A program made the translations under genes and the position numbers. A model generated the notes under the pieces. That model saw nothing but the letters and a program-made list of their open reading frames with translations, had not been told where the DNA came from and did no database searches. A DNA stretch of 45,457 nucleotides from a virus. Below, piece after piece: positions 1-45,457 of the stretch. Numbering within the stretch: the stretch's first letter is position 1; the number at the start of each line of letters is the position of its first letter. The stretch covers positions 1 to 45,457 of the IMG/VR virus record IMGVR_UViG_3300044818_000001, one strand, 5' to 3'.

Positions 1-127
1 AGAAGCTGCTGATGTACGCAGCACCCAGAGAGACAGTCTTGCCTGAGCCGAGCGGATTGAAGACGCTGATGAAGTTGTTTGCTGCGACGACACCAGGGAC
101 AGCGCCGGTCGAGTAGACGTAAGACCC
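1..127. repeat. Terminal direct repeat, copy 1 (circular-assembly overlap)
   Basis: These 127 bases are identical to the last 127 bases of the window. The length equals a common assembler k-mer (127), and the repeat lies inside an open reading frame that continues through the join. I read it as the overlap of a circular contig rather than a biological terminal repeat. True genome ends cannot be inferred from it. Confidence 0.95.
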
Positions 128-226
128 CTTGATCGCAGGGTTCGGAGCTGGTGTCATGAAGAGCGGTGCGGTAGAACTGTCATCAAGGGTCACCAAACCC
201 TCGATAGCGATCCTGTTCTCAGCCAT
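1..226 (-). CDS. Virion protein of unknown function, N-terminal part (gene crosses the circular join)
   Basis: The ATG at 226 follows an AGGAGG about 8 nt upstream on the minus strand. The product begins MAENRIAIEGLVTLDD and runs off position 1; it continues in frame in 44975-45330. Removing one copy of the 127-bp duplication gives one gene of 582 nt (193 aa). The protein is rich in Ser, Thr, Gly, Ala and Val, as expected of a beta-rich surface or fibre protein. It sits among late structural genes, directly upstream of the connector-like gene at 44027. No motif that I recognise; role in head or tail decoration is inference. Confidence 0.85.
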   Translation of the reverse strand, partial: MAENRIAIEGLVTLDDSSTAPLFMTPAPNPAIKGSYVYSTGAVPGVVAANNFISVFNPLGSGKTVSLGAAYISSF

Positions 227-449
227 TAGCTTCAGCCTCCTTGAACGCAGCGTCTACGTGATGCTGCTTGGTTCCAGCAGGGCTCAGGCCCTGCCTGGTT
301 GCAGACTCGAAACCGTTCAGCTCTCGGTCCCACGCCTTCTGGCGTGTGCTGTAGGAGTCATTCACGGCGGGGGAAAGCTGCAAGCCCTTGGACCTGATGC
401 ACTCTCCCCACGTCGCGTGATCCTGTGTGGGGCAGGATGAGGAGCACAT
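219..449 (-). CDS. Small conserved phage protein, 76 aa
   Basis: Begins at ATG 449 (MCSSSCPTQDHATWGECIR). The end overlaps the start of the next late gene by 8 nt. Cys2, Cys6, His11 and Cys17 near the N-terminus could bind a metal. The middle and C-terminal parts are helical and charged. Small proteins with this CxxxCPTxxHxxWxEC opening are, as I recall, common among structural genes of actinobacterial phages, but no function is known to me. The start was chosen because longer in-frame extensions would overlap the whole of the upstream gene. Confidence 0.8.
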   Translation of the reverse strand: MCSSSCPTQDHATWGECIRSKGLQLSPAVNDSYSTRQKAWDRELNGFESATRQGLSPAGTKQHHVDAAFKEAEANG

Positions 450-450
450 C

Positions 451-675
451 TCAGCGCTCACCTTCCAGGCCGATAGCTTCGATCTTCCCCCATGGGATGA
501 GGACGATCTCCGTCTGAGGTGAGACATGGATGCTCCAGCGGAACTTAACAAACGTGTCATCCCAGTCCAGAACCTCAAGCCCGGTGAGGGTTCGTCCACC
601 CTTCTCCAAGGAGACGATGGAACCCTTCTTCAGCAGCCCTTCAGGGGCTGCGATCTTCTTCTGTACGGGCGGCAT
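451..675 (-). CDS. Small beta-barrel-like protein, 74 aa
   Basis: Product begins MPPVQKKIAAPEGLLKKGS and contains the run GRTLTGLEVLDWDD, a pattern of short beta strands reminiscent of SH3/Sm-like barrels. The stop lies just upstream of the next start (449) and its own ATG overlaps the stop of the preceding gene, so it is tightly coupled in the late operon. Function unknown. An adaptor or decoration role is only inferred from its place between the tail spike and connector genes. Confidence 0.75.
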   Translation of the reverse strand: MPPVQKKIAAPEGLLKKGSIVSLEKGGRTLTGLEVLDWDDTFVKFRWSIHVSPQTEIVLIPWGKIEAIGLEGER

Positions 676-869
676 TACGCTACGTACCCTCCACTCACCT
701 TGTATATGTCGGGACGGAACGAGTTGTGCCCCAGCATGGATGTCTGTTCTTTGATGGCGTTCGTCGACATAGCTGTCGACGTCTGGTAGCTGTTGGGTTG
801 GGGGCCAGCGATCTTTATGCCGCCGACCTCCCCGCCCTCAGTCAGCGAACTTGCTGTCAGTAGAGGCAT
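675..869 (-). CDS. Hypothetical late protein, 64 aa
   Basis: The frame is open from ATG 869 to a TAA at 675-677 that overlaps the next ATG. No Shine-Dalgarno is evident for 869, and that start overlaps the upstream gene by 32 nt. A GGGGAGG lies inside the frame, about 8 nt before an ATA codon, so the true product may be shorter. The middle part (QPNSYQTSTAMSTNAIKEQ) is polar and probably helical. No family recognised. Confidence 0.55.
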   Translation of the reverse strand: MPLLTASSLTEGGEVGGIKIAGPQPNSYQTSTAMSTNAIKEQTSMLGHNSFRPDIYKVSGGYVA

Positions 870-1107
870 AGATGCCTACCGCGTGAGAGTCATGCTCGGA
901 ACCGAGTTCAGCAACCTGGTGAAGGGCCATAGCCCGGAACAGTCCGACTTCCAGAATGCCCTTCTCGTTGGCATTGACGTTGTTCGTCCGGCCAGCAGGG
1001 CCAGCAGGCTCCATGTGAGAGCCGCCCCAGTCCTGCATGTCGGTGTTGGGGCTGACGTAACCCTCGCTCTGAGGGTCCGTCTCGGGGTTCTTGTACAGGT
1101 CAGACAT
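838..1107 (-). CDS. Hypothetical late protein, 89 aa
   Basis: ATG 1107 is preceded by GAGGAG at good spacing. The N-terminal third is polar and Gly/Pro-rich; a helical segment follows (GLFRAMALHQVAELG). It directly follows the tail-spike gene in the operon, with 8 nt between them. It may be a small spike-associated or virion protein, but nothing in the sequence shows that. Confidence 0.7.
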   Translation of the reverse strand: MSDLYKNPETDPQSEGYVSPNTDMQDWGGSHMEPAGPAGRTNNVNANEKGILEVGLFRAMALHQVAELGSEHDSHAVGIYASTDSKFAD

Positions 1108-1115
1108 GGTTCTCC

Positions 1116-3164
1116 TCAGATGAGATCGAAGATGACGTAGTTGTAAGTTGATGTGTCACCGGCAGAAGACTTGATCTGGAATGACGTGCCAGCGGTGACC
1201 GCAGACATGAATGGCGCCTCGGTGGCTGCCGTCCCCGCCTGGGTCTTGAGTCCGAACACCACCACGCTGTTCGCTGTGATCGCCGTAGTGGTCACAGTCA
1301 CAGCGGTCGTGCCGTTGGCGACGACCGTGCCAGACTTGGCGTTAGATCCAGACTGAACCTTTACCGTCTTACCGGCCAAGCCGACTATGACATCCGAGTC
1401 GGACGTGCCGATCTGAGCCGTACCCTGACGACCCCAGGTAGTATCACGGGCTCCAGCGCCCGTGCCGAACTGCTGAGACCCAGAGCCGAGCAGTCGGAAC
1501 CTGTCGAACGCGTCAGTACCAGCGACGTTGACCGACATGGCGGTACCGGTAGACAGGCTGGGCGCGTACTGAACGCGCCCTGTTCCGAGCCGGTAGTCCA
1601 GGCTGCCGATGAACTCCATGTTCGTACCGTCTTGGCGGGTCACCACCTGAGGCAGGTTGGTGAACCAGTTCGTAGAAGCCGAGGCAGTTCCTGCGAAGTC
1701 ACAGTTCAGGAACCGGACGTTCTGCCCTGCTGCTACGTTCGCCGTGAACTGGACTCCAGCGACACCGACCGAGGTGATCGCCGTACCGAACCTGTTGTCC
1801 GTGGCGTAGCCGGTAGCAGCGCCGGACCAGTTGATGTCGTAGTTCGTGCCAGCAGCACCAGCACCGTTCAGGGAGAACAGGCACTCATCGAAGTAGATCC
1901 CGAAGCCGGTCGAGGTGACCGAGGCTCCGTGCGTCTGGTTGTTGATGATCCGCATATTCCTGACGCGGACCTGGTTGGTAGCGTCGGAGATCAGGATGCC
2001 AACCGTACCCTGCTGGATCACGCCACCCTGGATCTGGACATTCTGAGGGCTGGTCGTACCGTTACCCTCGATGACCACGTTGGCCGCTCCGGTCTGAGGG
2101 CCGAGAGCGTCAAGGTTCTGAATGAACGTAGCAGCGCAGTCGCCACGGACCCTTAGGGCCGTGCCTGTACCGCCGACCGTAGCGTTCATCCAAGTGATGG
2201 CGTTCTGCACTAGGACATCCCAGGAGTCCTCAATGCGAAGGCAGTCGAGGTTGGCAGAGCCACCCGAGTTGACACCAGTGAATCTGGTGAACAGGTTGGA
2301 GATCACGAAGTTGGCTGCGGTGTTCGTGGTGTCCGACTTGACCCACACACCACCAGCGCACGACTGGATCTTCACGTTGTCAACCATGCCGCCGTGCAGC
2401 GTGACACCAGCGGTGCCGAGAGCCTTGATGGCATAGCCGTTGATGTACTGGAAGGTGGAGTTCAGAACCCGGAAGGACTGGACTCCGGTCGCGGTCACAC
2501 CGTTGGCCACAGGGTTGGACGTAGTCGTGGTAGACCCGCCACGGATCTGAATATCCCTGATCACGCAGTCGTCCGAGCTCACCGTGATGCCGCTCGAACC
2601 AGAGAAGGCGGAGCTGAGTCTGATCGTGGTAGCTCCAGGGCCAGCGCCCTGGACCGTGATTGCAGCAGGCAGGTTGATGACAGTAGAACTGCCAAGGCGA
2701 TAGTCGCCCGGCGGGAAGTAGAGGATGCCTCCAGCCGCACCGAGCTGTGTGACAGCGCTGTTGATGAACGGTGCATCGTCGCCGGTGTTGTTACCGAGTG
2801 CACCAAAGTCCTTCACGTTGACCACGATGGTGCTCTTTGGCACAGCGCCCGTGATCCTGGAGTCGTCTCCAGCAGCGACCGTGCCAGCGGTCGTGCCCAC
2901 ATTGAGAACAGCAGCACCACCAAGACCGAGGTTGGTCCGTGCGGTGCTCGCGCTCAGAAGATCCGACAGGTTGTTCGCCTTCACCAGGCGGGCAGCGATG
3001 TCAGTGGTGTTCGTCGCGATGTTCGCGGTGTTCGTCGTCACCTGCAATGAGATGGTGCTGATGTTCCCCGCGTTGGTATCGATCCTTGCATCCTGGTCAC
3101 TGAATGCAGAGTTGACCGGGACATCCCAGTCGGGAGCCCCATGCGGGATAGGCGTGTAGGTCAC
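1116..3164 (-). CDS. Tail spike / receptor-binding protein with pectate-lyase-like beta-helix
   Basis: 682 aa. Residues 1-60 form an Asn/Thr-rich heptad region (DARIDTNAGNISTISLQ) suited to a trimeric stalk. Next comes a LVKANNLSDLLSASTARTNL motif typical of phage fibre junctions. From about residue 115 a Pectate_lyase_3-like start is visible (VNVKDFGALGNNTGDDAPF, then GGILYFPPGDYRLG), followed by about 350 residues of short V/I-N-G repeats of a right-handed beta-helix. The last 100 residues are a separate beta-rich tip. Such proteins bind and often degrade surface glycans. Here the catalytic residues cannot be assigned. It overlaps the upstream 3161-3544 gene by 4 nt. Confidence 0.88.
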   Translation of the reverse strand: MTYTPIPHGAPDWDVPVNSAFSDQDARIDTNAGNISTISLQVTTNTANIATNTTDIAARLVKANNLSDLLSASTARTNLGLGGAAVLNVGTTAGTVAAGDDSRITGAVPKSTIVVNVKDFGALGNNTGDDAPFINSAVTQLGAAGGILYFPPGDYRLGSSTVINLPAAITVQGAGPGATTIRLSSAFSGSSGITVSSDDCVIRDIQIRGGSTTTTSNPVANGVTATGVQSFRVLNSTFQYINGYAIKALGTAGVTLHGGMVDNVKIQSCAGGVWVKSDTTNTAANFVISNLFTRFTGVNSGGSANLDCLRIEDSWDVLVQNAITWMNATVGGTGTALRVRGDCAATFIQNLDALGPQTGAANVVIEGNGTTSPQNVQIQGGVIQQGTVGILISDATNQVRVRNMRIINNQTHGASVTSTGFGIYFDECLFSLNGAGAAGTNYDINWSGAATGYATDNRFGTAITSVGVAGVQFTANVAAGQNVRFLNCDFAGTASASTNWFTNLPQVVTRQDGTNMEFIGSLDYRLGTGRVQYAPSLSTGTAMSVNVAGTDAFDRFRLLGSGSQQFGTGAGARDTTWGRQGTAQIGTSDSDVIVGLAGKTVKVQSGSNAKSGTVVANGTTAVTVTTTAITANSVVVFGLKTQAGTAATEAPFMSAVTAGTSFQIKSSAGDTSTYNYVIFDLI

Positions 3165-3544
3165 AGTCCGAACCCTCCTTCTCCGAAGCCGCCCTCTCCG
3201 AAACCCTCAAGGGGGAACAGGACGAAGTTTGATTCATCTGCTACGCCTGAAGAGATCAGGCAGGTCTTGACTTCCGTACTGACCACGTGCTCATAGCCGC
3301 CACGGAAGTAGTGCAGCCCCCCTCTAGGGGCTGGCCAGAACGCCGTGTCCTGGGCGTTCGGGTTGGGCGGAAGGTTGACCGCCCCTATCTCGTTGGTGTA
3401 CGCGTCGTAGCGCACTTCCTCGTACTGACATGGAGCCACCTCCACCACCGAGATTCCACGGTTGAGACGGAAGCGCTCCATCAAGGCGTTCCAAGCGAAC
3501 GGTGCCTCAGCGACCGTTCGGGTCGTATAGATCCAGTCGGCCAC
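3161..3544 (-). CDS. Structural protein of unknown function, 127 aa, Gly-rich C-terminus
   Basis: Begins MADWIYTTRTVAEAPFAWN. The body is mixed alpha/beta, and the C-terminus repeats GFGEGG (GFGEGGFGEGGFGL). The position, between a head-fibre-like protein and the tail spike, and the 4-nt overlap with the spike gene suggest a virion role such as a spike adaptor. Not recognised as a named family. Confidence 0.75.
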   Translation of the reverse strand: MADWIYTTRTVAEAPFAWNALMERFRLNRGISVVEVAPCQYEEVRYDAYTNEIGAVNLPPNPNAQDTAFWPAPRGGLHYFRGGYEHVVSTEVKTCLISSGVADESNFVLFPLEGFGEGGFGEGGFGL

Positions 3545-3559
3545 TGAGGCACCTTCCTA

Positions 3560-3883
3560 TCACTGAGAGTACAGAGTGAACCACTGGGTGCCGTCGGACA
3601 CAACGGCTGCCCGACCAGTGACTCCACCGACAGTACCGGCGGTCATCGCGAACGTGGTCGCACCGTTGATCGTCTCCGACGCGTTGCCGTCCAACGTCAG
3701 AACGCCCGTGTTCTGACAGATGATGCGATACGAACGACCCGGCTGGGTCGTAGCAACGGGCGGAAGAGTGACCGTCTTGGCCGCCGAGTTCGTGTAGATC
3801 ACGAGGAAGTCATTCGCCGTGAGCGTGTCGGTCGTACCGGCCGCAGTGCGGACGGTGTATGAAGCATTGTCCTGTCCGGACAT
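3560..3883 (-). CDS. Head-fibre / decoration-like domain protein, 107 aa
   Basis: Pattern TVTLPPVATTQPGRSYRI, then LTLDGNASETINGATTF and SDGTQWFTLY. This is a beta-sandwich domain seen repeatedly in phage fibre tips and head fibres, where values of zero-mean beta strands alternate with a final SDGxxW. The gene is the first after the major capsid gene and is separated from it by a strong hairpin, so expression may differ from the capsid's. Head decoration or fibre function is inferred from the family and position. Confidence 0.75.
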   Translation of the reverse strand: MSGQDNASYTVRTAAGTTDTLTANDFLVIYTNSAAKTVTLPPVATTQPGRSYRIICQNTGVLTLDGNASETINGATTFAMTAGTVGGVTGRAAVVSDGTQWFTLYSQ

Positions 3884-3901
3884 AGATTCTCCTTAGGGGG
3901 A

Positions 3902-3927
3902 AAGAGGGGGCCCGAAGGCCCCCTCTT
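3902..3927 (-). terminator. Hairpin after the major capsid gene
   Basis: An 11-bp perfect stem (AAGAGGGGGCC with its complement) closed by a 4-nt CGAA loop lies between the capsid stop codon and the next gene. On the minus strand the stem ends in TT and is followed by TCCCCC, a poor U-tract. It could be a partial terminator or a 3'-end stabiliser for the abundant capsid mRNA. Confidence 0.7.
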
Positions 3928-3934
3928 AAGTGGA

Positions 3935-4921
3935 TCAGGCAGCGTTACGAGCCGAGGACGTGGACTGAGCCACGATCAGGGACTCGGGACGGTACAGGCT
4001 CCAACCGGCCACACCGTACCAGCCGAGGGGCTGGAAGCGGGTCAGCTTGTCGACGACCGGACCGCGAACCGTGTGGAACTCTTCGGCCACAGCCTCAGCC
4101 AGAGCCTGCTGACCGGTGTAGTACGTGTTGAACACGCGGGTCTGGGTAGCCCCAGCACCAGCACCGGACTGCACGTTCTGAGCACGGGGAGTCTCGATGT
4201 AGCACGCACCCTCGTACTCGCCGATCTCGGCAGCCCAGATGTTACCGGCCGCAGAGTAGACGTGCGGGTCACGCCACGCAGCCGCACCGGTCTCCCGACG
4301 CAGGTCGTACGCAACCTGCGGGTGGATATACGCGGTGTAGTAGCTGTCCTTGTTCGGGTGAACCTTGTTGGTCCGGAGCTGCGTAACAGCGAACCGAGCC
4401 ATGTCCGAGTTGAACACCGAGTCCGAGTCGATCGCGGTGAGCGCGATCGGGTTGGTCGGAGTCGAACCGAAACCGTAGGACACCTTGGTCGTACCGTCGG
4501 TACGCAGGGTCTGGGTGCCCGTGGCGAGAACGTTCTGAACCAGAAGGTCGACAGAGTCGACCAGGTTCCAGGCCACCTGGTTGACGAGACCGGCAGTCAC
4601 GTCGGTGAACGAGAACAGGTCCAGCTTGTTCGAGACCAGGATGGCGTTACCGTACTCGTTGAGAGTAACGGAGACCGTGGTCGGGTTACCGGCCGCCGTG
4701 GCGTCCGGGTCGACCAGTTCGTTCAGAGGCGTGATGGCCTGAGCGAGATCCTGGTACAGCTCGAAGACGATCGAGCTACCAGGCATGGCCTGCTGAACCG
4801 GTCGCTTGTCGGCGACCATACGGAACATCGGCTGCGCGCGAAGGGCGAACTCAAGAGCGCGGTCGTACGCGGTCTGGACGAGGTTCGCCATGGCGGTAGT
4901 GCCGGTAAAGGCGTTAGCCAT
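3935..4921 (-). CDS. Major capsid protein (N4-gp56-like)
   Basis: 328 aa. The opening (MANAFTGTTAMANLVQTAYD), followed by a segment with PGSSIVFELYQDL, an early NEYGNAILVSNKL strand and HPQVAYDLRRETGAAAWRD, resembles the N4-gp56/P22-coat HK97-fold capsid family. It is preceded by a scaffold-like gene and followed by a head-fibre-like gene, the standard capsid context. Forms the icosahedral shell. Start ATG 4921 has a GAAGGAG upstream. No separate maturation protease is visible. Confidence 0.88.
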   Translation of the reverse strand: MANAFTGTTAMANLVQTAYDRALEFALRAQPMFRMVADKRPVQQAMPGSSIVFELYQDLAQAITPLNELVDPDATAAGNPTTVSVTLNEYGNAILVSNKLDLFSFTDVTAGLVNQVAWNLVDSVDLLVQNVLATGTQTLRTDGTTKVSYGFGSTPTNPIALTAIDSDSVFNSDMARFAVTQLRTNKVHPNKDSYYTAYIHPQVAYDLRRETGAAAWRDPHVYSAAGNIWAAEIGEYEGACYIETPRAQNVQSGAGAGATQTRVFNTYYTGQQALAEAVAEEFHTVRGPVVDKLTRFQPLGWYGVAGWSLYRPESLIVAQSTSSARNAA

Positions 4922-4947
4922 TTGTCACTCCTTCAAGAGGGTAAGGG

Positions 4948-5430
4948 TCATGCCGTCATGTTCTGGAAACTGGCGATGAGACCCTTGATGTCATTAGCGT
5001 CGTTTACGGCTGCCTGTGCAGCCTCCATGTTGCCCACAGGAGTTCCCTCGTTGCCAGCGGCGGTCAGCCTTTCGAACTGCTGCTGCATAGATGCGGGAAG
5101 GGTGGGCTGCGTGGGGACTTCGTTGGCAGCCTGCTGGGGCTGCCCTCCACCGAACGTGGCCTTCATGGTGTCAACCCATTCCTTGGCCTTCAGTGGATCG
5201 GCGGGACCCTGGTACACAGCCTGTGCTCCAGGAACCCCGAGGGATTCGAAAACGGTAGCCATCTTCGCAGTCTGCTGCTCCTCCAGGAAGCTCGTCAGCT
5301 TCTGGTTGAGCTCATCGTTCTGCTTCTTCATGGCTTCGTACGCGTCGCGAAGAGCCTTAGGGCCGTTACCTTCGGTGTTGTTGCCCAGGTCGCTCACGTT
5401 GCCGTTGTCGTCGATACCCCAGTTGGACAT
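4948..5430 (-). CDS. Scaffolding-like protein, 160 aa
   Basis: Acidic N-terminus, a coiled-coil-prone segment at about residues 25-60 (KALRDAYEAMKKQNDELNQK), a Gln/Pro-rich middle and a helical C-terminus (NDANDIKGLIASFQNM). Length, composition and position immediately upstream of the capsid gene fit a scaffolding protein that guides procapsid assembly. GGGAGGG lies 7 nt before the ATG. The gene follows the tRNA and a leader hairpin, so its mRNA may have a processed 5' end. Confidence 0.75.
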   Translation of the reverse strand: MSNWGIDDNGNVSDLGNNTEGNGPKALRDAYEAMKKQNDELNQKLTSFLEEQQTAKMATVFESLGVPGAQAVYQGPADPLKAKEWVDTMKATFGGGQPQQAANEVPTQPTLPASMQQQFERLTAAGNEGTPVGNMEAAQAAVNDANDIKGLIASFQNMTA

Positions 5431-5465
5431 GATGTGTCCCTCCCTATAGGTGTGCAGGCCAATAT

Positions 5466-5485
5466 GCCAGCCGGGGGCGGCTGGC
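5466..5485 (-). other. Leader hairpin upstream of the scaffold gene
   Basis: GCCAGCC pairs with GGCTGGC around a 6-nt C/G loop. It lies between the tRNA and the scaffold ribosome-binding site, matching the element-hairpin-RBS-gene order seen in the early operon. A 5' stem left after tRNA processing could shield capsid-module mRNA from exonucleases; that role is inference. Confidence 0.6.
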
Positions 5486-5548
5486 CACGCTCCTGCTTCA
5501 TGATTACCGGTCTTGAATACGAGTGACTGATGCCGGTCGATCTGTCAC

Positions 5549-5620
5549 TGGTGGGCTGCCGGGATTCGAACCCGGATCGCTCCGCATCTGGAGTTATGGT
5601 ATGCCAAACCACTTCAGCCC
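5549..5620 (-). tRNA. tRNA, isotype unclear (abnormal 6-nt anticodon loop)
   Basis: 72 nt including an encoded CCA. Acceptor GGGCTG/CAGCCC, D-arm TGGT-TTGGCAT-ACCA with G18G19-like GG, T-arm CCGGG-TTCGAAT-CCCGG, discriminator A, then CCA. The anticodon stem CTCC/GGAG closes only a 6-nt loop (AGATGC), so no standard anticodon can be assigned, and the 4-nt variable region is short. It may be a decayed or specialised tRNA. It sits 6 nt after the start region of the internal-protein gene's stop side, between that gene and the scaffold gene, in the same orientation. RNase P/Z cutting here would separate capsid-module mRNA from upstream mRNA. Confidence 0.8.
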
Positions 5621-5626
5621 TACTTG

Positions 5627-6778
5627 CTACTGGGCGGACTGAGACTGACTCAGTCCTGCCTTACCTCCACCAGCGGAGCCCCCAAAGGCTCCGCGTTCCT
5701 GTCCTACGAGTCCTGCCTTCTTGGCTGCCGCACCAGCACTGGTGCCGAAGACCGACTGCTCGGACTCGTTCTGACTCCACTTCTGACCGTAGATGTTGCC
5801 GAGTTCCTTCATGGTGCCCAGTTCCTGAGCGACCTGCGAGTAGCCCTGCTGAGCCTCGGAAGCCGAAACGCCGGACGTAGCAAGCTGCTCTGCGAAGGTC
5901 TTGTCGAACGTCAGACCCTGAGAGAGTGCAGCAGAACCGACAGCGGCTGTAGCCGCAGCCTTCTGGAGGAGCGGAAGGGCCCGGTCGACATCAAGGAAGT
6001 AGGCGGCCATGTGGCCGTCGTCGATGCCCATCTGGTTCAGCGCTGCCTTGTAGTAAGGGTTGGCCAAGGCTGTAGCCTGCGTGGCCAAGTCGACTCGGGA
6101 CTGAATCTCGGTCGGACTGACGTCCTTTGCTATCCACTCCGTGAAGTCCTTGGTGCTGTCGTAGAACCCCTCAGGAAGTCCCGACTGTCGCAGAAGCTGA
6201 CGGTAGGCATTCTCGGTGTTGATGTAATCAGCGGGGGAAAGGACAGGCAGGCCATTCTTGATCCGCGTCTCGTTCGCAGCGAACCGCTGCTTGTACTCCT
6301 TCGTGTCCTGGAGGAGCAGGCTGATCGTGTCGGACGAGTAGCCGTTCTTGACGTAGTCGTAGATCTTCCCCGCCAGGCTTTCCAGCCCGTAGTTCTTGAA
6401 CACCGACTCAAGAGCCAGGAACGCATCCCTGTTGGCTCCGCTCAGCAGCTTGCTGTACTGACCACTGGACGTGTAGTACTTGTTCTGCACGTCCTTGAGC
6501 TGCTTGCCAGCGGCCGTCAGGTTGTTCGTCTGAGTCTTGATGTTCGAGTTGATCCGAGACAGCAGGGCCTTAGACCTGCTGTCCTTCTTGCCTTCGAGCG
6601 CCTTGGCCTGCTTCTTGAGTCCGGAGATCGTAGCCTGGAGGGTTCGCTGCTTCTCTTGCAGAACCTTCTGCTGGATCTTGAACTTACGCTCCTCGAAGTC
6701 CGGCGTGTCATGCCCGGTCTTCTTGGTGCTGTTCATCGCTCGATCCGCTACGTCCCTCCAGTCGCCGGGGAGAGCCAT
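5627..6778 (-). CDS. Internal virion protein, 383 aa
   Basis: Strong coiled coil at about residues 30-110 (KIQQKVLQEKQRTLQATISG). A following helical segment has GYSSDTISLLLQDTKEYKQR, related to the GYSKD...L.DTKWWK motif in the two hydrolases upstream. The C-terminus is Gly/Ser/Ala-rich (GGSAGGGKAGLSQSQSAQ). Large helical proteins in this position are ejected or internal-core proteins in podoviruses; this assignment rests on context and the shared motif. It ends next to the tRNA. Confidence 0.72.
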   Translation of the reverse strand: MALPGDWRDVADRAMNSTKKTGHDTPDFEERKFKIQQKVLQEKQRTLQATISGLKKQAKALEGKKDSRSKALLSRINSNIKTQTNNLTAAGKQLKDVQNKYYTSSGQYSKLLSGANRDAFLALESVFKNYGLESLAGKIYDYVKNGYSSDTISLLLQDTKEYKQRFAANETRIKNGLPVLSPADYINTENAYRQLLRQSGLPEGFYDSTKDFTEWIAKDVSPTEIQSRVDLATQATALANPYYKAALNQMGIDDGHMAAYFLDVDRALPLLQKAAATAAVGSAALSQGLTFDKTFAEQLATSGVSASEAQQGYSQVAQELGTMKELGNIYGQKWSQNESEQSVFGTSAGAAAKKAGLVGQERGAFGGSAGGGKAGLSQSQSAQ

Positions 6779-6787
6779 CGATCCTCC

Positions 6788-8086
6788 TTAGTACTTGAAG
6801 CCGAAGTCGGCTAGCACTTGATGTCCAACCTGCATGAGGCTGTCTTGTGCGTTCTTCGTCTGCTTCCATCGGGGATCGCCACGAAGGTCATTCTCGAACT
6901 GCCAGAGCGGCTTGCTCTGGCTTTGTAGCGTCGTCGGGTTCTTGTACTGCAACGCCTTCTTGATGGTGTTGTCGAACAGGTTGATGCTGCCAGCAGGCAG
7001 CTCAAGGATCTGAGCCATCGACTGAAGGTACGGCTGGGCGATGTCAGCAACCGTCTGACCACCGTCGAGCTGCTTACCGTACTGAGGGAACTGGGCCTTC
7101 GCCTTGTTCAGCAGATCGTTCTTGTAGTCGGACACCGTGGCCAGACCGCGCAACACCTTGCGGGTGTTGTCGGTGTACCACTTGTCGCCCATCGTCACGC
7201 CCATCGAGTACGCATACGACCGAAGCTCGTTGATCGTATCGGCGCCCTGCCCTTCCATGTCCCCGCCATCGAAGTACACGTACTGACCGAGGAAGTAGCG
7301 AAGCTGACCCTCGTTCCACCCCTTGGCCACCATGTTGTAAGCGGCTTCCTGGATCTTCTTCAGGGTGAACTTGGTGTCCTTGATGCCGAGCTGTTCAGCA
7401 AGCTGCCTCACTGTGATCTGAGCCTGAGACATCGACTGCTTGGCAGTCGCTGGATCTGTGAACATCTGAGTCAGATACTGGCGCTCCTTGTCGGAGTGCG
7501 TCTTCCACCACTTCGTGTCCTTGAGCTTCGCCTGGAACATGTCCTTGCTGTAGCCCTTGGCCACCATCTCCTTGAACAGCTTCTTCAGTTCAGGATTGGA
7601 GTTCAGAAAGGAAGAGGTGAAGCCATACTGTTCGGCTAGCTCCTTCTCGCTTAGCTTCGGCACAACAGGATCCGTTCCAGTACCCGAGCCTGAGTAGGTC
7701 GACGTCTGACCCTTGTAGCCTGGTCGGCCAACCACCGAGTCCACGTAACTCTTGATGCTCGGTCCGCCAGGCTGAGAGTGCGTCGACATATCGAGGTCAT
7801 GGTTGCCAGCTCCTGCGTACCAAGCAGCGGCAGCCCCTCGGCTGCCCCACTTATTGTAGTAGCCCTTGAGAATGCCAGCTACGATCTTCTCCTGAAGTGC
7901 AGGCGTGTCCCTGAACTTCTGCCAAGAGATCGAGTAGCCCAGTACCTGCTTGGACCAGCCGGGCACGTTGGACTTCAGTACCTGGTACTTGCCGACAGCG
8001 CCGTACGCGTTGACAACCGAGTAGTTGCCACCACTCTCCTGGACGCTGATCGACCACATGAGCTGATCGAAGCTGATGTCTGCCAC
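6788..8086 (-). CDS. Virion lytic transglycosylase (SLT-like) with shared C-terminal domain
   Basis: 432 aa from GTG 8086, chosen because TAGGAGG lies 4 nt upstream; the longer frame would overlap the preceding gene. Residues 1-100 show a lytic transglycosylase fold with catalytic Glu17 in SVQESGGNY, then YGAVGKYQVL and AAAAWYAGAGNH. After a Gly/Ser/Thr linker, residues from about 145 to the end are clearly paralogous to the C-terminus of the 8136-9434 product: YGF..SFLNS, L.DTKWWK, GQT..DIA.PY and LR.DPRW. It probably cuts glycan strands during DNA entry, as virion murein hydrolases do. Confidence 0.85.
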   Translation of the reverse strand: MADISFDQLMWSISVQESGGNYSVVNAYGAVGKYQVLKSNVPGWSKQVLGYSISWQKFRDTPALQEKIVAGILKGYYNKWGSRGAAAAWYAGAGNHDLDMSTHSQPGGPSIKSYVDSVVGRPGYKGQTSTYSGSGTGTDPVVPKLSEKELAEQYGFTSSFLNSNPELKKLFKEMVAKGYSKDMFQAKLKDTKWWKTHSDKERQYLTQMFTDPATAKQSMSQAQITVRQLAEQLGIKDTKFTLKKIQEAAYNMVAKGWNEGQLRYFLGQYVYFDGGDMEGQGADTINELRSYAYSMGVTMGDKWYTDNTRKVLRGLATVSDYKNDLLNKAKAQFPQYGKQLDGGQTVADIAQPYLQSMAQILELPAGSINLFDNTIKKALQYKNPTTLQSQSKPLWQFENDLRGDPRWKQTKNAQDSLMQVGHQVLADFGFKY

Positions 8087-8107
8087 GGAACCTCCTAGAT
8101 GTGGGCT

Positions 8108-8136
8108 AACTACTAGTAAGGCGCTAGCTAGTAGTT
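8108..8136 (-). other. Hairpin between the two virion hydrolase genes
   Basis: AACTACTAG at 8108-8116 pairs perfectly with CTAGTAGTT at 8128-8136 around an 11-nt loop. It spans the stop codon of the NlpC/P60 gene and lies 20 nt upstream of the transglycosylase RBS. There is no U-tract, so it is more likely an RNA-stability or processing element than a terminator. Confidence 0.55.
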
Positions 8137-9434
8137 TAGCTGCGCAGGCCCATAGACTTGAGAACGCTGTACCCAACATCCATTACCTTGTCCTGGGCGC
8201 CCTGAGTTCCAGCCCATCGAGGGTCGTTTCGCAGACGACCCATGAAGGTCGTCTGATCCATTCCGGTAGGCTTGCCCTGGGCGTTGACTCCGTTCAAGGC
8301 TTCCTTGATCAGGGGGTCGGTCATCTTGATGCTCTCGGGGCTGAGGTCCAGTTCCTGAGCCATGATCTGCACGTACGGACTAGCGATGTCCGACATCGTC
8401 TGGCCAGCTTCAAGCTGGTCCTTGTAGCCCGGATAGGCGGACACGGCCTGCTGTACGATCTGACCCTTGAAGTCTGCCTCGGTAGCCAGCTTCCGGCTGA
8501 TCAGTGCAGCTTGGTTCTTGACTGTCTGATCGTCTACCGTTACGCCCTGCTCGTACGCAAACTTCTTGGCCGACACGGCGTAAGCTCCAGCCTCACCGCG
8601 AAGCGTGCCCTTCTGGAAGGTCACGTACTTACCGAGCGTGTCCCGAAGGACACTCTCGTCTGCTCCGGTGGCCAGTACCTGAGCTGCGATCTTACCCATC
8701 TTCGAGGGCGGGATCACCGCCCCTATCTCGGCGGCAAGCTGTTGAACCTGGATCTTGGTAGCACCGAGCTGAGCACTGTACGTAGCAGGGTCGGTAGACT
8801 TCATCTGCTGAACCTGACGCTGGGTGTCCGAGTTCTCCTTCCACCACTTGGTGTCCCGAAGCTCGGCCTGGAAGGCATCCTTGGAAAGATTCTCGTTGAC
8901 CATCTTGCCGAACAGCGTCTTCAGTTCGGGCACCGAGTTCAGGAACGAGTACGCAAATCCGTACTCCGCAGCCAGCTCTTCGGGAGATAGTTTAGCTTCG
9001 GCCGTACTGCCATCAGGGTTCCAGTCGCCCGAGGGTCCACCGCCCTGTACGCCAGATACTCTCCTGCCGCCCACGAACGTGTCCTGGTAGTCGCCCGACT
9101 TGAGATCAGCAATTTCCACACTCTTTCCGGGTCGTGGTGCATGGATGAACTTGCCGTCACCGAGGTAGATACCAACGTGGTCAGGGCCACCTTGGCTCCT
9201 GTCGGTATCGAAGAAGATCAGATCACCGACCTGGAGGCCGTCCATAGAGACGGCCTTACCAGTGCCGATCATGTCGTACGTCACGCGGGGAAGAGAGATG
9301 CCGAAGTTCTTGTAGACCTGGGTAACCAGGCCGGAACAGTCGACGCCCTTACTCAGGTCGTTACCGCCCCAGGCGTATGGTGTGCCCAGGAACTGCTGGG
9401 CGAAGGACGCGATGTCCTTCCCGTTGACAGCCAC
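8136..9434 (-). CDS. Virion NlpC/P60 endopeptidase with shared C-terminal domain
   Basis: 432 aa, the same length as its downstream neighbour. Residues 1-125 are an NlpC/P60 domain: GTPYAWGG, catalytic Cys33 in VDCSGLV, QVGDLIFF, His86 in PDHVGIYLG and His98 in FIHAPRPG. A linker leads at about residue 147 to the same C-terminal domain as in the 6788-8086 product. These enzymes cleave peptide cross-links in peptidoglycan. Paired with a transglycosylase on a common C-terminal module, it fits a virion-borne entry enzyme. Confidence 0.88.
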   Translation of the reverse strand: MAVNGKDIASFAQQFLGTPYAWGGNDLSKGVDCSGLVTQVYKNFGISLPRVTYDMIGTGKAVSMDGLQVGDLIFFDTDRSQGGPDHVGIYLGDGKFIHAPRPGKSVEIADLKSGDYQDTFVGGRRVSGVQGGGPSGDWNPDGSTAEAKLSPEELAAEYGFAYSFLNSVPELKTLFGKMVNENLSKDAFQAELRDTKWWKENSDTQRQVQQMKSTDPATYSAQLGATKIQVQQLAAEIGAVIPPSKMGKIAAQVLATGADESVLRDTLGKYVTFQKGTLRGEAGAYAVSAKKFAYEQGVTVDDQTVKNQAALISRKLATEADFKGQIVQQAVSAYPGYKDQLEAGQTMSDIASPYVQIMAQELDLSPESIKMTDPLIKEALNGVNAQGKPTGMDQTTFMGRLRNDPRWAGTQGAQDKVMDVGYSVLKSMGLRS

Positions 9435-9436
9435 CG

Positions 9437-10315
9437 TCAGCCTCCGATCATCTCCATGAGCCAGTTCATGCCGTTAGTGGCAGCCTGGTAAGCCCCGTAC
9501 TCGGGGTTCTTCTTCGCTTCCTCCTGAGCCATGATCTGCTGAGCAGCGCTGTCGACGCCACCAGAAGACTTGCTGGTCTGGCTCTGAAGGTCCGACCCGA
9601 GGTAGTTCGATGTAGTCGTGGTGACCGTCGGATTGGCCTGCTCATACTTGTTCAGCGTGCCCTTGAACCGAGCGATCTCGGCCTTCGTCGGGTCACGGCC
9701 CAGAAGGGTCTGAGCGGCACCCTGGAAGAGCGCGTGTGCGTCCTCGGCGGTACTCAGGTTGTAACTCTTCTGGGTCTGGGTGACCGTCTTAGGCTTGGCT
9801 ACAGCCTCTTCTCGCTGGGAGATGTCCTTGCCGATGACTTCCCAGGGACTCACCTTCGCTCCCGCCAGAGCGTACTTACTAGCCACTTCAGCGTAGCCAG
9901 CCCAGAGGCTGGCCAACTGGGCGTCCTTCATGCTACCGGTGTCATAGCCAGCCAGTGAGAGCTGAGACAGGAACTTGTTCTTCGTCTTCGGGTCCCACGT
10001 GTAGTACATGTTCTGCACTTGGGACAGAGGAGCGTAAGACCCAGCCTCGCCGATACCGCCGAACCCCAGAGCGGATGCGACACCACTCGGACCGATGAAG
10101 ACCGTAGGGTCCTTCGGGTTCTGGTATCCGGAGGCGATCCCAGGGAGGAGCATCCCCTGGCCAGGCTGGAATGTACCCGAACCTGTACCAGAGGATGTCG
10201 CTCCAGCGTTCTTCTTGACCGTACTGTTGAAGGTGTTCTGCTGCTTCTGCTCGTACGGACCGGCCATGCCGGTACCGCCGCCTCCACCTGAACCGCTATC
10301 GCTCAGTCGAGCCAT
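9437..10315 (-). CDS. Internal or tail-associated virion protein, 292 aa
   Basis: N-terminal 60 residues are Gly/Ser-rich and disordered (SDSGSGGGGGTGMAG). The middle has short helices (KNKFLSQLSLAGYDTG, then VASKYALAGAKVSPWEVI), and the tail is Thr/Ser-rich with QQIMAQEEAKKNPEYG. The stop is 2 nt before the NlpC/P60 start and the start overlaps the stop of the 1648-aa gene. A minor virion protein by position; family not recognised. Confidence 0.65.
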   Translation of the reverse strand: MARLSDSGSGGGGGTGMAGPYEQKQQNTFNSTVKKNAGATSSGTGSGTFQPGQGMLLPGIASGYQNPKDPTVFIGPSGVASALGFGGIGEAGSYAPLSQVQNMYYTWDPKTKNKFLSQLSLAGYDTGSMKDAQLASLWAGYAEVASKYALAGAKVSPWEVIGKDISQREEAVAKPKTVTQTQKSYNLSTAEDAHALFQGAAQTLLGRDPTKAEIARFKGTLNKYEQANPTVTTTTSNYLGSDLQSQTSKSSGGVDSAAQQIMAQEEAKKNPEYGAYQAATNGMNWLMEMIGG

Positions 10316-13300
10316 TAGACACCTCCCTGTTGTGCCAGTACGTCAAAGATGGACTGTTCCTGTGTACTGCTCGTATCGCCCTGGAACTCAGGCAGAGCCC
10401 CTTGGCTCTGCTGCTGAACCACGGTGTCCTCATCGAACCCAAGGTCCCTCGACAGATACCGAGAGTGCAGATCGGCGAACTTGGTGTCCTGCTCGATGAG
10501 CTTGACGACCAGAGAGTTCCACTGCTGCTTGATGTCCGCGTTGACACCAGCGTTGATGTCCTCGGAACCACCAGCCTCATTGCGGAGCAGCAGCGCACGC
10601 TTGACATCGTCACGGTAGGACAGGTACGTCTTCAGCGTGTAGATGTCGGACCGCATGCCAGTCGACCCGTCAGGGTTGACGGCCTTGGACCAGATCTCAG
10701 GATCGTCTGTGACAGCTCGCAGCGATTGCGCAGCTCGGTCATAGTACGTCTTGTCCAGAGAGCTGTAATCCTTGGTCCACTGCTCATTGTAGTACTCGTT
10801 GTCCTTCATCTCTCCATCATCGCCGATGATGCGCGGGGAGGAAAGGGTCTGGACGAGTGCCTGCTTCTGGGACTTCAGATCCTCGGCACCAGGGTCATCG
10901 AACGACTGAAGGCCGCGAGCGAACAGGTCGCCGTACAGCCCATTCATGTAGGACTGGTACTGACGCCATCCCTGCCCCCGCTTGGATTCATCGAAGGCTT
11001 CACGAGCGGTCATGTTCGTCCGGTTTGTGATGCCACTCACGCCATCAGCAGAGTGCGTCTTCTCGTAGTAGAACGCACCGTTCGAGTAGACACCTTCACC
11101 CTCGGCCCCAACCACAAGGCCCGCCCACTGCGGGCCAACCTTCTGGATCAGGTCCTGATAGTACTTCGAGGCGTAGACCGCCTCGGAGGTGGGCTTCAGT
11201 CCCGAGTTGTTCTTGCTCATCGACTGAGAGAAGATGTACGAGCTATCACCATACTTGTCGTAGAACTTTTGATCAGCGCCCTTGGGATCAGTCTCCTGCA
11301 TCTGCTTGTACTGATCCCGGAAGAACTGGTAAGGGTCCTGGCTATTCAGAGAGAACGGCAGAACCCCGGCGAAGATCGATCGCATGGCCGTCCATCGGGA
11401 CGCCCTGTCCTTGATCTCGCCCCAGGTGGGCTGCGTCTTACGCATGTGCTGGTCATACTTGAAGGTCTCGGCCTGCATGATGTAGAACATCGACTTCTGG
11501 TAGGTATCGTTCATCTCGTCGGTAGCCTCTTGGCGCTTCATGATGTTCGGCTGAAGCAGATGCCAGTTCGACTGGTCCGGACCCATCGGCAGGATGCCGA
11601 GCTTCTGATAGATGTCAGCAAGCTTCGGATCGCCGTTGGCGTCCATGTCGGTGTACGGAATGTTGTTGGCTGCGACCTGAACGATCGGGCCAGCGCCAAC
11701 CGGAAGAGCACCGTCACCGTGGTTGAGGATGATCTCAGCCGTGGACATCGGGATCTTCAGCTTGGCATTCTCGTCGATACCCAGAGCCTTGTTCAGGGCC
11801 TTGCCACCAAGGAAGTCCGGAACCTGGAACAGGATGTTGCGGTCGGAGTAGTCAACCAGCCGCTTCTCACCTGTGATCGGGTCGGTCACTGTGCCATCTT
11901 CACTGACCCTGTTGCCGCCCTGGTCCACCACCATACCGGCGCGCGTCGGTGCGCCATACACCTGAGCAACCCTCGGAAGGATGTCAGGCTTGTCGGAGAT
12001 GATCCGGGCCCACCGGTTCCACGACTCCTGCTGCGCTCCGAAGAACGCACCGAAGTGCCGCATGTTGTACGCCATCTTCGTCTCGAAGTCCATGTTGAAC
12101 GTGTTCTTCTTGACGTCGTCGAGCGCCTGCATGCGAGCCGAGTGCTCCAGCTTCTGCCGGAAGCCCTCCTCGATGTGGGTCTCGCCCTTGAGTGCCATCT
12201 TGTTGTAAGAGCTCTTCAGGTGGATCTTGTATCGCTGGGCGAACAGCGGGTGACGAAGAAGCTTCCGTGCCGGGATCTGGTTCATCACGTTGTAGTACCC
12301 GGTCATGGCACGGTCCATGAGTTCGGCCGCAGGATGATTGCCCTTGGCGTAGCTCAGAGCCTGAGAGTTGACCATGGGCCGAACGTTCTCAGGGACTTCC
12401 TTGAGCATGTCCTCGGTCACTGTGCCAGTACGGGCAGCCTCACGGAATGCACCCGAGTTCGGGAATGCAGGGTTCAGCCACTCGTCGACCTGGGCGGTTA
12501 CACGCTTCACCATCTCATTGCGAGGAAGGTTCTTCAATGGAGCGGATGCAGCGTAAGCGCGACCCTCAGGGGTCGCAGCCAACCAAGTCTCAAGCTGTCG
12601 AGGACTCTTGCCACCGAGGTGCTGAACGGCAAGGGCATCGTTGGACACCTGGTTGTTCACCACGTGAAGCCAGGATTGCATGTGCTTCTCAGCGCCATGC
12701 TGAGCCGGAGTGATGTTCTCCCAGTCCAGACGTCGCATGCGATCCAGGTAGAAGTCCGCCTGAGATCCCATGAGGTTCCGGAAGTTGTGATCACCAGAGG
12801 ACAGGTCTCGGAAGAGGCTGCCATCCTTCCCGCCGAACGCAGGAGCAAAGATCTGTCGACCGATCTGAAGGTGCTGCTGAGCCTGGCCACCCTTGAGCAG
12901 GGAGTCCATGTCGGCTCGGGTAACGCGAGCATCCTCGGCCCAGTCTACGGCCAGCTTCAGATCATCCTCAAGGGATGCCGCCTTAGCGGCATCACCCTGG
13001 ATCTTGGCGGTGTTCATGTCAGCCTTGATGCTGGCCTGGAGGTTAGCAAGATCCTCAAGGTGCGTGTCCAGCGTGGCCGCAGTAGCCTGAGCGTTCGCAG
13101 TGCGAGACCGGAGGAACGTGCCGTTGGCCCAGTCCTTCGCGGTGTAGCGACCACCCTTGATCGTGCGGTCCATCACGGAGAACAGGCCGAACCGGGCGAT
13201 CTGCCCGAGTCCATCATCAGCAAGAGCGCGAGGCCCATAGCCGAGACGGAAGAGCTGAGCGAACTTCCAGATCGAACCAGCAGCGTCAGCCAGATCAACG

Positions 13301-15261
13301 GCCTTCTCCCAGCCGGTACCAACCGAGTTGGCCGCCTTCTGCCAAGAGGAGCCGTGAGTCTTGATAGCCTTCTCGAACAGATCGAAGTCCATCATCACGT
13401 GACTGTTGGCGAGCTGCGACATCAGGACCGGCGTAAGCACCATCTTGCCGCCGTCTGCCTCGATCTCCGCCACTCGGATCTGAGTGCCAGGAACCGCAGG
13501 GTTGTCGATCATGGCGCCACCATAGGTCTGCTGCTTCATCGAAGCCTGACCACGAGAGCGGCGTGAAGCCAACTCTCGGTGAAGCCCATCGGCTACCTCG
13601 TGAGACAGCTCGTCGCCAGTACCGACCAACCCGTTCTTCAGGTTGTACCGGTCGACGATGTTGTGAGCGATCTCGGTCTCCATGTTCTGGAGGGTAACGG
13701 TACGACTCTGCTCATCTGCATTCAGATATCGAGAGACGTACATCTCCCGAGCTTCCTTGGACAGTCCAGCAGTCTCGCGAAGCGAGGCGTCCACCTGACG
13801 CCACGACTGAGCGTCGTTCACGTCGATGTAGTGACTCGGACGAATGTCGTTGTACGTGTGGGCCAGGCGGACCACACCACCAAGGCTGAGGTTGTAGATG
13901 TTGTTGACCCGAGCGCTGATGAAGTTCTCGCCCTTGGTCGGCTGGAACCCCCGGTTCTGGAAGGCGCCCTTGACTCGCATGCCAGCAGGAGTGGTGATCC
14001 GGTTGTAGTTCAGATCACCGATCGTGTTGAACGCATTGATCTTGTCCGTGACGATACCGGAGTCCTGATCCAGCTTGGAGATCCACTTGGTCTGCTGGTC
14101 GATCGCAGCCTTGATGCGGACACCTCTCGGACTGGCCTGGACCGCAGGCGAGAGAGAGTCGTAGTAGCTGGAGGCGCTGGAAGTCTTAGATCCAAGCTCA
14201 TTAGCCTGGTAGGCGAGCTGGGAGTTCTTGAACTCCAGCGTGGTCAGAGCCGCCTTGTCGCCCATGGTGACTCGGAGGATGTTCGCTACATCGTTCTTGT
14301 CCGTAGCCTGAGCGAGCAGACGCGCCGTAGGCGCACCATTGGCAGACTTGCGAAGAGTCGGAAGGTCCCGTGCCAGCACCGCTGCTGCGGTGTCTGGCGT
14401 CTTGGTCTTGGTGCTCCAGATCGTGTCGACAAGACCCTGGAAGTTGGACTTCTGAGAGAACCTGTCGTAGGCCAGCTTGTTGACGTCAACAGGAGCGAGA
14501 GTCGTTCCACCCTTCTCGATCGCACTGGTTTCCTTGGCGATCCCGGCCTCGACGTTCTGACCGAACTTGGCACCCTTGACTGCACCGAGACCCTTGCCCG
14601 CCAGCACCAAAGGGTCGGCGTACCAGGAGACTGCGAAGTCTGTGGCTCCAGTCGTCCACTTGCTGGCACCACTACCAAAGTACTCCTGCGAGCGGGTCTT
14701 GATGCCGAGCGGGTCATCCTTGGTCGGAGTGTCCCGGTACTTACCCTCGGACTGGAGTGCCAAGTCTTCGGAGATCTGGTCGGGGCGAATGCCCCGAGCC
14801 TTCAGCTCCTTGTCGTTCATGCCCAGCATCCACAGGGACTGACCGGGACTTACCTTGTGAGCGTAGTTCCAGTAGTCCTTCATGGCGTCCCACTCGCCGT
14901 CCTGACCAATGTACTCAGGACGACCGTAGACCAGGGAGTGAGCGGCCATACCGGCCGCGCTGAAGGCGGGGGAGACTGTAGCGCTGTACGCCTGATAGAG
15001 CTTGGAGCCGACCCACTCGATCGGCTTGAAGATGGGGCTGTCGAACATGCTGCCCTGCTGGGCTGCACGCTGCTCCTTGAGAGCAGCAAGCTGCTGCTGG
15101 GTCATGTCACTGTCGGGATGAGTAGCGTCGATACCCATGCTGGACCAGTACTCGTTCAGAGAGTTGCGCACCGGAGCAGGGAGCTGGTCCATGGTGCCAA
15201 GTCCGTTGAGGACGCCATCGGAGATGATCTCCATGTCCTTCGGTGAGATGTTGCCGCCCAT
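10315..15261 (-). CDS. Giant internal virion / DNA-ejection protein, 1648 aa
   Basis: The largest gene. The product is mostly alpha-helical and charged, with segments such as LEDLANLQASIKADMNTAK and Gln-rich stretches, and lacks an obvious enzyme motif. In podoviruses, single polypeptides of 1000-1700 aa encoded next to virion lysozymes form the internal core and periplasmic DNA-translocation tunnel (T7 gp16-like role); that role is inferred from size, composition and neighbours. Overlaps the 82-codon-frame gene before it by 1 nt and the next by 1 nt. The antisense strand has a long open frame that I treat as a shadow. Confidence 0.78.
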   Translation of the reverse strand: MGGNISPKDMEIISDGVLNGLGTMDQLPAPVRNSLNEYWSSMGIDATHPDSDMTQQQLAALKEQRAAQQGSMFDSPIFKPIEWVGSKLYQAYSATVSPAFSAAGMAAHSLVYGRPEYIGQDGEWDAMKDYWNYAHKVSPGQSLWMLGMNDKELKARGIRPDQISEDLALQSEGKYRDTPTKDDPLGIKTRSQEYFGSGASKWTTGATDFAVSWYADPLVLAGKGLGAVKGAKFGQNVEAGIAKETSAIEKGGTTLAPVDVNKLAYDRFSQKSNFQGLVDTIWSTKTKTPDTAAAVLARDLPTLRKSANGAPTARLLAQATDKNDVANILRVTMGDKAALTTLEFKNSQLAYQANELGSKTSSASSYYDSLSPAVQASPRGVRIKAAIDQQTKWISKLDQDSGIVTDKINAFNTIGDLNYNRITTPAGMRVKGAFQNRGFQPTKGENFISARVNNIYNLSLGGVVRLAHTYNDIRPSHYIDVNDAQSWRQVDASLRETAGLSKEAREMYVSRYLNADEQSRTVTLQNMETEIAHNIVDRYNLKNGLVGTGDELSHEVADGLHRELASRRSRGQASMKQQTYGGAMIDNPAVPGTQIRVAEIEADGGKMVLTPVLMSQLANSHVMMDFDLFEKAIKTHGSSWQKAANSVGTGWEKAVDLADAAGSIWKFAQLFRLGYGPRALADDGLGQIARFGLFSVMDRTIKGGRYTAKDWANGTFLRSRTANAQATAATLDTHLEDLANLQASIKADMNTAKIQGDAAKAASLEDDLKLAVDWAEDARVTRADMDSLLKGGQAQQHLQIGRQIFAPAFGGKDGSLFRDLSSGDHNFRNLMGSQADFYLDRMRRLDWENITPAQHGAEKHMQSWLHVVNNQVSNDALAVQHLGGKSPRQLETWLAATPEGRAYAASAPLKNLPRNEMVKRVTAQVDEWLNPAFPNSGAFREAARTGTVTEDMLKEVPENVRPMVNSQALSYAKGNHPAAELMDRAMTGYYNVMNQIPARKLLRHPLFAQRYKIHLKSSYNKMALKGETHIEEGFRQKLEHSARMQALDDVKKNTFNMDFETKMAYNMRHFGAFFGAQQESWNRWARIISDKPDILPRVAQVYGAPTRAGMVVDQGGNRVSEDGTVTDPITGEKRLVDYSDRNILFQVPDFLGGKALNKALGIDENAKLKIPMSTAEIILNHGDGALPVGAGPIVQVAANNIPYTDMDANGDPKLADIYQKLGILPMGPDQSNWHLLQPNIMKRQEATDEMNDTYQKSMFYIMQAETFKYDQHMRKTQPTWGEIKDRASRWTAMRSIFAGVLPFSLNSQDPYQFFRDQYKQMQETDPKGADQKFYDKYGDSSYIFSQSMSKNNSGLKPTSEAVYASKYYQDLIQKVGPQWAGLVVGAEGEGVYSNGAFYYEKTHSADGVSGITNRTNMTAREAFDESKRGQGWRQYQSYMNGLYGDLFARGLQSFDDPGAEDLKSQKQALVQTLSSPRIIGDDGEMKDNEYYNEQWTKDYSSLDKTYYDRAAQSLRAVTDDPEIWSKAVNPDGSTGMRSDIYTLKTYLSYRDDVKRALLLRNEAGGSEDINAGVNADIKQQWNSLVVKLIEQDTKFADLHSRYLSRDLGFDEDTVVQQQSQGALPEFQGDTSSTQEQSIFDVLAQQGGV

Positions 15262-15467
15262 CAGCCCTCCATCGTGCCCGCACTATCGTCGTAGTAGGGC
15301 GTCAATCCAGAACCCAGAAGGTTCTTTGCCATTTGGTTGGTCTGGATCCTGTCCAGCGGCGAGTTAGCCAGATCGACTCCAGCGGCAGGTGAGTCCTGGA
15401 AGGACAGCGCCAGCGCGCCCATGTCGTCGAACCACTGGCCACCGTACTCGAACTCAAGCCCGCTCAC
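15261..15467 (-). CDS. Hypothetical virion-region protein, 68 aa
   Basis: GTG 15467 overlaps the stop of the upstream gene in a GTGA arrangement; this start fits the operon better than an upstream in-frame ATG inside that gene. The product begins MSGLEFEYGGQWFDDMGA and is acidic. It ends one base into the start of the giant gene. No family recognised. Confidence 0.65.
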   Translation of the reverse strand: MSGLEFEYGGQWFDDMGALALSFQDSPAAGVDLANSPLDRIQTNQMAKNLLGSGLTPYYDDSAGTMEG

Positions 15468-15886
15468 GACTGCCCCTTCGCCTGACGGAGAAGGTTGCGC
15501 ATAGCCCACGAAGCTCCAGGCTGGTTGGCCATGAACTCCATGAACGGCATCCAGTCGTTCAGCCGTTGGAGGTCTTCGCTCTTCTGGTCCGACAGGTTGA
15601 GCGCCTCAGCCCCCGGCCCCGCTCCGGTTGCTGCACCAGAGGTGACAGGAACATCAGGCTGATTGCTGTCAGCACTCAAAGGGGTGACGCGAGAAGCGGC
15701 ATCCCCGAACAGGTCACCGAAGTTCATACCCTGAACATCTACCTGCTGGGGCTGCTGCATTCCCTGCTGAGCCGCCTGGTACTGCGCCTGTTCGCCATAA
15801 CCAGCGTCGGGCAGGTTACGGTTGGCCTCACCAACCGCCTTGTCCGTTCGCTTACTGAACTGGCCGGGGCCAGCAACGTCAGCCAT
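15464..15886 (-). CDS. Hypothetical virion-region protein, 140 aa
   Basis: Gln-rich middle (QYQAAQQGMQQPQQVDVQG), Ala/Gly/Pro-rich linker, and a C-terminal helix with LNDWMPFMEFMANQPGA. Low complexity and position between portal and ejection-protein genes suggest a minor virion or assembly protein. Function not shown by the sequence. Confidence 0.65.
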   Translation of the reverse strand: MADVAGPGQFSKRTDKAVGEANRNLPDAGYGEQAQYQAAQQGMQQPQQVDVQGMNFGDLFGDAASRVTPLSADSNQPDVPVTSGAATGAGPGAEALNLSDQKSEDLQRLNDWMPFMEFMANQPGASWAMRNLLRQAKGQS

Positions 15887-15900
15887 AACCTACCCTCCGC

Positions 15901-16185
15901 TCACTTCGGCATGTGCTTGTCGGTACCGCGCGTCAGAGCGTCCGGGCTGAACGTACCCGACTCGATCGGACCCGTCTTCTCCCAGCCGTCGTACGGTGCA
16001 ACCTGCTGAGCCAAACGGTTTGGCCCGGTGTTGCCATCCTGATCGTAGTAGCTCAGTTCGGGAGCATCGATCATGCGACCCTTCAGGGAGTTGAACTCAC
16101 CCTCGGGGCCATGGTCGCCTGCGAACAGACCACCGGAGAGGCCACCCTCGAAGGGTGCGCCGCTGTGAACCTGATTGAGACCCAT
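15901..16185 (-). CDS. Hypothetical virion-region protein, 94 aa
   Basis: Product begins MGLNQVHSGAPFEGGLSGG; it is Gly/Pro-rich and lacks predicted membrane segments or Cys motifs. GGAGAG precedes the ATG. It lies between the portal gene and the Gln-rich 140-aa gene. Not recognised. Confidence 0.65.
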   Translation of the reverse strand: MGLNQVHSGAPFEGGLSGGLFAGDHGPEGEFNSLKGRMIDAPELSYYDQDGNTGPNRLAQQVAPYDGWEKTGPIESGTFSPDALTRGTDKHMPK

Positions 16186-16197
16186 AGTCTCTCCTTA

Positions 16198-18042
16198 CTA
16201 GATGGGCGCCTGTCGGCGCGTCTGGGCGGACATCGTGGCCTGCCCCTTGCTGTTCAAGCCGGACAGCAAGCCCATAAGGTCACGCCCCTGGGGCTGACCC
16301 TGCTGTGGTGTAACGCCCGCCATATTCGCTCCCTCGGCCCCTCCAGGCCCACCGGGTCCTCCAGGTCCAGCGGGACTCTGTCCGCCGCTTAGAGCGGCTT
16401 CCAGGGGGCTCTGTGGGGCAGCCTGACCGGCTGCCTGCTCCTTGGGCTTGAAGATCTCAAGGACTGCGTCGTGAACCGCTCTCCCCTTCTCTCGAAGCTC
16501 GATGAGCTTAGCCACCCTCTGAAGTTCAGGGACTGGATCGAACTGTCCCTGAGACTGGAGGGCCATCGTAGGAATGGCCTGCATGAAGCCCATGATGCCC
16601 TGCTTGAGGGCGTCTGTGAACTGCTCGTTGTCGATCTGCTGCTGCATCTGGACGACGTCGATGTTCATGGGAAGCTGACGCTGGAAGAAGTCCCTGGAGA
16701 TGAGCTGGTCACCGCGAAGCTGGAGAAGCCCCACGATGGCTCGTGCCGGGTCTTGCCCTGCGGCGAAACCATAGGTGACGTCTACCGTGTAGTCGCCCTT
16801 GATATCCTTGGAGGCGACGTAGGACTCTTCGAAGGGCGAACCCTGGACTGTTCCACGGATCGTCTTCTTTTCTGAACCCCAGAGCTTCTCGTCCATCTCG
16901 AAGGCGAGGTTGATAGCGATGCGAAGAGCCTCACCGACCACCTGCTGCCCGGTCGTGATGACCGTGTTGAAGCCGCCCATCAAGGCCTGGACTCCACGGC
17001 CTGTGATGACCGAGGCGTCCATGTTGCCAGATCGGGCTTCAGGGGTGCGCGTCCCTACGCGCAGCTCCTGCTCAAGAACCTGTGATTCCTGCATCGGAGC
17101 CACGTTGTTACCCAGACCGACTCGCACGATGTGCTGCGGATTGTCGGTTCGGATGATCGCGTCATCACCAAAGGTCATCTTCTGAACATCGCGGGGAACA
17201 GCCAGAGGGGCACGTACGTTCTTCTCGGTAGCCTCAAGGCCAAGGAGGGCCATACGAGACTTCGCGAGCTGAACCCAGATGGCGTCGTCGAACGCACCAC
17301 GGATCTCGTTGTCGTATCCAGGGCGCTTGCCGATGGACACGTAGATCTTCTTGAGCGGGTTCTCCATGCGGTCAACGAGCTGGTTGCCGTGCTGCGGCAG
17401 GTACATCACGATCTGATCGTTGTCGGTGTACTTGACGACTTCGATCTCGCGCTCGGCCCAGCCGGATGTGTCAGCAGCCGTATTGTTCGCCTGGAGCACA
17501 CGAAGGAGCTGGGGGAACTTGGCTACCAGGTGGATAGCCTCTTCACGCCAGACCTTGGTGTACGAGCGGAGACGCCCGAAGGCGTCCCACTCTGGATAGA
17601 CGCCCATCGGATTCTCGATCCGGATGTGAGGGCGCTTGTCGACGAAGTCCGGTTCGATGCAGTAGATCGCCATGCCGTACGTGAGGTAGTGATCAGATAC
17701 TGTGATCTGCTTCCCGGCATAGAGCCGGGACTGGATCAGGTACCAGTTGGCAATCTTGGTCTTCTTGGAGTTGAACTCCTTGGACTTGCTTGAGCTGCTG
17801 ATCGACGTCGTGCAGTTCACCGACGGCATGACGCCCATCACTTCGGCCATGTCCCGAGCTGAAGTATCGATCAGGTTGGCGACGATCGGCTTGGGCCATG
17901 CATCGGGCATAGAGCCCGGAATGACCGTTTCGATGTCACCAGCACGGACATCATGAACATCACGATGCCGCTGATCCCTGTCTCGGGCGGCCCGCTTCAG
18001 TGACTCGACGCGTGATGCGATGTTTTCGAGTGTGTAGGCCAT
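16198..18042 (-). CDS. Portal protein
   Basis: 614 aa. Location three genes downstream of the large terminase, length, and content fit a portal of the podovirus type: DIETVIPGSMPDAWPKPIVA near the N-terminus, YLIQSRLYAGKQ, ENPMGVYPEWDAFGR, and a C-terminal Gln-rich region followed by a disordered Gly/Pro tail (GPGGPGGPGGAEG). The dodecameric portal forms the vertex through which DNA is packaged and to which the tail attaches. GAGGTGGC lies before the ATG. No clip-domain residues can be assigned by eye. Confidence 0.85.
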   Translation of the reverse strand: MAYTLENIASRVESLKRAARDRDQRHRDVHDVRAGDIETVIPGSMPDAWPKPIVANLIDTSARDMAEVMGVMPSVNCTTSISSSSKSKEFNSKKTKIANWYLIQSRLYAGKQITVSDHYLTYGMAIYCIEPDFVDKRPHIRIENPMGVYPEWDAFGRLRSYTKVWREEAIHLVAKFPQLLRVLQANNTAADTSGWAEREIEVVKYTDNDQIVMYLPQHGNQLVDRMENPLKKIYVSIGKRPGYDNEIRGAFDDAIWVQLAKSRMALLGLEATEKNVRAPLAVPRDVQKMTFGDDAIIRTDNPQHIVRVGLGNNVAPMQESQVLEQELRVGTRTPEARSGNMDASVITGRGVQALMGGFNTVITTGQQVVGEALRIAINLAFEMDEKLWGSEKKTIRGTVQGSPFEESYVASKDIKGDYTVDVTYGFAAGQDPARAIVGLLQLRGDQLISRDFFQRQLPMNIDVVQMQQQIDNEQFTDALKQGIMGFMQAIPTMALQSQGQFDPVPELQRVAKLIELREKGRAVHDAVLEIFKPKEQAAGQAAPQSPLEAALSGGQSPAGPGGPGGPGGAEGANMAGVTPQQGQPQGRDLMGLLSGLNSKGQATMSAQTRRQAPI

Positions 18043-18054
18043 GCCACCTCCTCG

Positions 18055-18885
18055 TTACTTGGGGACAGCTACCTTGAGCAGCTTCCATGTCAGAGGGCCG
18101 AAGTGTCCATCGGCATCACCGGCGAGAGCCGCGTGCTGCTTCTGGAACCATACGATGCCCTTGCGGTCGGCCGGTCCGAAGACTCGACTGGGCCCTACCT
18201 TGTAGCCCTTGTAGCCAGCCCGGACCAGAGCCTTGCCAACCTCGGTCACGAGGTTGCTGGTGCGGCCGTAGAAGAAGTACTTGTCGCCGGGGAACGGGGC
18301 ATAGACCGGAGCGGGCTTCGGCTTTGAACCGAACAGATCGGGCATGGGACCAGGGTCCACATGGGAGTTACCAGGAACCTGATTGTGTCCGAAGTGCCCA
18401 CCCTTCCCGGTCCAGGTATCGAGACTGACGGTGTCACGAGCAAAGCTCGTGGGAACTCCACCAGGCCAAGCATCCACGATGCCAAGACTGCGGAGCCAGG
18501 CAACGATAGCGGAGAGGTTCTTGCAAGGAGTTTCCTTGACGCTCGCATACTTCTTCCCGCCTACCGTCTCACCCTCGGTGAACACGATCTCGATCTGGAT
18601 GTTGTACTTGCCAGTCCGGTTGGTGCGAACGCTTCCGGCGTTCTGAAGGGAGAGGCTACGGGAGTCGGCGGGGAAGAACTGGGCGATCTCTCCGGTGAAC
18701 GGATCCCACAGTAGGTGCGGCGCCACGTCTCGTCCCCCGCCAGTGAACCAGCCCAGCTCGTTATGGAACGTGTGATCTGTGGCGTTCGAGGTGATGTGCC
18801 ACGTAGCGCGCGAAGGGCCACCTTCCATGGCTCCCTCGTTGCCCACCGGATGGCGCTCGACGCCAGGCAGGTAGAGGTCGGTCAT
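18055..18885 (-). CDS. Endolysin: N-acetylmuramoyl-L-alanine amidase plus peptidoglycan-binding domain
   Basis: 276 aa from ATG 18885, preceded by GAAGGAG. Residues 25-180 form an Amidase_2/PGRP-like domain: His30 in ATWHITSN, DPFTGEIAQFFPADSRS, and GHNQVPGNSHVDPG with His167, His175 and Asp177, the usual zinc-binding pattern. Residues 205-276 resemble PG_binding_1 (FGPADRKGIVWFQ, then GDADGHFGPLTWKLL). It would cleave the amide between MurNAc and the stem peptide at lysis. Unusually, it lies next to the terminase and not beside the holin. Confidence 0.87.
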   Translation of the reverse strand: MTDLYLPGVERHPVGNEGAMEGGPSRATWHITSNATDHTFHNELGWFTGGGRDVAPHLLWDPFTGEIAQFFPADSRSLSLQNAGSVRTNRTGKYNIQIEIVFTEGETVGGKKYASVKETPCKNLSAIVAWLRSLGIVDAWPGGVPTSFARDTVSLDTWTGKGGHFGHNQVPGNSHVDPGPMPDLFGSKPKPAPVYAPFPGDKYFFYGRTSNLVTEVGKALVRAGYKGYKVGPSRVFGPADRKGIVWFQKQHAALAGDADGHFGPLTWKLLKVAVPK

Positions 18886-18902
18886 TGGTGCTCCTTCTCT
18901 CG

Positions 18903-20786
18903 TTAGTTCCAACTGCCGAACCCCACGTTGGGGTCGGCTTGGCTGAGGTAGTCCAGGTCGATCGTGACCTGGCGCTGCTTGTCGCGTTCGGACTGGTAGC
19001 TGTTGCCCATATGGAACACGGACTCGATGTCGTTCACCAGCTCACGAGCTCTGGTCTCTGCGAACCAGAGAGCCATGACCGTATCCTGCTTGGCCTTGGA
19101 CTGAGGGAACCAGGTGGTGAGCTGTTCAACGAGGGCCTTGACGCCCTCTTGCTGCGAGCGACTGGGAAGCCTGATCAGGCCTCGGTCCTCCAGGGCTCCA
19201 TCGAACAGCATGCTCATGGACGCGACGCCGAAGTCGGCGTCGTTCTTGTTGGACCCGGTGAAGTGTTCCTTCAGGATGGTGCCACGGCTGCCGAGGAAGT
19301 TCCTCAGGTCACGGTTCTGTGTGACCATGAGGTTCATCGCGTTCTTCTCGATGACCCACTCATGCATGTGGTACTTGACGGTCCAGTCCTTCAGCTTGTT
19401 GAAGAGGTCGTCTGGCTTCTGGTTGGGCGCAGTCCATACGTCGAGAACATACCGCATGCCGGACATTCGATCGACACCAAGAACGACGGCAGCGGCGTGC
19501 CCGGTGATAGCCGGGTCAAAACCGCCAACGACGTAGAGTCCGTCCATCCCGTGCGGACGGTGTCCGGGAGCGCCTGGCGACATGAGCCCTGCTGCTCGCA
19601 TTCCGTCGATGGAAGCTGCAACCTTGTTCGCCGGGAAGATCGCATCCTCAACCACCTGCTCCTGTTGGTAGACCATCTTCCAGTTCTGGGCCGAGCTTGT
19701 GGCTCGTCGTCGTGCTAGCGACTGACCTGAGTGCCAGGGGTAGAGGCCATCTTCGTTCGCCTGCACCAGTCGTCTTGCTCCGAGCGAGACAGGGGGTCGG
19801 TTGGTCCAGGGTGCGAGAACATGCCAGTCGTCGGGATGCTCTGCGAACTCAAGGACTGCGGGTTGAGTGAGGTAAGTCCACGGAGACTCTTCGTCCTGTC
19901 CGTACCACTCAGGCTTCTGGATCTCTGAATAGAGTTCCACAGGGGCAAGTCGAGTACCCACCAGGAGGAGGGTCCCGCCAGGGTAAGAAAGTCGGTTGAT
20001 GACCTCTCGCTGGATCCAGTCGATCTGCTTCTCGAACTCATGGGCGTTCTTTCCCGTCACGGTGTCGTCGAGGATGATCAGGTCGGCACGGTTGCCGTAG
20101 ATCTGACCGTTCATGCCCAGAGCCTGCACGGTAGGCGTAGCCTCACCGGAGTCTCGGGTCTCTGCGTTCACGTAGATAGAGTCAGCAGTCCATGACGCCG
20201 AGTTTGCGTCGAACCCGCCCTCAGGGGCGAAGTCATGCTGAAGCTTGCGGTAGCTAGGGTTGGCTCCCGCCAACCTGTCCTTGATCGCCCGAAGGAACCG
20301 CTTGGCCATCTCCTGAGTCTGAGACACGATGATGATACGGATGTTCGGGTCTTGACAGACCCGCCATGTCGTATAGTTCACTGTGATCGTAGTGGACTTA
20401 GCGTGCTCAGGAGGAGTGTTCACGATGAGCATTCCAGGATCTCCCTGATGGAAGATCTGGTTCTCATGAAGATCCCGAGGAGGACGTCCCTCAAGGACGT
20501 CATACCACTGAAGCTGATGAGGGAAGAGGACGGTGTCCAAGTAGTCTTTACAGAAGTCCGGGAAGTCAGGTACTTCCTTCTTGTCGAAGGTGCCACTCAC
20601 AGACTCCATCTTGCTCAGTCTGTTGTAGTCAGCCCTGAACTCCTTGTCGGAGTCCTTATAGTATTGAACCGCCTGCTTGGTGATTCCAAGGTCACTGATA
20701 GCCTTGGACATCGGGATACCGTTCCTGAGGTAAGTCAGGATGGTGTCCTTCTTCTCCCTGGTGGTCCTGTTCACTGGTCTAGCCAC
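18903..20786 (-). CDS. Terminase large subunit with N-terminal HTH-like region
   Basis: 627 aa. Residues 8-55 look like a DNA-binding HTH (YLRNGIPMSKAISDLGIT, then KQAVQYYKD), a region that many phages place in a separate small terminase; no separate small subunit gene is evident. ATPase motifs: Walker A-like TPPEHAKSTT (124-133), Walker B ADLIILDD (234-241). The nuclease domain begins with VVGGFDPAITGH, with Asp424 as a likely metal ligand. Packages and cuts phage DNA. First gene of the late operon. Confidence 0.92.
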   Translation of the reverse strand: MARPVNRTTREKKDTILTYLRNGIPMSKAISDLGITKQAVQYYKDSDKEFRADYNRLSKMESVSGTFDKKEVPDFPDFCKDYLDTVLFPHQLQWYDVLEGRPPRDLHENQIFHQGDPGMLIVNTPPEHAKSTTITVNYTTWRVCQDPNIRIIIVSQTQEMAKRFLRAIKDRLAGANPSYRKLQHDFAPEGGFDANSASWTADSIYVNAETRDSGEATPTVQALGMNGQIYGNRADLIILDDTVTGKNAHEFEKQIDWIQREVINRLSYPGGTLLLVGTRLAPVELYSEIQKPEWYGQDEESPWTYLTQPAVLEFAEHPDDWHVLAPWTNRPPVSLGARRLVQANEDGLYPWHSGQSLARRRATSSAQNWKMVYQQEQVVEDAIFPANKVAASIDGMRAAGLMSPGAPGHRPHGMDGLYVVGGFDPAITGHAAAVVLGVDRMSGMRYVLDVWTAPNQKPDDLFNKLKDWTVKYHMHEWVIEKNAMNLMVTQNRDLRNFLGSRGTILKEHFTGSNKNDADFGVASMSMLFDGALEDRGLIRLPSRSQQEGVKALVEQLTTWFPQSKAKQDTVMALWFAETRARELVNDIESVFHMGNSYQSERDKQRQVTIDLDYLSQADPNVGFGSWN

Positions 20787-20824
20787 TTGTCCTCCTTGCC
20801 TGAGTCTCTTGACCCTCTAGGGCT

Positions 20825-20911
20825 CCACCGCCGCAGGGCGGTGTAGCAATCCAGCGGGGAGAGATTCCGCGAAGAGGATGAGGTCATGTTGGGCAGCCCC
20901 TCAAGGGCTGC
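20825..20911 (-). promoter_or_regulatory. Paired hairpins in the late-operon leader
   Basis: CACCGCC-GCAG-GGCGGTG at 20825-20842 and GCAGCCC-CTCAA-GGGCTGC at 20893-20911 are two perfect 7-bp stems just upstream of the terminase gene. Neither has a U-tract. They may stabilise the late mRNA or modulate elongation; evidence is structural only. Confidence 0.5.
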
Positions 20912-21385
20912 TCATCGTATAGATACGTAGGACACTACTGGACACTCCCTTCAGGTCGTGTCCGAGCTGGTGGTCTCTGGTGGTCCTTCAGTGAACCGCT
21001 TCGCAGGTTCATTGGTCTACTAGTAGTAAGAGGGCCGTCTTGGCCCTGTCGGACAAGCTCGTTGCCAAACCTTTACCAAACTTCAGCAGAGAGTCACCAT
21101 AGACTGGGGTCTTGGTATACGCAGCGTGACATCCATGGTACCTGGGCAGGTCAAGTTTCCTGGCAAATTTCTATGGGGTCTCACTACCCACTACCCTGCC
21201 GCCATTAAGCATCCCCGGGTCAGACCATGGCAAACCGGCACACACAGTGACACAACGGACACAGAGACAGACCATGACAGACTGAGTCAGACCAGGACAG
21301 GCCAGGCAGCACGAGGCAGGGCGCAGGCTGTACAACTTGTACACATATGAGCGCAGATGCATACCATATGTCCATGTTTGCCTCT

Positions 21386-21412
21386 GATATGCAGGCAGAT
21401 GGCACGATATGC
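21386..21412. repeat. GATATGC direct repeats spaced 20 bp
   Basis: GATATGC occurs at 21386-21392 and 21406-21412, start to start 20 bp, about two helical turns. Related CATATG words lie just upstream (21343 and 21365 areas). Such phasing suits paired binding of a protein on one DNA face. Confidence 0.5.
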
Positions 21413-21435
21413 CTATGATCTGAAGGTGGGACTAT

Positions 21436-21521
21436 GCGTCAGGGTGACGATAAGGGCAGCCTGCATGGGTATACGGCAGGCAGCATGGGCATACTAGATA
21501 GCGTCAGTGTGACGATAAGGG
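21436..21521. repeat. Duplicated 21-mer GCGTCAGNGTGACGATAAGGG
   Basis: Copies at 21436-21456 and 21501-21521 differ at one base. Each contains the near-palindromic GTCAGNGTGAC. A second pair, GCATGGGTATAC at 21463-21474 and GCATGGGCATAC at 21483-21494, lies between them with 20-bp spacing. The nested arrangement resembles origin iterons or operators in a phage control region. Confidence 0.7.
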
Positions 21522-21896
21522 GGCTCAGCAGACTATGCCAGGACATACTCACATGCAGATGAGCAGCCATGCTCACATGAGCAGCCAATAGCTCATACGT
21601 GCAGCCTTACGTGATCAGCAGAGGGAACGCGCGCACGCGTATACAGAGCGCTTAGCAGTAGCAACGTTTGCTCTAGAAGTGGACATAACCAGACGTTCTA
21701 GCCCAGCTTTGTATCAATGTTTGTACCATGTGCCGGCAGATGGTCCATGATGTCCGAATCGCCTGGCTTCCCCCGCTATCTCGTCTGCACGCTGCCTGAG
21801 CAGCGTGGACCATGATTCTTTGAGGAATCAGAGCGTTTGCAGGGGGTGCAGCACTCGCAAACAAGAGGGCATTGCAACCCCTCTGACCTGCGACTC

Positions 21897-21925
21897 TTGA
21901 CAGGATTCGAGCAAAGGGCCAATGT
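21897..21925 (+). promoter_or_regulatory. Candidate early promoter 1
   Basis: TTGACA at 21897-21902, 17-bp spacer, then CAATGT at 21920-21925 (matches TANNNT at positions 2 and 6). This fits the HrdB-type consensus of actinobacteria with an ideal -35 and weak -10. It would drive the early operon through a roughly 500-nt leader. Confidence 0.5.
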
Positions 21926-21977
21926 TCTCGTTGTCAGCACAACGGCCCGCCGGAACGGGGGCCAGGAGCTGAAGAGG

Positions 21978-22006
21978 TTGACAGGGCCGCTCGCATAGGG
22001 CACAGT
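21978..22006 (+). promoter_or_regulatory. Candidate early promoter 2
   Basis: TTGACA at 21978-21983, 17-bp spacer, then CACAGT at 22001-22006. Same architecture as the candidate 81 bp upstream, again with a perfect -35 and a -10 that keeps A2 and T6. Both begin TTGACAGG. Confidence 0.5.
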
Positions 22007-22212
22007 CTTCCTCAGCAGGACAGCACGGGGCCTACCTCACCGCTTAGGCTCTCCCTCACGGGAGGCTGGGTGAGCTGGCTAGGGACTGACCCTCTGCGTC
22101 TACACGAGCAGCCTGGTGTGAACGTTACGGCTGGTCATAACAGTCGGACGGGACAGCATCGCCAGGAGTCGGAGAATCCACGGATGTACCTTGATAACTC
22201 AACAGCGAGCTG

Positions 22213-22394
22213 AGCTAGGTGGCCGGATCAGTGCCAGAGGTAACGACGCCCCTTGAGGGGGCGTAGGACTTGTCCCTACGGCTGATCCTGACCTAGCTAG
22301 TCCAACGTTTGGACGCCCTTCGGGGCGTCTGAGCATTCCCTGTAAGAGTCATCGGCTACACCTGCTGAAGCGTATGCAGTAGGCAGGTGTAGCC
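22213..22394 (+). ncRNA. Structured leader RNA of the early operon
   Basis: Several helices nest here. AGCTAGGT 22213-22220 pairs with ACCTAGCT 22291-22298. GGATCAG 22225-22231 pairs with CTGATCC 22282-22288. Inside are ACGCCCC/GGGGCGT (22246-22264) and GTAGG/CCTAC (22263-22279). Downstream are a UUCG-capped stem (GACGCCC/GGGCGTC, 22312-22329) and a 12-bp stem, GGCTACACCTGC 22354-22365 with GCAGGTGTAGCC 22383-22394, just before the RBS of the first early gene. This is more structure than a plain leader needs. A cis-regulatory or stable small RNA is possible; no known riboswitch class recognised. Confidence 0.6.
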
Positions 22395-22425
22395 TCTTGG
22401 CTCCGCAGAGAATGAAGGAGAGATC

Positions 22426-22632
22426 ATGAAGTACACAGTGACCACCCTGGTGGACGGCAGCCACGTGAGTACCAACAGGTTCGTCCTTGAAGACGATCTG
22501 GAGTATCACACCGAACTAGCTGGTCCCGACCTGCATGACTTCACCACTGCGTTGATGCTCACAGGTCAGGCCATGAACGTTCGACGTGACGCTGTCGGCG
22601 TCACTGTGGTCATCGCTCACGAGGAGATCTGA
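22426..22632 (+). CDS. First early protein, unknown, 68 aa
   Basis: ATG 22426 follows GAAGGAGAG. Product begins MKYTVTTLVDGSHVSTNRF and looks like a small beta-alpha protein. It heads the early operon right after the structured leader, so it is probably among the earliest expressed proteins. Overlaps the next gene by one base. No family recognised. Confidence 0.75.
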   Translation: MKYTVTTLVDGSHVSTNRFVLEDDLEYHTELAGPDLHDFTTALMLTGQAMNVRRDAVGVTVVIAHEEI

Positions 22633-22808
22633 TGAGCATCACCTACGCAGAGTACGAGCTGAACAAGGTCGATGCGAGTGACGGTGCGTCCATCAGGGTG
22701 TACGGCGCTGAGGGTGGGGTGACCCGCACGATCGCCATCACACCCGAGACGTTCGAGAAGCTCAAGGCGCTCCTGATGGACGCCCCTGAGTGCAACTGGA
22801 TCGTCTAG
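22632..22808 (+). CDS. Hypothetical early protein, 58 aa
   Basis: TGATG overlap with the preceding stop implies translational coupling. Product MSITYAEYELNKVDASDG... ends with a helix (TPETFEKLKALLMDAPE). Acidic, no Cys pairs or membrane segment. Function unknown. Confidence 0.7.
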   Translation: MSITYAEYELNKVDASDGASIRVYGAEGGVTRTIAITPETFEKLKALLMDAPECNWIV

Positions 22809-22809
22809 T

Positions 22810-22875
22810 ATGACCATCATCATCGTAGGGCTGTACCTCTTGGTGCAGCTCGGATGCGACTGGGGTAAATCATGA
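22810..22875 (+). CDS. Hydrophobic micropeptide, 21 aa
   Basis: ATG 22810 to TGA 22873-22875: MTIIIVGLYLLVQLGCDWGK plus Ser. Its stop overlaps the next ATG (ATGA). The first 15 residues are a continuous hydrophobic segment that could insert in a membrane. It may be a real membrane micropeptide or only a coupling leader for the 103-aa gene. Confidence 0.5.
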   Translation: MTIIIVGLYLLVQLGCDWGKS

Positions 22876-23183
22876 ACAAGCTCGAATCCTACGGGTACAA
22901 CCTGATCATGGACGAGGTTCGCCTCAACGATGACCCGGCAGACCCGTGGGGAAGCAACATCGCATGGCTGTTCGCTCTAGCGGACTACATGTACGGCATG
23001 AACGGCGAGATCCTCCCCGGCTACCGCCCGTCCCCGATGGGTGTTGACACGGGAGATCCCAGCTACGAACTGGAGACGCTGTTCAACGTGAGTGTGCACG
23101 TCACGGACGACGACATCGTCAAGGTGTACTACGTCTTGGCACGTCGTGACAACGTCCTCCGCAGTCTCGGTAAGAACTACTGA
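22872..23183 (+). CDS. Hypothetical early protein, 103 aa
   Basis: Starts in an ATGA overlap. Product begins MNKLESYGYNLIMDEVRLND; contains NIAWLFALADYMYGMNG and a C-terminal beta strand followed by LARRDNVLRSLGKNY. Acidic. A mini-tRNA-like element and hairpin follow it. Not recognised. Confidence 0.72.
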   Translation: MNKLESYGYNLIMDEVRLNDDPADPWGSNIAWLFALADYMYGMNGEILPGYRPSPMGVDTGDPSYELETLFNVSVHVTDDDIVKVYYVLARRDNVLRSLGKNY

Positions 23184-23231
23184 TACGAGGCTCTGTACGG
23201 CCCCCTGAGGGGCCGGAATGACAGCTAGGTA

Positions 23232-23273
23232 GTCTGACCGGCAGGCATCTACGTTCGAGCCGTAGACAGGCAC
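23232..23273 (+). ncRNA. Mini-tRNA-like element 0
   Basis: Acceptor GTCTG/CAGGC (5 bp with one G-U), 11-nt linker ACCGGCAGGCA, T-arm TCTACG-TTCGAGC-CGTAGA (6 bp, 7-nt loop), then AC. It starts 48 nt after the upstream stop. No anticodon arm. Stem sequences differ from the other copies while pairing is kept. Confidence 0.8.
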
Positions 23274-23275
23274 TG

Positions 23276-23294
23276 AGGGCCCAGGAAGGGCCCT
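23276..23294 (+). other. Hairpin following tRNA-like element 0
   Basis: AGGGCCC-AGGAA-GGGCCCT, a perfect 7-bp stem starting 2 nt after the tRNA-like element and ending 18 nt before the next ATG. No U-tract of note. Confidence 0.65.
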
Positions 23295-23312
23295 TGTTCC
23301 AAGGGAGTGGAC

Positions 23313-23750
23313 ATGGCAAAGAACCTCGGAACCATCTGGGTTTGCCGAGACTGCATGCTGCACCATGCGAATGGTGAGTGCGGCGACTGTCACGATGACG
23401 ACTACGGTCACGACCGTGAGCCGTGGAGTCACCTGGACGGCAACGAGACTGTCACCATGGACAGCGTCGAGCACGATGACTACAGTCGGTCGTCGTGCGA
23501 CGGATGTGGCTCTTACCTCCACGGTGAGCGTCACTCGTTCACGTTGTGGCGAGAGAGCACGTACAAAGTGCGCCGCTTCTTCCGGGACGACCCGCAGAAG
23601 GACTTCACGGTCAAGTCGGGCCTCACCCTCGGTGAGGCTCAGGAGCGCTGCAAGAACCCTGAGACATCGTCCTCTACGTGCACCACGACAGAGGGCACCG
23701 ACCGAACGCTCCTGTACGGACCCTGGTTCGATGGGTACTATGAGGAGTAG
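23313..23750 (+). CDS. Cys-rich zinc-ribbon-like protein, 145 aa
   Basis: ATG 23313 preceded by AAGGGAG. Two Cys pairs near the N-terminus (WVCRDCMLHH and GECGDCHDD), then CDGCGSYLHGERH in the middle, so one or two zinc sites are likely. The rest is a basic segment followed by a polar Thr/Ser stretch. Probably nucleic-acid or protein binding; no named family recognised. Confidence 0.75.
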   Translation: MAKNLGTIWVCRDCMLHHANGECGDCHDDDYGHDREPWSHLDGNETVTMDSVEHDDYSRSSCDGCGSYLHGERHSFTLWRESTYKVRRFFRDDPQKDFTVKSGLTLGEAQERCKNPETSSSTCTTTEGTDRTLLYGPWFDGYYEE

Positions 23751-23755
23751 TCGAA

Positions 23756-23780
23756 ACTCCAGCACTAGCGGTGCTGGAGT
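23756..23780 (+). other. Intergenic hairpin
   Basis: ACTCCAGCA at 23756-23764 pairs with TGCTGGAGT at 23772-23780 (9 bp, 7-nt loop) 5 nt after the upstream stop. The 87-nt gap also holds GTGGG/CCCAC. No T-arm is present, so this gap lacks the tRNA-like element of its neighbours. Confidence 0.6.
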
Positions 23781-23837
23781 CTGTGGGATCTGACCTACCC
23801 ACACTGATGAGACAGGTCGACAAGGGAAGAGGACAAG

Positions 23838-24254
23838 ATGATTAAGATCACTGCTGAGTCCGTCAGGGCTGGCCTGCTTGCACTGGTCAAGCAGGAGGGT
23901 GGAGACTTCATCTACACCCCCAAGCCTCCGACCGACGACGAAGAGGGTCAGATCAATGCCCGGTGCGTCTACGTTCACCAGGGCAAGCCTGACTGCATCG
24001 TCGGTCGGTTCCTGCACGGTCAGGGCGTGTCCCTGGAAGTGCTGACCGAGGCGGACAAGTATGAGTTCGGTGGCGGCTTGTCCGCCATTGAGCTCATCAA
24101 CCGGCTGCGTGATGGGGGCGTTATCAGCATGACGCCCGAAGCCGCCCGTGCCCTGACTACGGCACAGTATGAGCAGGACCAACTGAGCATGTGGGGAGTC
24201 GCCGTTGAGCGAGCTCTTCGCTACATCCCTTCCCCCGCTGGTGACTTGTCCTAG
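23838..24254 (+). CDS. Hypothetical early protein, 138 aa
   Basis: Begins MIKITAESVRAGLLALVKQE. It contains CVYVHQGKPDCIVGRFLHGQG and a C-terminal Gln/Glu-rich helix (TAQYEQDQLSMWGVAVERAL). Length and style resemble small phage proteins of the early region with no assigned role. Followed by tRNA-like element 1. Confidence 0.75.
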   Translation: MIKITAESVRAGLLALVKQEGGDFIYTPKPPTDDEEGQINARCVYVHQGKPDCIVGRFLHGQGVSLEVLTEADKYEFGGGLSAIELINRLRDGGVISMTPEAARALTTAQYEQDQLSMWGVAVERALRYIPSPAGDLS

Positions 24255-24288
24255 CGAGGGGAGACAGGGCCACTAAATAGGCCCGATA

Positions 24289-24330
24289 GCCCGAAAGGCA
24301 TACATCAGGGTTCGAGTCCCTGACGGGCAC
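24289..24330 (+). ncRNA. Mini-tRNA-like element 1
   Basis: Acceptor GCCCG/CGGGC, linker AAAGGCATACA, T-arm TCAGGG-TTCGAGT-CCCTGA, then AC. A second GCCCG lies 8 nt upstream (24281-24285), giving an alternative acceptor strand; the register chosen reproduces the 5-11-19-5 geometry of the other copies. Confidence 0.82.
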
Positions 24331-24333
24331 GCT

Positions 24334-24360
24334 CTGACACGCCCCAAGCGTGTCAGTTTT
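24334..24360 (+). terminator. Terminator-like hairpin after tRNA-like element 1
   Basis: CTGACACGC-CCCAA-GCGTGTCAG, 9 bp, followed by TTTT. This is the only element-associated hairpin in the series with a clear U-tract. It may give partial termination before the candidate lipoprotein gene. Confidence 0.65.
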
Positions 24361-24376
24361 AGGGAAGGGACAAAAG

Positions 24377-24667
24377 ATGCGCAAGAGTGATACATCCCTG
24401 ATCGCCATGGTGGTGGGGGTGTTCGTCGCTATGTTCATCGTCGTAGCCGTCGTGGCCTGCAATCCCGATGGGGCCAGTCCGAGTGGTGGAGGGTACTACC
24501 CTCACGACACCAGTCACGGCTACTACGACTCGCATCACCACTATCACTACTACCACAAGTACGGTAGTGGCCGCAAGGCGCCCAGAGTGGCCCCTCGTGG
24601 CCGATCCAGTGTGCGACGCGGCAGCAGTGGCGGCTCCGGCTTCAGCAAGTCCGGCCGTCGCCGCTAA
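24377..24667 (+). CDS. Candidate lipoprotein / membrane-anchored protein, 96 aa
   Basis: ATG 24377 with GGAAGGGA upstream. Residues 8-27 form a hydrophobic segment ending VVAC at Cys28, which matches a lipobox; Arg2-Lys3 precede it. After the Cys, a His/Tyr-rich patch (DSHHHYHYYHKYGSG) is followed by an Arg/Ser/Gly-rich tail. If lipidated, it would sit outside the membrane. Phage early lipoproteins can block superinfection, but this role is only a guess. Plain single-span membrane protein is the alternative. Confidence 0.7.
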   Translation: MRKSDTSLIAMVVGVFVAMFIVVAVVACNPDGASPSGGGYYPHDTSHGYYDSHHHYHYYHKYGSGRKAPRVAPRGRSSVRRGSSGGSGFSKSGRRR

Positions 24668-24677
24668 CAGCAAGGTA

Positions 24678-24719
24678 GCCCTACCGGCAGACACTCAGGT
24701 TCGAGTCCTGAGAGGGCAC
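24678..24719 (+). ncRNA. Mini-tRNA-like element 2
   Basis: Acceptor GCCCT/AGGGC, linker ACCGGCAGACA, T-arm CTCAGG-TTCGAGT-CCTGAG, then AC. It starts 11 nt after the upstream stop. Same 42-nt geometry as elements 0, 1, 3, 4 and 6. Confidence 0.83.
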
Positions 24720-24723
24720 TGGA

Positions 24724-24740
24724 AGCGCCGCAGGGGCGCT
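24724..24740 (+). other. Hairpin following tRNA-like element 2
   Basis: AGCGCC-GCAGG-GGCGCT, 6 bp, between the element and an AGGAGG ribosome-binding site. Confidence 0.6.
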
Positions 24741-24755
24741 GTCCAAGGAGGAATG

Positions 24756-25187
24756 ATGAGCAGCAGCTTCAGGACGTACTACATGGACGACGCTGTCTTC
24801 AACCTGGGCAATGTGATCGAGACCGCACAGGAGCGTCTTGCTGGTGTCAACTTCGATACGCTGGTCGGTACCGGTTTCTCCGGTAGCATCGTGGTTCCCT
24901 CCCTCGCCCTCGCGATGGGCAAGAAGTTCGTCCTGGTCCGCAAGGACACCGACGACAGTCATCACGGAGGCGGACGACTGCTTGGCGATCTCGGCTCCCG
25001 CTGGATCTTCGTGGACGACTTCGTGTCGTCCGGTCGGACCCGAGAGAGGGTGATGGACAAGCTCGACCTTGCGGCCCGAGAGTCGGAAGGGCCCACAGAG
25101 ATGGTCGGGCAGTACATGTACGTAAGCTATTCAGCGAACGGTCCGAGGTTCGAGCACTTCGAGTCCGAGTGGCTGGAAAAGTACTGA
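24756..25187 (+). CDS. Phosphoribosyltransferase-fold protein, 143 aa
   Basis: The second of two adjacent ATGs is 4 nt from AGGAGG and is preferred. Residues 34-50 (DTLVGTGFSGSIVVPSL) form the PRTase first loop; residues 83-95 (WIFVDDFVSSGRT) match the PRPP-binding motif with its acidic pair. LVRKDTDDSHHGGG may form the flexible loop. Type I PRTases use PRPP to make or salvage nucleotides, and some regulate RNA. The substrate cannot be read from sequence. It is flanked by tRNA-like elements 2 and 3. Confidence 0.85.
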   Translation: MSSSFRTYYMDDAVFNLGNVIETAQERLAGVNFDTLVGTGFSGSIVVPSLALAMGKKFVLVRKDTDDSHHGGGRLLGDLGSRWIFVDDFVSSGRTRERVMDKLDLAARESEGPTEMVGQYMYVSYSANGPRFEHFESEWLEKY

Positions 25188-25198
25188 TGATCAACCTA

Positions 25199-25240
25199 GC
25201 CTGAACGGCATACACTCTGGTTCGAGTCCAGGGCAGGCAC
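25199..25240 (+). ncRNA. Mini-tRNA-like element 3
   Basis: Acceptor GCCTG/CAGGC, linker AACGGCATACA, T-arm CTCTGG-TTCGAGT-CCAGGG (one U-G), then AC. It starts 12 nt after the PRTase stop. Confidence 0.82.
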
Positions 25241-25242
25241 TG

Positions 25243-25263
25243 CGACACGCTTGAAGCGTGTCG
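25243..25263 (+). other. Hairpin following tRNA-like element 3
   Basis: CGACACGC-TTGAA-GCGTGTCG, perfect 8-bp stem, 2 nt after the element and 25 nt before the next ATG. No U-tract. Confidence 0.65.
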
Positions 25264-25288
25264 GGACCAAGGGAATCGGAGAATCAAC

Positions 25289-25870
25289 ATGAGCATCACC
25301 CTCAGCAAGTCGGATGGGGCCAATCCTCTCGACGGCATCACCACCATGGGTGTGGGTGTCTCGTGGGACCCGTCTGCTGGTGGTAAGGGTGGCCTTCTGG
25401 GCCGACTCCGCCGTGAGGTGGGAGTCGACCTGGACCTCATCGCAGTCCTGTTCGTGGACGGTGAGCCGGTTCGGTTCGCTGGCCTGGACTCCCTCGACCC
25501 GCTGGGTAACGGCGGCATCGTGCACTCTGGCGATGCCCAGACCGGCAAGGGTGACGGGGACGATGAGCTGGTGTCGGTACAGTTCGACCGACTTGGCCCG
25601 GTAGACCGCGTGGTCTATGTGGCTGCGGCATTCAAGAACGGATCATCGTTCGAGAAGGCCAACAACATCAGCTTCAAGGTGTACGACTCCTCTGGCGGCA
25701 GTACTACTCAGGTGGCAGACATCTGGCCGTCCCTCCTGGGGACGGACAACGCCAACGCTGTTGCCGAAGCACGCAAGGAGGGTGCATCCTGGGTCCTCGA
25801 AGTGACCAACCGCAAGGGCAAGATCCGTCAGGGTGACAAGCAGTCCATCCTGCGGTTCGCTCAGGGCTAG
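25289..25870 (+). CDS. terD: TerD-family protein
   Basis: 193 aa. Typical TerD features: MGVGVSWDPS, DLDLIAVLFVDGEPVRF, then SLDPLGNGGIVHSGD and GKGDGDDELVSVQFDRL, with acidic residues placed as in calcium-binding TerD proteins, and a C-terminal AFKNGSSFEKANNISF. Ter proteins in bacteria are tied to tellurite and phage resistance and to stress signalling. In a phage it may counter or mimic host stress systems, which is inference. Length agrees with the family (about 190 aa). GGAG precedes the ATG. Confidence 0.92.
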   Translation: MSITLSKSDGANPLDGITTMGVGVSWDPSAGGKGGLLGRLRREVGVDLDLIAVLFVDGEPVRFAGLDSLDPLGNGGIVHSGDAQTGKGDGDDELVSVQFDRLGPVDRVVYVAAAFKNGSSFEKANNISFKVYDSSGGSTTQVADIWPSLLGTDNANAVAEARKEGASWVLEVTNRKGKIRQGDKQSILRFAQG

Positions 25871-25876
25871 AAGGTA

Positions 25877-25918
25877 GGGTGAATGGCATACTCCGGGGTT
25901 CGAGTCCCCGGCGCCCAC
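25877..25918 (+). ncRNA. Mini-tRNA-like element 4
   Basis: Acceptor GGGTG/CGCCC (one U-G), linker AATGGCATACT, T-arm CCGGGG-TTCGAGT-CCCCGG, then AC. It starts 7 nt after the TerD stop. The linker shares TGGCATAC with the D-arm of the complete tRNA at 5549-5620. Confidence 0.83.
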
Positions 25919-25920
25919 TG

Positions 25921-25943
25921 TCTCCTCGCAAAGGGCGAGGAGA
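25921..25943 (+). other. Hairpin following tRNA-like element 4
   Basis: TCTCCTCGC-AAAGG-GCGAGGAGA, perfect 9-bp stem, 19 nt before the next ATG. Confidence 0.68.
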
Positions 25944-25961
25944 TGACTCGCAGGAGTAGGC

Positions 25962-26441
25962 ATGATCGGTAACGAAACCGATGCCAAGTTCATCCGTGAC
26001 TGGTTTGTTGCGAATGGTGAGGGTGACCCTGACTACAGCGAGGCACCCGAAGGCTGGAAGCGCCTTGGGCGTGGCGTATCTCGCATCGCATTCCTCTCTC
26101 CTGAGGGGGTTGCTTACAAGGTTGATCGCTACCCCGATGACGGGTACAGCCAGACGAACGAGAGGGAGGCTGCCAATCTCCGCAAGTTCTACTTGCGGAA
26201 GATGCCCAAGGGCTGCCGCCTTCCCCGCTTCTCGTACTATCCTCTCGACCGCAATGGAGTGATGGCCATGGAGGCTTTCACGACGCTGCTGCGAGACCGG
26301 TACAAGCAAGGGGATGACCGAGACTTGAGGCTCACTGCAACCAGGCTCGGCAAAGCCCTGAACTCGTGGGACATGCACGATCAGAACATCGCCGTAGAGG
26401 AAGGGACCGACACCTTGGTGCCTATCGATCTAGGCATCTGA
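25962..26441 (+). CDS. Mini kinase-like protein A, 159 aa
   Basis: Shows a reduced protein-kinase/APH-like order: glycine-loop-like LGRGVSRIAFLSPEGVAYKV with Lys53, a possible helix-C Glu in NEREAANL, hinge-like MAMEAF, catalytic-loop-like WDMHDQNI (136-143), and PIDLG (154-158) in place of DFG. The chain ends right after this motif, so the usual C-terminal helices are missing. Paralogous to the next gene. Kinase activity is possible but uncertain, since the loop is degenerate. Known relatives would phosphorylate protein, sugar or antibiotic. Confidence 0.72.
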   Translation: MIGNETDAKFIRDWFVANGEGDPDYSEAPEGWKRLGRGVSRIAFLSPEGVAYKVDRYPDDGYSQTNEREAANLRKFYLRKMPKGCRLPRFSYYPLDRNGVMAMEAFTTLLRDRYKQGDDRDLRLTATRLGKALNSWDMHDQNIAVEEGTDTLVPIDLGI

Positions 26442-26447
26442 CTTACA

Positions 26448-26495
26448 GTCCGTCCCTTGGTGGGCTTGTGCGGGTTCGATCCCCGCTGCGGACAC
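26448..26495 (+). ncRNA. Mini-tRNA-like element 5 (with D-arm-like hairpin)
   Basis: Acceptor GTCCGT/GCGGAC (6 bp, last pair U-G), a CCC-TTGGT-GGG mini-hairpin carrying GG in the loop like a tRNA D-arm, then T-arm GCGGG-TTCGATC-CCCGC and AC. It is 48 nt long, slightly larger than the 42-nt copies, and starts 7 nt after the upstream stop. Confidence 0.78.
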
Positions 26496-26497
26496 GG

Positions 26498-26513
26498 GCG
26501 CTCATCAGAGCGC
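26498..26513 (+). other. Hairpin following tRNA-like element 5
   Basis: GCGCTC-ATCA-GAGCGC, 6 bp with a 4-nt loop, followed by an AGGAGG site for the next gene. Confidence 0.6.
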
Positions 26514-26532
26514 TGTCCTTACAGGAGGAATC

Positions 26533-27021
26533 ATGGACGTCGGAAACGCCCACGATGCTGCGCTGATCTATCGATGGCTCTATGAGTCTGAGCGAGAGTA
26601 CGGACGATCTCAGCGTGTATGGGACGCGAAGGCTCCCGATGGCTGGGAGTTCCTCGGGTCAGGCTCGTTCCGTTCGGTGTGGCGCTCCCCTGAGGGAGTC
26701 GCCTACAAGGTTCAACACACCAGCCGCACTTCCCAGTCCAACGAAGGTGAGTACAGGACCCTCCAGGAGGCTCGCCTGTGCAAGCTTCCCGAGAGGGTCA
26801 GGCTGCCGCTGGCTTCGCTGTTCGAGGTCGACAACTGCTTCGTGATCGCTATGGAACTGATCCGTGGCCCCAGGCTGTACGACTACCAAGGGGCAGACCA
26901 GAGTGACCTGATGGAGATTCTCTACGAAGTGGAAGTCACCCTCGAAATGGGCGATCTTCACAGCGAGAACGCCATGGTCGATGAGGATGGAATGCTAGTC
27001 CCTGTCGACTTCGGCTGCTAG
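26533..27021 (+). CDS. Mini kinase-like protein B, 162 aa
   Basis: Better-preserved paralogue of the preceding protein. Gly loop GSGSFRSVW (42-50), Lys59 in VAYKV, IAMELIRGPRL as hinge, GDLHSEN (140-146) matching the APH/kinase catalytic loop with Asp141 and Asn146, and VDFGC at the very end with metal-binding Asp159. It also terminates just after the DFG-like motif. The intact catalytic signatures make ATP-dependent phosphotransfer plausible; the substrate is unknown. AGGAGG lies 7 nt upstream of the ATG. Confidence 0.78.
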   Translation: MDVGNAHDAALIYRWLYESEREYGRSQRVWDAKAPDGWEFLGSGSFRSVWRSPEGVAYKVQHTSRTSQSNEGEYRTLQEARLCKLPERVRLPLASLFEVDNCFVIAMELIRGPRLYDYQGADQSDLMEILYEVEVTLEMGDLHSENAMVDEDGMLVPVDFGC

Positions 27022-27028
27022 GCAGCAA

Positions 27029-27070
27029 GCCCTACTGGCAGACGCTCTGGTTCGAGTCCAGAGAGGGCGC
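27029..27070 (+). ncRNA. Mini-tRNA-like element 6
   Basis: Acceptor GCCCT/AGGGC, linker ACTGGCAGACG, T-arm CTCTGG-TTCGAGT-CCAGAG, then GC in place of AC. It starts 8 nt after the upstream stop. No hairpin follows, and the next ATG is 24 nt downstream. Confidence 0.8.
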
Positions 27071-27094
27071 GCACTACATAGGGAAAGGACTACC

Positions 27095-27247
27095 ATGAAC
27101 GAGCACTACGACTCCTGGGATCAGTGGATCGAGGAGTCCCGCTGCATGATCTGCGGCAGTAACATGAAGTACTCCGATGGGGTTGTGTGCTCTGCCACGT
27201 GTGCAGACGTCCTCGACCTTCGTCAGGGTAACGACTGCTATGCGTAG
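27095..27247 (+). CDS. Cys-rich small protein, 50 aa
   Basis: ATG 27095 after GGAAAGGA. Product MNEHYDSWDQWIEESRCMIC... carries CMICGS and CSATCAD, a four-Cys zinc-binding pattern with 14 residues between the pairs. Probably a zinc-stabilised adaptor or nucleic-acid-binding peptide. Overlaps the next gene by 8 nt. Confidence 0.68.
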   Translation: MNEHYDSWDQWIEESRCMICGSNMKYSDGVVCSATCADVLDLRQGNDCYA

Positions 27248-27383
27248 CACGATCAAGGCAGCGAAGTCACGTCTGACACGGTTCGATGCATCGCTACGGG
27301 TATACTCGTTTACGACGCACTCGAACGCTGGCCGCCCGGTCAAGCGTGTCGGAGTCGTCAGACTAAAGGGAGGTAGTGCGTGA
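27240..27383 (+). CDS. Basic small protein, 47 aa
   Basis: ATG 27240 lies inside the end of the previous gene. Product starts MRSTIKAAKSRLTRFDAS and ends RPVKRVGVVRLKGGSA; it is strongly basic, which suggests RNA or DNA binding. AGG and the following GTGA overlap couple it to the next gene. No family recognised. Confidence 0.6.
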   Translation: MRSTIKAAKSRLTRFDASLRVYSFTTHSNAGRPVKRVGVVRLKGGSA

Positions 27384-27856
27384 ATTACGAGAACGCTCAA
27401 AGGGTCATCGCCGAGGCTGAGAAGATCCTGGCCGAGGAGTACCCGAAGGCCAGGGCCGAGGTTTGCCCTCAAGGCAGCGAGTGCCCTGTCCACTTCCGGG
27501 TGGACGATGAGTACATCGACCAGTCGATCTGGTATGCCCGGCTGATTACCTATGTGGGTGACTACGTGGTGATCACAGAGGACAACAACCAGCTTGGCAA
27601 TCCTGCCGTGATGGCAAAGGTTCTCTCGGGTGCTGCCCGTAAGGATGAGATGCCGGATCGCTGGGAAACCACTATCCTGCACATCGGTTCGGGTGTGATC
27701 TCCGACCTGACCCTCATGAACGAGGCGCAGCAGCGCCGAGCTCTGCGATACCTGAAGACGCACAACGACTGGGATGGCATCATCGCTCGTCACCGTGCGA
27801 CTACGTACCTGCTGAGTCGTGGGATGATCAACGTCTCGAAGCCTCTGGAGGGCTGA
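27380..27856 (+). CDS. Hypothetical early protein, 158 aa
   Basis: GTG start in a GTGA overlap, GGGAGG upstream. Begins MNYENAQRVIAEAEKILAEE, with CPQGSECPVHFRVDDEY and a C-terminal helical part (NEAQQRRALRYLKTHNDW, then ATTYLLSRGMINV). Mixed alpha/beta soluble protein. No family recognised. Confidence 0.72.
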   Translation: MNYENAQRVIAEAEKILAEEYPKARAEVCPQGSECPVHFRVDDEYIDQSIWYARLITYVGDYVVITEDNNQLGNPAVMAKVLSGAARKDEMPDRWETTILHIGSGVISDLTLMNEAQQRRALRYLKTHNDWDGIIARHRATTYLLSRGMINVSKPLEG

Positions 27857-28044
27857 TGGCCATCAAGGTGGAGGCGGATGACTCCGCCTCTGGCACAGGC
27901 TACTGGACGTCAAGCGTGTTCGATGCTCGGTCCATCCTGGGGAACATCGCCGACGAGTTCGAGAACGATCTCGCCGAGAACTACCCCGAGTATGTGCGTG
28001 ACGCAAACGTCTACAAGGTGACGATCACAGTAGAAAAGGTCTGA
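27856..28044 (+). CDS. Hypothetical early protein, 62 aa
   Basis: TGATG overlap with the previous stop. Product begins MAIKVEADDSASGTGYWTSS and ends VYKVTITVEKV; it is acidic with a short helix (ADEFENDLAENYPEYV). Last gene before a structured 150-nt gap. Confidence 0.7.
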   Translation: MAIKVEADDSASGTGYWTSSVFDARSILGNIADEFENDLAENYPEYVRDANVYKVTITVEKV

Positions 28045-28053
28045 TCCATCCGT

Positions 28054-28073
28054 CCGAGGGCTAACGCCCTCGG
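28054..28073 (+). terminator. Hairpin after the 27856-28044 gene
   Basis: CCGAGGGC-TAAC-GCCCTCGG, an 8-bp stem with a tetraloop, 10 nt after the stop. No U-tract; may be a weak terminator or 3'-end protector. Confidence 0.6.
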
Positions 28074-28082
28074 CGGTCTAGT

Positions 28083-28182
28083 CAACAGGTGGCTTGCCGA
28101 AATATAAGTAGGCACGTCCCTAGGCTGGTCCCCGATGATGGGACTTCTTCAGTCACCTGTTGGCCAGTCCGCAGTAAGCGGA
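28083..28182 (+). ncRNA. Three-way-junction-like leader RNA with alternative pairing
   Basis: CAACAGGTG 28083-28091 pairs perfectly with CACCTGTTG 28154-28162. Inside are TGCC/GGCA (28095-28114) and GTCCC/GGGAC (28128-28144). An extra GTCCC at 28116-28120 could compete for the same GGGAC. TCCGC-AGTAA-GCGGA (28168-28182) then lies next to the AGGAGG of the following gene. This looks like a regulatory leader, possibly switching; no known class recognised. Confidence 0.6.
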
Positions 28183-28197
28183 TCAGGAGGTAAAAGC

Positions 28198-28431
28198 GTG
28201 AAGATGTACGTGGTATCAACCAGTGGTAACACGCGGTTCGCCTTGCTCAAGGAGAACCTGTTGACAGTCTCCTGCTCGGGCAACGACAAGGTTGCCCGCA
28301 TGGAGGCCAGGGATGCTGCCCGACGTCACACCAGGGAGACCGATCAGCCTACCTGGGTCCACGTGGTGGACATCAAGCCCGTGGACATGTTCCGAGTGGA
28401 AAAGCAGGTGAACCATTCTCCCCTCGACTAA
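28198..28431 (+). CDS. Hypothetical early protein, 77 aa
   Basis: GTG 28198 is 7 nt from AGGAGG and is preferred over ATG 28204. Begins MKMYVVSTSGNTRFALLKEN; contains ARMEARDAARRHTRET, a basic helix, and WVHVVDIKPVDMFRVEK. Preceded by a folded leader. Unknown function. Confidence 0.72.
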   Translation: MKMYVVSTSGNTRFALLKENLLTVSCSGNDKVARMEARDAARRHTRETDQPTWVHVVDIKPVDMFRVEKQVNHSPLD

Positions 28432-28450
28432 CCAGCAGATCGAGGAAGTC

Positions 28451-29002
28451 ATGCGCTTCCTTGATGCAGACAGGAACGAGGGGCGTGACCTCAAGGTCAT
28501 CGCCACCGAGATAGTCAACGGCTTCCATGACATGCTCCTGGGTGCCGTCAAGAAGCCTGCTACACCGCTCCGTCTGGGCATGCTGCTCAAGTCTCCGTAC
28601 GACGGCAAAGTACGTCGTGTAGCGTGGCTCGACGACCAGGCGGGGAAGGTGTGGATCGTCCACGAGACATCCTCGTACGGCTGGCTAGGCCCACTCTCCC
28701 CGCCAACGTGGGAGTACTGCGAGGAGTTCCGCCCGAAGCGTCGTGTAGAGATCGACGGCAAGGGCAAGATGATCGAGATGTCCGACTCGGATATCGAGGA
28801 GGCGTGGGCGAATCAGGATGGCCACAAGATCGGCGATCAGTTCTCTCAGAACCAGCGTGAGCACGTGTTCGAAGTGGTCGCCACCGGTCCGCTGTGTGTA
28901 CTGATGGCGAACGTCAGGACCGGCGTACTGAACGTGGACTCGAACAAGAACCTGATCCACTACTACAAGCGAGAAGTGAAGGGACTTGGTTCCGGATGGT
29001 GA
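28451..29002 (+). CDS. Hypothetical early protein, 183 aa
   Basis: ATG 28451 has GAGG 5 nt upstream. The frame stays open upstream with natural-looking sequence (STNQQIEEV), so a non-ATG start such as ATT near 28414 is possible. Middle part PLRLGMLLKSPYDGKVRRVA is beta-rich; the C-terminal part NQREHVFEVVATGPLCVLMA resembles a small barrel. Function unknown. Confidence 0.7.
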   Translation: MRFLDADRNEGRDLKVIATEIVNGFHDMLLGAVKKPATPLRLGMLLKSPYDGKVRRVAWLDDQAGKVWIVHETSSYGWLGPLSPPTWEYCEEFRPKRRVEIDGKGKMIEMSDSDIEEAWANQDGHKIGDQFSQNQREHVFEVVATGPLCVLMANVRTGVLNVDSNKNLIHYYKREVKGLGSGW

Positions 29003-29109
29003 CAGCTCAAGCGCTGGCACAACAGATGGTAGGGAAGGGCGCCGGTGGCGCCATCCTGGTAGGTGCGATCATCATGTGGCTGGCTGGCTCGGGAGGTAAG
29101 CGACGGTGA
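28996..29109 (+). CDS. Single-span membrane protein, 37 aa
   Basis: MVTAQALAQQMVGKGAGG precedes a hydrophobic segment AILVGAIIMWLAG and a basic end (GGKRR). Overlaps the upstream gene by 7 nt and the next by 4 nt. A membrane micropeptide; no function known. Confidence 0.62.
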   Translation: MVTAQALAQQMVGKGAGGAILVGAIIMWLAGSGGKRR

Positions 29110-29246
29110 GCAAGTATGACTGGGTCCTGTTGAGTGGCGTGATCGCCACCACGACTACCGCATGGTGGTATCAGATCCGATACTATCGGCTGGTGGACGA
29201 TCTCTTCGAGTTCCTCACCGTTGCCCCGCCAGAGGAGGACGAGTAA
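29106..29246 (+). CDS. Small membrane protein, 46 aa
   Basis: GTG start in a GTGA overlap. MSKYDWVLLSGVIATTTTAW forms one hydrophobic helix, followed by a basic/aromatic segment and an acidic tail (APPEEDE). Together with the preceding gene it forms a two-gene membrane pair. Last gene of this early segment. Confidence 0.62.
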   Translation: MSKYDWVLLSGVIATTTTAWWYQIRYYRLVDDLFEFLTVAPPEEDE

Positions 29247-29254
29247 CGCAAGAA

Positions 29255-29274
29255 GCCCCGGCGAAAGCCGGGGC
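29255..29274. terminator. GNRA-capped hairpin between converging genes
   Basis: GCCCCGGC-GAAA-GCCGGGGC, 8 bp. On the minus strand it is followed by TTCTTG, which could help end the sigma-factor transcript; on the plus strand it follows the membrane-protein genes. Confidence 0.65.
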
Positions 29275-29279
29275 CCCTC

Positions 29280-29339
29280 GGGTAGATCTGAAGTTGGAGA
29301 GGGGTTGATCACCCCGGAGGTTCGAGTCCTCCCTACCCG
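29280..29339 (+). ncRNA. Sixty-nt tRNA-like element 7 (degenerate cloverleaf)
   Basis: Acceptor GGGTAG/CTACCC; D-arm TCT-GAAGTTGG-AGA; anticodon-like arm GGGG-TTGATCA-CCCC; T-arm GGAGG-TTCGAGT-CCTCC joined with no variable loop. The anticodon position would read GAT (Ile), but position 37 is C, the stem has 4 bp and the variable region is missing, so I do not call a decoding tRNA. It is the only plus-strand copy with an anticodon-like arm and seems intermediate between a tRNA and the 42-nt elements. Confidence 0.72.
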
Positions 29340-29340
29340 C

Positions 29341-30018
29341 TCACCCCTCATAGTCCCGTTCGACACGGGCCACCCCAGAGGCGGCATTGCGAGCCTCTGT
29401 ACGCCCCTCATAGCCTCTCCGGAGGTCAGTCAGGGGCATCTGTCCAAGCAGTGCCTGTATGGCCTTCAGCGCCCTGTTGTGGCGCTCGTTGACCGACTGC
29501 TTGGAGGTGCCGGTATCGGCGCCGATCTGGGTGAAGGTGTGCTGGTACTTGTATCGCCACACCATGAGGTTGTAATAGTCTTCTGGAAGCTTTTCCACAG
29601 CCGACTTGACGTCGGCGTACGAGGCAAGGTTGTCGCCGCCCGTAGCAGGCTCGGACTTGGCCTTAGGCTGAGAGTCCTGCGACATAGCGAACGACTGCCA
29701 GTCCTCGTACCGGAAGACGACTTCCAGGATCCTCTTGATCAGGTCGATCGAGTAGAAGAACTTGTCCTCCTGGCTGTAGCCGTAGACCGCAGCATCCTCT
29801 TTCTTGAGGGCTCCCTGCGCCACCTTAACCAGGTGTGCAGCGACGCGGTCCGGCCCATCTTCCTCAGTCAGGATTCTGGTGACCGTGTTCTTGTTCTCCA
29901 TGATCCACACCCAGATCTCCTGCTTGATGTCGGAGATGTCGTGGTGTGCAGGGAAGTTGGATGCAGCGATGCCCGCAGCACGATCGACTGCGGGTGTCAA
30001 CTTAGTGTAGTCAAGCAT
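29341..30018 (-). CDS. Sigma-70-family (ECF-like) sigma factor
   Basis: 225 aa. N-terminal part has a region-2-like stretch (DISDIKQEIWVWIMENK). Residues 138-190 form a clear region 4 HTH: AVEKLPEDYYNLMVWRYK, then TFTQIGADTGTSKQSVNERH. A charged Ser/Lys/Pro-rich linker separates them. Likely redirects host RNA polymerase to phage promoters, perhaps the late ones, since no RNA polymerase is encoded. In a three-gene minus-strand operon; overlaps the 54-aa gene before it by 8 nt. Confidence 0.82.
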   Translation of the reverse strand: MLDYTKLTPAVDRAAGIAASNFPAHHDISDIKQEIWVWIMENKNTVTRILTEEDGPDRVAAHLVKVAQGALKKEDAAVYGYSQEDKFFYSIDLIKRILEVVFRYEDWQSFAMSQDSQPKAKSEPATGGDNLASYADVKSAVEKLPEDYYNLMVWRYKYQHTFTQIGADTGTSKQSVNERHNRALKAIQALLGQMPLTDLRRGYEGRTEARNAASGVARVERDYEG

Positions 30019-30175
30019 CTGGGTGTCTCCTACAGATCTCGAACCATTCCTCTTCAGTCATGGTTCCATTGGTCACTACGGGCGGCATCGTGATGCCCAG
30101 TTCTACTTCAAGCTGCTTGATGCGGTTGTAGTCAGGTTTGGGCGGCCCCTTGGGGCGCCGCTTCCATGGCCACAC
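30011..30175 (-). CDS. Hypothetical small basic protein, 54 aa
   Basis: GTG 30175 begins directly after the metallophosphoesterase stop (TGAGTG), with GGGAGAG upstream. Product begins MWPWKRRPKGPPKPDYNR and ends with an acidic helix (TEEEWFEICRRHPDA). Overlaps the sigma-factor ATG. The N-terminal Trp/Arg/Lys/Pro cluster suggests binding to nucleic acid or RNA polymerase, but this is a guess. Confidence 0.7.
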   Translation of the reverse strand: MWPWKRRPKGPPKPDYNRIKQLEVELGITMPPVVTNGTMTEEEWFEICRRHPDA

Positions 30176-30946
30176 TCAGATCCGCTCTCCCTTGAAGTAT
30201 CCCAGCCTGTCTACTAGTGTAACAAGCTCAGGCCACACTCTCTTCCCGTCATCCTCCAGCCAAGCGAAACTTTGCTGCCAGGAAACGGCTCCGTCCTTCA
30301 CGTACGTAGCAGCCACGGGATCCATGATACTTCCCGAGTTCATCGTGAACCTGGGTGACACACGTCCCGAGTAACCGAACGCTCGGGTGATCAGGAAAGG
30401 CTGGTGAGTATGTCCGAACACGAAGTTCTTGTCACTGCCGTAACGCTTAGTGAACTTAGCGTCCCAAGCGCTGGCACTGGCACAGTACCCGCCCGCCTCG
30501 TGGCCATGTACAGCAAGCGTGTTGGTAGCGATGCGCACAGGGCCACGTTCGTAGCGGACACCGAGATCATCCAGTCCGAACAGGGACTCCATTTCAAGCG
30601 CCCGAAGGTTGGTGAGTGGCGCAGCGTACTTCCGGACAAAGTCCTTGACCCTCTGGTCATGGTTCCCTTCGAGCCACAGGACGTCTGCCTGAGGAGCAGC
30701 CTCCCGTACTGGAACGAGGACTTCACGACGGTAACCGTCTATGTGGTCCTGTAGGGTGTCTGCGTACTCTCCTGCCTGACCCTTGGACCACTGTGAGACA
30801 GTCGGGAAGTCGATGCCATCTCCGATCTGCACGATCTGATCGGGCTGTCGGTCACGTACTACACGCAGGATCTTCTGTAGTACAACCTCATCATGGTACG
30901 GATACTGGATGTCCGGGATGACTAGGGTTGATCGCGTTTTGGCCAT
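30176..30946 (-). CDS. Calcineurin-like metallophosphoesterase
   Basis: 256 aa from ATG 30946. Motifs in order: PDIQYPYHD (11-19), IGDGIDF (41-47), LEGNHDQR (92-99), VHGHEAGG, and GHTHQP, the five signature blocks of binuclear metal phosphoesterases. The substrate could be a phosphodiester in nucleic acid or a nucleotide. No Shine-Dalgarno is present and a TATACT sits 7 nt upstream of the ATG, so the mRNA may be leaderless. Heads the operon with the sigma factor. Confidence 0.88.
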   Translation of the reverse strand: MAKTRSTLVIPDIQYPYHDEVVLQKILRVVRDRQPDQIVQIGDGIDFPTVSQWSKGQAGEYADTLQDHIDGYRREVLVPVREAAPQADVLWLEGNHDQRVKDFVRKYAAPLTNLRALEMESLFGLDDLGVRYERGPVRIATNTLAVHGHEAGGYCASASAWDAKFTKRYGSDKNFVFGHTHQPFLITRAFGYSGRVSPRFTMNSGSIMDPVAATYVKDGAVSWQQSFAWLEDDGKRVWPELVTLVDRLGYFKGERI

Positions 30947-30968
30947 ACAAGTAGTATACATGAAAGGG
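30928..30968. promoter_or_regulatory. Divergent promoter region
   Basis: Plus strand: TTGATC (30928-30933), 18-bp spacer, TAGTAT (30952-30957), then GAAAGGG as RBS for the RHH gene. Minus strand: TATACT (30958-30953), 7 nt before the metallophosphoesterase ATG. The two -10 elements overlap in GTATAC, so the RHH protein could control both directions. Confidence 0.6.
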
Positions 30969-30976
30969 TTGACTGT

Positions 30977-31186
30977 ATGGCGTACGTCAGTCAGACGACA
31001 AAGAAGCAGGTCACAGCACGTATGACACCGCAGTTCGCCAAGGATCTGAACCTGATCATGGCGTGCACCGGCAGTACAAACGCTTCGGGTGTAGTACAGG
31101 ATGCAGTACACCAGCTCGCTGAGTACTACAGGTTCGCCATGCAGCGCAACAACACTGCCCTACAGGACGTCGAACAAGAGGTGTGA
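30977..31186 (+). CDS. Ribbon-helix-helix-like DNA-binding protein, 69 aa
   Basis: Product begins MAYVSQTTKKQVTARMTPQF. The order is a short basic beta strand (KKQVTARM), helix A (PQFAKDLNLIMACTG), and helix B (NASGVVQDAVHQLAEYY), as in RHH (MetJ/Arc) proteins. Lies at a divergent promoter, which suits an autoregulatory repressor. Its stop codon is embedded in a perfect inverted repeat (31181-31198). Confidence 0.7.
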   Translation: MAYVSQTTKKQVTARMTPQFAKDLNLIMACTGSTNASGVVQDAVHQLAEYYRFAMQRNNTALQDVEQEV

Positions 31187-31198
31187 CGCAGGTCACAC
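31181..31198. promoter_or_regulatory. Perfect palindrome GTGTGAC-GCAG-GTCACAC (Crp-like site)
   Basis: Contains TGTGA-N6-TCACA and also fits GTG-N6-GNCAC, which I recall as the Streptomyces Crp consensus. It overlaps the RHH gene stop. A near-identical site lies 181 bp downstream. It could bind host Crp or the phage's own regulator. Confidence 0.6.
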
Positions 31199-31230
31199 TA
31201 CTTCAAAAATTTCCAGAGAGAGTTGCCCGA

Positions 31231-31362
31231 ATGCCCGACATCAAGAGCCTCGACAAGAAGATCACGATCCTTCCTGATTGGCGAGGAGACTGCGACGAAC
31301 CGCAGGTAGAGGTGGTGATGCCGCACCCTTGGGCGCGCCGCATCTCAGGCTTCGAAGAGTGA
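31231..31362 (+). CDS. Hypothetical small protein, 43 aa
   Basis: ATG 31231 to TGA: product begins MPDIKSLDKKITILPDWRGD and ends PHPWARRISGFEE. Only a weak AGAGAG lies upstream. Codon use is compatible with a gene and it fills the space between two repeated palindromes, the second of which abuts its stop. Moderate support only. Confidence 0.45.
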   Translation: MPDIKSLDKKITILPDWRGDCDEPQVEVVMPHPWARRISGFEE

Positions 31363-31378
31363 TGTGACGCAGGCCACA
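31363..31378. promoter_or_regulatory. Second Crp-like site TGTGACGCAGGCCACA
   Basis: Same core as the 31181 site (TGTGACGCAGG then CCACAC), one base off a perfect palindrome, again directly after a stop codon. Two sites on either side of a short gene suggest cooperative or looping control of the 31-kb regulatory region. Confidence 0.55.
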
Positions 31379-31522
31379 CAAAGTCCCATGTTTAAAGGGT
31401 CTGAAACTGGGGATACTTCTTTTAGTTGGGTTTAGACACTTGCGCATCTAGCACATCGACTCGACGGAGCCCCAGCGACGGCGACGGTCGAACATGGTGC
31501 AACTAGGCGCCTACTAGTGGAC

Positions 31523-31552
31523 TTGACAGCGCATGCTAGACTGAAGTTAGGT
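31523..31552 (+). promoter_or_regulatory. Candidate promoter for the WhiB/replication operon
   Basis: TTGACA at 31523-31528, 18-bp spacer, TTAGGT at 31547-31552. A consensus-like TAGACT (31537-31542) is also present but is too close to this -35. It would start a leader of about 110 nt before the WhiB-like gene. Confidence 0.48.
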
Positions 31553-31633
31553 AGTGACAACGAAGGGGCCGACCCTAAGGGAGGTCCCAACGAATGTCCT
31601 ACTAATAGACAGGTTCAGGTCCCCTCCCTGGAG

Positions 31634-31646
31634 GTCGGGTCCCGAC
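31634..31646. promoter_or_regulatory. Palindrome GTCGGG-T-CCCGAC
   Basis: Perfect 6-bp half-sites around one base, 26 nt upstream of the WhiB-like start. Too tight to be a good RNA hairpin, so a protein operator is more likely; WhiB proteins often control their own genes. Confidence 0.45.
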
Positions 31647-31671
31647 AGTTCAACAGATAAGCGGGGAGAAG

Positions 31672-32178
31672 ATGAGCAACGGACCAGTCGTTCCACTACT
31701 ACGACCCACTCTGTGGGCTGTGTCCCACGAAGAGTGGCGAGATGATGCACTCTGTAACGGACTACCTGTCGAACAGTTCGAACTGTCCGATGATCTGACA
31801 CCGGACGATCAGCATGAGCTGATCGCTCAAGGTCTAAAGGTGTGTGCATCCTGCCCTGTCAGGCAGGAGTGCCGGACCAACTCCGGTGAACTGGATAGAC
31901 ACTGGACTACCCGAGGTGGACAGCCCCCGGAGGGGCTGTTCCCAGACTCGAAGACTCCTAGGTATCAGTTCCCTCAGGCTCGACCTGGAGGATTCCTTCC
32001 TGGTGGAAACACGGGACGGAAGCCCAAGGAGAAGTGCAAGCACGGACACATCAACTGGGCAGAGCCTGACGCCAGCGGTAAGCGTCGTTGCAAGACCTGT
32101 CAACTGGAGTACAACCAGCGTGGCTGGGCTGTACGCAAGGCCAAGCAGAAGGCCAAGATACGTGCTACGCTGGCTTGA
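31672..32178 (+). CDS. WhiB-like Fe-S transcription factor fused to a Cys/His zinc module
   Basis: 168 aa. Residues 20-92 match WhiB: DDALC (Cys28), CASCPVRQEC (Cys58, Cys61, Cys67), then TRGGQPPEGLF in place of the usual G[VI]WGG turn. These four Cys would hold a [4Fe-4S] cluster. Residues 121-150 form a second Cys/His module (KCKHGHINW, RRCKTCQLEYNQRG) like those beside phage HNH nucleases, ending in a Lys-rich tail. WhiB proteins act with the actinobacterial primary sigma factor, so this would reprogramme host RNA polymerase. TGATG overlap with the next gene. Confidence 0.88.
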   Translation: MSNGPVVPLLRPTLWAVSHEEWRDDALCNGLPVEQFELSDDLTPDDQHELIAQGLKVCASCPVRQECRTNSGELDRHWTTRGGQPPEGLFPDSKTPRYQFPQARPGGFLPGGNTGRKPKEKCKHGHINWAEPDASGKRRCKTCQLEYNQRGWAVRKAKQKAKIRATLA

Positions 32179-32999
32179 TGGAACACATCTCGTACTCCCA
32201 GTATCGCTCGTATACTAGCTGCCCCCGCTCATGGTATCTTGCCCGCCTGAAGGGCGGGGAAGACAAGCAGTCCTGGTACATTCCTATCGGCTCATCAGTA
32301 CATGACAAGATAGAGGCTCGCCTCAAGGGCGAGCCCGATCGTCCGATGGAAGACTACTTCTATCCGATCGTGTCCAAGCAGATGCGCATAGAGCCGGATC
32401 TTTCAGCCTGGTTGGCTGGAGGTCCGGAACATGCGCCTATCACCCACGAGAAGGCCCTTCAGAGGGCCGTAGACTGCTACGAGAAGGCCTTGCAGGAGCT
32501 GGAGGACATCGAGGTATGGGAGGTGGAGTACGAAGCCACAGGCAGGCTCCCAGGGCTTTCGGTTCCGGTGAAAGCGTTCCTTGACATCGTCGGAGAACAC
32601 AAGAAGAAGGGTCCTGTCATCTGGGATTGGAAGACGGGTAGCACCAAGCCTGACAACTTCCAACTCATCACGTACGCAGCACTGTTGAAGGTTCCCGGCG
32701 TAAGCGGGAACGATCACCCGTTCACTGAACATGGGTCCTTGCCCTTTAAGGGAAGGTATGTCATGCTCGCCCCCGGAGGGGCGAACACCCGGTACGTAGA
32801 CCTGTCCGACGTAGACCCTGCTGAGGTTGGCGCCAAGTATCAGACTGTGGTAGAAAGGATCGAGGGCAAGCACTACGAGACGAAGGCTGGGTTCAACTGT
32901 AGGTTCTGCTTCCAGGCGGACAACTGCCTGGTCAACTCGGGGATGACGAAGAGGGCCGTGTATTATGACAAGTCAACCGAGGAAGGGTATCCGTTCTGA
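32178..32999 (+). CDS. PD-(D/E)XK nuclease, Cas4/RecB-like
   Basis: 273 aa from ATG 32178. Opening SYSQYRSYTSCPRSWYL with Cys15 and GSSVHDKIEARL are typical of RecB/Cas4 exonucleases. Active-site order: Asp136 in FLDIVGE, Asp150-x-Lys152 in WDWKTGS, and the QxxxY motif at 162-166. Three more Cys near the end (CRFCFQADNC) complete a Cas4-like iron-sulfur site. Likely a 5' exonuclease in phage recombination or host DNA degradation. No cas genes or CRISPR array are present. Confidence 0.88.
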   Translation: MEHISYSQYRSYTSCPRSWYLARLKGGEDKQSWYIPIGSSVHDKIEARLKGEPDRPMEDYFYPIVSKQMRIEPDLSAWLAGGPEHAPITHEKALQRAVDCYEKALQELEDIEVWEVEYEATGRLPGLSVPVKAFLDIVGEHKKKGPVIWDWKTGSTKPDNFQLITYAALLKVPGVSGNDHPFTEHGSLPFKGRYVMLAPGGANTRYVDLSDVDPAEVGAKYQTVVERIEGKHYETKAGFNCRFCFQADNCLVNSGMTKRAVYYDKSTEEGYPF

Positions 33000-33115
33000 T
33001 GGCCTGCGTTGAGACCGAAGAAGACGAAGTCGCCTGCTGGTGGAGGTGCGAGTGCGATGCGTGGAACCTGGACGAAGAGGCCGAGTGTGCCTCTTGCGGC
33101 CTGTACTGGGAGTAG
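32999..33115 (+). CDS. RanBP2-like zinc-finger micropeptide, 38 aa
   Basis: ATG overlaps the preceding TGA. Contains WWRCECDAWNLDEEAECASC, close to the W-x-C-x2-C-x3-N-x6-C-x2-C zinc-finger pattern but with CxC in the first pair. Strongly acidic. Part of a series of Cys-rich micropeptides in this operon. Confidence 0.62.
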   Translation: MACVETEEDEVACWWRCECDAWNLDEEAECASCGLYWE

Positions 33116-33117
33116 CC

Positions 33118-33294
33118 ATGGGTGCGCGTGAGGACGACGACTACTGGAACAACAAGTACGCCGAGGCTTCGTGCTACAAGCACGAAGGCAGTGACATGTA
33201 CTACGATGAGGAAGAGGGCGAGTGGCTGTGCGATGACTGCCAGTCCGAAGCCGTCGAACGAGAAGACCAGACAAGGACGTACACGTATGGCTGA
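33118..33294 (+). CDS. Acidic Cys-containing small protein, 58 aa
   Basis: ATG 33118 with GGGAG upstream. Contains SCYKHEGSDMYYDEEEGEWL then CDDCQ, so Cys/His/Cys/Cys could bind zinc. Very acidic middle. Overlaps the next ATG by 8 nt. No family recognised. Confidence 0.65.
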   Translation: MGAREDDDYWNNKYAEASCYKHEGSDMYYDEEEGEWLCDDCQSEAVEREDQTRTYTYG

Positions 33295-33706
33295 GATTGA
33301 GATCCTGCTCCCGACTGTGCAGTACGGCAACGTGAAGGTGCGGGCTACGCCTGAGGAGCTGGGTCTTCATGGCATCGATAACTCCTACGAGCTGGGTGTA
33401 GCGGCTGCGGTCTATCTGAACCTGTTCTCGCAGGGCTTCAAGACTGGTGCCAAGGTGGACGTGAGCGCCCCTGTAAGCGCCCCGGAGAGCGAGGTGGACC
33501 GGGTCATCGACGAGACCCTGAAGAACGCTCAGAAGCTCGTACAGGACGGCCTTGGGGCTACTGAACTTGGTGAGGTGGATCAGGCTGTCGCCGATCTCGC
33601 TACCACCGAGTCCACGCCTCCCTGGAACTCCACGGTTGACAGTAAGCCGAAGCCGTGGGAGAGTGGAGAGACCGCCCCGAAGGCGGTCGTCTCCGAAGAC
33701 TGGTGA
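33287..33706 (+). CDS. Hypothetical replication-region protein, 139 aa
   Basis: Begins MAEIEILLPTVQYGNVKVRA. The N-terminal half is a beta-alpha domain, and the C-terminal half is a Pro/Ser/Glu-rich tail ending in acidic and aromatic residues (VVSEDW), as is common in ssDNA-binding proteins and their partners. Located between a Cas4-like nuclease and an SSB candidate, so a role in recombination or replication is plausible. Confidence 0.68.
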   Translation: MAEIEILLPTVQYGNVKVRATPEELGLHGIDNSYELGVAAAVYLNLFSQGFKTGAKVDVSAPVSAPESEVDRVIDETLKNAQKLVQDGLGATELGEVDQAVADLATTESTPPWNSTVDSKPKPWESGETAPKAVVSEDW

Positions 33707-34221
33707 TGGCGTTCGTTCGCAAGGGTGATCGAACGCTAGAAGAAGAAGCAGAACTAGACAAGAAGACACAGGAGATACTGGAAAATATGGCTACTCTCGA
33801 TGACCTGTTCGGCAGCAAGGCCAAGGGCCCGAAGGTCACCAACCTCAAGACCGTTGGCGAGTTCGTGAAGGGCGTCGTCAAGGAGATCGCGACCGACGCT
33901 CCCGTCTACGAGTGGGACGGGCAGAACAACAAGATGGGCTTCCAGAAGTACTGGGTGGACGGCAAGCCCAAGGGCGTGGCTGAGTCGGAGGCAAAGGCCG
34001 CCGGTCTCAACCCGGTTCACCAGATCATGATCACGGTCGAGACGAACGACGGTGACGTCCGCATCCCGGTCAACTCGAAGCAGGAGCGGGAAGCGTTCAA
34101 GCAGGCGATCATCGACGCTGGTGGTTCGATCGATCCGGGTGACATCATCGGCAAGAAGCTGACGGCACGTGAGGGCAACATCAAGACTCACGAGTTCAAG
34201 GTGACCAAGCAGGGCGCGTAA
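33706..34221 (+). CDS. Putative single-stranded DNA-binding protein, 171 aa
   Basis: The N-terminal acidic helix (TLEEEAELDKKTQEILENM) may be a leader region; an internal ATG at 33787 precedes ATLDDLFGSKAKGPKVTNLK. The remaining domain has alternating strands (VYEWDGQNNKMGFQKYWV, HQIMITVETNDGDVRIPV, IGKKLTAREGNIKTHEF) suggestive of an OB fold. Genomic position next to nuclease and helicase genes supports SSB, but similarity is not decisive. Followed by tRNA-like element 8. Confidence 0.6.
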   Translation: MAFVRKGDRTLEEEAELDKKTQEILENMATLDDLFGSKAKGPKVTNLKTVGEFVKGVVKEIATDAPVYEWDGQNNKMGFQKYWVDGKPKGVAESEAKAAGLNPVHQIMITVETNDGDVRIPVNSKQEREAFKQAIIDAGGSIDPGDIIGKKLTAREGNIKTHEFKVTKQGA

Positions 34222-34227
34222 GCGTCA

Positions 34228-34270
34228 GGGTGGATGGTCGCAGGACCGGTTCGACTCCGGTCCCACCCAC
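34228..34270 (+). ncRNA. Mini-tRNA-like element 8
   Basis: Acceptor GGGTGG/CCACCC (6 bp), linker ATGGTCGCAG keeping GG, T-arm GACCGG-TTCGACT-CCGGTC, then AC. It starts 7 nt after the upstream stop, as do elements 4 and 5, though it lies 7 kb away from them. No hairpin follows. Confidence 0.8.
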
Positions 34271-34297
34271 TCCAGTCATCAACCCAAGGAGATCCAC

Positions 34298-34411
34298 ATG
34301 TGTACAGACGGTAAGCAGCACGACCTGGTACCCTATCCTCCGGTCGTTCACCCGGACGGAAGCATGTCCCCTCGGATGCAGTGCGGCAAGTGCGGCGCGG
34401 TGTTCGAGTGA
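34298..34411 (+). CDS. Zinc-ribbon micropeptide, 37 aa
   Basis: AAGGAG 8 nt before ATG 34298. Ends MQCGKCGAVFE, a half zinc ribbon; Cys2 and His8 at the start may complete the site. Overlaps the next GTG by 4 nt. Confidence 0.62.
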   Translation: MCTDGKQHDLVPYPPVVHPDGSMSPRMQCGKCGAVFE

Positions 34412-34485
34412 GCCTGACCGAGGAGCAGGAAAAGGATCTCGATGAGATGGCCAAGCGGTTCGAGGAGACGAAGGGCGGCAAGTAG
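34408..34485 (+). CDS. Charged micropeptide, 25 aa
   Basis: GTG in a GTGA overlap. Product begins MSLTEEQEKDLDEMAKRFEE, a single highly charged helix, and ends KGGK. It fits the unbroken chain of overlapping small genes; function unknown. Confidence 0.5.
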   Translation: MSLTEEQEKDLDEMAKRFEETKGGK

Positions 34486-34653
34486 ATGGAAGGCATGATC
34501 CTTGGGTATCCACCCGAGCAGGCTGGACAGATCAGCGTCACCGCCACGAAGGAAGAGTGGATCGAGGTCATCCGTGCCGTGACCTACATGGCCCGGAATG
34601 ATGGCTCAGAAGTCTTCGTCAAGGAACTCGTTGACCAGGGAGTGTATGAGTGA
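34486..34653 (+). CDS. Hypothetical small protein, 55 aa
   Basis: ATG directly follows the previous TAG. Begins MEGMILGYPPEQAGQISVTA; later TKEEWIEVIRAVTYMARNDG and VFVKELVDQGVYE form helices. Resembles the next protein in its strand-then-helix layout, so the two may be distant paralogues. Confidence 0.62.
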   Translation: MEGMILGYPPEQAGQISVTATKEEWIEVIRAVTYMARNDGSEVFVKELVDQGVYE

Positions 34654-34832
34654 TGGACGAAGAGATCACGATCACGATGACACGACGCCAGTGGTGCGAC
34701 GTTGCGTGCGATCTGGAGTACCTTGAGTTCGTGCTCGGTGAGCGCAAGGTAGGATCCGGCGTGTCCATGAACCTGGAGCCCGGAACGATTCAGTTGTGGG
34801 CCGAACTGAACGACAAGGGTGTGGCGCCTTAG
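34653..34832 (+). CDS. Hypothetical small protein, 59 aa
   Basis: ATG overlaps the previous TGA; a GTG lies one codon upstream. MDEEITITMTRRQWCDVACD... has a strand then a helix (DVACDLEYLEFVLGERK). Its TAG overlaps the GTG of the ATPase gene, so the two are coupled. Confidence 0.62.
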   Translation: MDEEITITMTRRQWCDVACDLEYLEFVLGERKVGSGVSMNLEPGTIQLWAELNDKGVAP

Positions 34833-35686
34833 TGAAGACTCTCGCTCGACAGGTCAGGCGCGGCGTCTCCGCAGGAGAACCGCTGCCCAGTCCATGGCCT
34901 ATCTTCGATGAGAAGAAGATGTCGTTCCGTCGGGGATCGATCTCGATGATCGCTGGTCCTCCTGGTTCGATGAAGACCGTGCTCGCTTTGAACATCGTCA
35001 ACCAGATGGGGCCGAGCGTTCCCACGCTGTACCACTCCTCGGACTCGGATGACTTCACCATGGCATCGCGAACCCTCTCGATGCTCACCGGAACACCGAG
35101 TGATGAGACAGAGCTGTGGGTCATGGGCCAAAAGGCCCTGGCTTACGACACACTGAAGGACATGGATCACATCCGCTGGTCCTTCCGATCGTCTCCGACT
35201 CTCGAACACATGTGGCGGGAAGCGGAAGCTTTCCGTGAGCTGAACGGCGAGTACCCTCACCACACCGTGATCGACATCATGATGGACATCGACTACGAGG
35301 GTGCAGGAGAGCAGAACTACTGGGCACTGATGGCCGAACTGAAGGACATGGCACGTGAGCAAGAAACAGCGGTCACTATCGTGCACCATACTTCGGAGTC
35401 TGCAAAGGGTGGGTCTCCTCCCCCAAGGTCCGCGATCATGGGTAAGGCAAACCAGCTTCCAACTCTCATTCTCACTCTTTGGGGTGACGCTTACGCTGGA
35501 CAACTGGACATCGCGACTGTGAAGAACCGCTTCGGTCCTCAAGATCCGATGGGCAAGAAGTCCTTCAAGATGAGTGCCCAGCCTGCGATCTGCTTGATCG
35601 AGGAGATGGAGCAGCCTTCCCCGCCACTGTTCCATGATGGCGTCGACGTTCCCGTCGACGACAAGATCAATGTATGGGAGGACTGA
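34832..35686 (+). CDS. RecA/DnaB-like ATPase, probable replicative helicase or loader
   Basis: 284 aa from GTG 34832. Walker A AGPPGSMKT (41-49) is followed by a RecA-type core: YHSSDSDDFTMASRTLSML, HHTVIDIMMDIDY as Walker B, VTIVHHTSESAKGG, and RSAIMGKANQLPTLIL. This is the order in DnaB/RepA-type hexameric ATPases (AAA_25). Lacking an obvious N-terminal partner domain, it resembles a stand-alone helicase core working with the primase encoded 2 kb downstream. Confidence 0.82.
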   Translation: MKTLARQVRRGVSAGEPLPSPWPIFDEKKMSFRRGSISMIAGPPGSMKTVLALNIVNQMGPSVPTLYHSSDSDDFTMASRTLSMLTGTPSDETELWVMGQKALAYDTLKDMDHIRWSFRSSPTLEHMWREAEAFRELNGEYPHHTVIDIMMDIDYEGAGEQNYWALMAELKDMAREQETAVTIVHHTSESAKGGSPPPRSAIMGKANQLPTLILTLWGDAYAGQLDIATVKNRFGPQDPMGKKSFKMSAQPAICLIEEMEQPSPPLFHDGVDVPVDDKINVWED

Positions 35687-35817
35687 TGGCAGGAGAACTC
35701 ACATCCTGCGAGGAGTACGGTCATCTGTATGAACCGTGTTACGGTACCAATTCCTGCGATGATGACTGCAAGATCAGGACATGCGCCGACTGTGGCGACG
35801 AGTACGAGGAGGACTGA
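35686..35817 (+). CDS. Cys-rich micropeptide, 43 aa
   Basis: Contains CEEYGHLYEPCYGTNSC, DDDC and CADCGDEYEED: six Cys and one His, enough for one or two zinc sites. TGATG overlap on both sides. Acidic. Confidence 0.6.
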   Translation: MAGELTSCEEYGHLYEPCYGTNSCDDDCKIRTCADCGDEYEED

Positions 35818-35969
35818 TGGACGAGAGCAACGAACCTCTGGTTCTGATCACGGAGAAGGAGTACAACGAGTTGGTGACTGACTCGAAGTTCCTTCGGAAC
35901 CTGCGGGATGCTGGTGTCGACAACTGGGATGGCTATCACTACGGCTACTCCGGCATCGAGGAGGACTAA
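35817..35969 (+). CDS. Hypothetical acidic small protein, 50 aa
   Basis: Begins MDESNEPLVLITEKEYNELV, then SKFLRNLRDAGVDNWDGYHY. The ITEKEYNEL..D..FL..L..AGVDNWxGY pattern is seen in other actinophage small proteins as I recall, but function is unknown. Confidence 0.65.
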   Translation: MDESNEPLVLITEKEYNELVTDSKFLRNLRDAGVDNWDGYHYGYSGIEED

Positions 35970-36052
35970 TGTGGGGACACTGCCCGATCTGCGGGTGGCC
36001 CAAGTCCAAGTGCTGGTGCCCCGGCAACGGTGATCCGTGTCCCAAGCACTGA
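35969..36052 (+). CDS. Zinc-knuckle-like micropeptide, 27 aa
   Basis: Contains CPICGWPKSKCWCPGNG and DPCPKH: five Cys and two His in 27 residues. ATG overlaps the previous TAA; its end overlaps the endonuclease VII gene by 16 nt. Confidence 0.55.
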   Translation: MWGHCPICGWPKSKCWCPGNGDPCPKH

Positions 36053-36450
36053 AGAAGCCGTGTAAAGACTGTGGTTCGGTCACCCGCAAGGTGACCGCGC
36101 CCGGTCCACGTTGTGCCACCTGCCATAGGGTCCTCAAGAAGGCGCAGAAACGGGCCTCTCACGGCCGATGGATACTCAAGACCTACGGACTTACCATCGA
36201 GCAGTACGAGGCTCTCTATGAGGCGCAGGGAGGCGCGTGCTACATCTGCCGCAGAGCCAAGGGGATCAGCAAGCGGCTGTGCGTGGATCACGATCACGCC
36301 ACCGGCTTTGTCCGGGGGCTGTTGTGCAACACGTGTAACAAGTTCATCGGCTGGCTGATGGATTCCCCTGACGCTGGCTTCAGGGTCGGCGAGTATCTGG
36401 TGAACCCTCCGGCGTTCAAGGTGATAGGAAAGGTGAAGCCCGGTGGCTAG
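36037..36450 (+). CDS. Recombination endonuclease VII family protein
   Basis: 137 aa from GTG 36037. N-terminal Cys pairs (PCKDCG, RCATCH) precede YGLTIEQYEALYEAQGGACY, then CYICRRAKG (Cys68, Cys71), LCVDHDHATGFVRG (His85, His87) and LCNTCN (Cys97, Cys100). This is the standard Endo VII His-Me-finger core with a structural zinc. Such enzymes resolve Holliday junctions and branched DNA before packaging. Overlaps its neighbours on both sides. Confidence 0.92.
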   Translation: MSQALKKPCKDCGSVTRKVTAPGPRCATCHRVLKKAQKRASHGRWILKTYGLTIEQYEALYEAQGGACYICRRAKGISKRLCVDHDHATGFVRGLLCNTCNKFIGWLMDSPDAGFRVGEYLVNPPAFKVIGKVKPGG

Positions 36451-36634
36451 CACGACGGCTTACGTGGCCCTCTACTTCGGTGAGGATGATCCGAAGTTCC
36501 TCGAAGCCGTTGACCGGCTTCGCTTTGCAGCCGATCCTCCACTGGAGTTCGAGGAGATCAAGAAGATCCTCGGTCCGGTGTGGAACGTAGCGTACGACAA
36601 GGGTTACAGTGAAGGGAGCGAAGAATGGCGCTGA
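36443..36634 (+). CDS. Hypothetical small protein, 63 aa
   Basis: GTG 36443 with AAGGTGAAG upstream. Begins MASTTAYVALYFGEDDPKFL; contains PLEFEEIKKILGPVW. Acidic and mainly helical. Overlaps the next gene by 10 nt. Unknown. Confidence 0.62.
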   Translation: MASTTAYVALYFGEDDPKFLEAVDRLRFAADPPLEFEEIKKILGPVWNVAYDKGYSEGSEEWR

Positions 36635-36948
36635 TCGATGAGCAGGTCAACGCGTGGCTGCTGGAGAAGTTCTTGAACTCCAGCGACTACGACAAGTCGG
36701 TCTACGGTACGGCCGAGTCCATCAAGGTGGTCACCGTGGACATGGGTTGGGAGTGCGGCTGCTACTCCTCGTGGACTCGGGACGACAGCTTCGAGATGGT
36801 CGCGAAGTTCGGGTCCGACAGTGGCACGTTCGAGTGGAGGTACGGCTATTGGGCTGACTTCCCTTCGTTCATCACGGACCTGGACGAGTACATCAACAAC
36901 GAGGTGTGCAGCATCGAGAACAGGCGGGACGACGACGAATGGACCTGA
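36625..36948 (+). CDS. Hypothetical protein, 107 aa
   Basis: ATG 36625 with GGGAG upstream. Begins MALIDEQVNAWLLEKFLNSS; a beta-rich middle (VVTVDMGWECGCYSSWTRDD, then FEWRYGYWADF) and an acidic end. Overlaps the next gene by 10 nt. Not recognised. Confidence 0.68.
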   Translation: MALIDEQVNAWLLEKFLNSSDYDKSVYGTAESIKVVTVDMGWECGCYSSWTRDDSFEMVAKFGSDSGTFEWRYGYWADFPSFITDLDEYINNEVCSIENRRDDDEWT

Positions 36949-37124
36949 CCGATCTTGAGCTTGAGATCCTCAAGGACATGCTTGACGAGTGGGCCGACAA
37001 GGATCGTCACGGACTGCTCGAAAGCGAGTGGTCGTACGACAAAGAGGCGATCGCCGCAACAGATGATCTGCACGTGAAGGTGGTGGCCGTTGCGAGGGCG
37101 CGAAACATCTGGTGGGCGCGCTGA
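36939..37124 (+). CDS. Hypothetical helical protein, 61 aa
   Basis: ATG 36939 inside the end of the previous gene. Begins MDLTDLELEILKDMLDEWAD, all-helical and acidic, ending AVARARNIWWAR. Its end overlaps the primase zinc-domain frame by 35 nt. Confidence 0.62.
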   Translation: MDLTDLELEILKDMLDEWADKDRHGLLESEWSYDKEAIAATDDLHVKVVAVARARNIWWAR

Positions 37125-37488
37125 CTTCCCCCTCTACCCCATCGGACCCATCCTGGAGACTGCTGGTGGACAACCTGTGGTTGAGGGCTACGGATGGAAG
37201 CCCTATCGATGCCCGTTCCACGATGACTCCGACGCCAGTGCGTCGGTCAACACACAGAAGCAAGTCTTCAACTGTCACGCAGCCGACTGCCCCAAAGGCA
37301 ACGCTGTCCAAGTGATCATGCAATGGGAGCAGGTGACGTATCGTGAAGCTCTCGAAAGAGCAGCGACAATATCTGGAGCGAGCCTGGGCGACGTACAGTC
37401 CTCATCTGGGCGACGCGGAAGGATGGCTGGAGGGTCGAGGGCTAAGTCCGGAGTTCGCGGCCTCAAGAGGACTTGGCGTAGTCCGTGA
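37090..37488 (+). CDS. Primase zinc-binding domain (CHC2-like)
   Basis: Open from TTG 37090, which is the most likely start given GAAGGTGG upstream. PYRCPFHDDSDASASVN (Cys41, His44), VFNCHAADCPKGN (Cys62, Cys67) and VTYREALERA are typical of the zinc-binding domain of DnaG/T7-like primases that reads the template initiation site. The conserved part ends near residue 92. The remaining 40 residues overlap, in another frame, the start of the TOPRIM gene. A fused primase via +1 frameshift is possible. Confidence 0.75.
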   Translation: MRGRETSGGRADFPLYPIGPILETAGGQPVVEGYGWKPYRCPFHDDSDASASVNTQKQVFNCHAADCPKGNAVQVIMQWEQVTYREALERAATISGASLGDVQSSSGRRGRMAGGSRAKSGVRGLKRTWRSP

Positions 37489-37990
37489 TCCTCTGCCTGG
37501 GCATGAGCCTGCGCAAGGCTACCTCGCTATTCCGTACCTGACCAAGGCCGGTCCGGTCAACTTCGAGTTCCGGTGCATCAAGGATCACAACTGCAAGGAG
37601 ATCCCGAACCACACCAAGTACTACCGGCGCAAAGGTTCTGGGGTCAACATCTACGGGGTTCAGTCGGTCGCCTGGGCCACTGACTGGCTGGTCGTGACCG
37701 AAGGTGCCCTCGATGCTCTGACGTGGCAGCAGATCGGAGTACCTGCGCTCGGCATTCCGGGCGCAGAGAACTGGCAGGAACACTGGGCGAACTTGCTCGA
37801 AGACTTCAGTCGTGTATACTTGGCAGAGGACGGAGACACCGCAGGCAAAGACCTGTGGATCGCGATGTCCGAGCATGTCGACCAGAGCAACACGATGGTA
37901 GTCCGGGTGCGGATGCCTGACGGAGAAGACAGCAACTCTATGTACCTGAAGCAGGGCAAGGACTACCTCCTCGGAAGGATCAAGAAGTGA
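37343..37990 (+). CDS. Primase TOPRIM domain protein
   Basis: 215 aa from GTG 37343. N-terminal KEQRQYLERAWATYSPHLGD, YLERG-like GWLEGRGLSPEFAASRGLG and LAIPYLTKAGPVNFEFRCI are features of phage primases. TOPRIM motifs: VVTEGALDALT (Glu120), ALGIPGAENW, and YLAEDGDTAGKDLW (Asp163, Asp165). It lacks a zinc domain, which is supplied by the overlapping gene upstream. Makes RNA primers at the fork with the ATPase at 34832. Confidence 0.85.
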   Translation: MKLSKEQRQYLERAWATYSPHLGDAEGWLEGRGLSPEFAASRGLGVVRDPLPGHEPAQGYLAIPYLTKAGPVNFEFRCIKDHNCKEIPNHTKYYRRKGSGVNIYGVQSVAWATDWLVVTEGALDALTWQQIGVPALGIPGAENWQEHWANLLEDFSRVYLAEDGDTAGKDLWIAMSEHVDQSNTMVVRVRMPDGEDSNSMYLKQGKDYLLGRIKK

Positions 37991-38130
37991 AGGTGCGGAT
38001 TCTGGTGGAGACAACCCTTCCGTCTGGAATTGACGAGGATGAGACTGACCTAGAATTCCTCATAGATGAGCTGGAGTCGGCGGCATCCAACGTGACAGGC
38101 TATGTGGCGACAGCGGAGGAGATCAAGTGA
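37987..38130 (+). CDS. Hypothetical small protein, 47 aa
   Basis: GTG in a GTGA overlap. Begins MKVRILVETTLPSGIDEDET and ends GYVATAEEIK. Short strand-helix-strand layout, acidic. Unknown function. Confidence 0.6.
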   Translation: MKVRILVETTLPSGIDEDETDLEFLIDELESAASNVTGYVATAEEIK

Positions 38131-38363
38131 GTAACGTGTTCATCATCATGAATGAGTGGCAGCCGAGGGGCAGCCACAACAACTCCTCGGAGATCCTTGA
38201 CAGTAAGGTGTTCTTCACCGAGGATGCCGCATGGGAGTACATGCGGGACTTCGCGGCAACCATGGCGATCGAGGTCTTTCGGGGTGAGACGGGCTTCGTC
38301 GTGCCGCCCACCGAGTACATCGAGTTCGAAGAATACTACATCGGAGAGTTGGACGCAGAGTGA
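38127..38363 (+). CDS. Hypothetical protein, 78 aa
   Basis: GTG in a GTGA overlap. Begins MSNVFIIMNEWQPRGSHNNS; then FFTEDAAWEYMRDFAATMAI and EYIEFEEYYIGELDAE. Looks like a compact alpha/beta domain. Unknown. Confidence 0.65.
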   Translation: MSNVFIIMNEWQPRGSHNNSSEILDSKVFFTEDAAWEYMRDFAATMAIEVFRGETGFVVPPTEYIEFEEYYIGELDAE

Positions 38364-38506
38364 CCACCTGGAACGAGATCCCGTACGACCCGAACGCCGA
38401 CGCCCAGACCAAGGCCGATGAGTTCGATGCCCAGTACGCCGAGAACGGCGGGGGTAGTGAGCCTGAGGACAACAACCCGTACTCCAAGGAGAACTTCAAC
38501 AAGTGA
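38360..38506 (+). CDS. Hypothetical acidic protein, 48 aa
   Basis: GTG in a GTGA overlap. Begins MTTWNEIPYDPNADAQTKAD; Asn/Asp/Gly-rich and probably disordered. No motif. Confidence 0.55.
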   Translation: MTTWNEIPYDPNADAQTKADEFDAQYAENGGGSEPEDNNPYSKENFNK

Positions 38507-38568
38507 GCTGTAACAACTGCACGAACCCTCCGCACATGCCTCCGCACTGCGGCTGTCCGGCAGGATGA
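38503..38568 (+). CDS. Cys-rich micropeptide, 21 aa
   Basis: GTG 38503: MSCNNCTNPPHMPPHCGCPA plus Gly. Four Cys and two His in 21 residues could hold one zinc. Sits in an unbroken GTGA/ATGA chain ending in the deaminase start. Small size limits confidence. Confidence 0.5.
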   Translation: MSCNNCTNPPHMPPHCGCPAG

Positions 38569-39065
38569 CTCGACCCGAATGGGACCAGACCTTCATGGAG
38601 ATAGCGAAGATCTGGTCCCTTCGTGCTACGTGCTCCCGCCGTAAGGTGGGGGCCGTACTCGTCCAAGACAAGAAGGTGATCGGTAGTGGATACAACGGGG
38701 TTGCCTCTGGTCGAACGCATTGCGTTGATGGTGGATGTCCCCGTGGAGGAATGGGATCAGAGGTTCGTCCAGGCTCTGATTACAATCTCTTCCCCTGTTA
38801 CGCCATACACGCAGAACACAACGCCATCCTTCAAGCAGGCCTTGCAGCTTGCGTTGGAGCGACGATCTATGTAACCGACGAACCGTGCCAGCAGTGCCTG
38901 AATCTCATTGAGCATGCTAAGATAGGACGTGTGGTAGTGACACCCGAAGAGATGATCGAAGCGGCCATCGCACAGCAGGAGGCTATCGCTTCCGCCGCCG
39001 AGGCGGCTCAGCTCCTGGCGGTATCCGAAGCAGAGCAGATCCTCCGAGAGGACGGAAGTCAGTGA
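38565..39065 (+). CDS. dCMP deaminase family protein
   Basis: 166 aa. CSRRKVGAVLVQDKKVIGSG, a Cys/Gly-rich insertion (THCVDGGCPRGG), CYAIHAEHNAIL (His82, Glu84) and TDEPCQQCL (Cys108, Cys111) are the zinc and catalytic motifs of deoxycytidylate deaminases. Converts dCMP to dUMP for dTTP supply. No thymidylate synthase or dUTPase is visible nearby. The C-terminus has an Ala/Glu-rich helix not typical of the core. Confidence 0.9.
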   Translation: MTRPEWDQTFMEIAKIWSLRATCSRRKVGAVLVQDKKVIGSGYNGVASGRTHCVDGGCPRGGMGSEVRPGSDYNLFPCYAIHAEHNAILQAGLAACVGATIYVTDEPCQQCLNLIEHAKIGRVVVTPEEMIEAAIAQQEAIASAAEAAQLLAVSEAEQILREDGSQ

Positions 39066-39121
39066 CAACCCCCATCCTTGAGCCTTCCCCGCCGAAGCCT
39101 GGAGACGAAGACGATGAGTGA
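39062..39121 (+). CDS. Micropeptide, 19 aa
   Basis: GTG in a GTGA overlap: MTTPILEPSPPKPGDEDDE. Pro/Asp/Glu-rich. It may only link translation of the deaminase with the next gene. Confidence 0.35.
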   Translation: MTTPILEPSPPKPGDEDDE

Positions 39122-39305
39122 CAACCCCACAGCCAAGTACGAGCTGAAGTTCGATGATGAGACAGTGGTCATCGAGCTGGAGTTCAGGTTCTCCGACAAC
39201 GCAGAGGAGTTCCTCGACATCGCTACGTTCGTCAACCTCGCAGCGAACGAGCTGCTGTTCAGCATGGCTGGCCAGGGTGTCGAGGAGGTTCGGCAGGGTG
39301 AGTGA
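39114..39305 (+). CDS. Hypothetical protein, 63 aa
   Basis: ATG 39114 with GGAG 9 nt upstream. Begins MSDNPTAKYELKFDDETVVI; beta strands followed by a helix (VNLAANELLFSMAGQG). Acidic. Unknown. Confidence 0.65.
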   Translation: MSDNPTAKYELKFDDETVVIELEFRFSDNAEEFLDIATFVNLAANELLFSMAGQGVEEVRQGE

Positions 39306-39387
39306 CGACCAGTGGTGCCAGTCCACCGAGGAGCAGCCGGATGAGCCGGTTCAGCCCGAAGTGATCGTAGTCCAGGAGGACTGCTGA
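39298..39387 (+). CDS. Acidic micropeptide, 29 aa
   Basis: GTG overlaps the previous gene by 8 nt. Begins [20 protein letters not shown], ends VVQEDC. Probably disordered. Unknown. Confidence 0.45.
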
Positions 39388-39414
39388 GGATCCAGTGAGA
39401 CACGTCCGAGTGAG

Positions 39415-39436
39415 CAGGGCCCCTTTGGGGGCCCTG
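39415..39436 (+). terminator. Intrinsic-terminator-like hairpin
   Basis: CAGGGCCCC-TTTG-GGGGCCCTG, perfect 9-bp stem followed by TCCTTTC. Could end or attenuate the main early transcript before the last two genes. Confidence 0.68.
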
Positions 39437-39460
39437 TCCTTTCAGATAGAGAGGCACGAA

Positions 39461-39646
39461 ATGGGCAAGAAGTACGACGCGTACGAGAAGGCAGCTCAGG
39501 CTGAGACCCAGTCCGGTAACCGGTACTTCGCTGAGCGTGCAGGCGGGGACGAAGAGGCTACGCGACAGGCAGGCAACGACTTCAACCAGGCTCGCGACAT
39601 CGCCGATGCGCTGTGGGACGAGTTCTCTGACGATCCGGAAGGCTGA
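39461..39646 (+). CDS. Hypothetical protein, 61 aa
   Basis: ATG 39461. Begins [20 protein letters not shown]; helical throughout ([20 protein letters not shown]). Lies after a terminator-like hairpin. Unknown. Confidence 0.65.
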
Positions 39647-39647
39647 C

Positions 39648-39872
39648 ATGCTACTCAGGCGTGACAGGTGGACTCCCTTGACCATCGTGGTGGAGACGCA
39701 CGAAGAGGCTGAGATCCTTCACAAGATCCTGGCCACCGTGACCGACGAGACCAGGGAGCGTGACGGTAACTTCCTGTCCACGCTGTTCCTCAACCTCGGC
39801 AAGGGTCTCGATGCAGGCTCAACCTACAAGGTGCTCGGCGACCTGATCTTGAAGGACTACAAGGAGTTCTGA
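39648..39872 (+). CDS. Hypothetical protein, 74 aa
   Basis: Begins MLLRRDRWTPLTIVVETHEE, with ILHKILATVTDETRERDG and a C-terminal helix (YKVLGDLILKDYKEF). Last gene of the early operon, converging on the lysis genes. Confidence 0.65.
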   Translation: MLLRRDRWTPLTIVVETHEEAEILHKILATVTDETRERDGNFLSTLFLNLGKGLDAGSTYKVLGDLILKDYKEF

Positions 39873-39878
39873 GGGCAC

Positions 39879-39917
39879 AAAAAAAGGGCGGCACCCCCGA
39901 AGGGGTGCCGCTTCTTT
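39879..39917. terminator. Bidirectional intrinsic terminator
   Basis: GCGGCACCCC-CGAA-GGGGTGCCGC, 10 bp. On the minus strand it is followed by seven Ts (from the A-run at 39879-39885); on the plus strand by TTCTTT. It ends both the late minus-strand operon after the holin and the converging early operon. Confidence 0.9.
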
Positions 39918-39920
39918 GTC

Positions 39921-40094
39921 TTACTTGTCGAGATAGTTCACCAGCGTGGACTTCACGACGGTAGCAGCAGCCGCAGCTCCTGCGATCGCAGCGTCATGCC
40001 ATGTACTCAGGTCCGAGAAGCTGAACACAGACAGGAACGCGAACGCGAACGTCGCCCCGGTGCGCTCGACTACATCAACCACACTCTTGCTCAC
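39921..40094 (-). CDS. Holin (r1t-like), 57 aa
   Basis: GTG 40094 overlaps the previous stop. MSKSVVDVVERTGATFAFAF then LSVFSFSD form one hydrophobic segment; AAIAGAAAAATVVKSTLV forms a second. The VERTxxTFAFAFL start and two-span layout are typical of small actinophage/r1t holins, which form membrane lesions at lysis. Last late gene, followed by the terminator. The endolysin is encoded at the far end of the operon. Confidence 0.78.
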   Translation of the reverse strand: MSKSVVDVVERTGATFAFAFLSVFSFSDLSTWHDAAIAGAAAAATVVKSTLVNYLDK

Positions 40095-40270
40095 TTACTA
40101 CCCCTTCGGTTCTTGCCCTTGATGGGCTTGGATGTCTTCGCTGGAAGAGCGCCGCCCTTCTTGGGGGCGGCTTTCCCCTTGCCGGACTTGATGTCCTTGT
40201 CGAACTTAGCCGCCACTCCAGGCTTCTGCGAGTGGAGGTACTTGCGCTGCTTGTCGCTAGCGTACGGCAC
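40091..40270 (-). CDS. Small basic virion-region protein, 59 aa
   Basis: GTG 40270 with AGGAG 5 nt upstream. Begins MPYASDKQRKYLHSQKPGVA and continues with Lys/Gly-rich sequence ending KGKNRRGSK. The PYASDxQRKxLHxxxP opening is common in small proteins of phage structural operons. The basic tail could bind nucleic acid. Function unknown. Confidence 0.72.
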   Translation of the reverse strand: MPYASDKQRKYLHSQKPGVAAKFDKDIKSGKGKAAPKKGGALPAKTSKPIKGKNRRGSK

Positions 40271-40278
40271 GGCGACTC

Positions 40279-40545
40279 CTATGAGTTGTAACGATCCCTC
40301 AGCCTCTGAATAGCCTGAGCGGTAGGAAGATTGATGACGCCGGTAGCCGGAATGCCCAGCGTGTACTGGAGGCCCTTGACGTGGTTGATAGTGGCTTCGT
40401 CCACCTCCCCCGTCTCGGCACACGACAGTGTGCGCTGAATGTCGATGATCGTCTGTCGGTCGTACACGAAGTACGGACTGTTCGGCTGGTTCTTGTACCA
40501 GCTAGGGACGCTGTCCGGGATGTCGTGACTCAGGTGGGCTGTCAT
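40279..40545 (-). CDS. Peptidoglycan-binding-like domain protein, 88 aa
   Basis: Residues 30-85 resemble PG_binding_1: RQTIIDIQRTLSC, GEVDEATINHVKGLQYTLGI and VINLPTAQAIQRL. Located in the lysis cassette, so it may attach a partner to the wall or act as a separate binding module for the endolysin; both ideas are inference. Overlaps the upstream gene by 4 nt. Confidence 0.68.
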   Translation of the reverse strand: MTAHLSHDIPDSVPSWYKNQPNSPYFVYDRQTIIDIQRTLSCAETGEVDEATINHVKGLQYTLGIPATGVINLPTAQAIQRLRDRYNS

Positions 40546-40856
40546 GCCCCTACCCTATCAGCAATCCTGTCCACTACGTCCTTTACCAGCATGGTCTTCG
40601 CCGACAGCTCATCGACCTGAGCCCTCTGAGTGACTAGCCCTTCGAGGACAGCGACTCGGCTGAGCAGATCGAGGATCTCTAGCTCTGAGTGTTGCTTGTC
40701 CTGCTTGAGCAGTTCGATCTGGGCTTGAAGCATCTCGACTGTATCGGTTGCGATCTGGCTTGCACTGGTACGGCCGCTCATGCGGCCTCCAACGAAGCCA
40801 CCAACGCCAGTGCCTACAGCACTGGCTATGGTTAGCATAGATCCGACGTCCATCAT
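40542..40856 (-). CDS. Membrane/coiled-coil protein of the lysis region, 104 aa
   Basis: N-terminal hydrophobic Gly-rich segment (MLTIASAVGTGVGGFVGG) followed by a coiled coil (VEMLQAQIELLKQDKQHSEL, then LSRVAVLEGLVTQRA). This layout fits a membrane-anchored lysis accessory or second holin-like protein. Start may be ATG 40856 or 40853. No family assigned. Confidence 0.65.
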   Translation of the reverse strand: MMDVGSMLTIASAVGTGVGGFVGGRMSGRTSASQIATDTVEMLQAQIELLKQDKQHSELEILDLLSRVAVLEGLVTQRAQVDELSAKTMLVKDVVDRIADRVGA

Positions 40857-40872
40857 TCCCCACCCCTTTACA

Positions 40873-42843
40873 TTAGACTGACTCGGCCACCGTTCTCAGG
40901 ACTACCGTAAGGTAGCCTCCCAGCGCGGACCCCCCAGGTCCGGGTGGCGCTAGCTGTGTGAACTTCCAGTCGTCGATGACCACAAGAACCGAACGGTCTT
41001 CCATCAGTTCCTGGAACACGACGACATCTCCTTCTCTCGCTAGCTCCTTGAAGGCTTCGAAGCGAGATCTTGCGTAACCGTCTGTACCTATGCGCTGACC
41101 ACTCTTGTCCATCTCTTCATCGAACAGAAGGAACGTGTGGTTGATCATCCTCTGACGGATAGATCCAGGCAGAGCCTTCACCTGCCAGCCATTCAGGACG
41201 GCGCCCTTGGCGGTGTCCGCCCCTCGGCTCAGAGTGAACTTCAACTTGATCCACTTCTGCCTGCCAGCAGGCTGAGAGATCGTGATGTCACTCGTCCCCG
41301 GGTTTAAGGCTGGAGTGTACGTCAAGGACTGGTGTTCCACTCCCTGAATGTCGATGATACTAACACTCAGGTTACCGAGCAGCGGGTCAGGCGCAGACAC
41401 CGACATGAACTTGTACAGCTTCGGCTCTTCCGTGTTGTACCGGATGCGGCCCGTCTGAATGTAGCCACTGGTGTACAGCTCGGTAGCACTCTGGAGCCAG
41501 ATGCTGTTCGTCGAGATGCTGAACACCACACGACCTGACGCTCCGAAGATAGACACCGAAGCGACCGTGCCGGTCTGGTTGGGAGCGTAGATGTCGCGGG
41601 CGTAGGCGTACCTCAGAACGTTCGTGGAGGCCTCCTGGTAGGCTGCCCCCAGGTCCACCCTGAAGACGCCTGTAGCGCCATCGTGGGCGTTCGTAGACCC
41701 TACATACATGAAGCGGTCGAACCCCACCAGACCCTGACAACCACCTGTCGGCTGGAAGAGCAGCGGACCGTAGCTGATGTCTCCACCCTGGTCCAGCTCG
41801 CCGACCCTGAAGCCCTTGTTGGTAGCGATACCGACATAGGTTCCCACGTACGAGTAGATAGTCCTGACCAGCTCCCCTCTCGGGAGCTGTGCCGTGACGA
41901 TCGGGATGAACACTTCGGTAGTGGACGACAGGTCAGACACGAACCGATAGATACTGGAGTCGGTTCCGTTGTGGCCCGAGGCGTAGATCGCCGAGGGGCC
42001 CTCGGTCGAACAGGTCCATGCCCACGTGGAGTCCGGGTGCAGCATGACCAGACCGATACCGCCAGCCCATGTGGCGGGGAGAGCTGGGGCTCCAGCCGAG
42101 GTACCGTTCAGGTCGAGGATGTACAGCGCGTTGTTCCATCCTGCGACCAGTCGCTGCTTGACCACTTCGATCGTTCCGGTGGTGAGCGTACCGGCAGGGT
42201 TGTTCCAGATCTTCACCCCCGCTCCGGTATCTACGCCTCTCCAGATGCCATCGGTAGCCAGGAGGAACCAGGTTGAACCAGCGTTGGCCAGACCGAGAGC
42301 GGTACCAGCCGAACTGGTAGTGATAGCAGTCCGGCCAGCATCGGTCATCTTGTACAGCGTGTTGCCATCCATGTAGAAAGCAGCGTCGACCCCCGAAGGG
42401 TCGACATACCCTCGGACACGAGTGAAGCTGTTGCCTACGCTGTACCTTGAGACAGGCTGCTTGAGCAGGGTGAGCTGACCAGGAGTCCAGTTGTCGATTC
42501 CGAGTGAGTCATCGAACCTCAGGTCGAACGACCTGGTGTACGGGTTGACGACATCAGGGTCCTGGTACAGCAGGCCAGCACCAGAAGTCCATGAGTTCTG
42601 AGACCGCAACCACCAGCCATAGATGGACTGCTCACCAGGCTCTGCCGAGCTGTCAAACTGCTGCTTCCTGATCTCTGCCATGCCCTCGGAGTAGGGCCAC
42701 TGGTCCCGAGTGGCAGACAGGAACGGAATCCCACCAAGAGCGTAGTCGAACGCGTAGCTCTGAAGTGCGTAGCCTCCAGAGTTCGGAGTGCCAGGCAGGA
42801 AGTTGCTGAGCTGCCATGGTATCCGGTGGACGATGTCTGCCAT
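40873..42843 (-). CDS. Tail protein, probable nozzle-like beta-propeller, 656 aa
   Basis: Begins MADIVHRIPWQLSNFLPGTP. The middle 400 residues repeat short W/Y-containing strands (GSTWFLLATDGIWRG, RLVAGWNNALYILDLNG, FDRFMYVGSTNAHDGATG, RVVFSISTNSIWLQS) consistent with a beta-propeller, followed by a distinct C-terminal part (RSRFEAFKELAREGDVVVFQ). Podovirus tail nozzles have such propellers. Located between the fibre gene and lysis genes. Assignment from architecture only. Confidence 0.7.
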   Translation of the reverse strand: MADIVHRIPWQLSNFLPGTPNSGGYALQSYAFDYALGGIPFLSATRDQWPYSEGMAEIRKQQFDSSAEPGEQSIYGWWLRSQNSWTSGAGLLYQDPDVVNPYTRSFDLRFDDSLGIDNWTPGQLTLLKQPVSRYSVGNSFTRVRGYVDPSGVDAAFYMDGNTLYKMTDAGRTAITTSSAGTALGLANAGSTWFLLATDGIWRGVDTGAGVKIWNNPAGTLTTGTIEVVKQRLVAGWNNALYILDLNGTSAGAPALPATWAGGIGLVMLHPDSTWAWTCSTEGPSAIYASGHNGTDSSIYRFVSDLSSTTEVFIPIVTAQLPRGELVRTIYSYVGTYVGIATNKGFRVGELDQGGDISYGPLLFQPTGGCQGLVGFDRFMYVGSTNAHDGATGVFRVDLGAAYQEASTNVLRYAYARDIYAPNQTGTVASVSIFGASGRVVFSISTNSIWLQSATELYTSGYIQTGRIRYNTEEPKLYKFMSVSAPDPLLGNLSVSIIDIQGVEHQSLTYTPALNPGTSDITISQPAGRQKWIKLKFTLSRGADTAKGAVLNGWQVKALPGSIRQRMINHTFLLFDEEMDKSGQRIGTDGYARSRFEAFKELAREGDVVVFQELMEDRSVLVVIDDWKFTQLAPPGPGGSALGGYLTVVLRTVAESV

Positions 42844-42853
42844 CAGGCTCTCC

Positions 42854-44017
42854 TTACGTGGCGCTTACGAACGTCAGACTGAAGTGAATGGTATCGGCGA
42901 GGCCAATGGTGTTGCCTGCGGACAGCGACTTGACGGTGCAGATTCCGTCATTGCCGATAGATATTGATCCAGTAGCCCGCCCACTCATGTCATAGTTCGT
43001 GATCATAGTGCCGTCGATGGGGCGCCACCCCGCAACCAGTGTGCCGATCTGGAAGTCTGCGACGTTTCCACTGGCGTCGGATGAGATGTTCGCGCCGACG
43101 CGCTCAACATCAACCTTGATCGTGGTAACACCAGCGGCCTTGCGGCCCGCAGCAGAGTCGAGACTCCATCCGTTGGGCACGACGTTGCCGATGATCGCCC
43201 CATCGACTGCGGTAGTCGGAGTGAACGTAGGCGTTCCGGTGAATGCCGGGTTGCCAGCGAAGTTACCTGTCAGGGTTCCGCCACCGGACAGCGTGGTAAC
43301 ACCGGTAATCGTGAGGGCACCTGTCAGAGTGAGCACACCGATACCCGTACGGGCAAGGTTGACATCACTGGCCCCAGTACCAGGACCCCACAGGATCTTG
43401 CCGTCCGCGTTGACCACGTACCTGGAGTTGGCATCGCCGGTAAGGCGAGCTCGATAGGCGTTGTCAGTAGCGAGGGTCCGCTCGACCAGTAGAGAGGTTC
43501 CGACAAGCGACGGTGTGCCAGTGAAGGTCACCGCGCCACTCAGGATCGGGTTGCCTGTGAACGTGCCGGACAGAGAGCCGCCACTGGAGATCGCAGGGTT
43601 GACGATCGACGGAGCATTCAGCGTGCTGGAGTTCAGCGTCTTGTTGCTCAGGGTCTGAACAGAAGACGTGTCCACGAACTGGCCGGTCACTCCATGGACT
43701 CCGGTGGTGGACGCTTCGTGCGTCCTGGAGTCGGTGAAGTCGATAGCCGAGGAGACGTGACGAACCACCGCACCAGCGTTGTGCGTACTAGCAGACGTAC
43801 CATCGTAGGCTCGTGTCACCGAGAAGGTGTTCGGGCCTCCAGAGGTAGCCAGTACCAGCTCTTCGTTCGCTGAACCGTAGTCCAGAGAGACGATGAACGG
43901 GAACGATCCGGGCCAGCCCGAAGAGCTGGCCACTTGGATGCTGGTGTCGCCAGTATTGGCAGTCACCTGAAGGTTGGTAGCTGCGGCGATGGACGAGTAG
44001 TAGCGAGAGTTAGGCAC
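42854..44017 (-). CDS. Tail fibre-like protein, 387 aa
   Basis: Opening segment with FIVSLDYGSANEELVLATSG and FSVTRAYDGTSASTHNAGA is a domain common at the base of actinophage fibres. Then VQTLSNKTLNSSTLNAPSI and Gly/Thr repeats (LSGTFTGNPILSGAVTFTGT, then FAGNPAFTGTPTFTPT) make a fibrous stalk, with a beta-rich tip at the end. Likely a second receptor-binding fibre next to the tail spike. Confidence 0.8.
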   Translation of the reverse strand: MPNSRYYSSIAAATNLQVTANTGDTSIQVASSSGWPGSFPFIVSLDYGSANEELVLATSGGPNTFSVTRAYDGTSASTHNAGAVVRHVSSAIDFTDSRTHEASTTGVHGVTGQFVDTSSVQTLSNKTLNSSTLNAPSIVNPAISSGGSLSGTFTGNPILSGAVTFTGTPSLVGTSLLVERTLATDNAYRARLTGDANSRYVVNADGKILWGPGTGASDVNLARTGIGVLTLTGALTITGVTTLSGGGTLTGNFAGNPAFTGTPTFTPTTAVDGAIIGNVVPNGWSLDSAAGRKAAGVTTIKVDVERVGANISSDASGNVADFQIGTLVAGWRPIDGTMITNYDMSGRATGSISIGNDGICTVKSLSAGNTIGLADTIHFSLTFVSAT

Positions 44018-44026
44018 AAGGCCTCC

Positions 44027-44965
44027 TTATCCGTTGTACGTCTGATAGGAATCGAACAGACGCTGAAGCCGTGTACGCTCCTCTGCGAGCCTCTGCTGGT
44101 ACAGAGCCATGTAGTACTTGGACGCACCACTTCCGGCCCCTGTAGGCACCAGTGGGGCCCTCTCGGTGGCCTCTATGGCGGACTGCTGAAGTCGGGCGGA
44201 CTCGTACGCAGGAAGCAGGCGCCAACAGGCGCCGTACGTGATGAGATCGATGTACCGGTCAGGGTATCCGGTGGTCGTACTGAAGACGTCGGAGCCGTTC
44301 ACCAGCTCGTTCGGCTTCTTGATGTACTCGATGCGGATGTTCCTGCCGGGAACGATGAAGTCCCTCATGATCTGGATAGTCTTGCCGGTAGGCGTAGGCG
44401 TAGGCTTCACCTGACCGGAGGTAGTAGAAGCTGAAGGGTTGAACCTCCAACTGGAGTTCGGGAACCAGACGGCCGAGGGGCCGATCGTGTTGGACGTTAC
44501 CTTGTACACATCCTCGCAGTCAGCGGGGACAGGGTACTCGTACCTTGCTGCGATCTTCGGGAACTCGTAGTCACCGAACACCCACAGGTCCGGGAAGGTG
44601 GCGTTGATCGTGTCGTTGATCGCTTCCTTGATCCGGGCGCGAGGGTACATCGGGTCGTCGGTGACGATAGAGTCCAGCGTGTGGCTGGCAGCCGTAGTAC
44701 CCTCAGCGCCACGGCCAGTCCCGGTCAGGCCACCGATGACGGTGACCGTTCCGGTAGACCGGTCATACTTCTTGATGAGGATCAGTTCGTCGTCAATCTC
44801 GATCAGGCCCCTGCTGATGTTGGTAACCGTCTCAGGGTCAACCTGGAAGGTCACATCGTTTGCGTCCATCGGGGAGACAAGGTACGAGATGGACGCTTGG
44901 TCCCGTGTGTAGCCGAGAAGCTGCTGCTTCACGCGGCTGACAAGCTGATCGAAAGTGACAGACAT
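44027..44965 (-). CDS. Head-tail connector / adaptor-like protein, 312 aa
   Basis: Helical start (FDQLVSRVKQQLLGYTRDQA), a beta domain (FQVDPETVTNISRGLIEIDD, then TGTVTVIGGLTGTGRG), and a helical part typical of adaptors: RARIKEAINDTINATFPDLW and ITYGACWRLLPAYESARLQQ, ending in a long helix. This matches the gp11/gp4-type adaptor pattern between portal and tail. Position just before the fibre and nozzle genes agrees. Confidence 0.72.
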   Translation of the reverse strand: MSVTFDQLVSRVKQQLLGYTRDQASISYLVSPMDANDVTFQVDPETVTNISRGLIEIDDELILIKKYDRSTGTVTVIGGLTGTGRGAEGTTAASHTLDSIVTDDPMYPRARIKEAINDTINATFPDLWVFGDYEFPKIAARYEYPVPADCEDVYKVTSNTIGPSAVWFPNSSWRFNPSASTTSGQVKPTPTPTGKTIQIMRDFIVPGRNIRIEYIKKPNELVNGSDVFSTTTGYPDRYIDLITYGACWRLLPAYESARLQQSAIEATERAPLVPTGAGSGASKYYMALYQQRLAEERTRLQRLFDSYQTYNG

Positions 44966-44974
44966 TTGATCTCC

Positions 44975-45457
44975 TTAGATTTCGGCCCAGACGATGCTCA
45001 TGTTCCACTGCGTAGCAACCAGTCCACTGGCGGTACGCAGGACAACACCCTCACCAGGAGCCAGGGTGAACGGAGGGAACACGGCAGGTGCAGCAGCGAC
45101 GTTCTGTGGCGTAGATCCACCGTTGGCACCACCGGCTACCACGGGGTTGGCGTTGAAGATCTGCGGTCCGAGGGTAACCGTCGGGTTACCGGTCCGTACC
45201 TCACAGATCGAGTCGACCATCGTGGTCTGGAACTTGGCTACAGCGGTCGAGTTGGTCTGAAGCGTTCCGCCGGAAGCTGCTGTGATCCTGAAGCCGTTCA
45301 TCGGAGCAGGAGTCAAGTCGGCTGCCACGCAGAAGCTGCTGATGTACGCAGCACCCAGAGAGACAGTCTTGCCTGAGCCGAGCGGATTGAAGACGCTGAT
45401 GAAGTTGTTTGCTGCGACGACACCAGGGACAGCGCCGGTCGAGTAGACGTAAGACCC
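44975..45457 (-). CDS. Virion protein of unknown function, C-terminal part (gene crosses the circular join)
   Basis: Open in frame from the window edge to the TAA/TAG side at 44975; it continues the gene starting at ATG 226. A local ATG (45328 side, MAADLTPAP) has no good RBS and is internal. The C-terminal half reads AAPAVFPPFTLAPGEGVVLR and ends MSIVWAEI, typical of a beta-sandwich virion protein. See the 1-226 entry. Confidence 0.85.
   Translation of the reverse strand, partial: GSYVYSTGAVPGVVAANNFISVFNPLGSGKTVSLGAAYISSFCVAADLTPAPMNGFRITAASGGTLQTNSTAVAKFQTTMVDSICEVRTGNPTVTLGPQIFNANPVVAGGANGGSTPQNVAAAPAVFPPFTLAPGEGVVLRTASGLVATQWNMSIVWAEI
45331..45457. repeat. Terminal direct repeat, copy 2 (circular-assembly overlap)
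   Basis: Exact copy of bases 1-127; see copy 1. The reading frame through 45330 joins that of copy 1 without break, which supports a circular map. Confidence 0.95.

Follow-up and report, generated by a model that had tools for sequence, protein, structure and literature searches.

Interchangeable tRNA-shaped elements as candidate RNase P punctuation in the transcripts of Streptomyces phages

A 72-nt tRNA-like element located upstream of the scaffold and capsid genes of a 45-kb virus record probably acts as a tRNA-shaped RNase P site in the late mRNA, an interchangeable punctuation mark whose cleavage is predicted from comparative sequence evidence. The window (the whole 45,457-nt stretch that was analyzed) has its kin among the Streptomyces podoviruses of the Beephvirinae, and carries late genes on the minus strand and early genes on the plus strand. 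Eight related elements punctuate the early gene block, and the commonest type, a mini-tRNA of about 40 nt, is an RNA family undescribed so far and absent from Rfam 15. We lean towards the broader reading that actinophages carry these undescribed, mobile 40-nt mini-tRNAs interchangeably with tRNAs and tRNA arrays, as marks at which host RNase P would split polycistronic transcripts.

The tRNA-like element upstream of the scaffold gene

The element and its neighboring genes were assigned as follows.

3935-4921, minus strand: capsid gene
4948-5430, minus strand: scaffold-protein gene (phrog_7813; the homologue in phage Dennebes is annotated 'scaffolding protein')
5549-5620, minus strand: tRNA-like element, 72 nt, assigned from fold and sequence
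5620-5615 / 5558-5553, minus strand: acceptor of the element, 6 bp, GGGCUG/CAGCCC
5575-5559, minus strand: T-arm of the element, CCGGG/CCCGG with loop UUCGAAU
5552, minus strand: discriminator A of the element
5551-5549, minus strand: encoded CCA of the element
between 5621 and 5620, minus strand: predicted RNase P cut
5627-6778, minus strand: gene upstream of the element (phrog_8424, function unknown; homologue of RosePharie gp13)

The 5' part of the element reads GGGCUG AA-GUGGU-UUGGCAU-ACCAU-AA-CUCC-AGAUGC-GGAG-CGAU and the 3' part CCGGG-UUCGAAU-CCCGG CAGCCC A-CCA. The hallmarks of tRNA that it carries are a D-arm with GG (UUGGCAU), a T-arm of the form UUCRANN (UUCGAAU) and a 3' ACCA, and its MFE fold reproduces all arms (-29.1 kcal/mol, z -2.6). 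The initial annotation of a tRNA with D-arm, T-arm, encoded CCA and a 6-nt anticodon loop was thus confirmed by sequence and fold, except that the acceptor has 6 bp and not the usual 7, and the location ahead of the scaffold and capsid genes was likewise borne out. The element lacks the 7-nt anticodon loop with U33 of a tRNA: the anticodon-type stem has 4 bp and closes a 6-nt loop, AGAUGC, without U33. Because of this loop no normal anticodon can be presented, and the element, for which there is no anticodon call, cannot decode. ARAGORN, one of two programs that the initial annotation had named for an isotype call, rejected the element and reported no tRNA genes over the window. The Rfam tRNA model (RF00005) scored it at 21.1 bits, below the gathering cut-off of 29, and the best Rfam score, 23.7 bits for mascRNA-menRNA (RF01684), was below the cut-off of 42.5; at gathering and at relaxed thresholds Rfam returned no family for this element or for the minis described below. 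The stop codon of the upstream gene lies 6 nt ahead of the element, and since a search between the genes for a sigma-70-like promoter found none, co-transcription is plausible.

Conservation and exchange among relatives

The position of the element, hereafter called the slot, was compared in 37 records: the window, 26 viral contigs (scaffold-gene relatives with slot sequence) and 10 cultured Beephvirinae. An acceptor/T-arm-type end followed by CC(A/G) was present in all 37, about 110-120 nt ahead of the scaffold start (a different start is annotated in one record). Records L008 and L014 failed the strict acceptor/T-arm script and were assigned from separate folds. The bodies found in the slot were of the following types.

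tRNA-Met: L007, L009, L013, L025
tRNA-Asn: L011, L016, L022-24
tRNA-Ile(tat): L004
array of 14-23 tRNAs ending in tRNA-Val: L001, L027-38
aberrant tRNA: window, L017, L003, L005, L008, L010
40-nt mini: L006, L012, L018-21
nearly bare acceptor/T hairpin: L014-15

The slot minis listed all match the pattern of the mini class. Among the aberrant tRNAs, the anticodon arm is absent from L003 and L010, and L005 has a related element with a loop of 8 nt. Because minis and a bare hairpin, both without an anticodon, occur in the slot, decoding is not the shared slot function. In L007, L009, L011 and L016 a GC hairpin is often seen between the stop codon and the real slot tRNA; once cleavage has occurred, such a hairpin could shield the upstream mRNA at its 3' end.

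A tree of the scaffold proteins from the slot records was used as a test for swapping. L005 (aberrant) and L007 (tRNA-Met) are sisters with support of 100/100 and branch lengths of 0.02, the aberrant L008 groups with the mini-bearing L012 at 100/97, and L016 (tRNA-Asn) adjoins the mini-bearing L018-21 at 92/90. The window element is identical to that of the L017/G002 phage contig at 71 of 72 positions, the 6-nt loop included, with flanks that are 56-81% identical, and the window and L017 fall in different scaffold clades despite their common element. Since near-identical scaffold neighbors carry different bodies, the body is a cassette that is exchanged between the stop codon and the CCA, with only the RNase P-type end kept among close relatives.

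None of the array or slot tRNAs sampled exceeded 62% identity to the window element, and an origin from one of the array tRNAs of cultured phages was rejected on these grounds. An exact search with the D-arm word of the element returned only the phage of L017 and an unrelated sequence without a tRNA-like structure.

A family of mini-tRNAs

Words from the D-loop and T-arm of the slot element had been noted as recurring in the early operon. As single words with mismatches allowed, TGGCATAC and GGTTCGAATC are barely above chance; because single words are near chance, repeats of TGGCATAC and TTCGA were dropped as evidence and the argument was shifted to whole elements, for which recurrence does go beyond chance. 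A structural scan of the window found eight acceptor/T-arm elements on the plus strand, between 23232 and 34268, together with the slot element, and none in 20 shuffles. The scores given below are from R1, a covariance model whose members score 44-68 bits and for which noise stays below 23 bits.

23232-23271, plus strand: mini tRNA-like, R1 56.1 bits
24289-24328, plus strand: mini tRNA-like, R1 65.3 bits
24678-24717, plus strand: mini tRNA-like, R1 62.3 bits
25199-25238, plus strand: mini tRNA-like, R1 62.9 bits
25877-25916, plus strand: mini tRNA-like, R1 61.7 bits; a 47-nt stretch is 91.5% identical, and unannotated, in phage Amela
27029-27068, plus strand: mini tRNA-like, R1 56.0 bits
29279-29339, plus strand: second degenerate full-length tRNA-like (acceptor, D-like hairpin, T-arm), with a 4-bp anticodon-type stem GGGG/CCCC and a 7-nt loop TTGATCA
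34228-34268, plus strand: second mini type, outside R1, with a 6-bp acceptor, 10-nt linker ATGGTCGCAG and T-loop TTCGACT

Six of the eight share one plan of about 40 nt, consisting of a 5-bp acceptor, an 11-nt linker NNNGGCANNCN, a 6-bp T-stem and a 7-nt T-loop, and are matched by R1 at 56-65 bits. A strong GC hairpin (29250-29276) lies directly ahead of the full-length element. The second mini class, with its 6-bp acceptor, 10-nt linker ATGGTCGNAG and TTCGACT, was also seen in Endor1 (48559-48599) and in L082, L090 and L146.

Further copies were retrieved from viral contigs with a pattern placed on the linker and loop only, in fixed register, which gave 82 distinct copies. All five acceptor pairs, for which this pattern does not select, form in 75 of the 82 (with partners shuffled, mean 9.3 and maximum 20 of 1000), which marks the minis as genuine RNA folds. 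In the structural scan, stem covariation was to some extent selected for; the linker/T-loop pairs and the 3' flank positions were not. Mutual information over 67 non-redundant copies revealed tertiary covariation between linker positions L2 and L8 (A-U, C-G, G-C), between L9 and T-loop 60 (A-U, G-C, C-G, U-A), and between linker 4 and T-loop 55 (18-55), which are G-U or change jointly to A-G. Linker G5 with T-loop C56, and linker C10 with T-loop G59, are invariant. The covariation suggests that the linker folds as a one-pair D-loop docked on the T-loop in the manner of the tRNA elbow (G18-U55, G19-C56), and that it would add a 2-bp knot to T-loop 59-60.

The slot tRNA had been proposed as an ancestor type of the minis. 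The results do not support this: R1 gave no match to the slot element (5549-5620), which is without the mini tertiary network (G59, L2-L8, L9-60), and unrelated siphophages of the Arquatrovirinae carry minis too. Minis replace the slot tRNA in relatives, which points to functional equivalence and not to descent. Nor did R1 match Manuel or FlowerPower, two cultured phages with arrays. The open-access literature on tRNA-like punctuation in phages contained nothing on these elements; intergenic stem-loops reportedly mentioned in papers of the 1990s on the phiC31 early region could be the same.

RNase P determinants and proposed mechanism

Flank conservation was measured over 155 mini contexts, and pairing of -1 with 73 over 135 distinct cores. 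Outside the helices, conservation is confined to positions -1, 73 and 74, with at most 0.5 bit from position 75 on. Position -1 carries 0.88 bit and is U in 1 of 155 contexts, position 73 is a purine in 154 and position 74 is C in 154. None of the 135 cores has an N-1:N73 pair (shuffled mean 5.5, p 0.0005). The conserved C74 speaks against a main role for RNase Z at these ends. The slot element has the features of an RNase P substrate as well, namely an acceptor/T-arm stack with G1-C72, a 3' ACCA that fits R73-C74-C75, and an unpaired N-1:N73 (A-1/A73). Conservation does not extend to C75 in the early minis, which have T or G in place of C; its loss would weaken the third RCCA pair and is the weakest point of the RNase P reading.

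Bacterial RNase P reads N-1 (A248/N-1), G1-C72 and R73-C74-C75 ('RCCA'), the last paired with GGU of its RNA; position -1 is often not U in some bacteria, and hairpins of acceptor plus T-arm are efficient substrates (PMC11143913). The enzyme clamps the elbow by stacking onto G19-C56, and RNase Z is tied to CCA-less precursors (PMC4810234). Because the conserved positions are RNase P contacts, the slot element and the minis were read as RNase P punctuation.

In the proposed mechanism, host RNase P would recognize three features, namely the acceptor/T-arm stack, the elbow formed by D-loop and T-loop, and the terminal R73-C74(-C75), and would cut before G1 (5621|5620 in the window). The cut would split the mRNA of the upstream gene from that of scaffold and capsid; the latter would then begin with the folded tRNA-like element and continue, right after the CCA, into a pseudoknot/hairpin leader. 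The tRNA body would be dispensable, with genuine tRNAs, arrays, undecodable tRNAs, 40-nt minis and bare hairpins serving as interchangeable cassettes; a mini would supply acceptor and T-arm, with no anticodon, and its knotted linker of 11 nt would restore the elbow. In the early operon, mini-tRNAs that closely follow stop codons would provide the same punctuation. The cut at the slot, the fate of both products and any later trimming on the 3' side are inferred. The suggestion of the initial annotation that the element may serve mRNA processing more than decoding has therefore gained comparative support (37 of 37 slots, switching bodies, RNase P determinants kept) that falls short of proof. If the proposal is true, phages keep some of their tRNAs for mRNA processing and not for translation, and the tRNAs or relics that some phages retain at fixed places have a testable reason in selection on shape, not decoding. 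The mini would perhaps be the smallest natural tRNA-elbow mimic with tertiary contacts backed by covariation, and useful for RNase P biology.

The scaffold leader

The RNA between the CCA and the scaffold start contains the following features.

5506-5548, minus strand: H-type pseudoknot, beginning at the first base after the CCA
5548-5544 / 5527-5523, minus strand: pseudoknot helix P1, GTGAC/GTCAC
5537-5533 / 5510-5506, minus strand: pseudoknot helix P2, ACCGG/CCGGT
5454-5496, minus strand: GC-rich stem-loop of the scaffold leader, outer GCAGG..CCTGC, inner GCCAGCC/GGCTGGC
5444-5438, minus strand: scaffold Shine-Dalgarno (SD), GGGAGGG

A hairpin and RBS had been placed after the tRNA; both are real, and the structure is larger than was said, comprising an H-type pseudoknot, the hairpin and the SD. 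MFE folding of the leader alone was not significant (z -0.8), which a pseudoknot would lead one to expect, and covariation was used instead. P2 pairs 2-5 are kept throughout the 28 unique leaders, and three of these pairs show compensatory changes; P1 is present in all 28 with differing sequences (mean helix score 5.86, compared with 4.42 and a maximum of 4.91 for shuffled leaders). The C-rich hairpin loop complements the SD in most relatives, as CUCCC/GGGAG or as UUCCCUAG/CUAGGAG, as read from the alignment. The pseudoknot and hairpin (5506-5548, 5438-5496) resemble a new RNA regulator that acts in cis on scaffold translation, and the leader probably controls that translation. It forms a module of its own, because a distant relative, phage ct2KA10 (L039), has kept the pseudoknot and hairpin without a tRNA-like element. 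A theta/HDV-like ribozyme was considered for the leader and rejected; the nested double pseudoknot with P3 was not found, and few nucleotides lie between the 5' strand of P2 and the 3' strand of P1 in the 28 leaders.

Alternative explanations

The leader raises the alternative that the tRNA-like element is part of a larger regulator in the scaffold 5' UTR, made up of the pseudoknot and an SD-sequestering hairpin, which it would stabilize or cap with the help of tRNA-binding proteins and with no cut by RNase P. Such a regulator would agree with a CCA that in nearly all relatives directly borders P1 of the covarying pseudoknot and with a hairpin loop that complements the SD, but it is made doubtful by the ct2KA10 leader, which stands without a tRNA-like, by the minis, which precede many unrelated genes with differing downstream hairpins, and by conservation that stops at R73-C74, the RNase P contact. 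The pseudoknot could also be imagined as a self-cleaving ribozyme releasing the 3' end of the tRNA, since P1 starts right after the CCA as in the tRNA-linked, HDV-like theta ribozymes (PMC10879173). This is scarcely credible given that the HDV-like P3 hairpin has no room, that the knot of L039 occurs without a tRNA, and that no Rfam ribozyme matched.

Other alternatives concern the tRNA-like element itself. It might be a decaying relic, a functionless pseudo-tRNA left after loss of a 14-23-tRNA array, insofar as arrays occupy the syntenic place in cultured relatives and the element fails tRNA criteria. Preservation of the acceptor/T-arm/CC end in all 26 metagenomic relatives, near-identity (71/72, loop included) with a phage whose flanks have diverged to 56-81%, the 62% ceiling on similarity to any sampled array or slot tRNA, and minis without an anticodon arm in the same place make this unlikely. 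The same minis and bare hairpins, together with L003 and L010, whose elements also lack that arm, render quite improbable an unusual functional tRNA or decoy that would resist or titrate host anticodon nucleases as an anti-defense, even though the related element of L005 has an 8-nt loop and phage tRNAs with altered anticodon loops have been proposed to evade tRNA-cutting defenses (cited in PMC11536984). Swaps that are precise between stop codon and CCA could reflect a recombination or attachment hot spot at the DNA level; compensatory changes that preserve RNA pairs, tertiary ones included, an orientation that always follows transcription, and the many copies per phage leave very little likelihood for such a role.

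Relation to known systems

Punctuation by RNase P has several partial precedents. RNase P processes tRNA-like structures in phage C4 and M3 RNAs, pre-tmRNA, the TYMV tRNA-like end and polycistronic mRNAs (PMC11143913). Common to these substrates and the phage elements is an acceptor/T-arm-like fold for cutting a non-tRNA transcript, with the cleavage being predicted here; the phage elements differ in forming a swappable cassette at a fixed position before the capsid operon, and in that a dedicated 40-nt fold is scattered in many copies per genome. The mascRNA-menRNA family (RF01684) is similarly tRNA-like, with reduced D and anticodon arms, within a long transcript, but it is eukaryotic and needs both RNase P and RNase Z, whereas the phage element lies between protein genes. 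In mitochondrial tRNA punctuation, tRNAs between genes allow processing enzymes to cut out the mRNAs; those tRNAs decode, whereas the phage marks are mostly undecodable stubs that host RNase P would serve. Theta ribozymes (PMC10879173) share a pseudoknot right after a phage tRNA 3' end, but the phage leader has neither P3 nor the double-nested knot and occurs without a tRNA too. The Beephvirinae arrays (Manuel, FlowerPower, Immanuel3, RosePharie, Abafar) share the genomic slot and the downstream leader, and hold 14-23 canonical tRNAs where the window has one undecodable element; these arrays have so far been explained as anti-defense (PMC11536984).

Occurrence of minis in cultured phages and bacterial genomes

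Minis were found in the window, in the phage of L017 and, unannotated, in cultured temperate Camvirus siphophages; the family has thus been missed by annotation tools though present in cultured, genetically tractable Streptomyces phages. The structural scan counted 7 minis in Joe, 8 in Amela and 9 in Endor1. Of these 24, all but one lie wholly between genes as annotated in GenBank (23 minis), on the sense strand, compared with 5-7% of the time for a random 40-mer in the same mini regions. The distance from the upstream stop to the mini is mostly 6-18 nt (two are at 112-134 nt), and that from the mini to the next start is 33-62 nt, except for one at 14 nt. The 30 nt located 3' of the minis are more structured than shuffled sequence (mean -11.3 versus -6.2 kcal/mol), and the order there is a hairpin, then the RBS. 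In Joe (L196), Amela (L197) and Endor1 (L198) the minis occupy gaps before an RBS and the next gene in the right-hand, minus-strand gene block.

At least one R1 match was present in 5 of 246 Actinomycetes genomes, and two were present in one Hymenobacter genome. Because R1 clusters occur in bacterial genomes that include a Bacteroidota, the mini family may extend beyond actinophages. The clusters of matches lie at C9:94006-94930 in G012 (Hymenobacter) and at C34:206881-207269 in G009 (Amycolatopsis). In Sitrop (L206, 41493-41575), an annotated tRNA-Arg overlaps a CDS in the gene block of this Camvirus relative where minis occur, and is possibly a mis-called mini region.

Follow-up and report, generated by a model that had tools for sequence, protein, structure and literature searches.

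What is a small tRNA-like RNA, repeated between the early genes of a virus, doing there? The question is raised by a viral sequence of 45,457 nt (IMG/VR record IMGVR_UViG_3300044818_000001, hereafter the window), on the plus strand of which an earlier note had placed eight such elements of ~42 nt. A matching element is present at all eight coordinates (23232, 24289, 24678, 25199, 25877, 26448, 27029 and 34228), and the geometry claimed to be shared is exact in six of them, all but 26448 and 34228. These six form class I, with a 5-bp acceptor, an 11-nt linker, a 6-bp T-stem, a 7-nt TTCGANN loop and AC as the 3′ flank, which is replaced by GC at 27029 only. The remaining two are close variants, as had been proposed: the copy at 34228 (6 bp, 10-nt linker, 6 bp) represents class II, and that at 26448 combines a 6-bp acceptor and a 5-bp T-stem with a predicted 3-bp D-arm-like hairpin (CCC-UUGGU-GGG), an element of the same type being found at position 4744 of a related contig, L107. 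A geometric search of the window gave seven matches on the plus strand and none on the minus strand, against a mean of 0.06 matches per dinucleotide shuffle over both strands. With a covariance model, the six class I copies score 53–65 bits and the next match in 275 kb scores 23 bits; a competing minimum-energy fold exists for three of the six. Moreover, the window bears two longer tRNA-like relatives that the earlier note missed, at 29280 (plus strand) and 5620 (minus strand).

Table. Coordinates of the tRNA-like elements, their longer relatives and the hairpins behind the elements in the window (stop = upstream stop codon and its distance).
Feature	Position	Strand	Score (bits)	Details
Class I mini-tRNA element	23232..23273	+	52.9	GTCTG-ACCGGCAGGCA-TCTACG-TTCGAGC-CGTAGA-CAGGC-AC
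Hairpin directly behind element	23277..23293	+		GGGCCC-AGGAA-GGGCCC
Class I mini-tRNA element	24289..24330	+	64.6	stop 24254, 34 nt
Hairpin behind element	24334..24356	+		CTGACACGC-CCCAA-GCGTGTCAG
Class I mini-tRNA element	24678..24719	+	61.5	stop 24667, 10 nt
Hairpin behind element	24725..24739	+		GCGCC-GCAGG-GGCGC
Class I mini-tRNA element	25199..25240	+	62	stop 25187, 11 nt
Hairpin behind element	25243..25263	+		CGACACGC-TTGAA-GCGTGTCG
Class I mini-tRNA element	25877..25918	+	59.7	stop of TerD-domain gene 25870, 6 nt
Hairpin behind element	25922..25942	+		CTCCTCGC-AAAGG-GCGAGGAG
Variant element	26448..26495	+		6-bp acceptor, predicted D-arm-like hairpin (UUGGU loop), 5-bp T-stem; stop 26441, 6 nt
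Hairpin behind element	26498..26513	+		GCGCT-CATCAG-AGCGC
Class I mini-tRNA element	27029..27070	+	55.1	3′ flank GC; stop 27021, 7 nt
Class II element	34228..34270	+		12-bp stack, linker ATGGTCGCAG, AG pairing with T-loop CT; stop 34221, 6 nt
61-nt relative	29280..29340	+		acceptor GGGTAG/CTACCC, extra hairpin GGGGTTGATCACCCC, T-arm, then GC
72-nt near-tRNA, late region	5549..5620	-		D-arm, T-arm, encoded CCA; anticodon arm replaced by 4-bp stem and 6-nt loop; begins 6 nt behind a stop codon

The elements do not correspond to any Rfam family. ARAGORN found no tRNA gene and no tmRNA in the window, and the Rfam tRNA model (RF00005) has no gathering-level match there, its best score being 21.1 of 29 bits, only at 5552–5620. 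The elements share with tRNA the acceptor/T-arm stack, the TTCRA T-loop and the GG of the D-loop, and by both programs lack the cloverleaf with an anticodon arm. No tmRNA, with its tag reading frame and pseudoknots, was detected in the window by Rfam either, and the mascRNA/menRNA model (RF01684) falls short of its 42.5 bits, with a best score of 23.7 confined to the longer copy (5552–5621). None of the families of Rfam 15 exceeds its curated score at any element copy of the window or of nine carrier loci, where the sole gathering matches are one tRNA (L013) and one c4-2 RNA (L066), both away from the elements. LOOT RNA of Rfam, a phage RNA, was considered as an identity and rejected; the element copies give no LOOT match. 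No description of the 42-nt elements was found in the open-licence literature, a scope that makes this weak evidence of novelty.

The claim that the stems covary is borne out across 115 divergent, non-redundant copies: every stem pair is kept with compensatory changes, 99.9% of cells are paired, and the covariation score is 0.858, compared with 0.177 in shuffles. GG, G, TTC and A are invariant. Stems so diverse and changing by compensation indicate selection on the RNA. It had also been suggested that the linker GG stands where the D-loop would contact the T-loop, and this role is strongly supported; the linker folds as a mini D-loop docking the T-loop. Within the linker, NGGCA forms a mini D-loop closed by one Watson–Crick pair, and the two bases after it pair with the last two bases of the T-loop. 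These three tertiary pairs, which played no part in the search that found the copies, are kept in 99.4% of cells; double changes number 95, compared with 30 in shuffles. In an independent scan that left linker base 9 open, the last T-loop base is complemented in 84 of 84 copies, and the L2–L8 pair is likewise kept in all 84. Furthermore, there are 24 base differences between orthologous elements of Amela and phiScoe45, with nine pairs changed on both sides, two on one side and none broken, and both tertiary pairs change together between Lika and its relative L104. The RNA structure is thus firmly supported by sequence evidence, and the predicted form is an acceptor/T-arm stack of 11–12 bp with the T-loop docked on a collapsed D-loop, that is, a tRNA elbow without the anticodon arm. 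Whatever its function, this RNA family shows tertiary covariation of unusual strength and has been missed by current annotation.

The same 42-nt RNA occurs in well over 100 viral contigs, the carriers being phages of actinobacteria (Actinomycetota) and Bacteroidota. They include the named laboratory phages Lika, Amela, Endor1, phiHau3 and Mycobacterium phage Oaker, and several phages bear 8–15 copies each. Within a record, class I copies all lie on one strand and mostly within one region. The relatives of the window were traced through a 656-aa late protein; a near-identity search of the window against phages and a tblastn search with a 188-aa gene product gave no match, and most early genes have no function assigned by Pfam. 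The nearest named relatives, the Beephvirinae phages, lack the elements.

Greedy gene calling is unreliable on these high-GC loci, where 180 of 235 elements seemingly overlap spurious ORFs; placement was measured as the distance to stop codons, with random positions as control, and in annotated named phages. Both strongly support the repeated intergenic placement in other phages that the earlier note had named as a check. Among 232 copies, 62.5% begin −2 to 20 nt behind a same-strand stop codon, compared with 6.6% in the control, with a modal spacing of 6–8 nt, and 36 of 37 copies in five annotated phages are intergenic. The elements separate genes of the same strand, as in Lika, where seven gaps hold one copy each. 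It is evident that they lie several to a transcript unit, between genes and on the coding strand, as punctuation would, at the boundary position expected of mascRNA-like processing signals. In some phages a non-coding leader holds 4–5 copies, one every 110–140 nt, not between genes. The idea of leaderless mRNAs, with the element abutting the next start codon, was rejected, as start codons lie within 8 nt of the element less often than in the control (3.5% vs 8.7%); such abutment is seen in a few class II copies, as ACATG (L320, L345 and L393).

In actinophages the element is followed by a hairpin and then by the start codon. A fold z below −1.5 is found for 44% of downstream 40-mers, compared with 13% upstream, and the hairpin seems to be absent in the Bacteroidota examples read. 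As to a possible terminator role, a T run follows just one of the six hairpins examined in the window, that at 24334–24356. The base at −1 is usually A. The 3′ flank is purine-C (R73-C74), with CCA in 2 of 190 copies; phage tRNA genes have C74 in 96 of 105 and CCA in 14, and Flavobacteriia host tRNA genes end N73-C74-AAAA. To judge from these sequences, the flank of the elements is that of CCA-less tRNA genes.

We consider it probable that the elements are minimal tRNA mimics serving as cis processing signals that punctuate operons; the cleavage, the enzymes and the effects on mRNA stability and translation are inferred. The most likely reading of the anatomy is cutting by RNase P and RNase Z. 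RNase P recognises the acceptor stem, T-stem and T-loop and pairs the GGU of its P15 loop with R73-C74; the host enzyme would cut 5′ of the element, directly after the stop codon that ends the preceding gene. RNase Z, or some other nuclease in hosts that lack it, would cut 3′ of the element and set the 42-mer free, so that the next message would start with a hairpin, followed by its ribosome-binding site and start codon. Cut in this way, the long early transcript would yield stable mRNAs of one gene each. Host RNase P RNAs bear a GGUAAAC motif in L15. The RNA of E. coli RNase P cuts acceptor–T-stem–T-loop hairpins correctly and at the canonical position, and RNase P substrates include phage M3 RNA, phage C4 RNA and polycistronic mRNAs (PMC11143913). 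Against this reading stand the stack of most elements, with 11 bp instead of the 12 of tRNA, the usual A at −1, the copies in non-coding leaders, the hairpin seemingly absent in the Bacteroidota examples, the competing folds in the window and the absence of the elements from Beephvirinae phages. So does the distribution of RNase Z: the model TIGR02651 is clearly above cut-off in Bacteroidota hosts and below it in Jiangella, Amycolatopsis, Corynebacterium, Microbacterium and Galactobacter, RNase Z being weak in most actinobacterial hosts, and a role of RNase Z is uncertain for several actinobacterial hosts. On balance we lean slightly towards a wider reading, in which self-contained tRNA elbows of ~42 nt, in two structural classes, make up a widespread and previously undescribed kind of viral RNA that passes the polycistronic messages of Actinomycetota and Bacteroidota phages on to host tRNA maturation; it seems restricted to hosts in which tRNA genes are often CCA-less.

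Alternatively, the elements could be decoys that shield phage or host translation by saturating host enzymes or defence nucleases with affinity for the tRNA acceptor or elbow (tRNA-targeting toxins, modification enzymes or RNase P itself). They retain exactly the part that elbow-recognising factors bind, copy numbers of 8–15 in several phages would suit this role, and the copies in L005 and L110 are clustered outside genes. However, lacking an anticodon loop they could not lure anticodon nucleases, and a decoy needs neither one copy per gap nor a fixed stop-codon distance, a single strand, or a hairpin and start codon behind it. The decoy reading is thus weakened by the placement and is unlikely. 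Uncut barriers to decay, whose compact fold stops 3′–5′ exonucleases or bounds messages without endonucleolytic cleavage, would agree with stable folds directly behind stop codons, and some viral RNAs are stabilised by tRNA-like 3′ ends; but a plain hairpin would suffice, and the conserved T-loop, GG mini D-loop and R73-C74 suggest recognition by tRNA-binding enzymes, so that we find this quite unlikely.

It is improbable that the elements are translation insulators or couplers, altering termination, recycling or re-initiation from the mRNA entry of the terminating ribosome and possibly touching one of its tRNA sites. The sharp 6–8 nt spacing would fit, yet an element that only had to remain folded during the reading of the last codons would be spaced likewise; moreover, copies in non-coding leaders have no translated neighbour, and start codons directly behind the element are rarer than in the control (3.5% vs 8.7%). 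The window and L107 differ in the order of the genes between elements, and blastn of isolated elements gives matches between unrelated phages, as would be seen if they were cassette boundaries, short repeats favouring recombination and gene shuffling. Recombination requires sequence identity, however, and stems this diverse, with their compensatory evolution, disfavour this reading, which is very improbable. As for decaying tRNA pseudogenes, to which the two longer copies in the window and the tRNA arrays of related phages might point, the exact geometry, the spread over unrelated phages, the placement behind stop codons and a tertiary covariation not present in tRNA make them hardly conceivable, and the covariation refutes them.

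If the elements are cut as we propose, they would represent a general strategy of phage mRNA processing that has been overlooked in much-used Streptomyces and Mycobacterium phages, and would offer a testable reason for the 80–120-nt gaps in phage early operons. They would be natural minimal RNase P substrates, usable as portable tags that split operons in actinobacteria, and no smaller natural tRNA-like RNA with a complete elbow is known to us. If true, tRNA punctuation would take place in bacterial viruses through elements that are not tRNAs.

Several known systems bear comparison with this proposal. The end signals of MALAT1 and NEAT1, mascRNA/menRNA (RF01684), are cut on either side by RNase P and RNase Z (PMC12941219) and share a tRNA-like fold without a working anticodon, the signal role being proposed for our elements; they are eukaryotic RNAs of ~56–58 nt with D- and anticodon-like parts, one per transcript, whereas the phage elements are 42 nt long with several per operon. 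In mitochondrial punctuation, too, the protein genes of one strand are separated by elements shaped like tRNAs, but there real tRNAs double as signals, whereas these elements lack an anticodon and probably have no translational role. RNase P is known to process phage RNA and intercistronic regions in C4 RNA (P1/P7), M3 RNA and polycistronic mRNAs (PMC11143913), in likeness to the proposal, but such substrates do not make up a repeated family built on a tRNA elbow, and c4-2 of Rfam occurs once, in L066, elsewhere than the elements. The acceptor/T-arm stack and reduced D-loop recall the tRNA-like domain of tmRNA, which unlike the elements belongs to a long RNA that also contains a tag reading frame. 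RNase P model substrates, hairpins of acceptor stem, T-stem and T-loop, have nearly the same minimal architecture; they are synthetic, whereas the elements are natural and evolved, with a mini D-loop added.

The earlier note had listed eight plus-strand copies of an anticodon-less tRNA-like RNA of about 42 nt in the window, and an element is present at all eight coordinates; the geometry it ascribed to six of them is identical in all six (class I: 5-bp acceptor, 11-nt linker, 6-bp T-stem and 7-nt loop). A geometric search of the window, demanding an acceptor and T-arm stack of 11-13 bp, a TTCRA loop and a linker of 6-16 nt, returned seven matches, every one on the plus strand and together equal to the listed copies minus 26448, compared with 0.06 per dinucleotide shuffle. 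ARAGORN and Rfam annotate none of the elements or their longer relatives in the window; the cloverleaf-like relative starts 6 nt past a stop codon. A competing minimum-energy fold is predicted for three of the six class I copies; the functional fold must therefore owe its stability to tertiary contacts or to a protein.

Coordinates of the elements, their relatives and neighbouring features
Feature	Location	Strand	Description
Element variant	window 34228	+	12-bp stack, 10-nt linker
Element variant	window 26448	+	6-bp acceptor, 5-bp T-stem, predicted 3-bp D-arm-like hairpin with UUGGU loop
Longer relative	window 29280-29340	+	additional hairpin
Near-complete cloverleaf	window 5620-5549	-	single, degenerate; D-arm; 4-bp stem and 6-nt loop replacing anticodon arm; encoded CCA; late region, where Beephvirinae relatives carry 15-22-tRNA arrays
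Odd single tRNA-like	L128 33827-33845	-	Beephvirinae, early region
Odd single tRNA-like	L126 34092-34163	-	Beephvirinae, early region
Odd single tRNA-like	L130 34199-34268	+	Beephvirinae, early region
Shared small early genes	window 23313-27247; L107 (related contig) 4400-8550		different order, own element each
Gene-poor stretch	window 21000-21700		about 700 bases without obvious gene, between late and early operons
Class I and class II arrays	L005 6614-7100; L151; L110 175-1525	- (L005, L110)	spacing 110-140 nt
Amela gp73	L217 11181-11993		element in long N-terminal part
Element-free gaps	L216 9300-9410; L217 8064-8156, 10173-10254		by eye, GTGTGAG repeats and promoter sequences resembling TTGACA

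The covariation claimed from the window is borne out in 115 non-redundant class I copies, in which standard pairs fill 99.9% of cells and both partners change in 13 of 14 pairs. Their covariation scores 0.858, compared with 0.177 for shuffles and no more than 0.157 when partners are slid; the stems are no independent test because the finder demanded them, and the linker is one. Linker bases 2 and 8 pair in 178 of 182 unique copies (C-G, A-U, G-C or U-A), which closes an N-G-G-C-A loop; the partners of linker bases 9 and 10 are T-loop bases 60 and 59. These three tertiary pairs are intact in 99.4% of cells and show 95 double changes, compared with 30 in shuffles. A separate scan, with linker base 9 free and T-loop base 60 forced to be non-U, gave 84 stem-closed copies, in which 9 x 60 is Watson-Crick in 81 and G-U in 3, and 2 x 8 is standard in all 84; the same tertiary-pair trend is seen even in another 26 matches that lack closure of both stems, many of which probably are elements whose geometry differs slightly. 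Moreover, eight orthologous elements of Amela and phiScoe45 show 24 differences, with nine double changes, two single changes and no broken pair, and between Lika and a relative (L104) both tertiary pairs are altered together at one position. The canonical elbow contacts of tRNA are G18-Psi55 and G19-C56 (PMC4810234); the invariant GG and UUC fit them, in agreement with the earlier reading of the linker GG as a D-loop-like contact of the T-loop. Beyond these contacts, the elements have the 9-60 and 10-59 pairs, which are not known from any tRNA. Class II elements have the linker A[T/A/C]GGTCGNAG and usually a 12-bp stack. Their AG x CU pairing, the counterpart of the class I linker/T-loop pairs, occurs in 53 of 56 fixed-geometry copies and is weaker evidence than the class I pairing because it shows little variation and the search pattern already prescribed the CU side.

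Repeated placement between genes in other phages, which had been proposed as further support, is also evident: 36 of 37 copies in annotated phages are intergenic (Hau3 5/5, Lika 7/7, Oaker 8/8, Endor1 9/9, Amela 7/8). The remaining copy lies within Amela gp73, whose start codon is likely annotated too far upstream: the corresponding Endor1 gene is shorter, with a later annotated start and the element in front of it. Among 232 distinct copies, 62.5% start -2 to 20 nt from a same-strand stop codon, compared with 6.6% of random positions, and the spacing has a sharp mode at 6-8 nt, as would be expected if the element has to stay folded while the last codons are read. From position 8778 of the Lika locus on, nine gaps measure 83 nt or more; seven of them hold exactly one element, and one of the element-free gaps shows, by eye, a promoter-like TTGCAC/TACCTT. 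From the element-free gaps of L216 and L217 it seems that a gap carries either a promoter or an element. In many actinophages a hairpin lies downstream of the element (mean z -1.26; 44% below -1.5 versus 13% of upstream controls), followed by a ribosome-binding site and then a start codon, about 33-52 nt off in Endor1 and Oaker.

We infer cleavage of the elements, the enzymes involved and the physiological effect as follows: RNase P would cut the 5' side directly behind the stop codon, RNase Z or another enzyme would cut the 3' side, and the downstream message would be protected by its own 5' hairpin. The base after the helix is A or G and the next is C in 178 of 182 copies, and CCA follows in 2 of 190. 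The tRNA genes of related Streptomyces phages have a similar flank (C74 in 96 of 105, CCA in only 14), those of Flavobacteriia hosts are mostly N73-C74-A-rich, matching the ACAA flank of low-GC elements, and in the sampled actinobacterial hosts some tRNA genes encode CCA and others do not. In two actinobacterial and two Bacteroidota hosts the RNase P RNA belongs to class A; the L15 GGU motif, which pairs with R73-C74-C75 (PMC11143913), is present in host RNase P RNAs. RNase Z is clear in Bacteroidota hosts and a Gemmatimonadota genome, just under the cut-off in Actinocatenispora and weak in the other actinobacteria sampled. Tetraloops in place of the T-loop reduce RNase P efficiency and shift its site (PMC11143913), which would explain the retention of the T-loop and its docking partner. 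Arrays of both classes fit operon punctuation poorly and suggest a role in small-RNA release or titration: in L110 and in viral contig L005, which is the same stretch as L151 from an Amycolatopsis genome, they lie in a non-coding, GGC-repeat-rich leader that has many GGCATGGC-type repeats and precedes a conserved gene (M.I...GT.PLL.HN...).

At least 120 IMG/VR stretches match the linker, T-stem and loop pattern, two further patterns likewise giving lower bounds, and the covariance model finds up to 15 class I copies per viral record. Named carriers are Streptomyces phages phiHau3, Lika, Amela, phiScoe45 and Endor1 and Mycobacterium phage Oaker; further ones are implied among Arquatrovirinae such as Werner, Zemlya and Sujidade, whose DNA is nearly identical or closely similar. 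Across 257 Gb of GTDB genomes the strict pattern matches 24 times, almost always in Actinomycetota and Bacteroidota; the exceptions are a Gemmatimonadota genome, one UASB270 and an unnamed record; a Prevotella pattern match was not confirmed by the model. Whole-genome searches with the model mostly place the copies of a genome close together, over no more than a few kb (in Actinocatenispora, 10 copies over 3.2 kb; in the Gemmatimonadota genome, 5 over 3.7 kb), but three genomes contain a pair farther apart or on separate contigs. Such clustering would fit prophages.

The window, a linear record of 45,457 bases, has late genes related to those of Beephvirinae Streptomyces phages Manuel, Immanuel3, FlowerPower, Stella and JXY1 (52-55% identity across a 656-aa protein). 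These relatives carry 15-22 tRNA genes each and lack the mini elements; the window has no ARAGORN tRNA and carries mini elements instead. The odd tRNA-like sequences of Beephvirinae phages have an unclear anticodon, are annotated, where at all, as tRNA-OTHER or pseudo, and are possibly relatives of the longer window copies. The early genes common to the window and L107 (phosphoribosyltransferase-like, His/Tyr-rich membrane protein and two related genes) are reordered, a pattern of cassette-like shuffling. The gene-poor stretch is a candidate origin or control region; among its repeated motifs is CGTCAG.GTGACGATAAGGG, which occurs twice around 21440-21520.

Rfam has no family matching the elements, and no description was found in the open-access papers searched; the passages searched of papers on the carriers Kamino, Vanseggelen and Verabelle do not mention them. 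The RNA family appears to be new. The principle of tRNA-like processing signals is already known elsewhere, and the mascRNA of MALAT1 is an analogue of the elements in design (PMC12941219).

Follow-up and report, generated by a model that had tools for sequence, protein, structure and literature searches.

Many viruses of soil bacteria carry, between their early genes, a 41-nt structured RNA unclassified until now and usually accompanied by a small flanking RNA hairpin. This RNA is probably a cutting signal by which a single long message is split into several, each with protected ends. The element, here called the mini-tRNA, has an acceptor stem of 5 bp, a D-loop-like linker of 11 nt (N-Y-GGCA-N) and a T arm of 6 bp whose loop reads TTCGAN; an anticodon arm is absent. 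We describe it from a stretch of viral DNA of 45,457 nucleotides (IMG/VR record IMGVR_UViG_3300044818_000001), termed the window below, and from a collection of 350 copies from 113 loci.

An array of mini-tRNA units in the window

The array extends from about 23184 to 27095 and comprises seven units, six with a 41-nt element and one with a longer relative (Table 1). The six elements score 54–65 bits with the covariance model and the next match in the window reaches 15.8 bits. An earlier note on this DNA had described a repeated unit of stop codon, tRNA-like element, hairpin, RBS and next gene at 24254-26533. The repeat is real and larger than noted, with five units inside that span and two beyond it. 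In six units (23232 to 26448) the element is indeed followed, after 1–5 unpaired nt, by a hairpin of 6–11 bp (counting G-U extensions), an RBS and a start codon (23313, 24377, 24753/24756, 25289, 25962 and 26533), and the six stems are mutually unrelated in sequence, as had been claimed. The gap from stop codon to element is 6–11 nt in 5 of the 7 units (48 and 34 nt in the first two), so the statement that the elements usually start 6–11 nt past the upstream stop is correct. The same order had also been ascribed to a minus-strand tRNA at about 5549-5620, where it holds only loosely: this is an element of a different kind, a four-arm tRNA with encoded CCA, whose sole nearby downstream hairpin has a long loop and from which the next start codon is some 120 nt away.

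Table 1. Mini-tRNA elements, their relatives and the adjacent hairpins in the window
Feature	Position (strand)	Context and structure	Evidence or remark
Mini-tRNA	23232..23272 (+)	between ORF ending 23183 and ORF starting 23313	CM 55.8 bits, scanner geometry
Downstream hairpin	23274..23296 (+)	GGGCCC/GGGCCC core, loop AGGAA; then RBS, ATG 23313	stem differs at orthologous L149 junction
Mini-tRNA	24289..24329 (+)	between ORF ending 24254 and ORF starting 24377	CM 65.3 bits; MFE fold shows expected stems
Downstream hairpin	24334..24356 (+)	9 bp, CTGACACGC/GCGTGTCAG	TTTT follows
Mini-tRNA	24678..24718 (+)	stop at 24667, 10 nt earlier	CM 62.2 bits, fold
Downstream hairpin	24724..24740 (+)	6 bp, AGCGCC/GGCGCT	
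Mini-tRNA	25199..25239 (+)	stop at 25187, 11 nt earlier	CM 62.3 bits
Downstream hairpin	25243..25263 (+)	8–9 bp, CGACACGC/GCGTGTCG	same hairpin in L149, different stem
Mini-tRNA	25877..25917 (+)	stop at 25870, 6 nt earlier; acceptor GGGTG/CGCCC	CM 62.2 bits, fold
Downstream hairpin	25919..25945 (+)	9–11 bp, TCTCCTCGC/GCGAGGAGA	
Longer relative	26448..26494 (+)	6-bp acceptor; D arm of 3 bp, GG in its loop; T arm of 5 bp; anticodon arm absent	relaxed scan, fold
Downstream hairpin	26497..26514 (+)	6–7 bp, GCGCTC/GAGCGC	
Mini-tRNA	27029..27069 (+)	stop at 27021, 7 nt earlier; next start 27095	CM 54.2 bits; no hairpin downstream
Variant mini-tRNA	34228..34269 (+)	6-bp acceptor, 10-nt GATGGTCG-type linker, 6-bp T stem	14.8 bits; also in Konstantine and Oaker; no hairpin

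Architecture and covariation of the mini-tRNA

The exact geometry of 5-bp acceptor stem, 11-nt linker and 6-bp T arm was seen in 346 of the 422 tRNA-like matches found by the scanner and in none from shuffled sequences. Across 67 diverse copies all 13 of the 13 positions are paired, with a covariation score of 0.872 as against 0.200 for shuffled and at most 0.155 for slid alignments, and the pairs 7:13 and 14:29, which the scanner does not demand, hold in 100% of this set. The GG at positions 9-10 and the TTC of the T loop are invariant, as in the elbow of tRNAs. Thus the element shares with tRNAs an acceptor stem stacked on the T arm, a TTCRA loop and the GG of the D-loop, with a coaxial helix of 11 bp where canonical tRNA has 12. 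Minimum free energy folding yields the full set of expected helices in only 123 of 272 copies; standard energy models disregard tertiary pairs. Geometry, covariation and invariant positions support the interpretation of the element as a genuine conserved tRNA-like RNA. It is not a cloverleaf tRNA (RF00005): the 41-mer has no anticodon arm, ARAGORN made no tRNA call in the window and two across eight loci containing more than 50 elements, and Rfam gave no match in the window at the gathering threshold. The lone tRNA-like Rfam model with a weak match, in a search at the E-value level, was mascRNA-menRNA (RF01684; 18.1 bits versus a gathering score of 42.5). Decayed tRNA genes were considered and ruled out, the exact geometry and pairing being kept in hundreds of copies.

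Phyletic distribution

Single elements served as BLAST queries. Copies are present in more than 110 records of Streptomyces phages (Arquatrovirinae), in about two dozen mycobacteriophages (Konstantinevirus and Papyrusvirus), in actinobacterial prophages, and in Gemmatimonadota and Bacteroidota elements. Genomes carry 2–15 copies, which differ in their acceptor sequences within a single genome; some arrays have four copies separated by non-coding spacers. The elements border small accessory genes and behave as modules across unrelated phages. They are absent from the Beephvirinae (Manuel, Dennebes and Abafar), the named phages closest to this one in their structural proteins, so the whole system is modular and not fixed within this phage group. 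No element was found in phiC31, examined because a protein of phage Joe resembles phiC31 gp18, and a relative search with the protein encoded at 25962-26438 gave no match. There appears to be no previous account of the element: searches of the open-access literature yielded none, although an earlier report elsewhere is possible.

Placement between cistrons

Of 61 annotated copies, 58 are intergenic and on the strand of the flanking genes, which would share one transcript. The annotated copies begin at least 6 nt beyond the stop codon (mostly 6–18 nt), and the distance from element to start codon is mostly 32–61 nt. This is the arrangement of tRNA punctuation, in which tRNA-like units lie between the cistrons of a polycistronic unit. 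As annotated, Amela gp73 and two genes of Papyrus overlap elements.

Hairpins flanking the element

Across the collection the downstream hairpin, whose sequence is unrelated from copy to copy, begins 1–4 nt past the discriminator in 200 of 350 copies, where 16 are expected, and an upstream hairpin ends 1–3 nt ahead of the element in 80 copies (21 expected). The pairing probability downstream of the element peaks at +5 (0.82 versus 0.45) and has dropped to 0.35 at the RBS. A leader hairpin is found in 34/43 genes with an element and 12/28 without one (p=0.0025). Hairpins scoring at least 15 occur at the same offset in 7.7% of random 45-mers of the window, and the six window hairpins all score at least 17. 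About 30–40% of copies, including that at 27029, have no strong adjacent hairpin.

As the Beephvirinae have no elements, hairpin conservation was compared in Camvirus relatives and in L149, a contig whose TerD protein is 94% identical in the part that matched. At orthologous junctions the stems of the downstream hairpin covary. Conservation in related phages had been named beforehand as a point on which the earlier reading could fail; compensatory changes preserve the hairpins there, so this objection falls away. Measured from the predicted 3' cut, the downstream hairpin lies where it would matter for 5'-end protection. The earlier reading, of elements as cuts that would yield individually stable, hairpin-ended gene messages, is partly supported.

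Element ends and the rules of tRNA-processing enzymes

RNase P usually prefers RCCA and U-1, and RNase Z reportedly disfavours cytidines immediately 3' of the discriminator. Pairing of N-1 with N+73 displaces the RNase P cut (PMC10465520), and bacterial RNase Z is blocked by trailers beginning with CC or CCA (PMC7479834). Streptomyces coelicolor possesses RNase E, RNase J and tRNase Z, and its CCA-encoding tRNAs are cut between both Cs (PMC4681348). Pairing of N-1 with N73 is possible in 12 of the 350 copies (76 expected), with A dominating at -1; +1 is C in 349 copies, +2 is C in 10, and CCA is present in 5. The acceptor end is sharply delimited, N-1:N73 being unpaired; this and the avoidance of CC past the discriminator agree with the rules of RNase P and RNase Z. 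The element has the minihelix and elbow of an RNase Z substrate and no CC or CCA trailer (PMC7479834, PMC11996679). Compared with the 12-bp stack, RCCA and unpaired N-1 of RNase P substrates, it has an 11-bp stack, A73-C74 without CCA, and N-1 unpaired.

Proposed mechanism and alternatives

The best explanation, which we consider fairly probable, is a tRNA-style punctuation of polycistronic phage mRNA that leaves hairpin-capped ends, each unit being a cis-acting punctuation mark. Several genes would be transcribed through as one RNA, in which the intergenic mini-tRNA would fold with its acceptor stem stacked on the T arm and the GG of its linker docked onto the T loop. Host tRNA-maturation enzymes could then handle it as a pre-tRNA, with RNase P cutting 5' of nucleotide 1. 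At the other end, RNase Z or a different nuclease acting on tRNA 3' ends would cut after the discriminator A41 or after C42. Both cuts would separate the cistrons and leave the downstream mRNA with a 5' end 0–4 nt ahead of the hairpin, which may hinder 5'-end-dependent decay by RNase J or RNase E. Many phages would also have the upstream mRNA end 1–3 nt past a hairpin that could block 3' exonucleases. Several observations count against this explanation: the coaxial helix one base pair short of the canonical length, the absent CCA and the dominance of A at -1, the near-invariant C at +1, the copies without a strong adjacent hairpin, and the incomplete MFE folds.

The same RNA and cleavage are retained in an alternative that we regard as unlikely, in which the hairpins serve only to keep the mini-tRNA from pairing wrongly with flanking sequence, with no role in mRNA stability. 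The hairpins do sit tight on either side and isolated MFE folds often mispair with the flanks, but insulation fails to predict the asymmetry whereby the downstream hairpin is commoner, stronger and ends just ahead of the RBS. It is improbable that the element stays uncut and acts as a compact tRNA-like roadblock (an exonuclease-resistant RNA) or as a ribosome or translation insulator between cistrons. The tertiary pair 14:29 and the elbow imply a stable compact fold, and the spacing from the stop codon would suit such a role; however, the discriminator-like A41, the near-invariant C42 and the avoidance of CC and of N-1:N73 pairing resemble the rules of processing enzymes, which a roadblock does not need. 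The released 41-nt RNA could itself be the product, as a decoy or mimic directed at host enzymes that target tRNA or at anti-phage tRNA nucleases, or as a small aminoacylatable RNA. The many copies per genome and the four-copy arrays favor this idea, which we nevertheless hold to be quite improbable, given the differing acceptor sequences within one genome and the strict gene-gene placement; a role in trans needs no flanking hairpins either.

We consider it very improbable that the hairpins are U-less intrinsic terminators, with a promoter for each gene. Terminators of the U-less type are said to exist in actinophages, and TTTT stands behind one window hairpin, but it follows just 1 of 217 hairpins, which as a class are not the GC stem plus U run of an intrinsic terminator. 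The array region has 0 terminator-like sites (2.2 in shuffles) and 1 sigma-70-like promoter (1.5 in shuffles), which is not above chance. Moreover, a terminator immediately ahead of the RBS would silence the gene, and the approximately 45 nt before each start are too short for a promoter. Scarcely credible is a DNA-level role as boundaries for gene shuffling or as repressor/operator sites with incidental RNA structure: the modularity of the elements and their position beside small accessory genes would suit it, but such sites are expected to conserve sequence and not pairing, and the covariation, with stems varying freely while pairing is kept, contradicts it.

Beyond the punctuation reading itself, we give roughly even weight to a wider proposal, namely that a widespread undescribed class of anticodon-less mini-tRNAs, common to unrelated phages of Actinobacteria, Gemmatimonadota and Bacteroidota, hijacks host tRNA maturation for general intercistronic cutting. 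Its module of 3' hairpin, cleavable mini-tRNA and 5' hairpin would turn one transcript into mRNAs that are each capped separately or, where copies form arrays, into small RNAs. If punctuation is correct, phages punctuate operons as mitochondria do, through a dedicated minimal tRNA mimic missed by annotation pipelines. It would also account for the make-up of many early intergenic regions in actinophages and correct the start-codon calls of Amela gp73 and the two Papyrus genes. Synthetic operons in Streptomyces and mycobacteria would gain a compact natural module that both cuts and protects.

Comparison with known systems

Mitochondrial tRNA punctuation by RNase P and RNase Z/ELAC2 similarly places tRNA-like units between cistrons, and the phage elements have predicted cuts at both ends that would likewise free mRNAs. 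Recognition in mitochondria is via the acceptor/T arm and elbow (PMC11996679). The mitochondrial units are mostly real decoding tRNAs, whereas the phage units are anticodon-less 41-mers of a dedicated, hairpin-flanked RNA family, with cleavage predicted from sequence. The mascRNA-menRNA of MALAT1/NEAT1 is also a non-decoding tRNA-like RNA and directs processing by RNase P and RNase Z; unlike the phage element it is longer, differs in architecture and belongs to mammalian nuclear lncRNAs. The model RNase P minihelix pATSer, with a stack of canonical length and an RCCA end, shares the acceptor stem, T stem, T loop and absence of an anticodon arm, but is artificial and has no D-loop-like linker, which the natural phage element possesses. 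pATSer is cut by bacterial RNase P RNA (PMC10465520). If punctuation is correct, the mini-tRNA would offer a natural way to test how small a substrate of RNase P and RNase Z can be.

The SAS/ESAS of cluster K mycobacteriophages are likewise repeated intergenic elements ahead of many non-structural genes, some with inverted repeats, but consist of a fixed 13-bp DNA sequence and 17-bp repeats and are not tRNA-like (PMC3203893). The 13-bp sequence, GGGATAGGAGCCC before the start codon, had 0 matches in the window at up to 2 mismatches. Lastly, the tRNA gene clusters of phages such as Manuel, Dennebes and Abafar share the T arm and acceptor stem with the element, but are full tRNAs in the late region and score at most 16 bits with its covariance model.

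Structure and conservation of the mini-tRNA

Loci were fetched with a degenerate pattern and scanned for a T arm and acceptor, yielding 422 hits, of which 346 shared an identical geometry (acceptor of 5 bp, linker of 11 nt, T stem of 6 bp, loop of 7 nt) that was never hit in block shuffles. The consensus of this 41-nt element, or mini-tRNA, is NNNNN-A-N-Y-GGCA-N-N-C-A-(6)-TTCGAGN-(6)-NNNNN-A, then C. Mutual information recovers each variable stem pair, together with two further pairs: 7:13, closing the YGGCA loop, and 14:29, joining the linker to the final T-loop base. Across 67 diverse copies each of the 13 pairs is standard in 100% of cases, with a covariation of 0.872 versus 0.200 in shuffled and at most 0.155 in slid controls. 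The scanner demanded the acceptor and T stem and left 7:13 free of constraint, while the source pattern restricted 14 only to purines and 29 only to pyrimidines. Because the 13 covarying pairs include one left free by the search and one barely constrained by it, this comparative evidence indicates that the element is a selected RNA fold, with the acceptor stacked on the T arm and no anticodon arm; its D-loop-like GG is predicted to dock on the T loop. The junction of contig L149 that is orthologous to the one at window 25199 bears a mini-tRNA (2900-2954) whose D-loop-like linker is lengthened by a 14-nt insertion.

tRNA-like RNAs in the window
Feature	Position	Strand	Covariance model
41-nt element copies	23232, 24289, 24678, 25199, 25877, 27029		54-65 bits
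Longer form with D arm	26448-26494		
62-nt RNA, full cloverleaf fold with very short arms	29279-29340	+	
Four-arm tRNA, CCA encoded, 6-nt anticodon loop	5549-5620	-	

The next best score in the window is 15.8 bits, and neither ARAGORN nor Rfam reported anything there. The earlier note had described a repeated unit of stop codon, tRNA-like element, hairpin, RBS and start codon, and proposed that cutting at the tRNA-like element would yield mRNAs shielded by a hairpin; the order holds in six units, where a hairpin of 6-11 bp with its own individual stem sequence begins 1-5 nt past the element, and breaks down at 27029, which no hairpin follows. All six hairpins score at least 17, a score of at least 15 being reached at the same offset by 7.7% of random window 45-mers. 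Genes between the elements include one for a TerD-domain protein (25289-25870) and a weak phosphoribosyltransferase match (24756-25187).

Placement and flanking hairpins

Of the 61 copies in eight annotated stretches, 58 lie between genes, though intergenic sequence makes up only 8-22% of those regions, and 58 of the 89 gaps of at least 60 nt carry an element, always at least 6 nt past the stop and mostly 32-61 nt ahead of the start. The other three overlap a gene, apparently because its start codon was assigned too far upstream. Annotated genes overlapping a mini-tRNA are Amela gp73 (L001 1461-2273) and those of Papyrus (L142) at 13640 and 34974; since the Joe and phiScoe45 genes at the gp73 position begin past the mini-tRNA, the Amela and Papyrus starts are probably misplaced.

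The best downstream hairpin begins 1-4 nt past the discriminator (A41) in 200 of the 350 collected copies versus 16 expected, and the best upstream one stops 1-3 nt short of the element in 80 (21 expected). Pairing probability is highest at +5 (0.82 versus 0.45) and low at the RBS, and TTTT lies behind only 1 of 217 strong hairpins. Among leaders of the same phages, 34/43 with an element have a hairpin versus 12/28 without (Fisher p=0.0025). Conservation in related phages, on which the earlier reading depended, was borne out: two junctions common to the window and L149 keep their hairpins though the stems differ. Double changes occur in 6 of 9 stem pairs across 14 Camvirus-like copies of one junction type. 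At several junctions of phiHau3 (L144) and Lika (L145) the loop of the upstream hairpin, directly 5' of the mini-tRNA, holds the stop codon.

Arrays of four tandem mini-tRNAs about 115 nt apart (L005 6615-7002; L132 6882-7269, Amycolatopsis antarctica; L048 2464-2861), with non-coding spacers of about 70 nt made of imperfect GGCNNGGC repeats, lie just upstream of an adjoining protein gene and are possibly tRNA-processed small-RNA arrays.

A possible route of processing

In only 12/350 copies is the nucleotide preceding the element able to pair with the discriminator (76 expected); for RNase P, N-1/N+73 pairing is known to disturb the choice of cleavage site (PMC10465520). The discriminator is followed by C in 349/350 copies, but the position after that is C in only 10/350; CC or CCA trailers strongly inhibit bacterial RNase Z (PMC7479834), and most CCA-encoding tRNAs of S. 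coelicolor are cut between the Cs (PMC4681348). The layout fits cuts by RNase P and RNase Z exactly at the element ends, although the 11-bp stack, the missing CCA and the C directly after the discriminator count against such cleavage. After cutting, 0-4 unpaired nt would precede the hairpin of the downstream mRNA, and the upstream mRNA would gain a 3' cap where an upstream hairpin is present. A protective 5' stem-loop generally has to lie within a few nucleotides of the 5' end. The predicted leader has the arrangement of the 5' stem-loops that shield transcripts against RNase E (Emory et al. 1992, as cited in PMC3997798). We infer that the hairpins may protect mRNAs cut in this way, a reading against which the copies without hairpins count.

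In its presumed way of working the element resembles mitochondrial tRNA punctuation and the MALAT1 tRNA-like element, but is set apart from them by its size, its tertiary pair, its flanking hairpins and the absence of an anticodon arm. It fits no Rfam family, and no earlier description was found in the open-access literature; we rate the proposed mechanism as of a known kind and its carrier as a new RNA family.

Distribution

In BLAST searches the element alone matched in Streptomyces and Mycobacterium phages. Each of two single-element searches hit 113 records of Streptomyces phages, mostly Arquatrovirinae among those listed (e.g. Camvirus, Likavirus, Hautrevirus). One search matched 28 Mycobacterium records; of the Mycobacterium matches listed, Konstantinevirus and Papyrusvirus make up the majority, and at least two are true tRNAs. 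Further matches came from Riemerella and from one phage each of Gordonia and Microbacterium. Twelve phage records checked carry 2-15 copies each. A strict pattern run over 85,000 species genomes matched only 12 stretches, mostly of Actinobacteria, alongside a single chromosome of Gemmatimonadota and two metagenome contigs of Bacteroidota; any hit was seen in 12/394 actinomycete genomes, and wherever a genome had several strong hits one locus held them all. phiC31 has no element, and none was found in the Beephvirinae checked, to which, among named phages, the window phage is closest by structural protein (about 60% identity). On this distribution the element is a mobile phage feature and not the property of one lineage. 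The Bacteroidota phage CRP19 of Riemerella (L139) has two mini-tRNAs (33507-33547 and 33644-33684) in one intergenic gap, with no obvious adjacent hairpin.

Other tRNA-like RNAs

The 62-nt cloverleaf RNA, missed by ARAGORN, has an anticodon-like arm GGGG TTGATCA CCCC and lacks CCA. The four-arm tRNA precedes the scaffold-gene position, where Beephvirinae relatives have 14-22 tRNA genes, and looks like a remnant of such a cluster.
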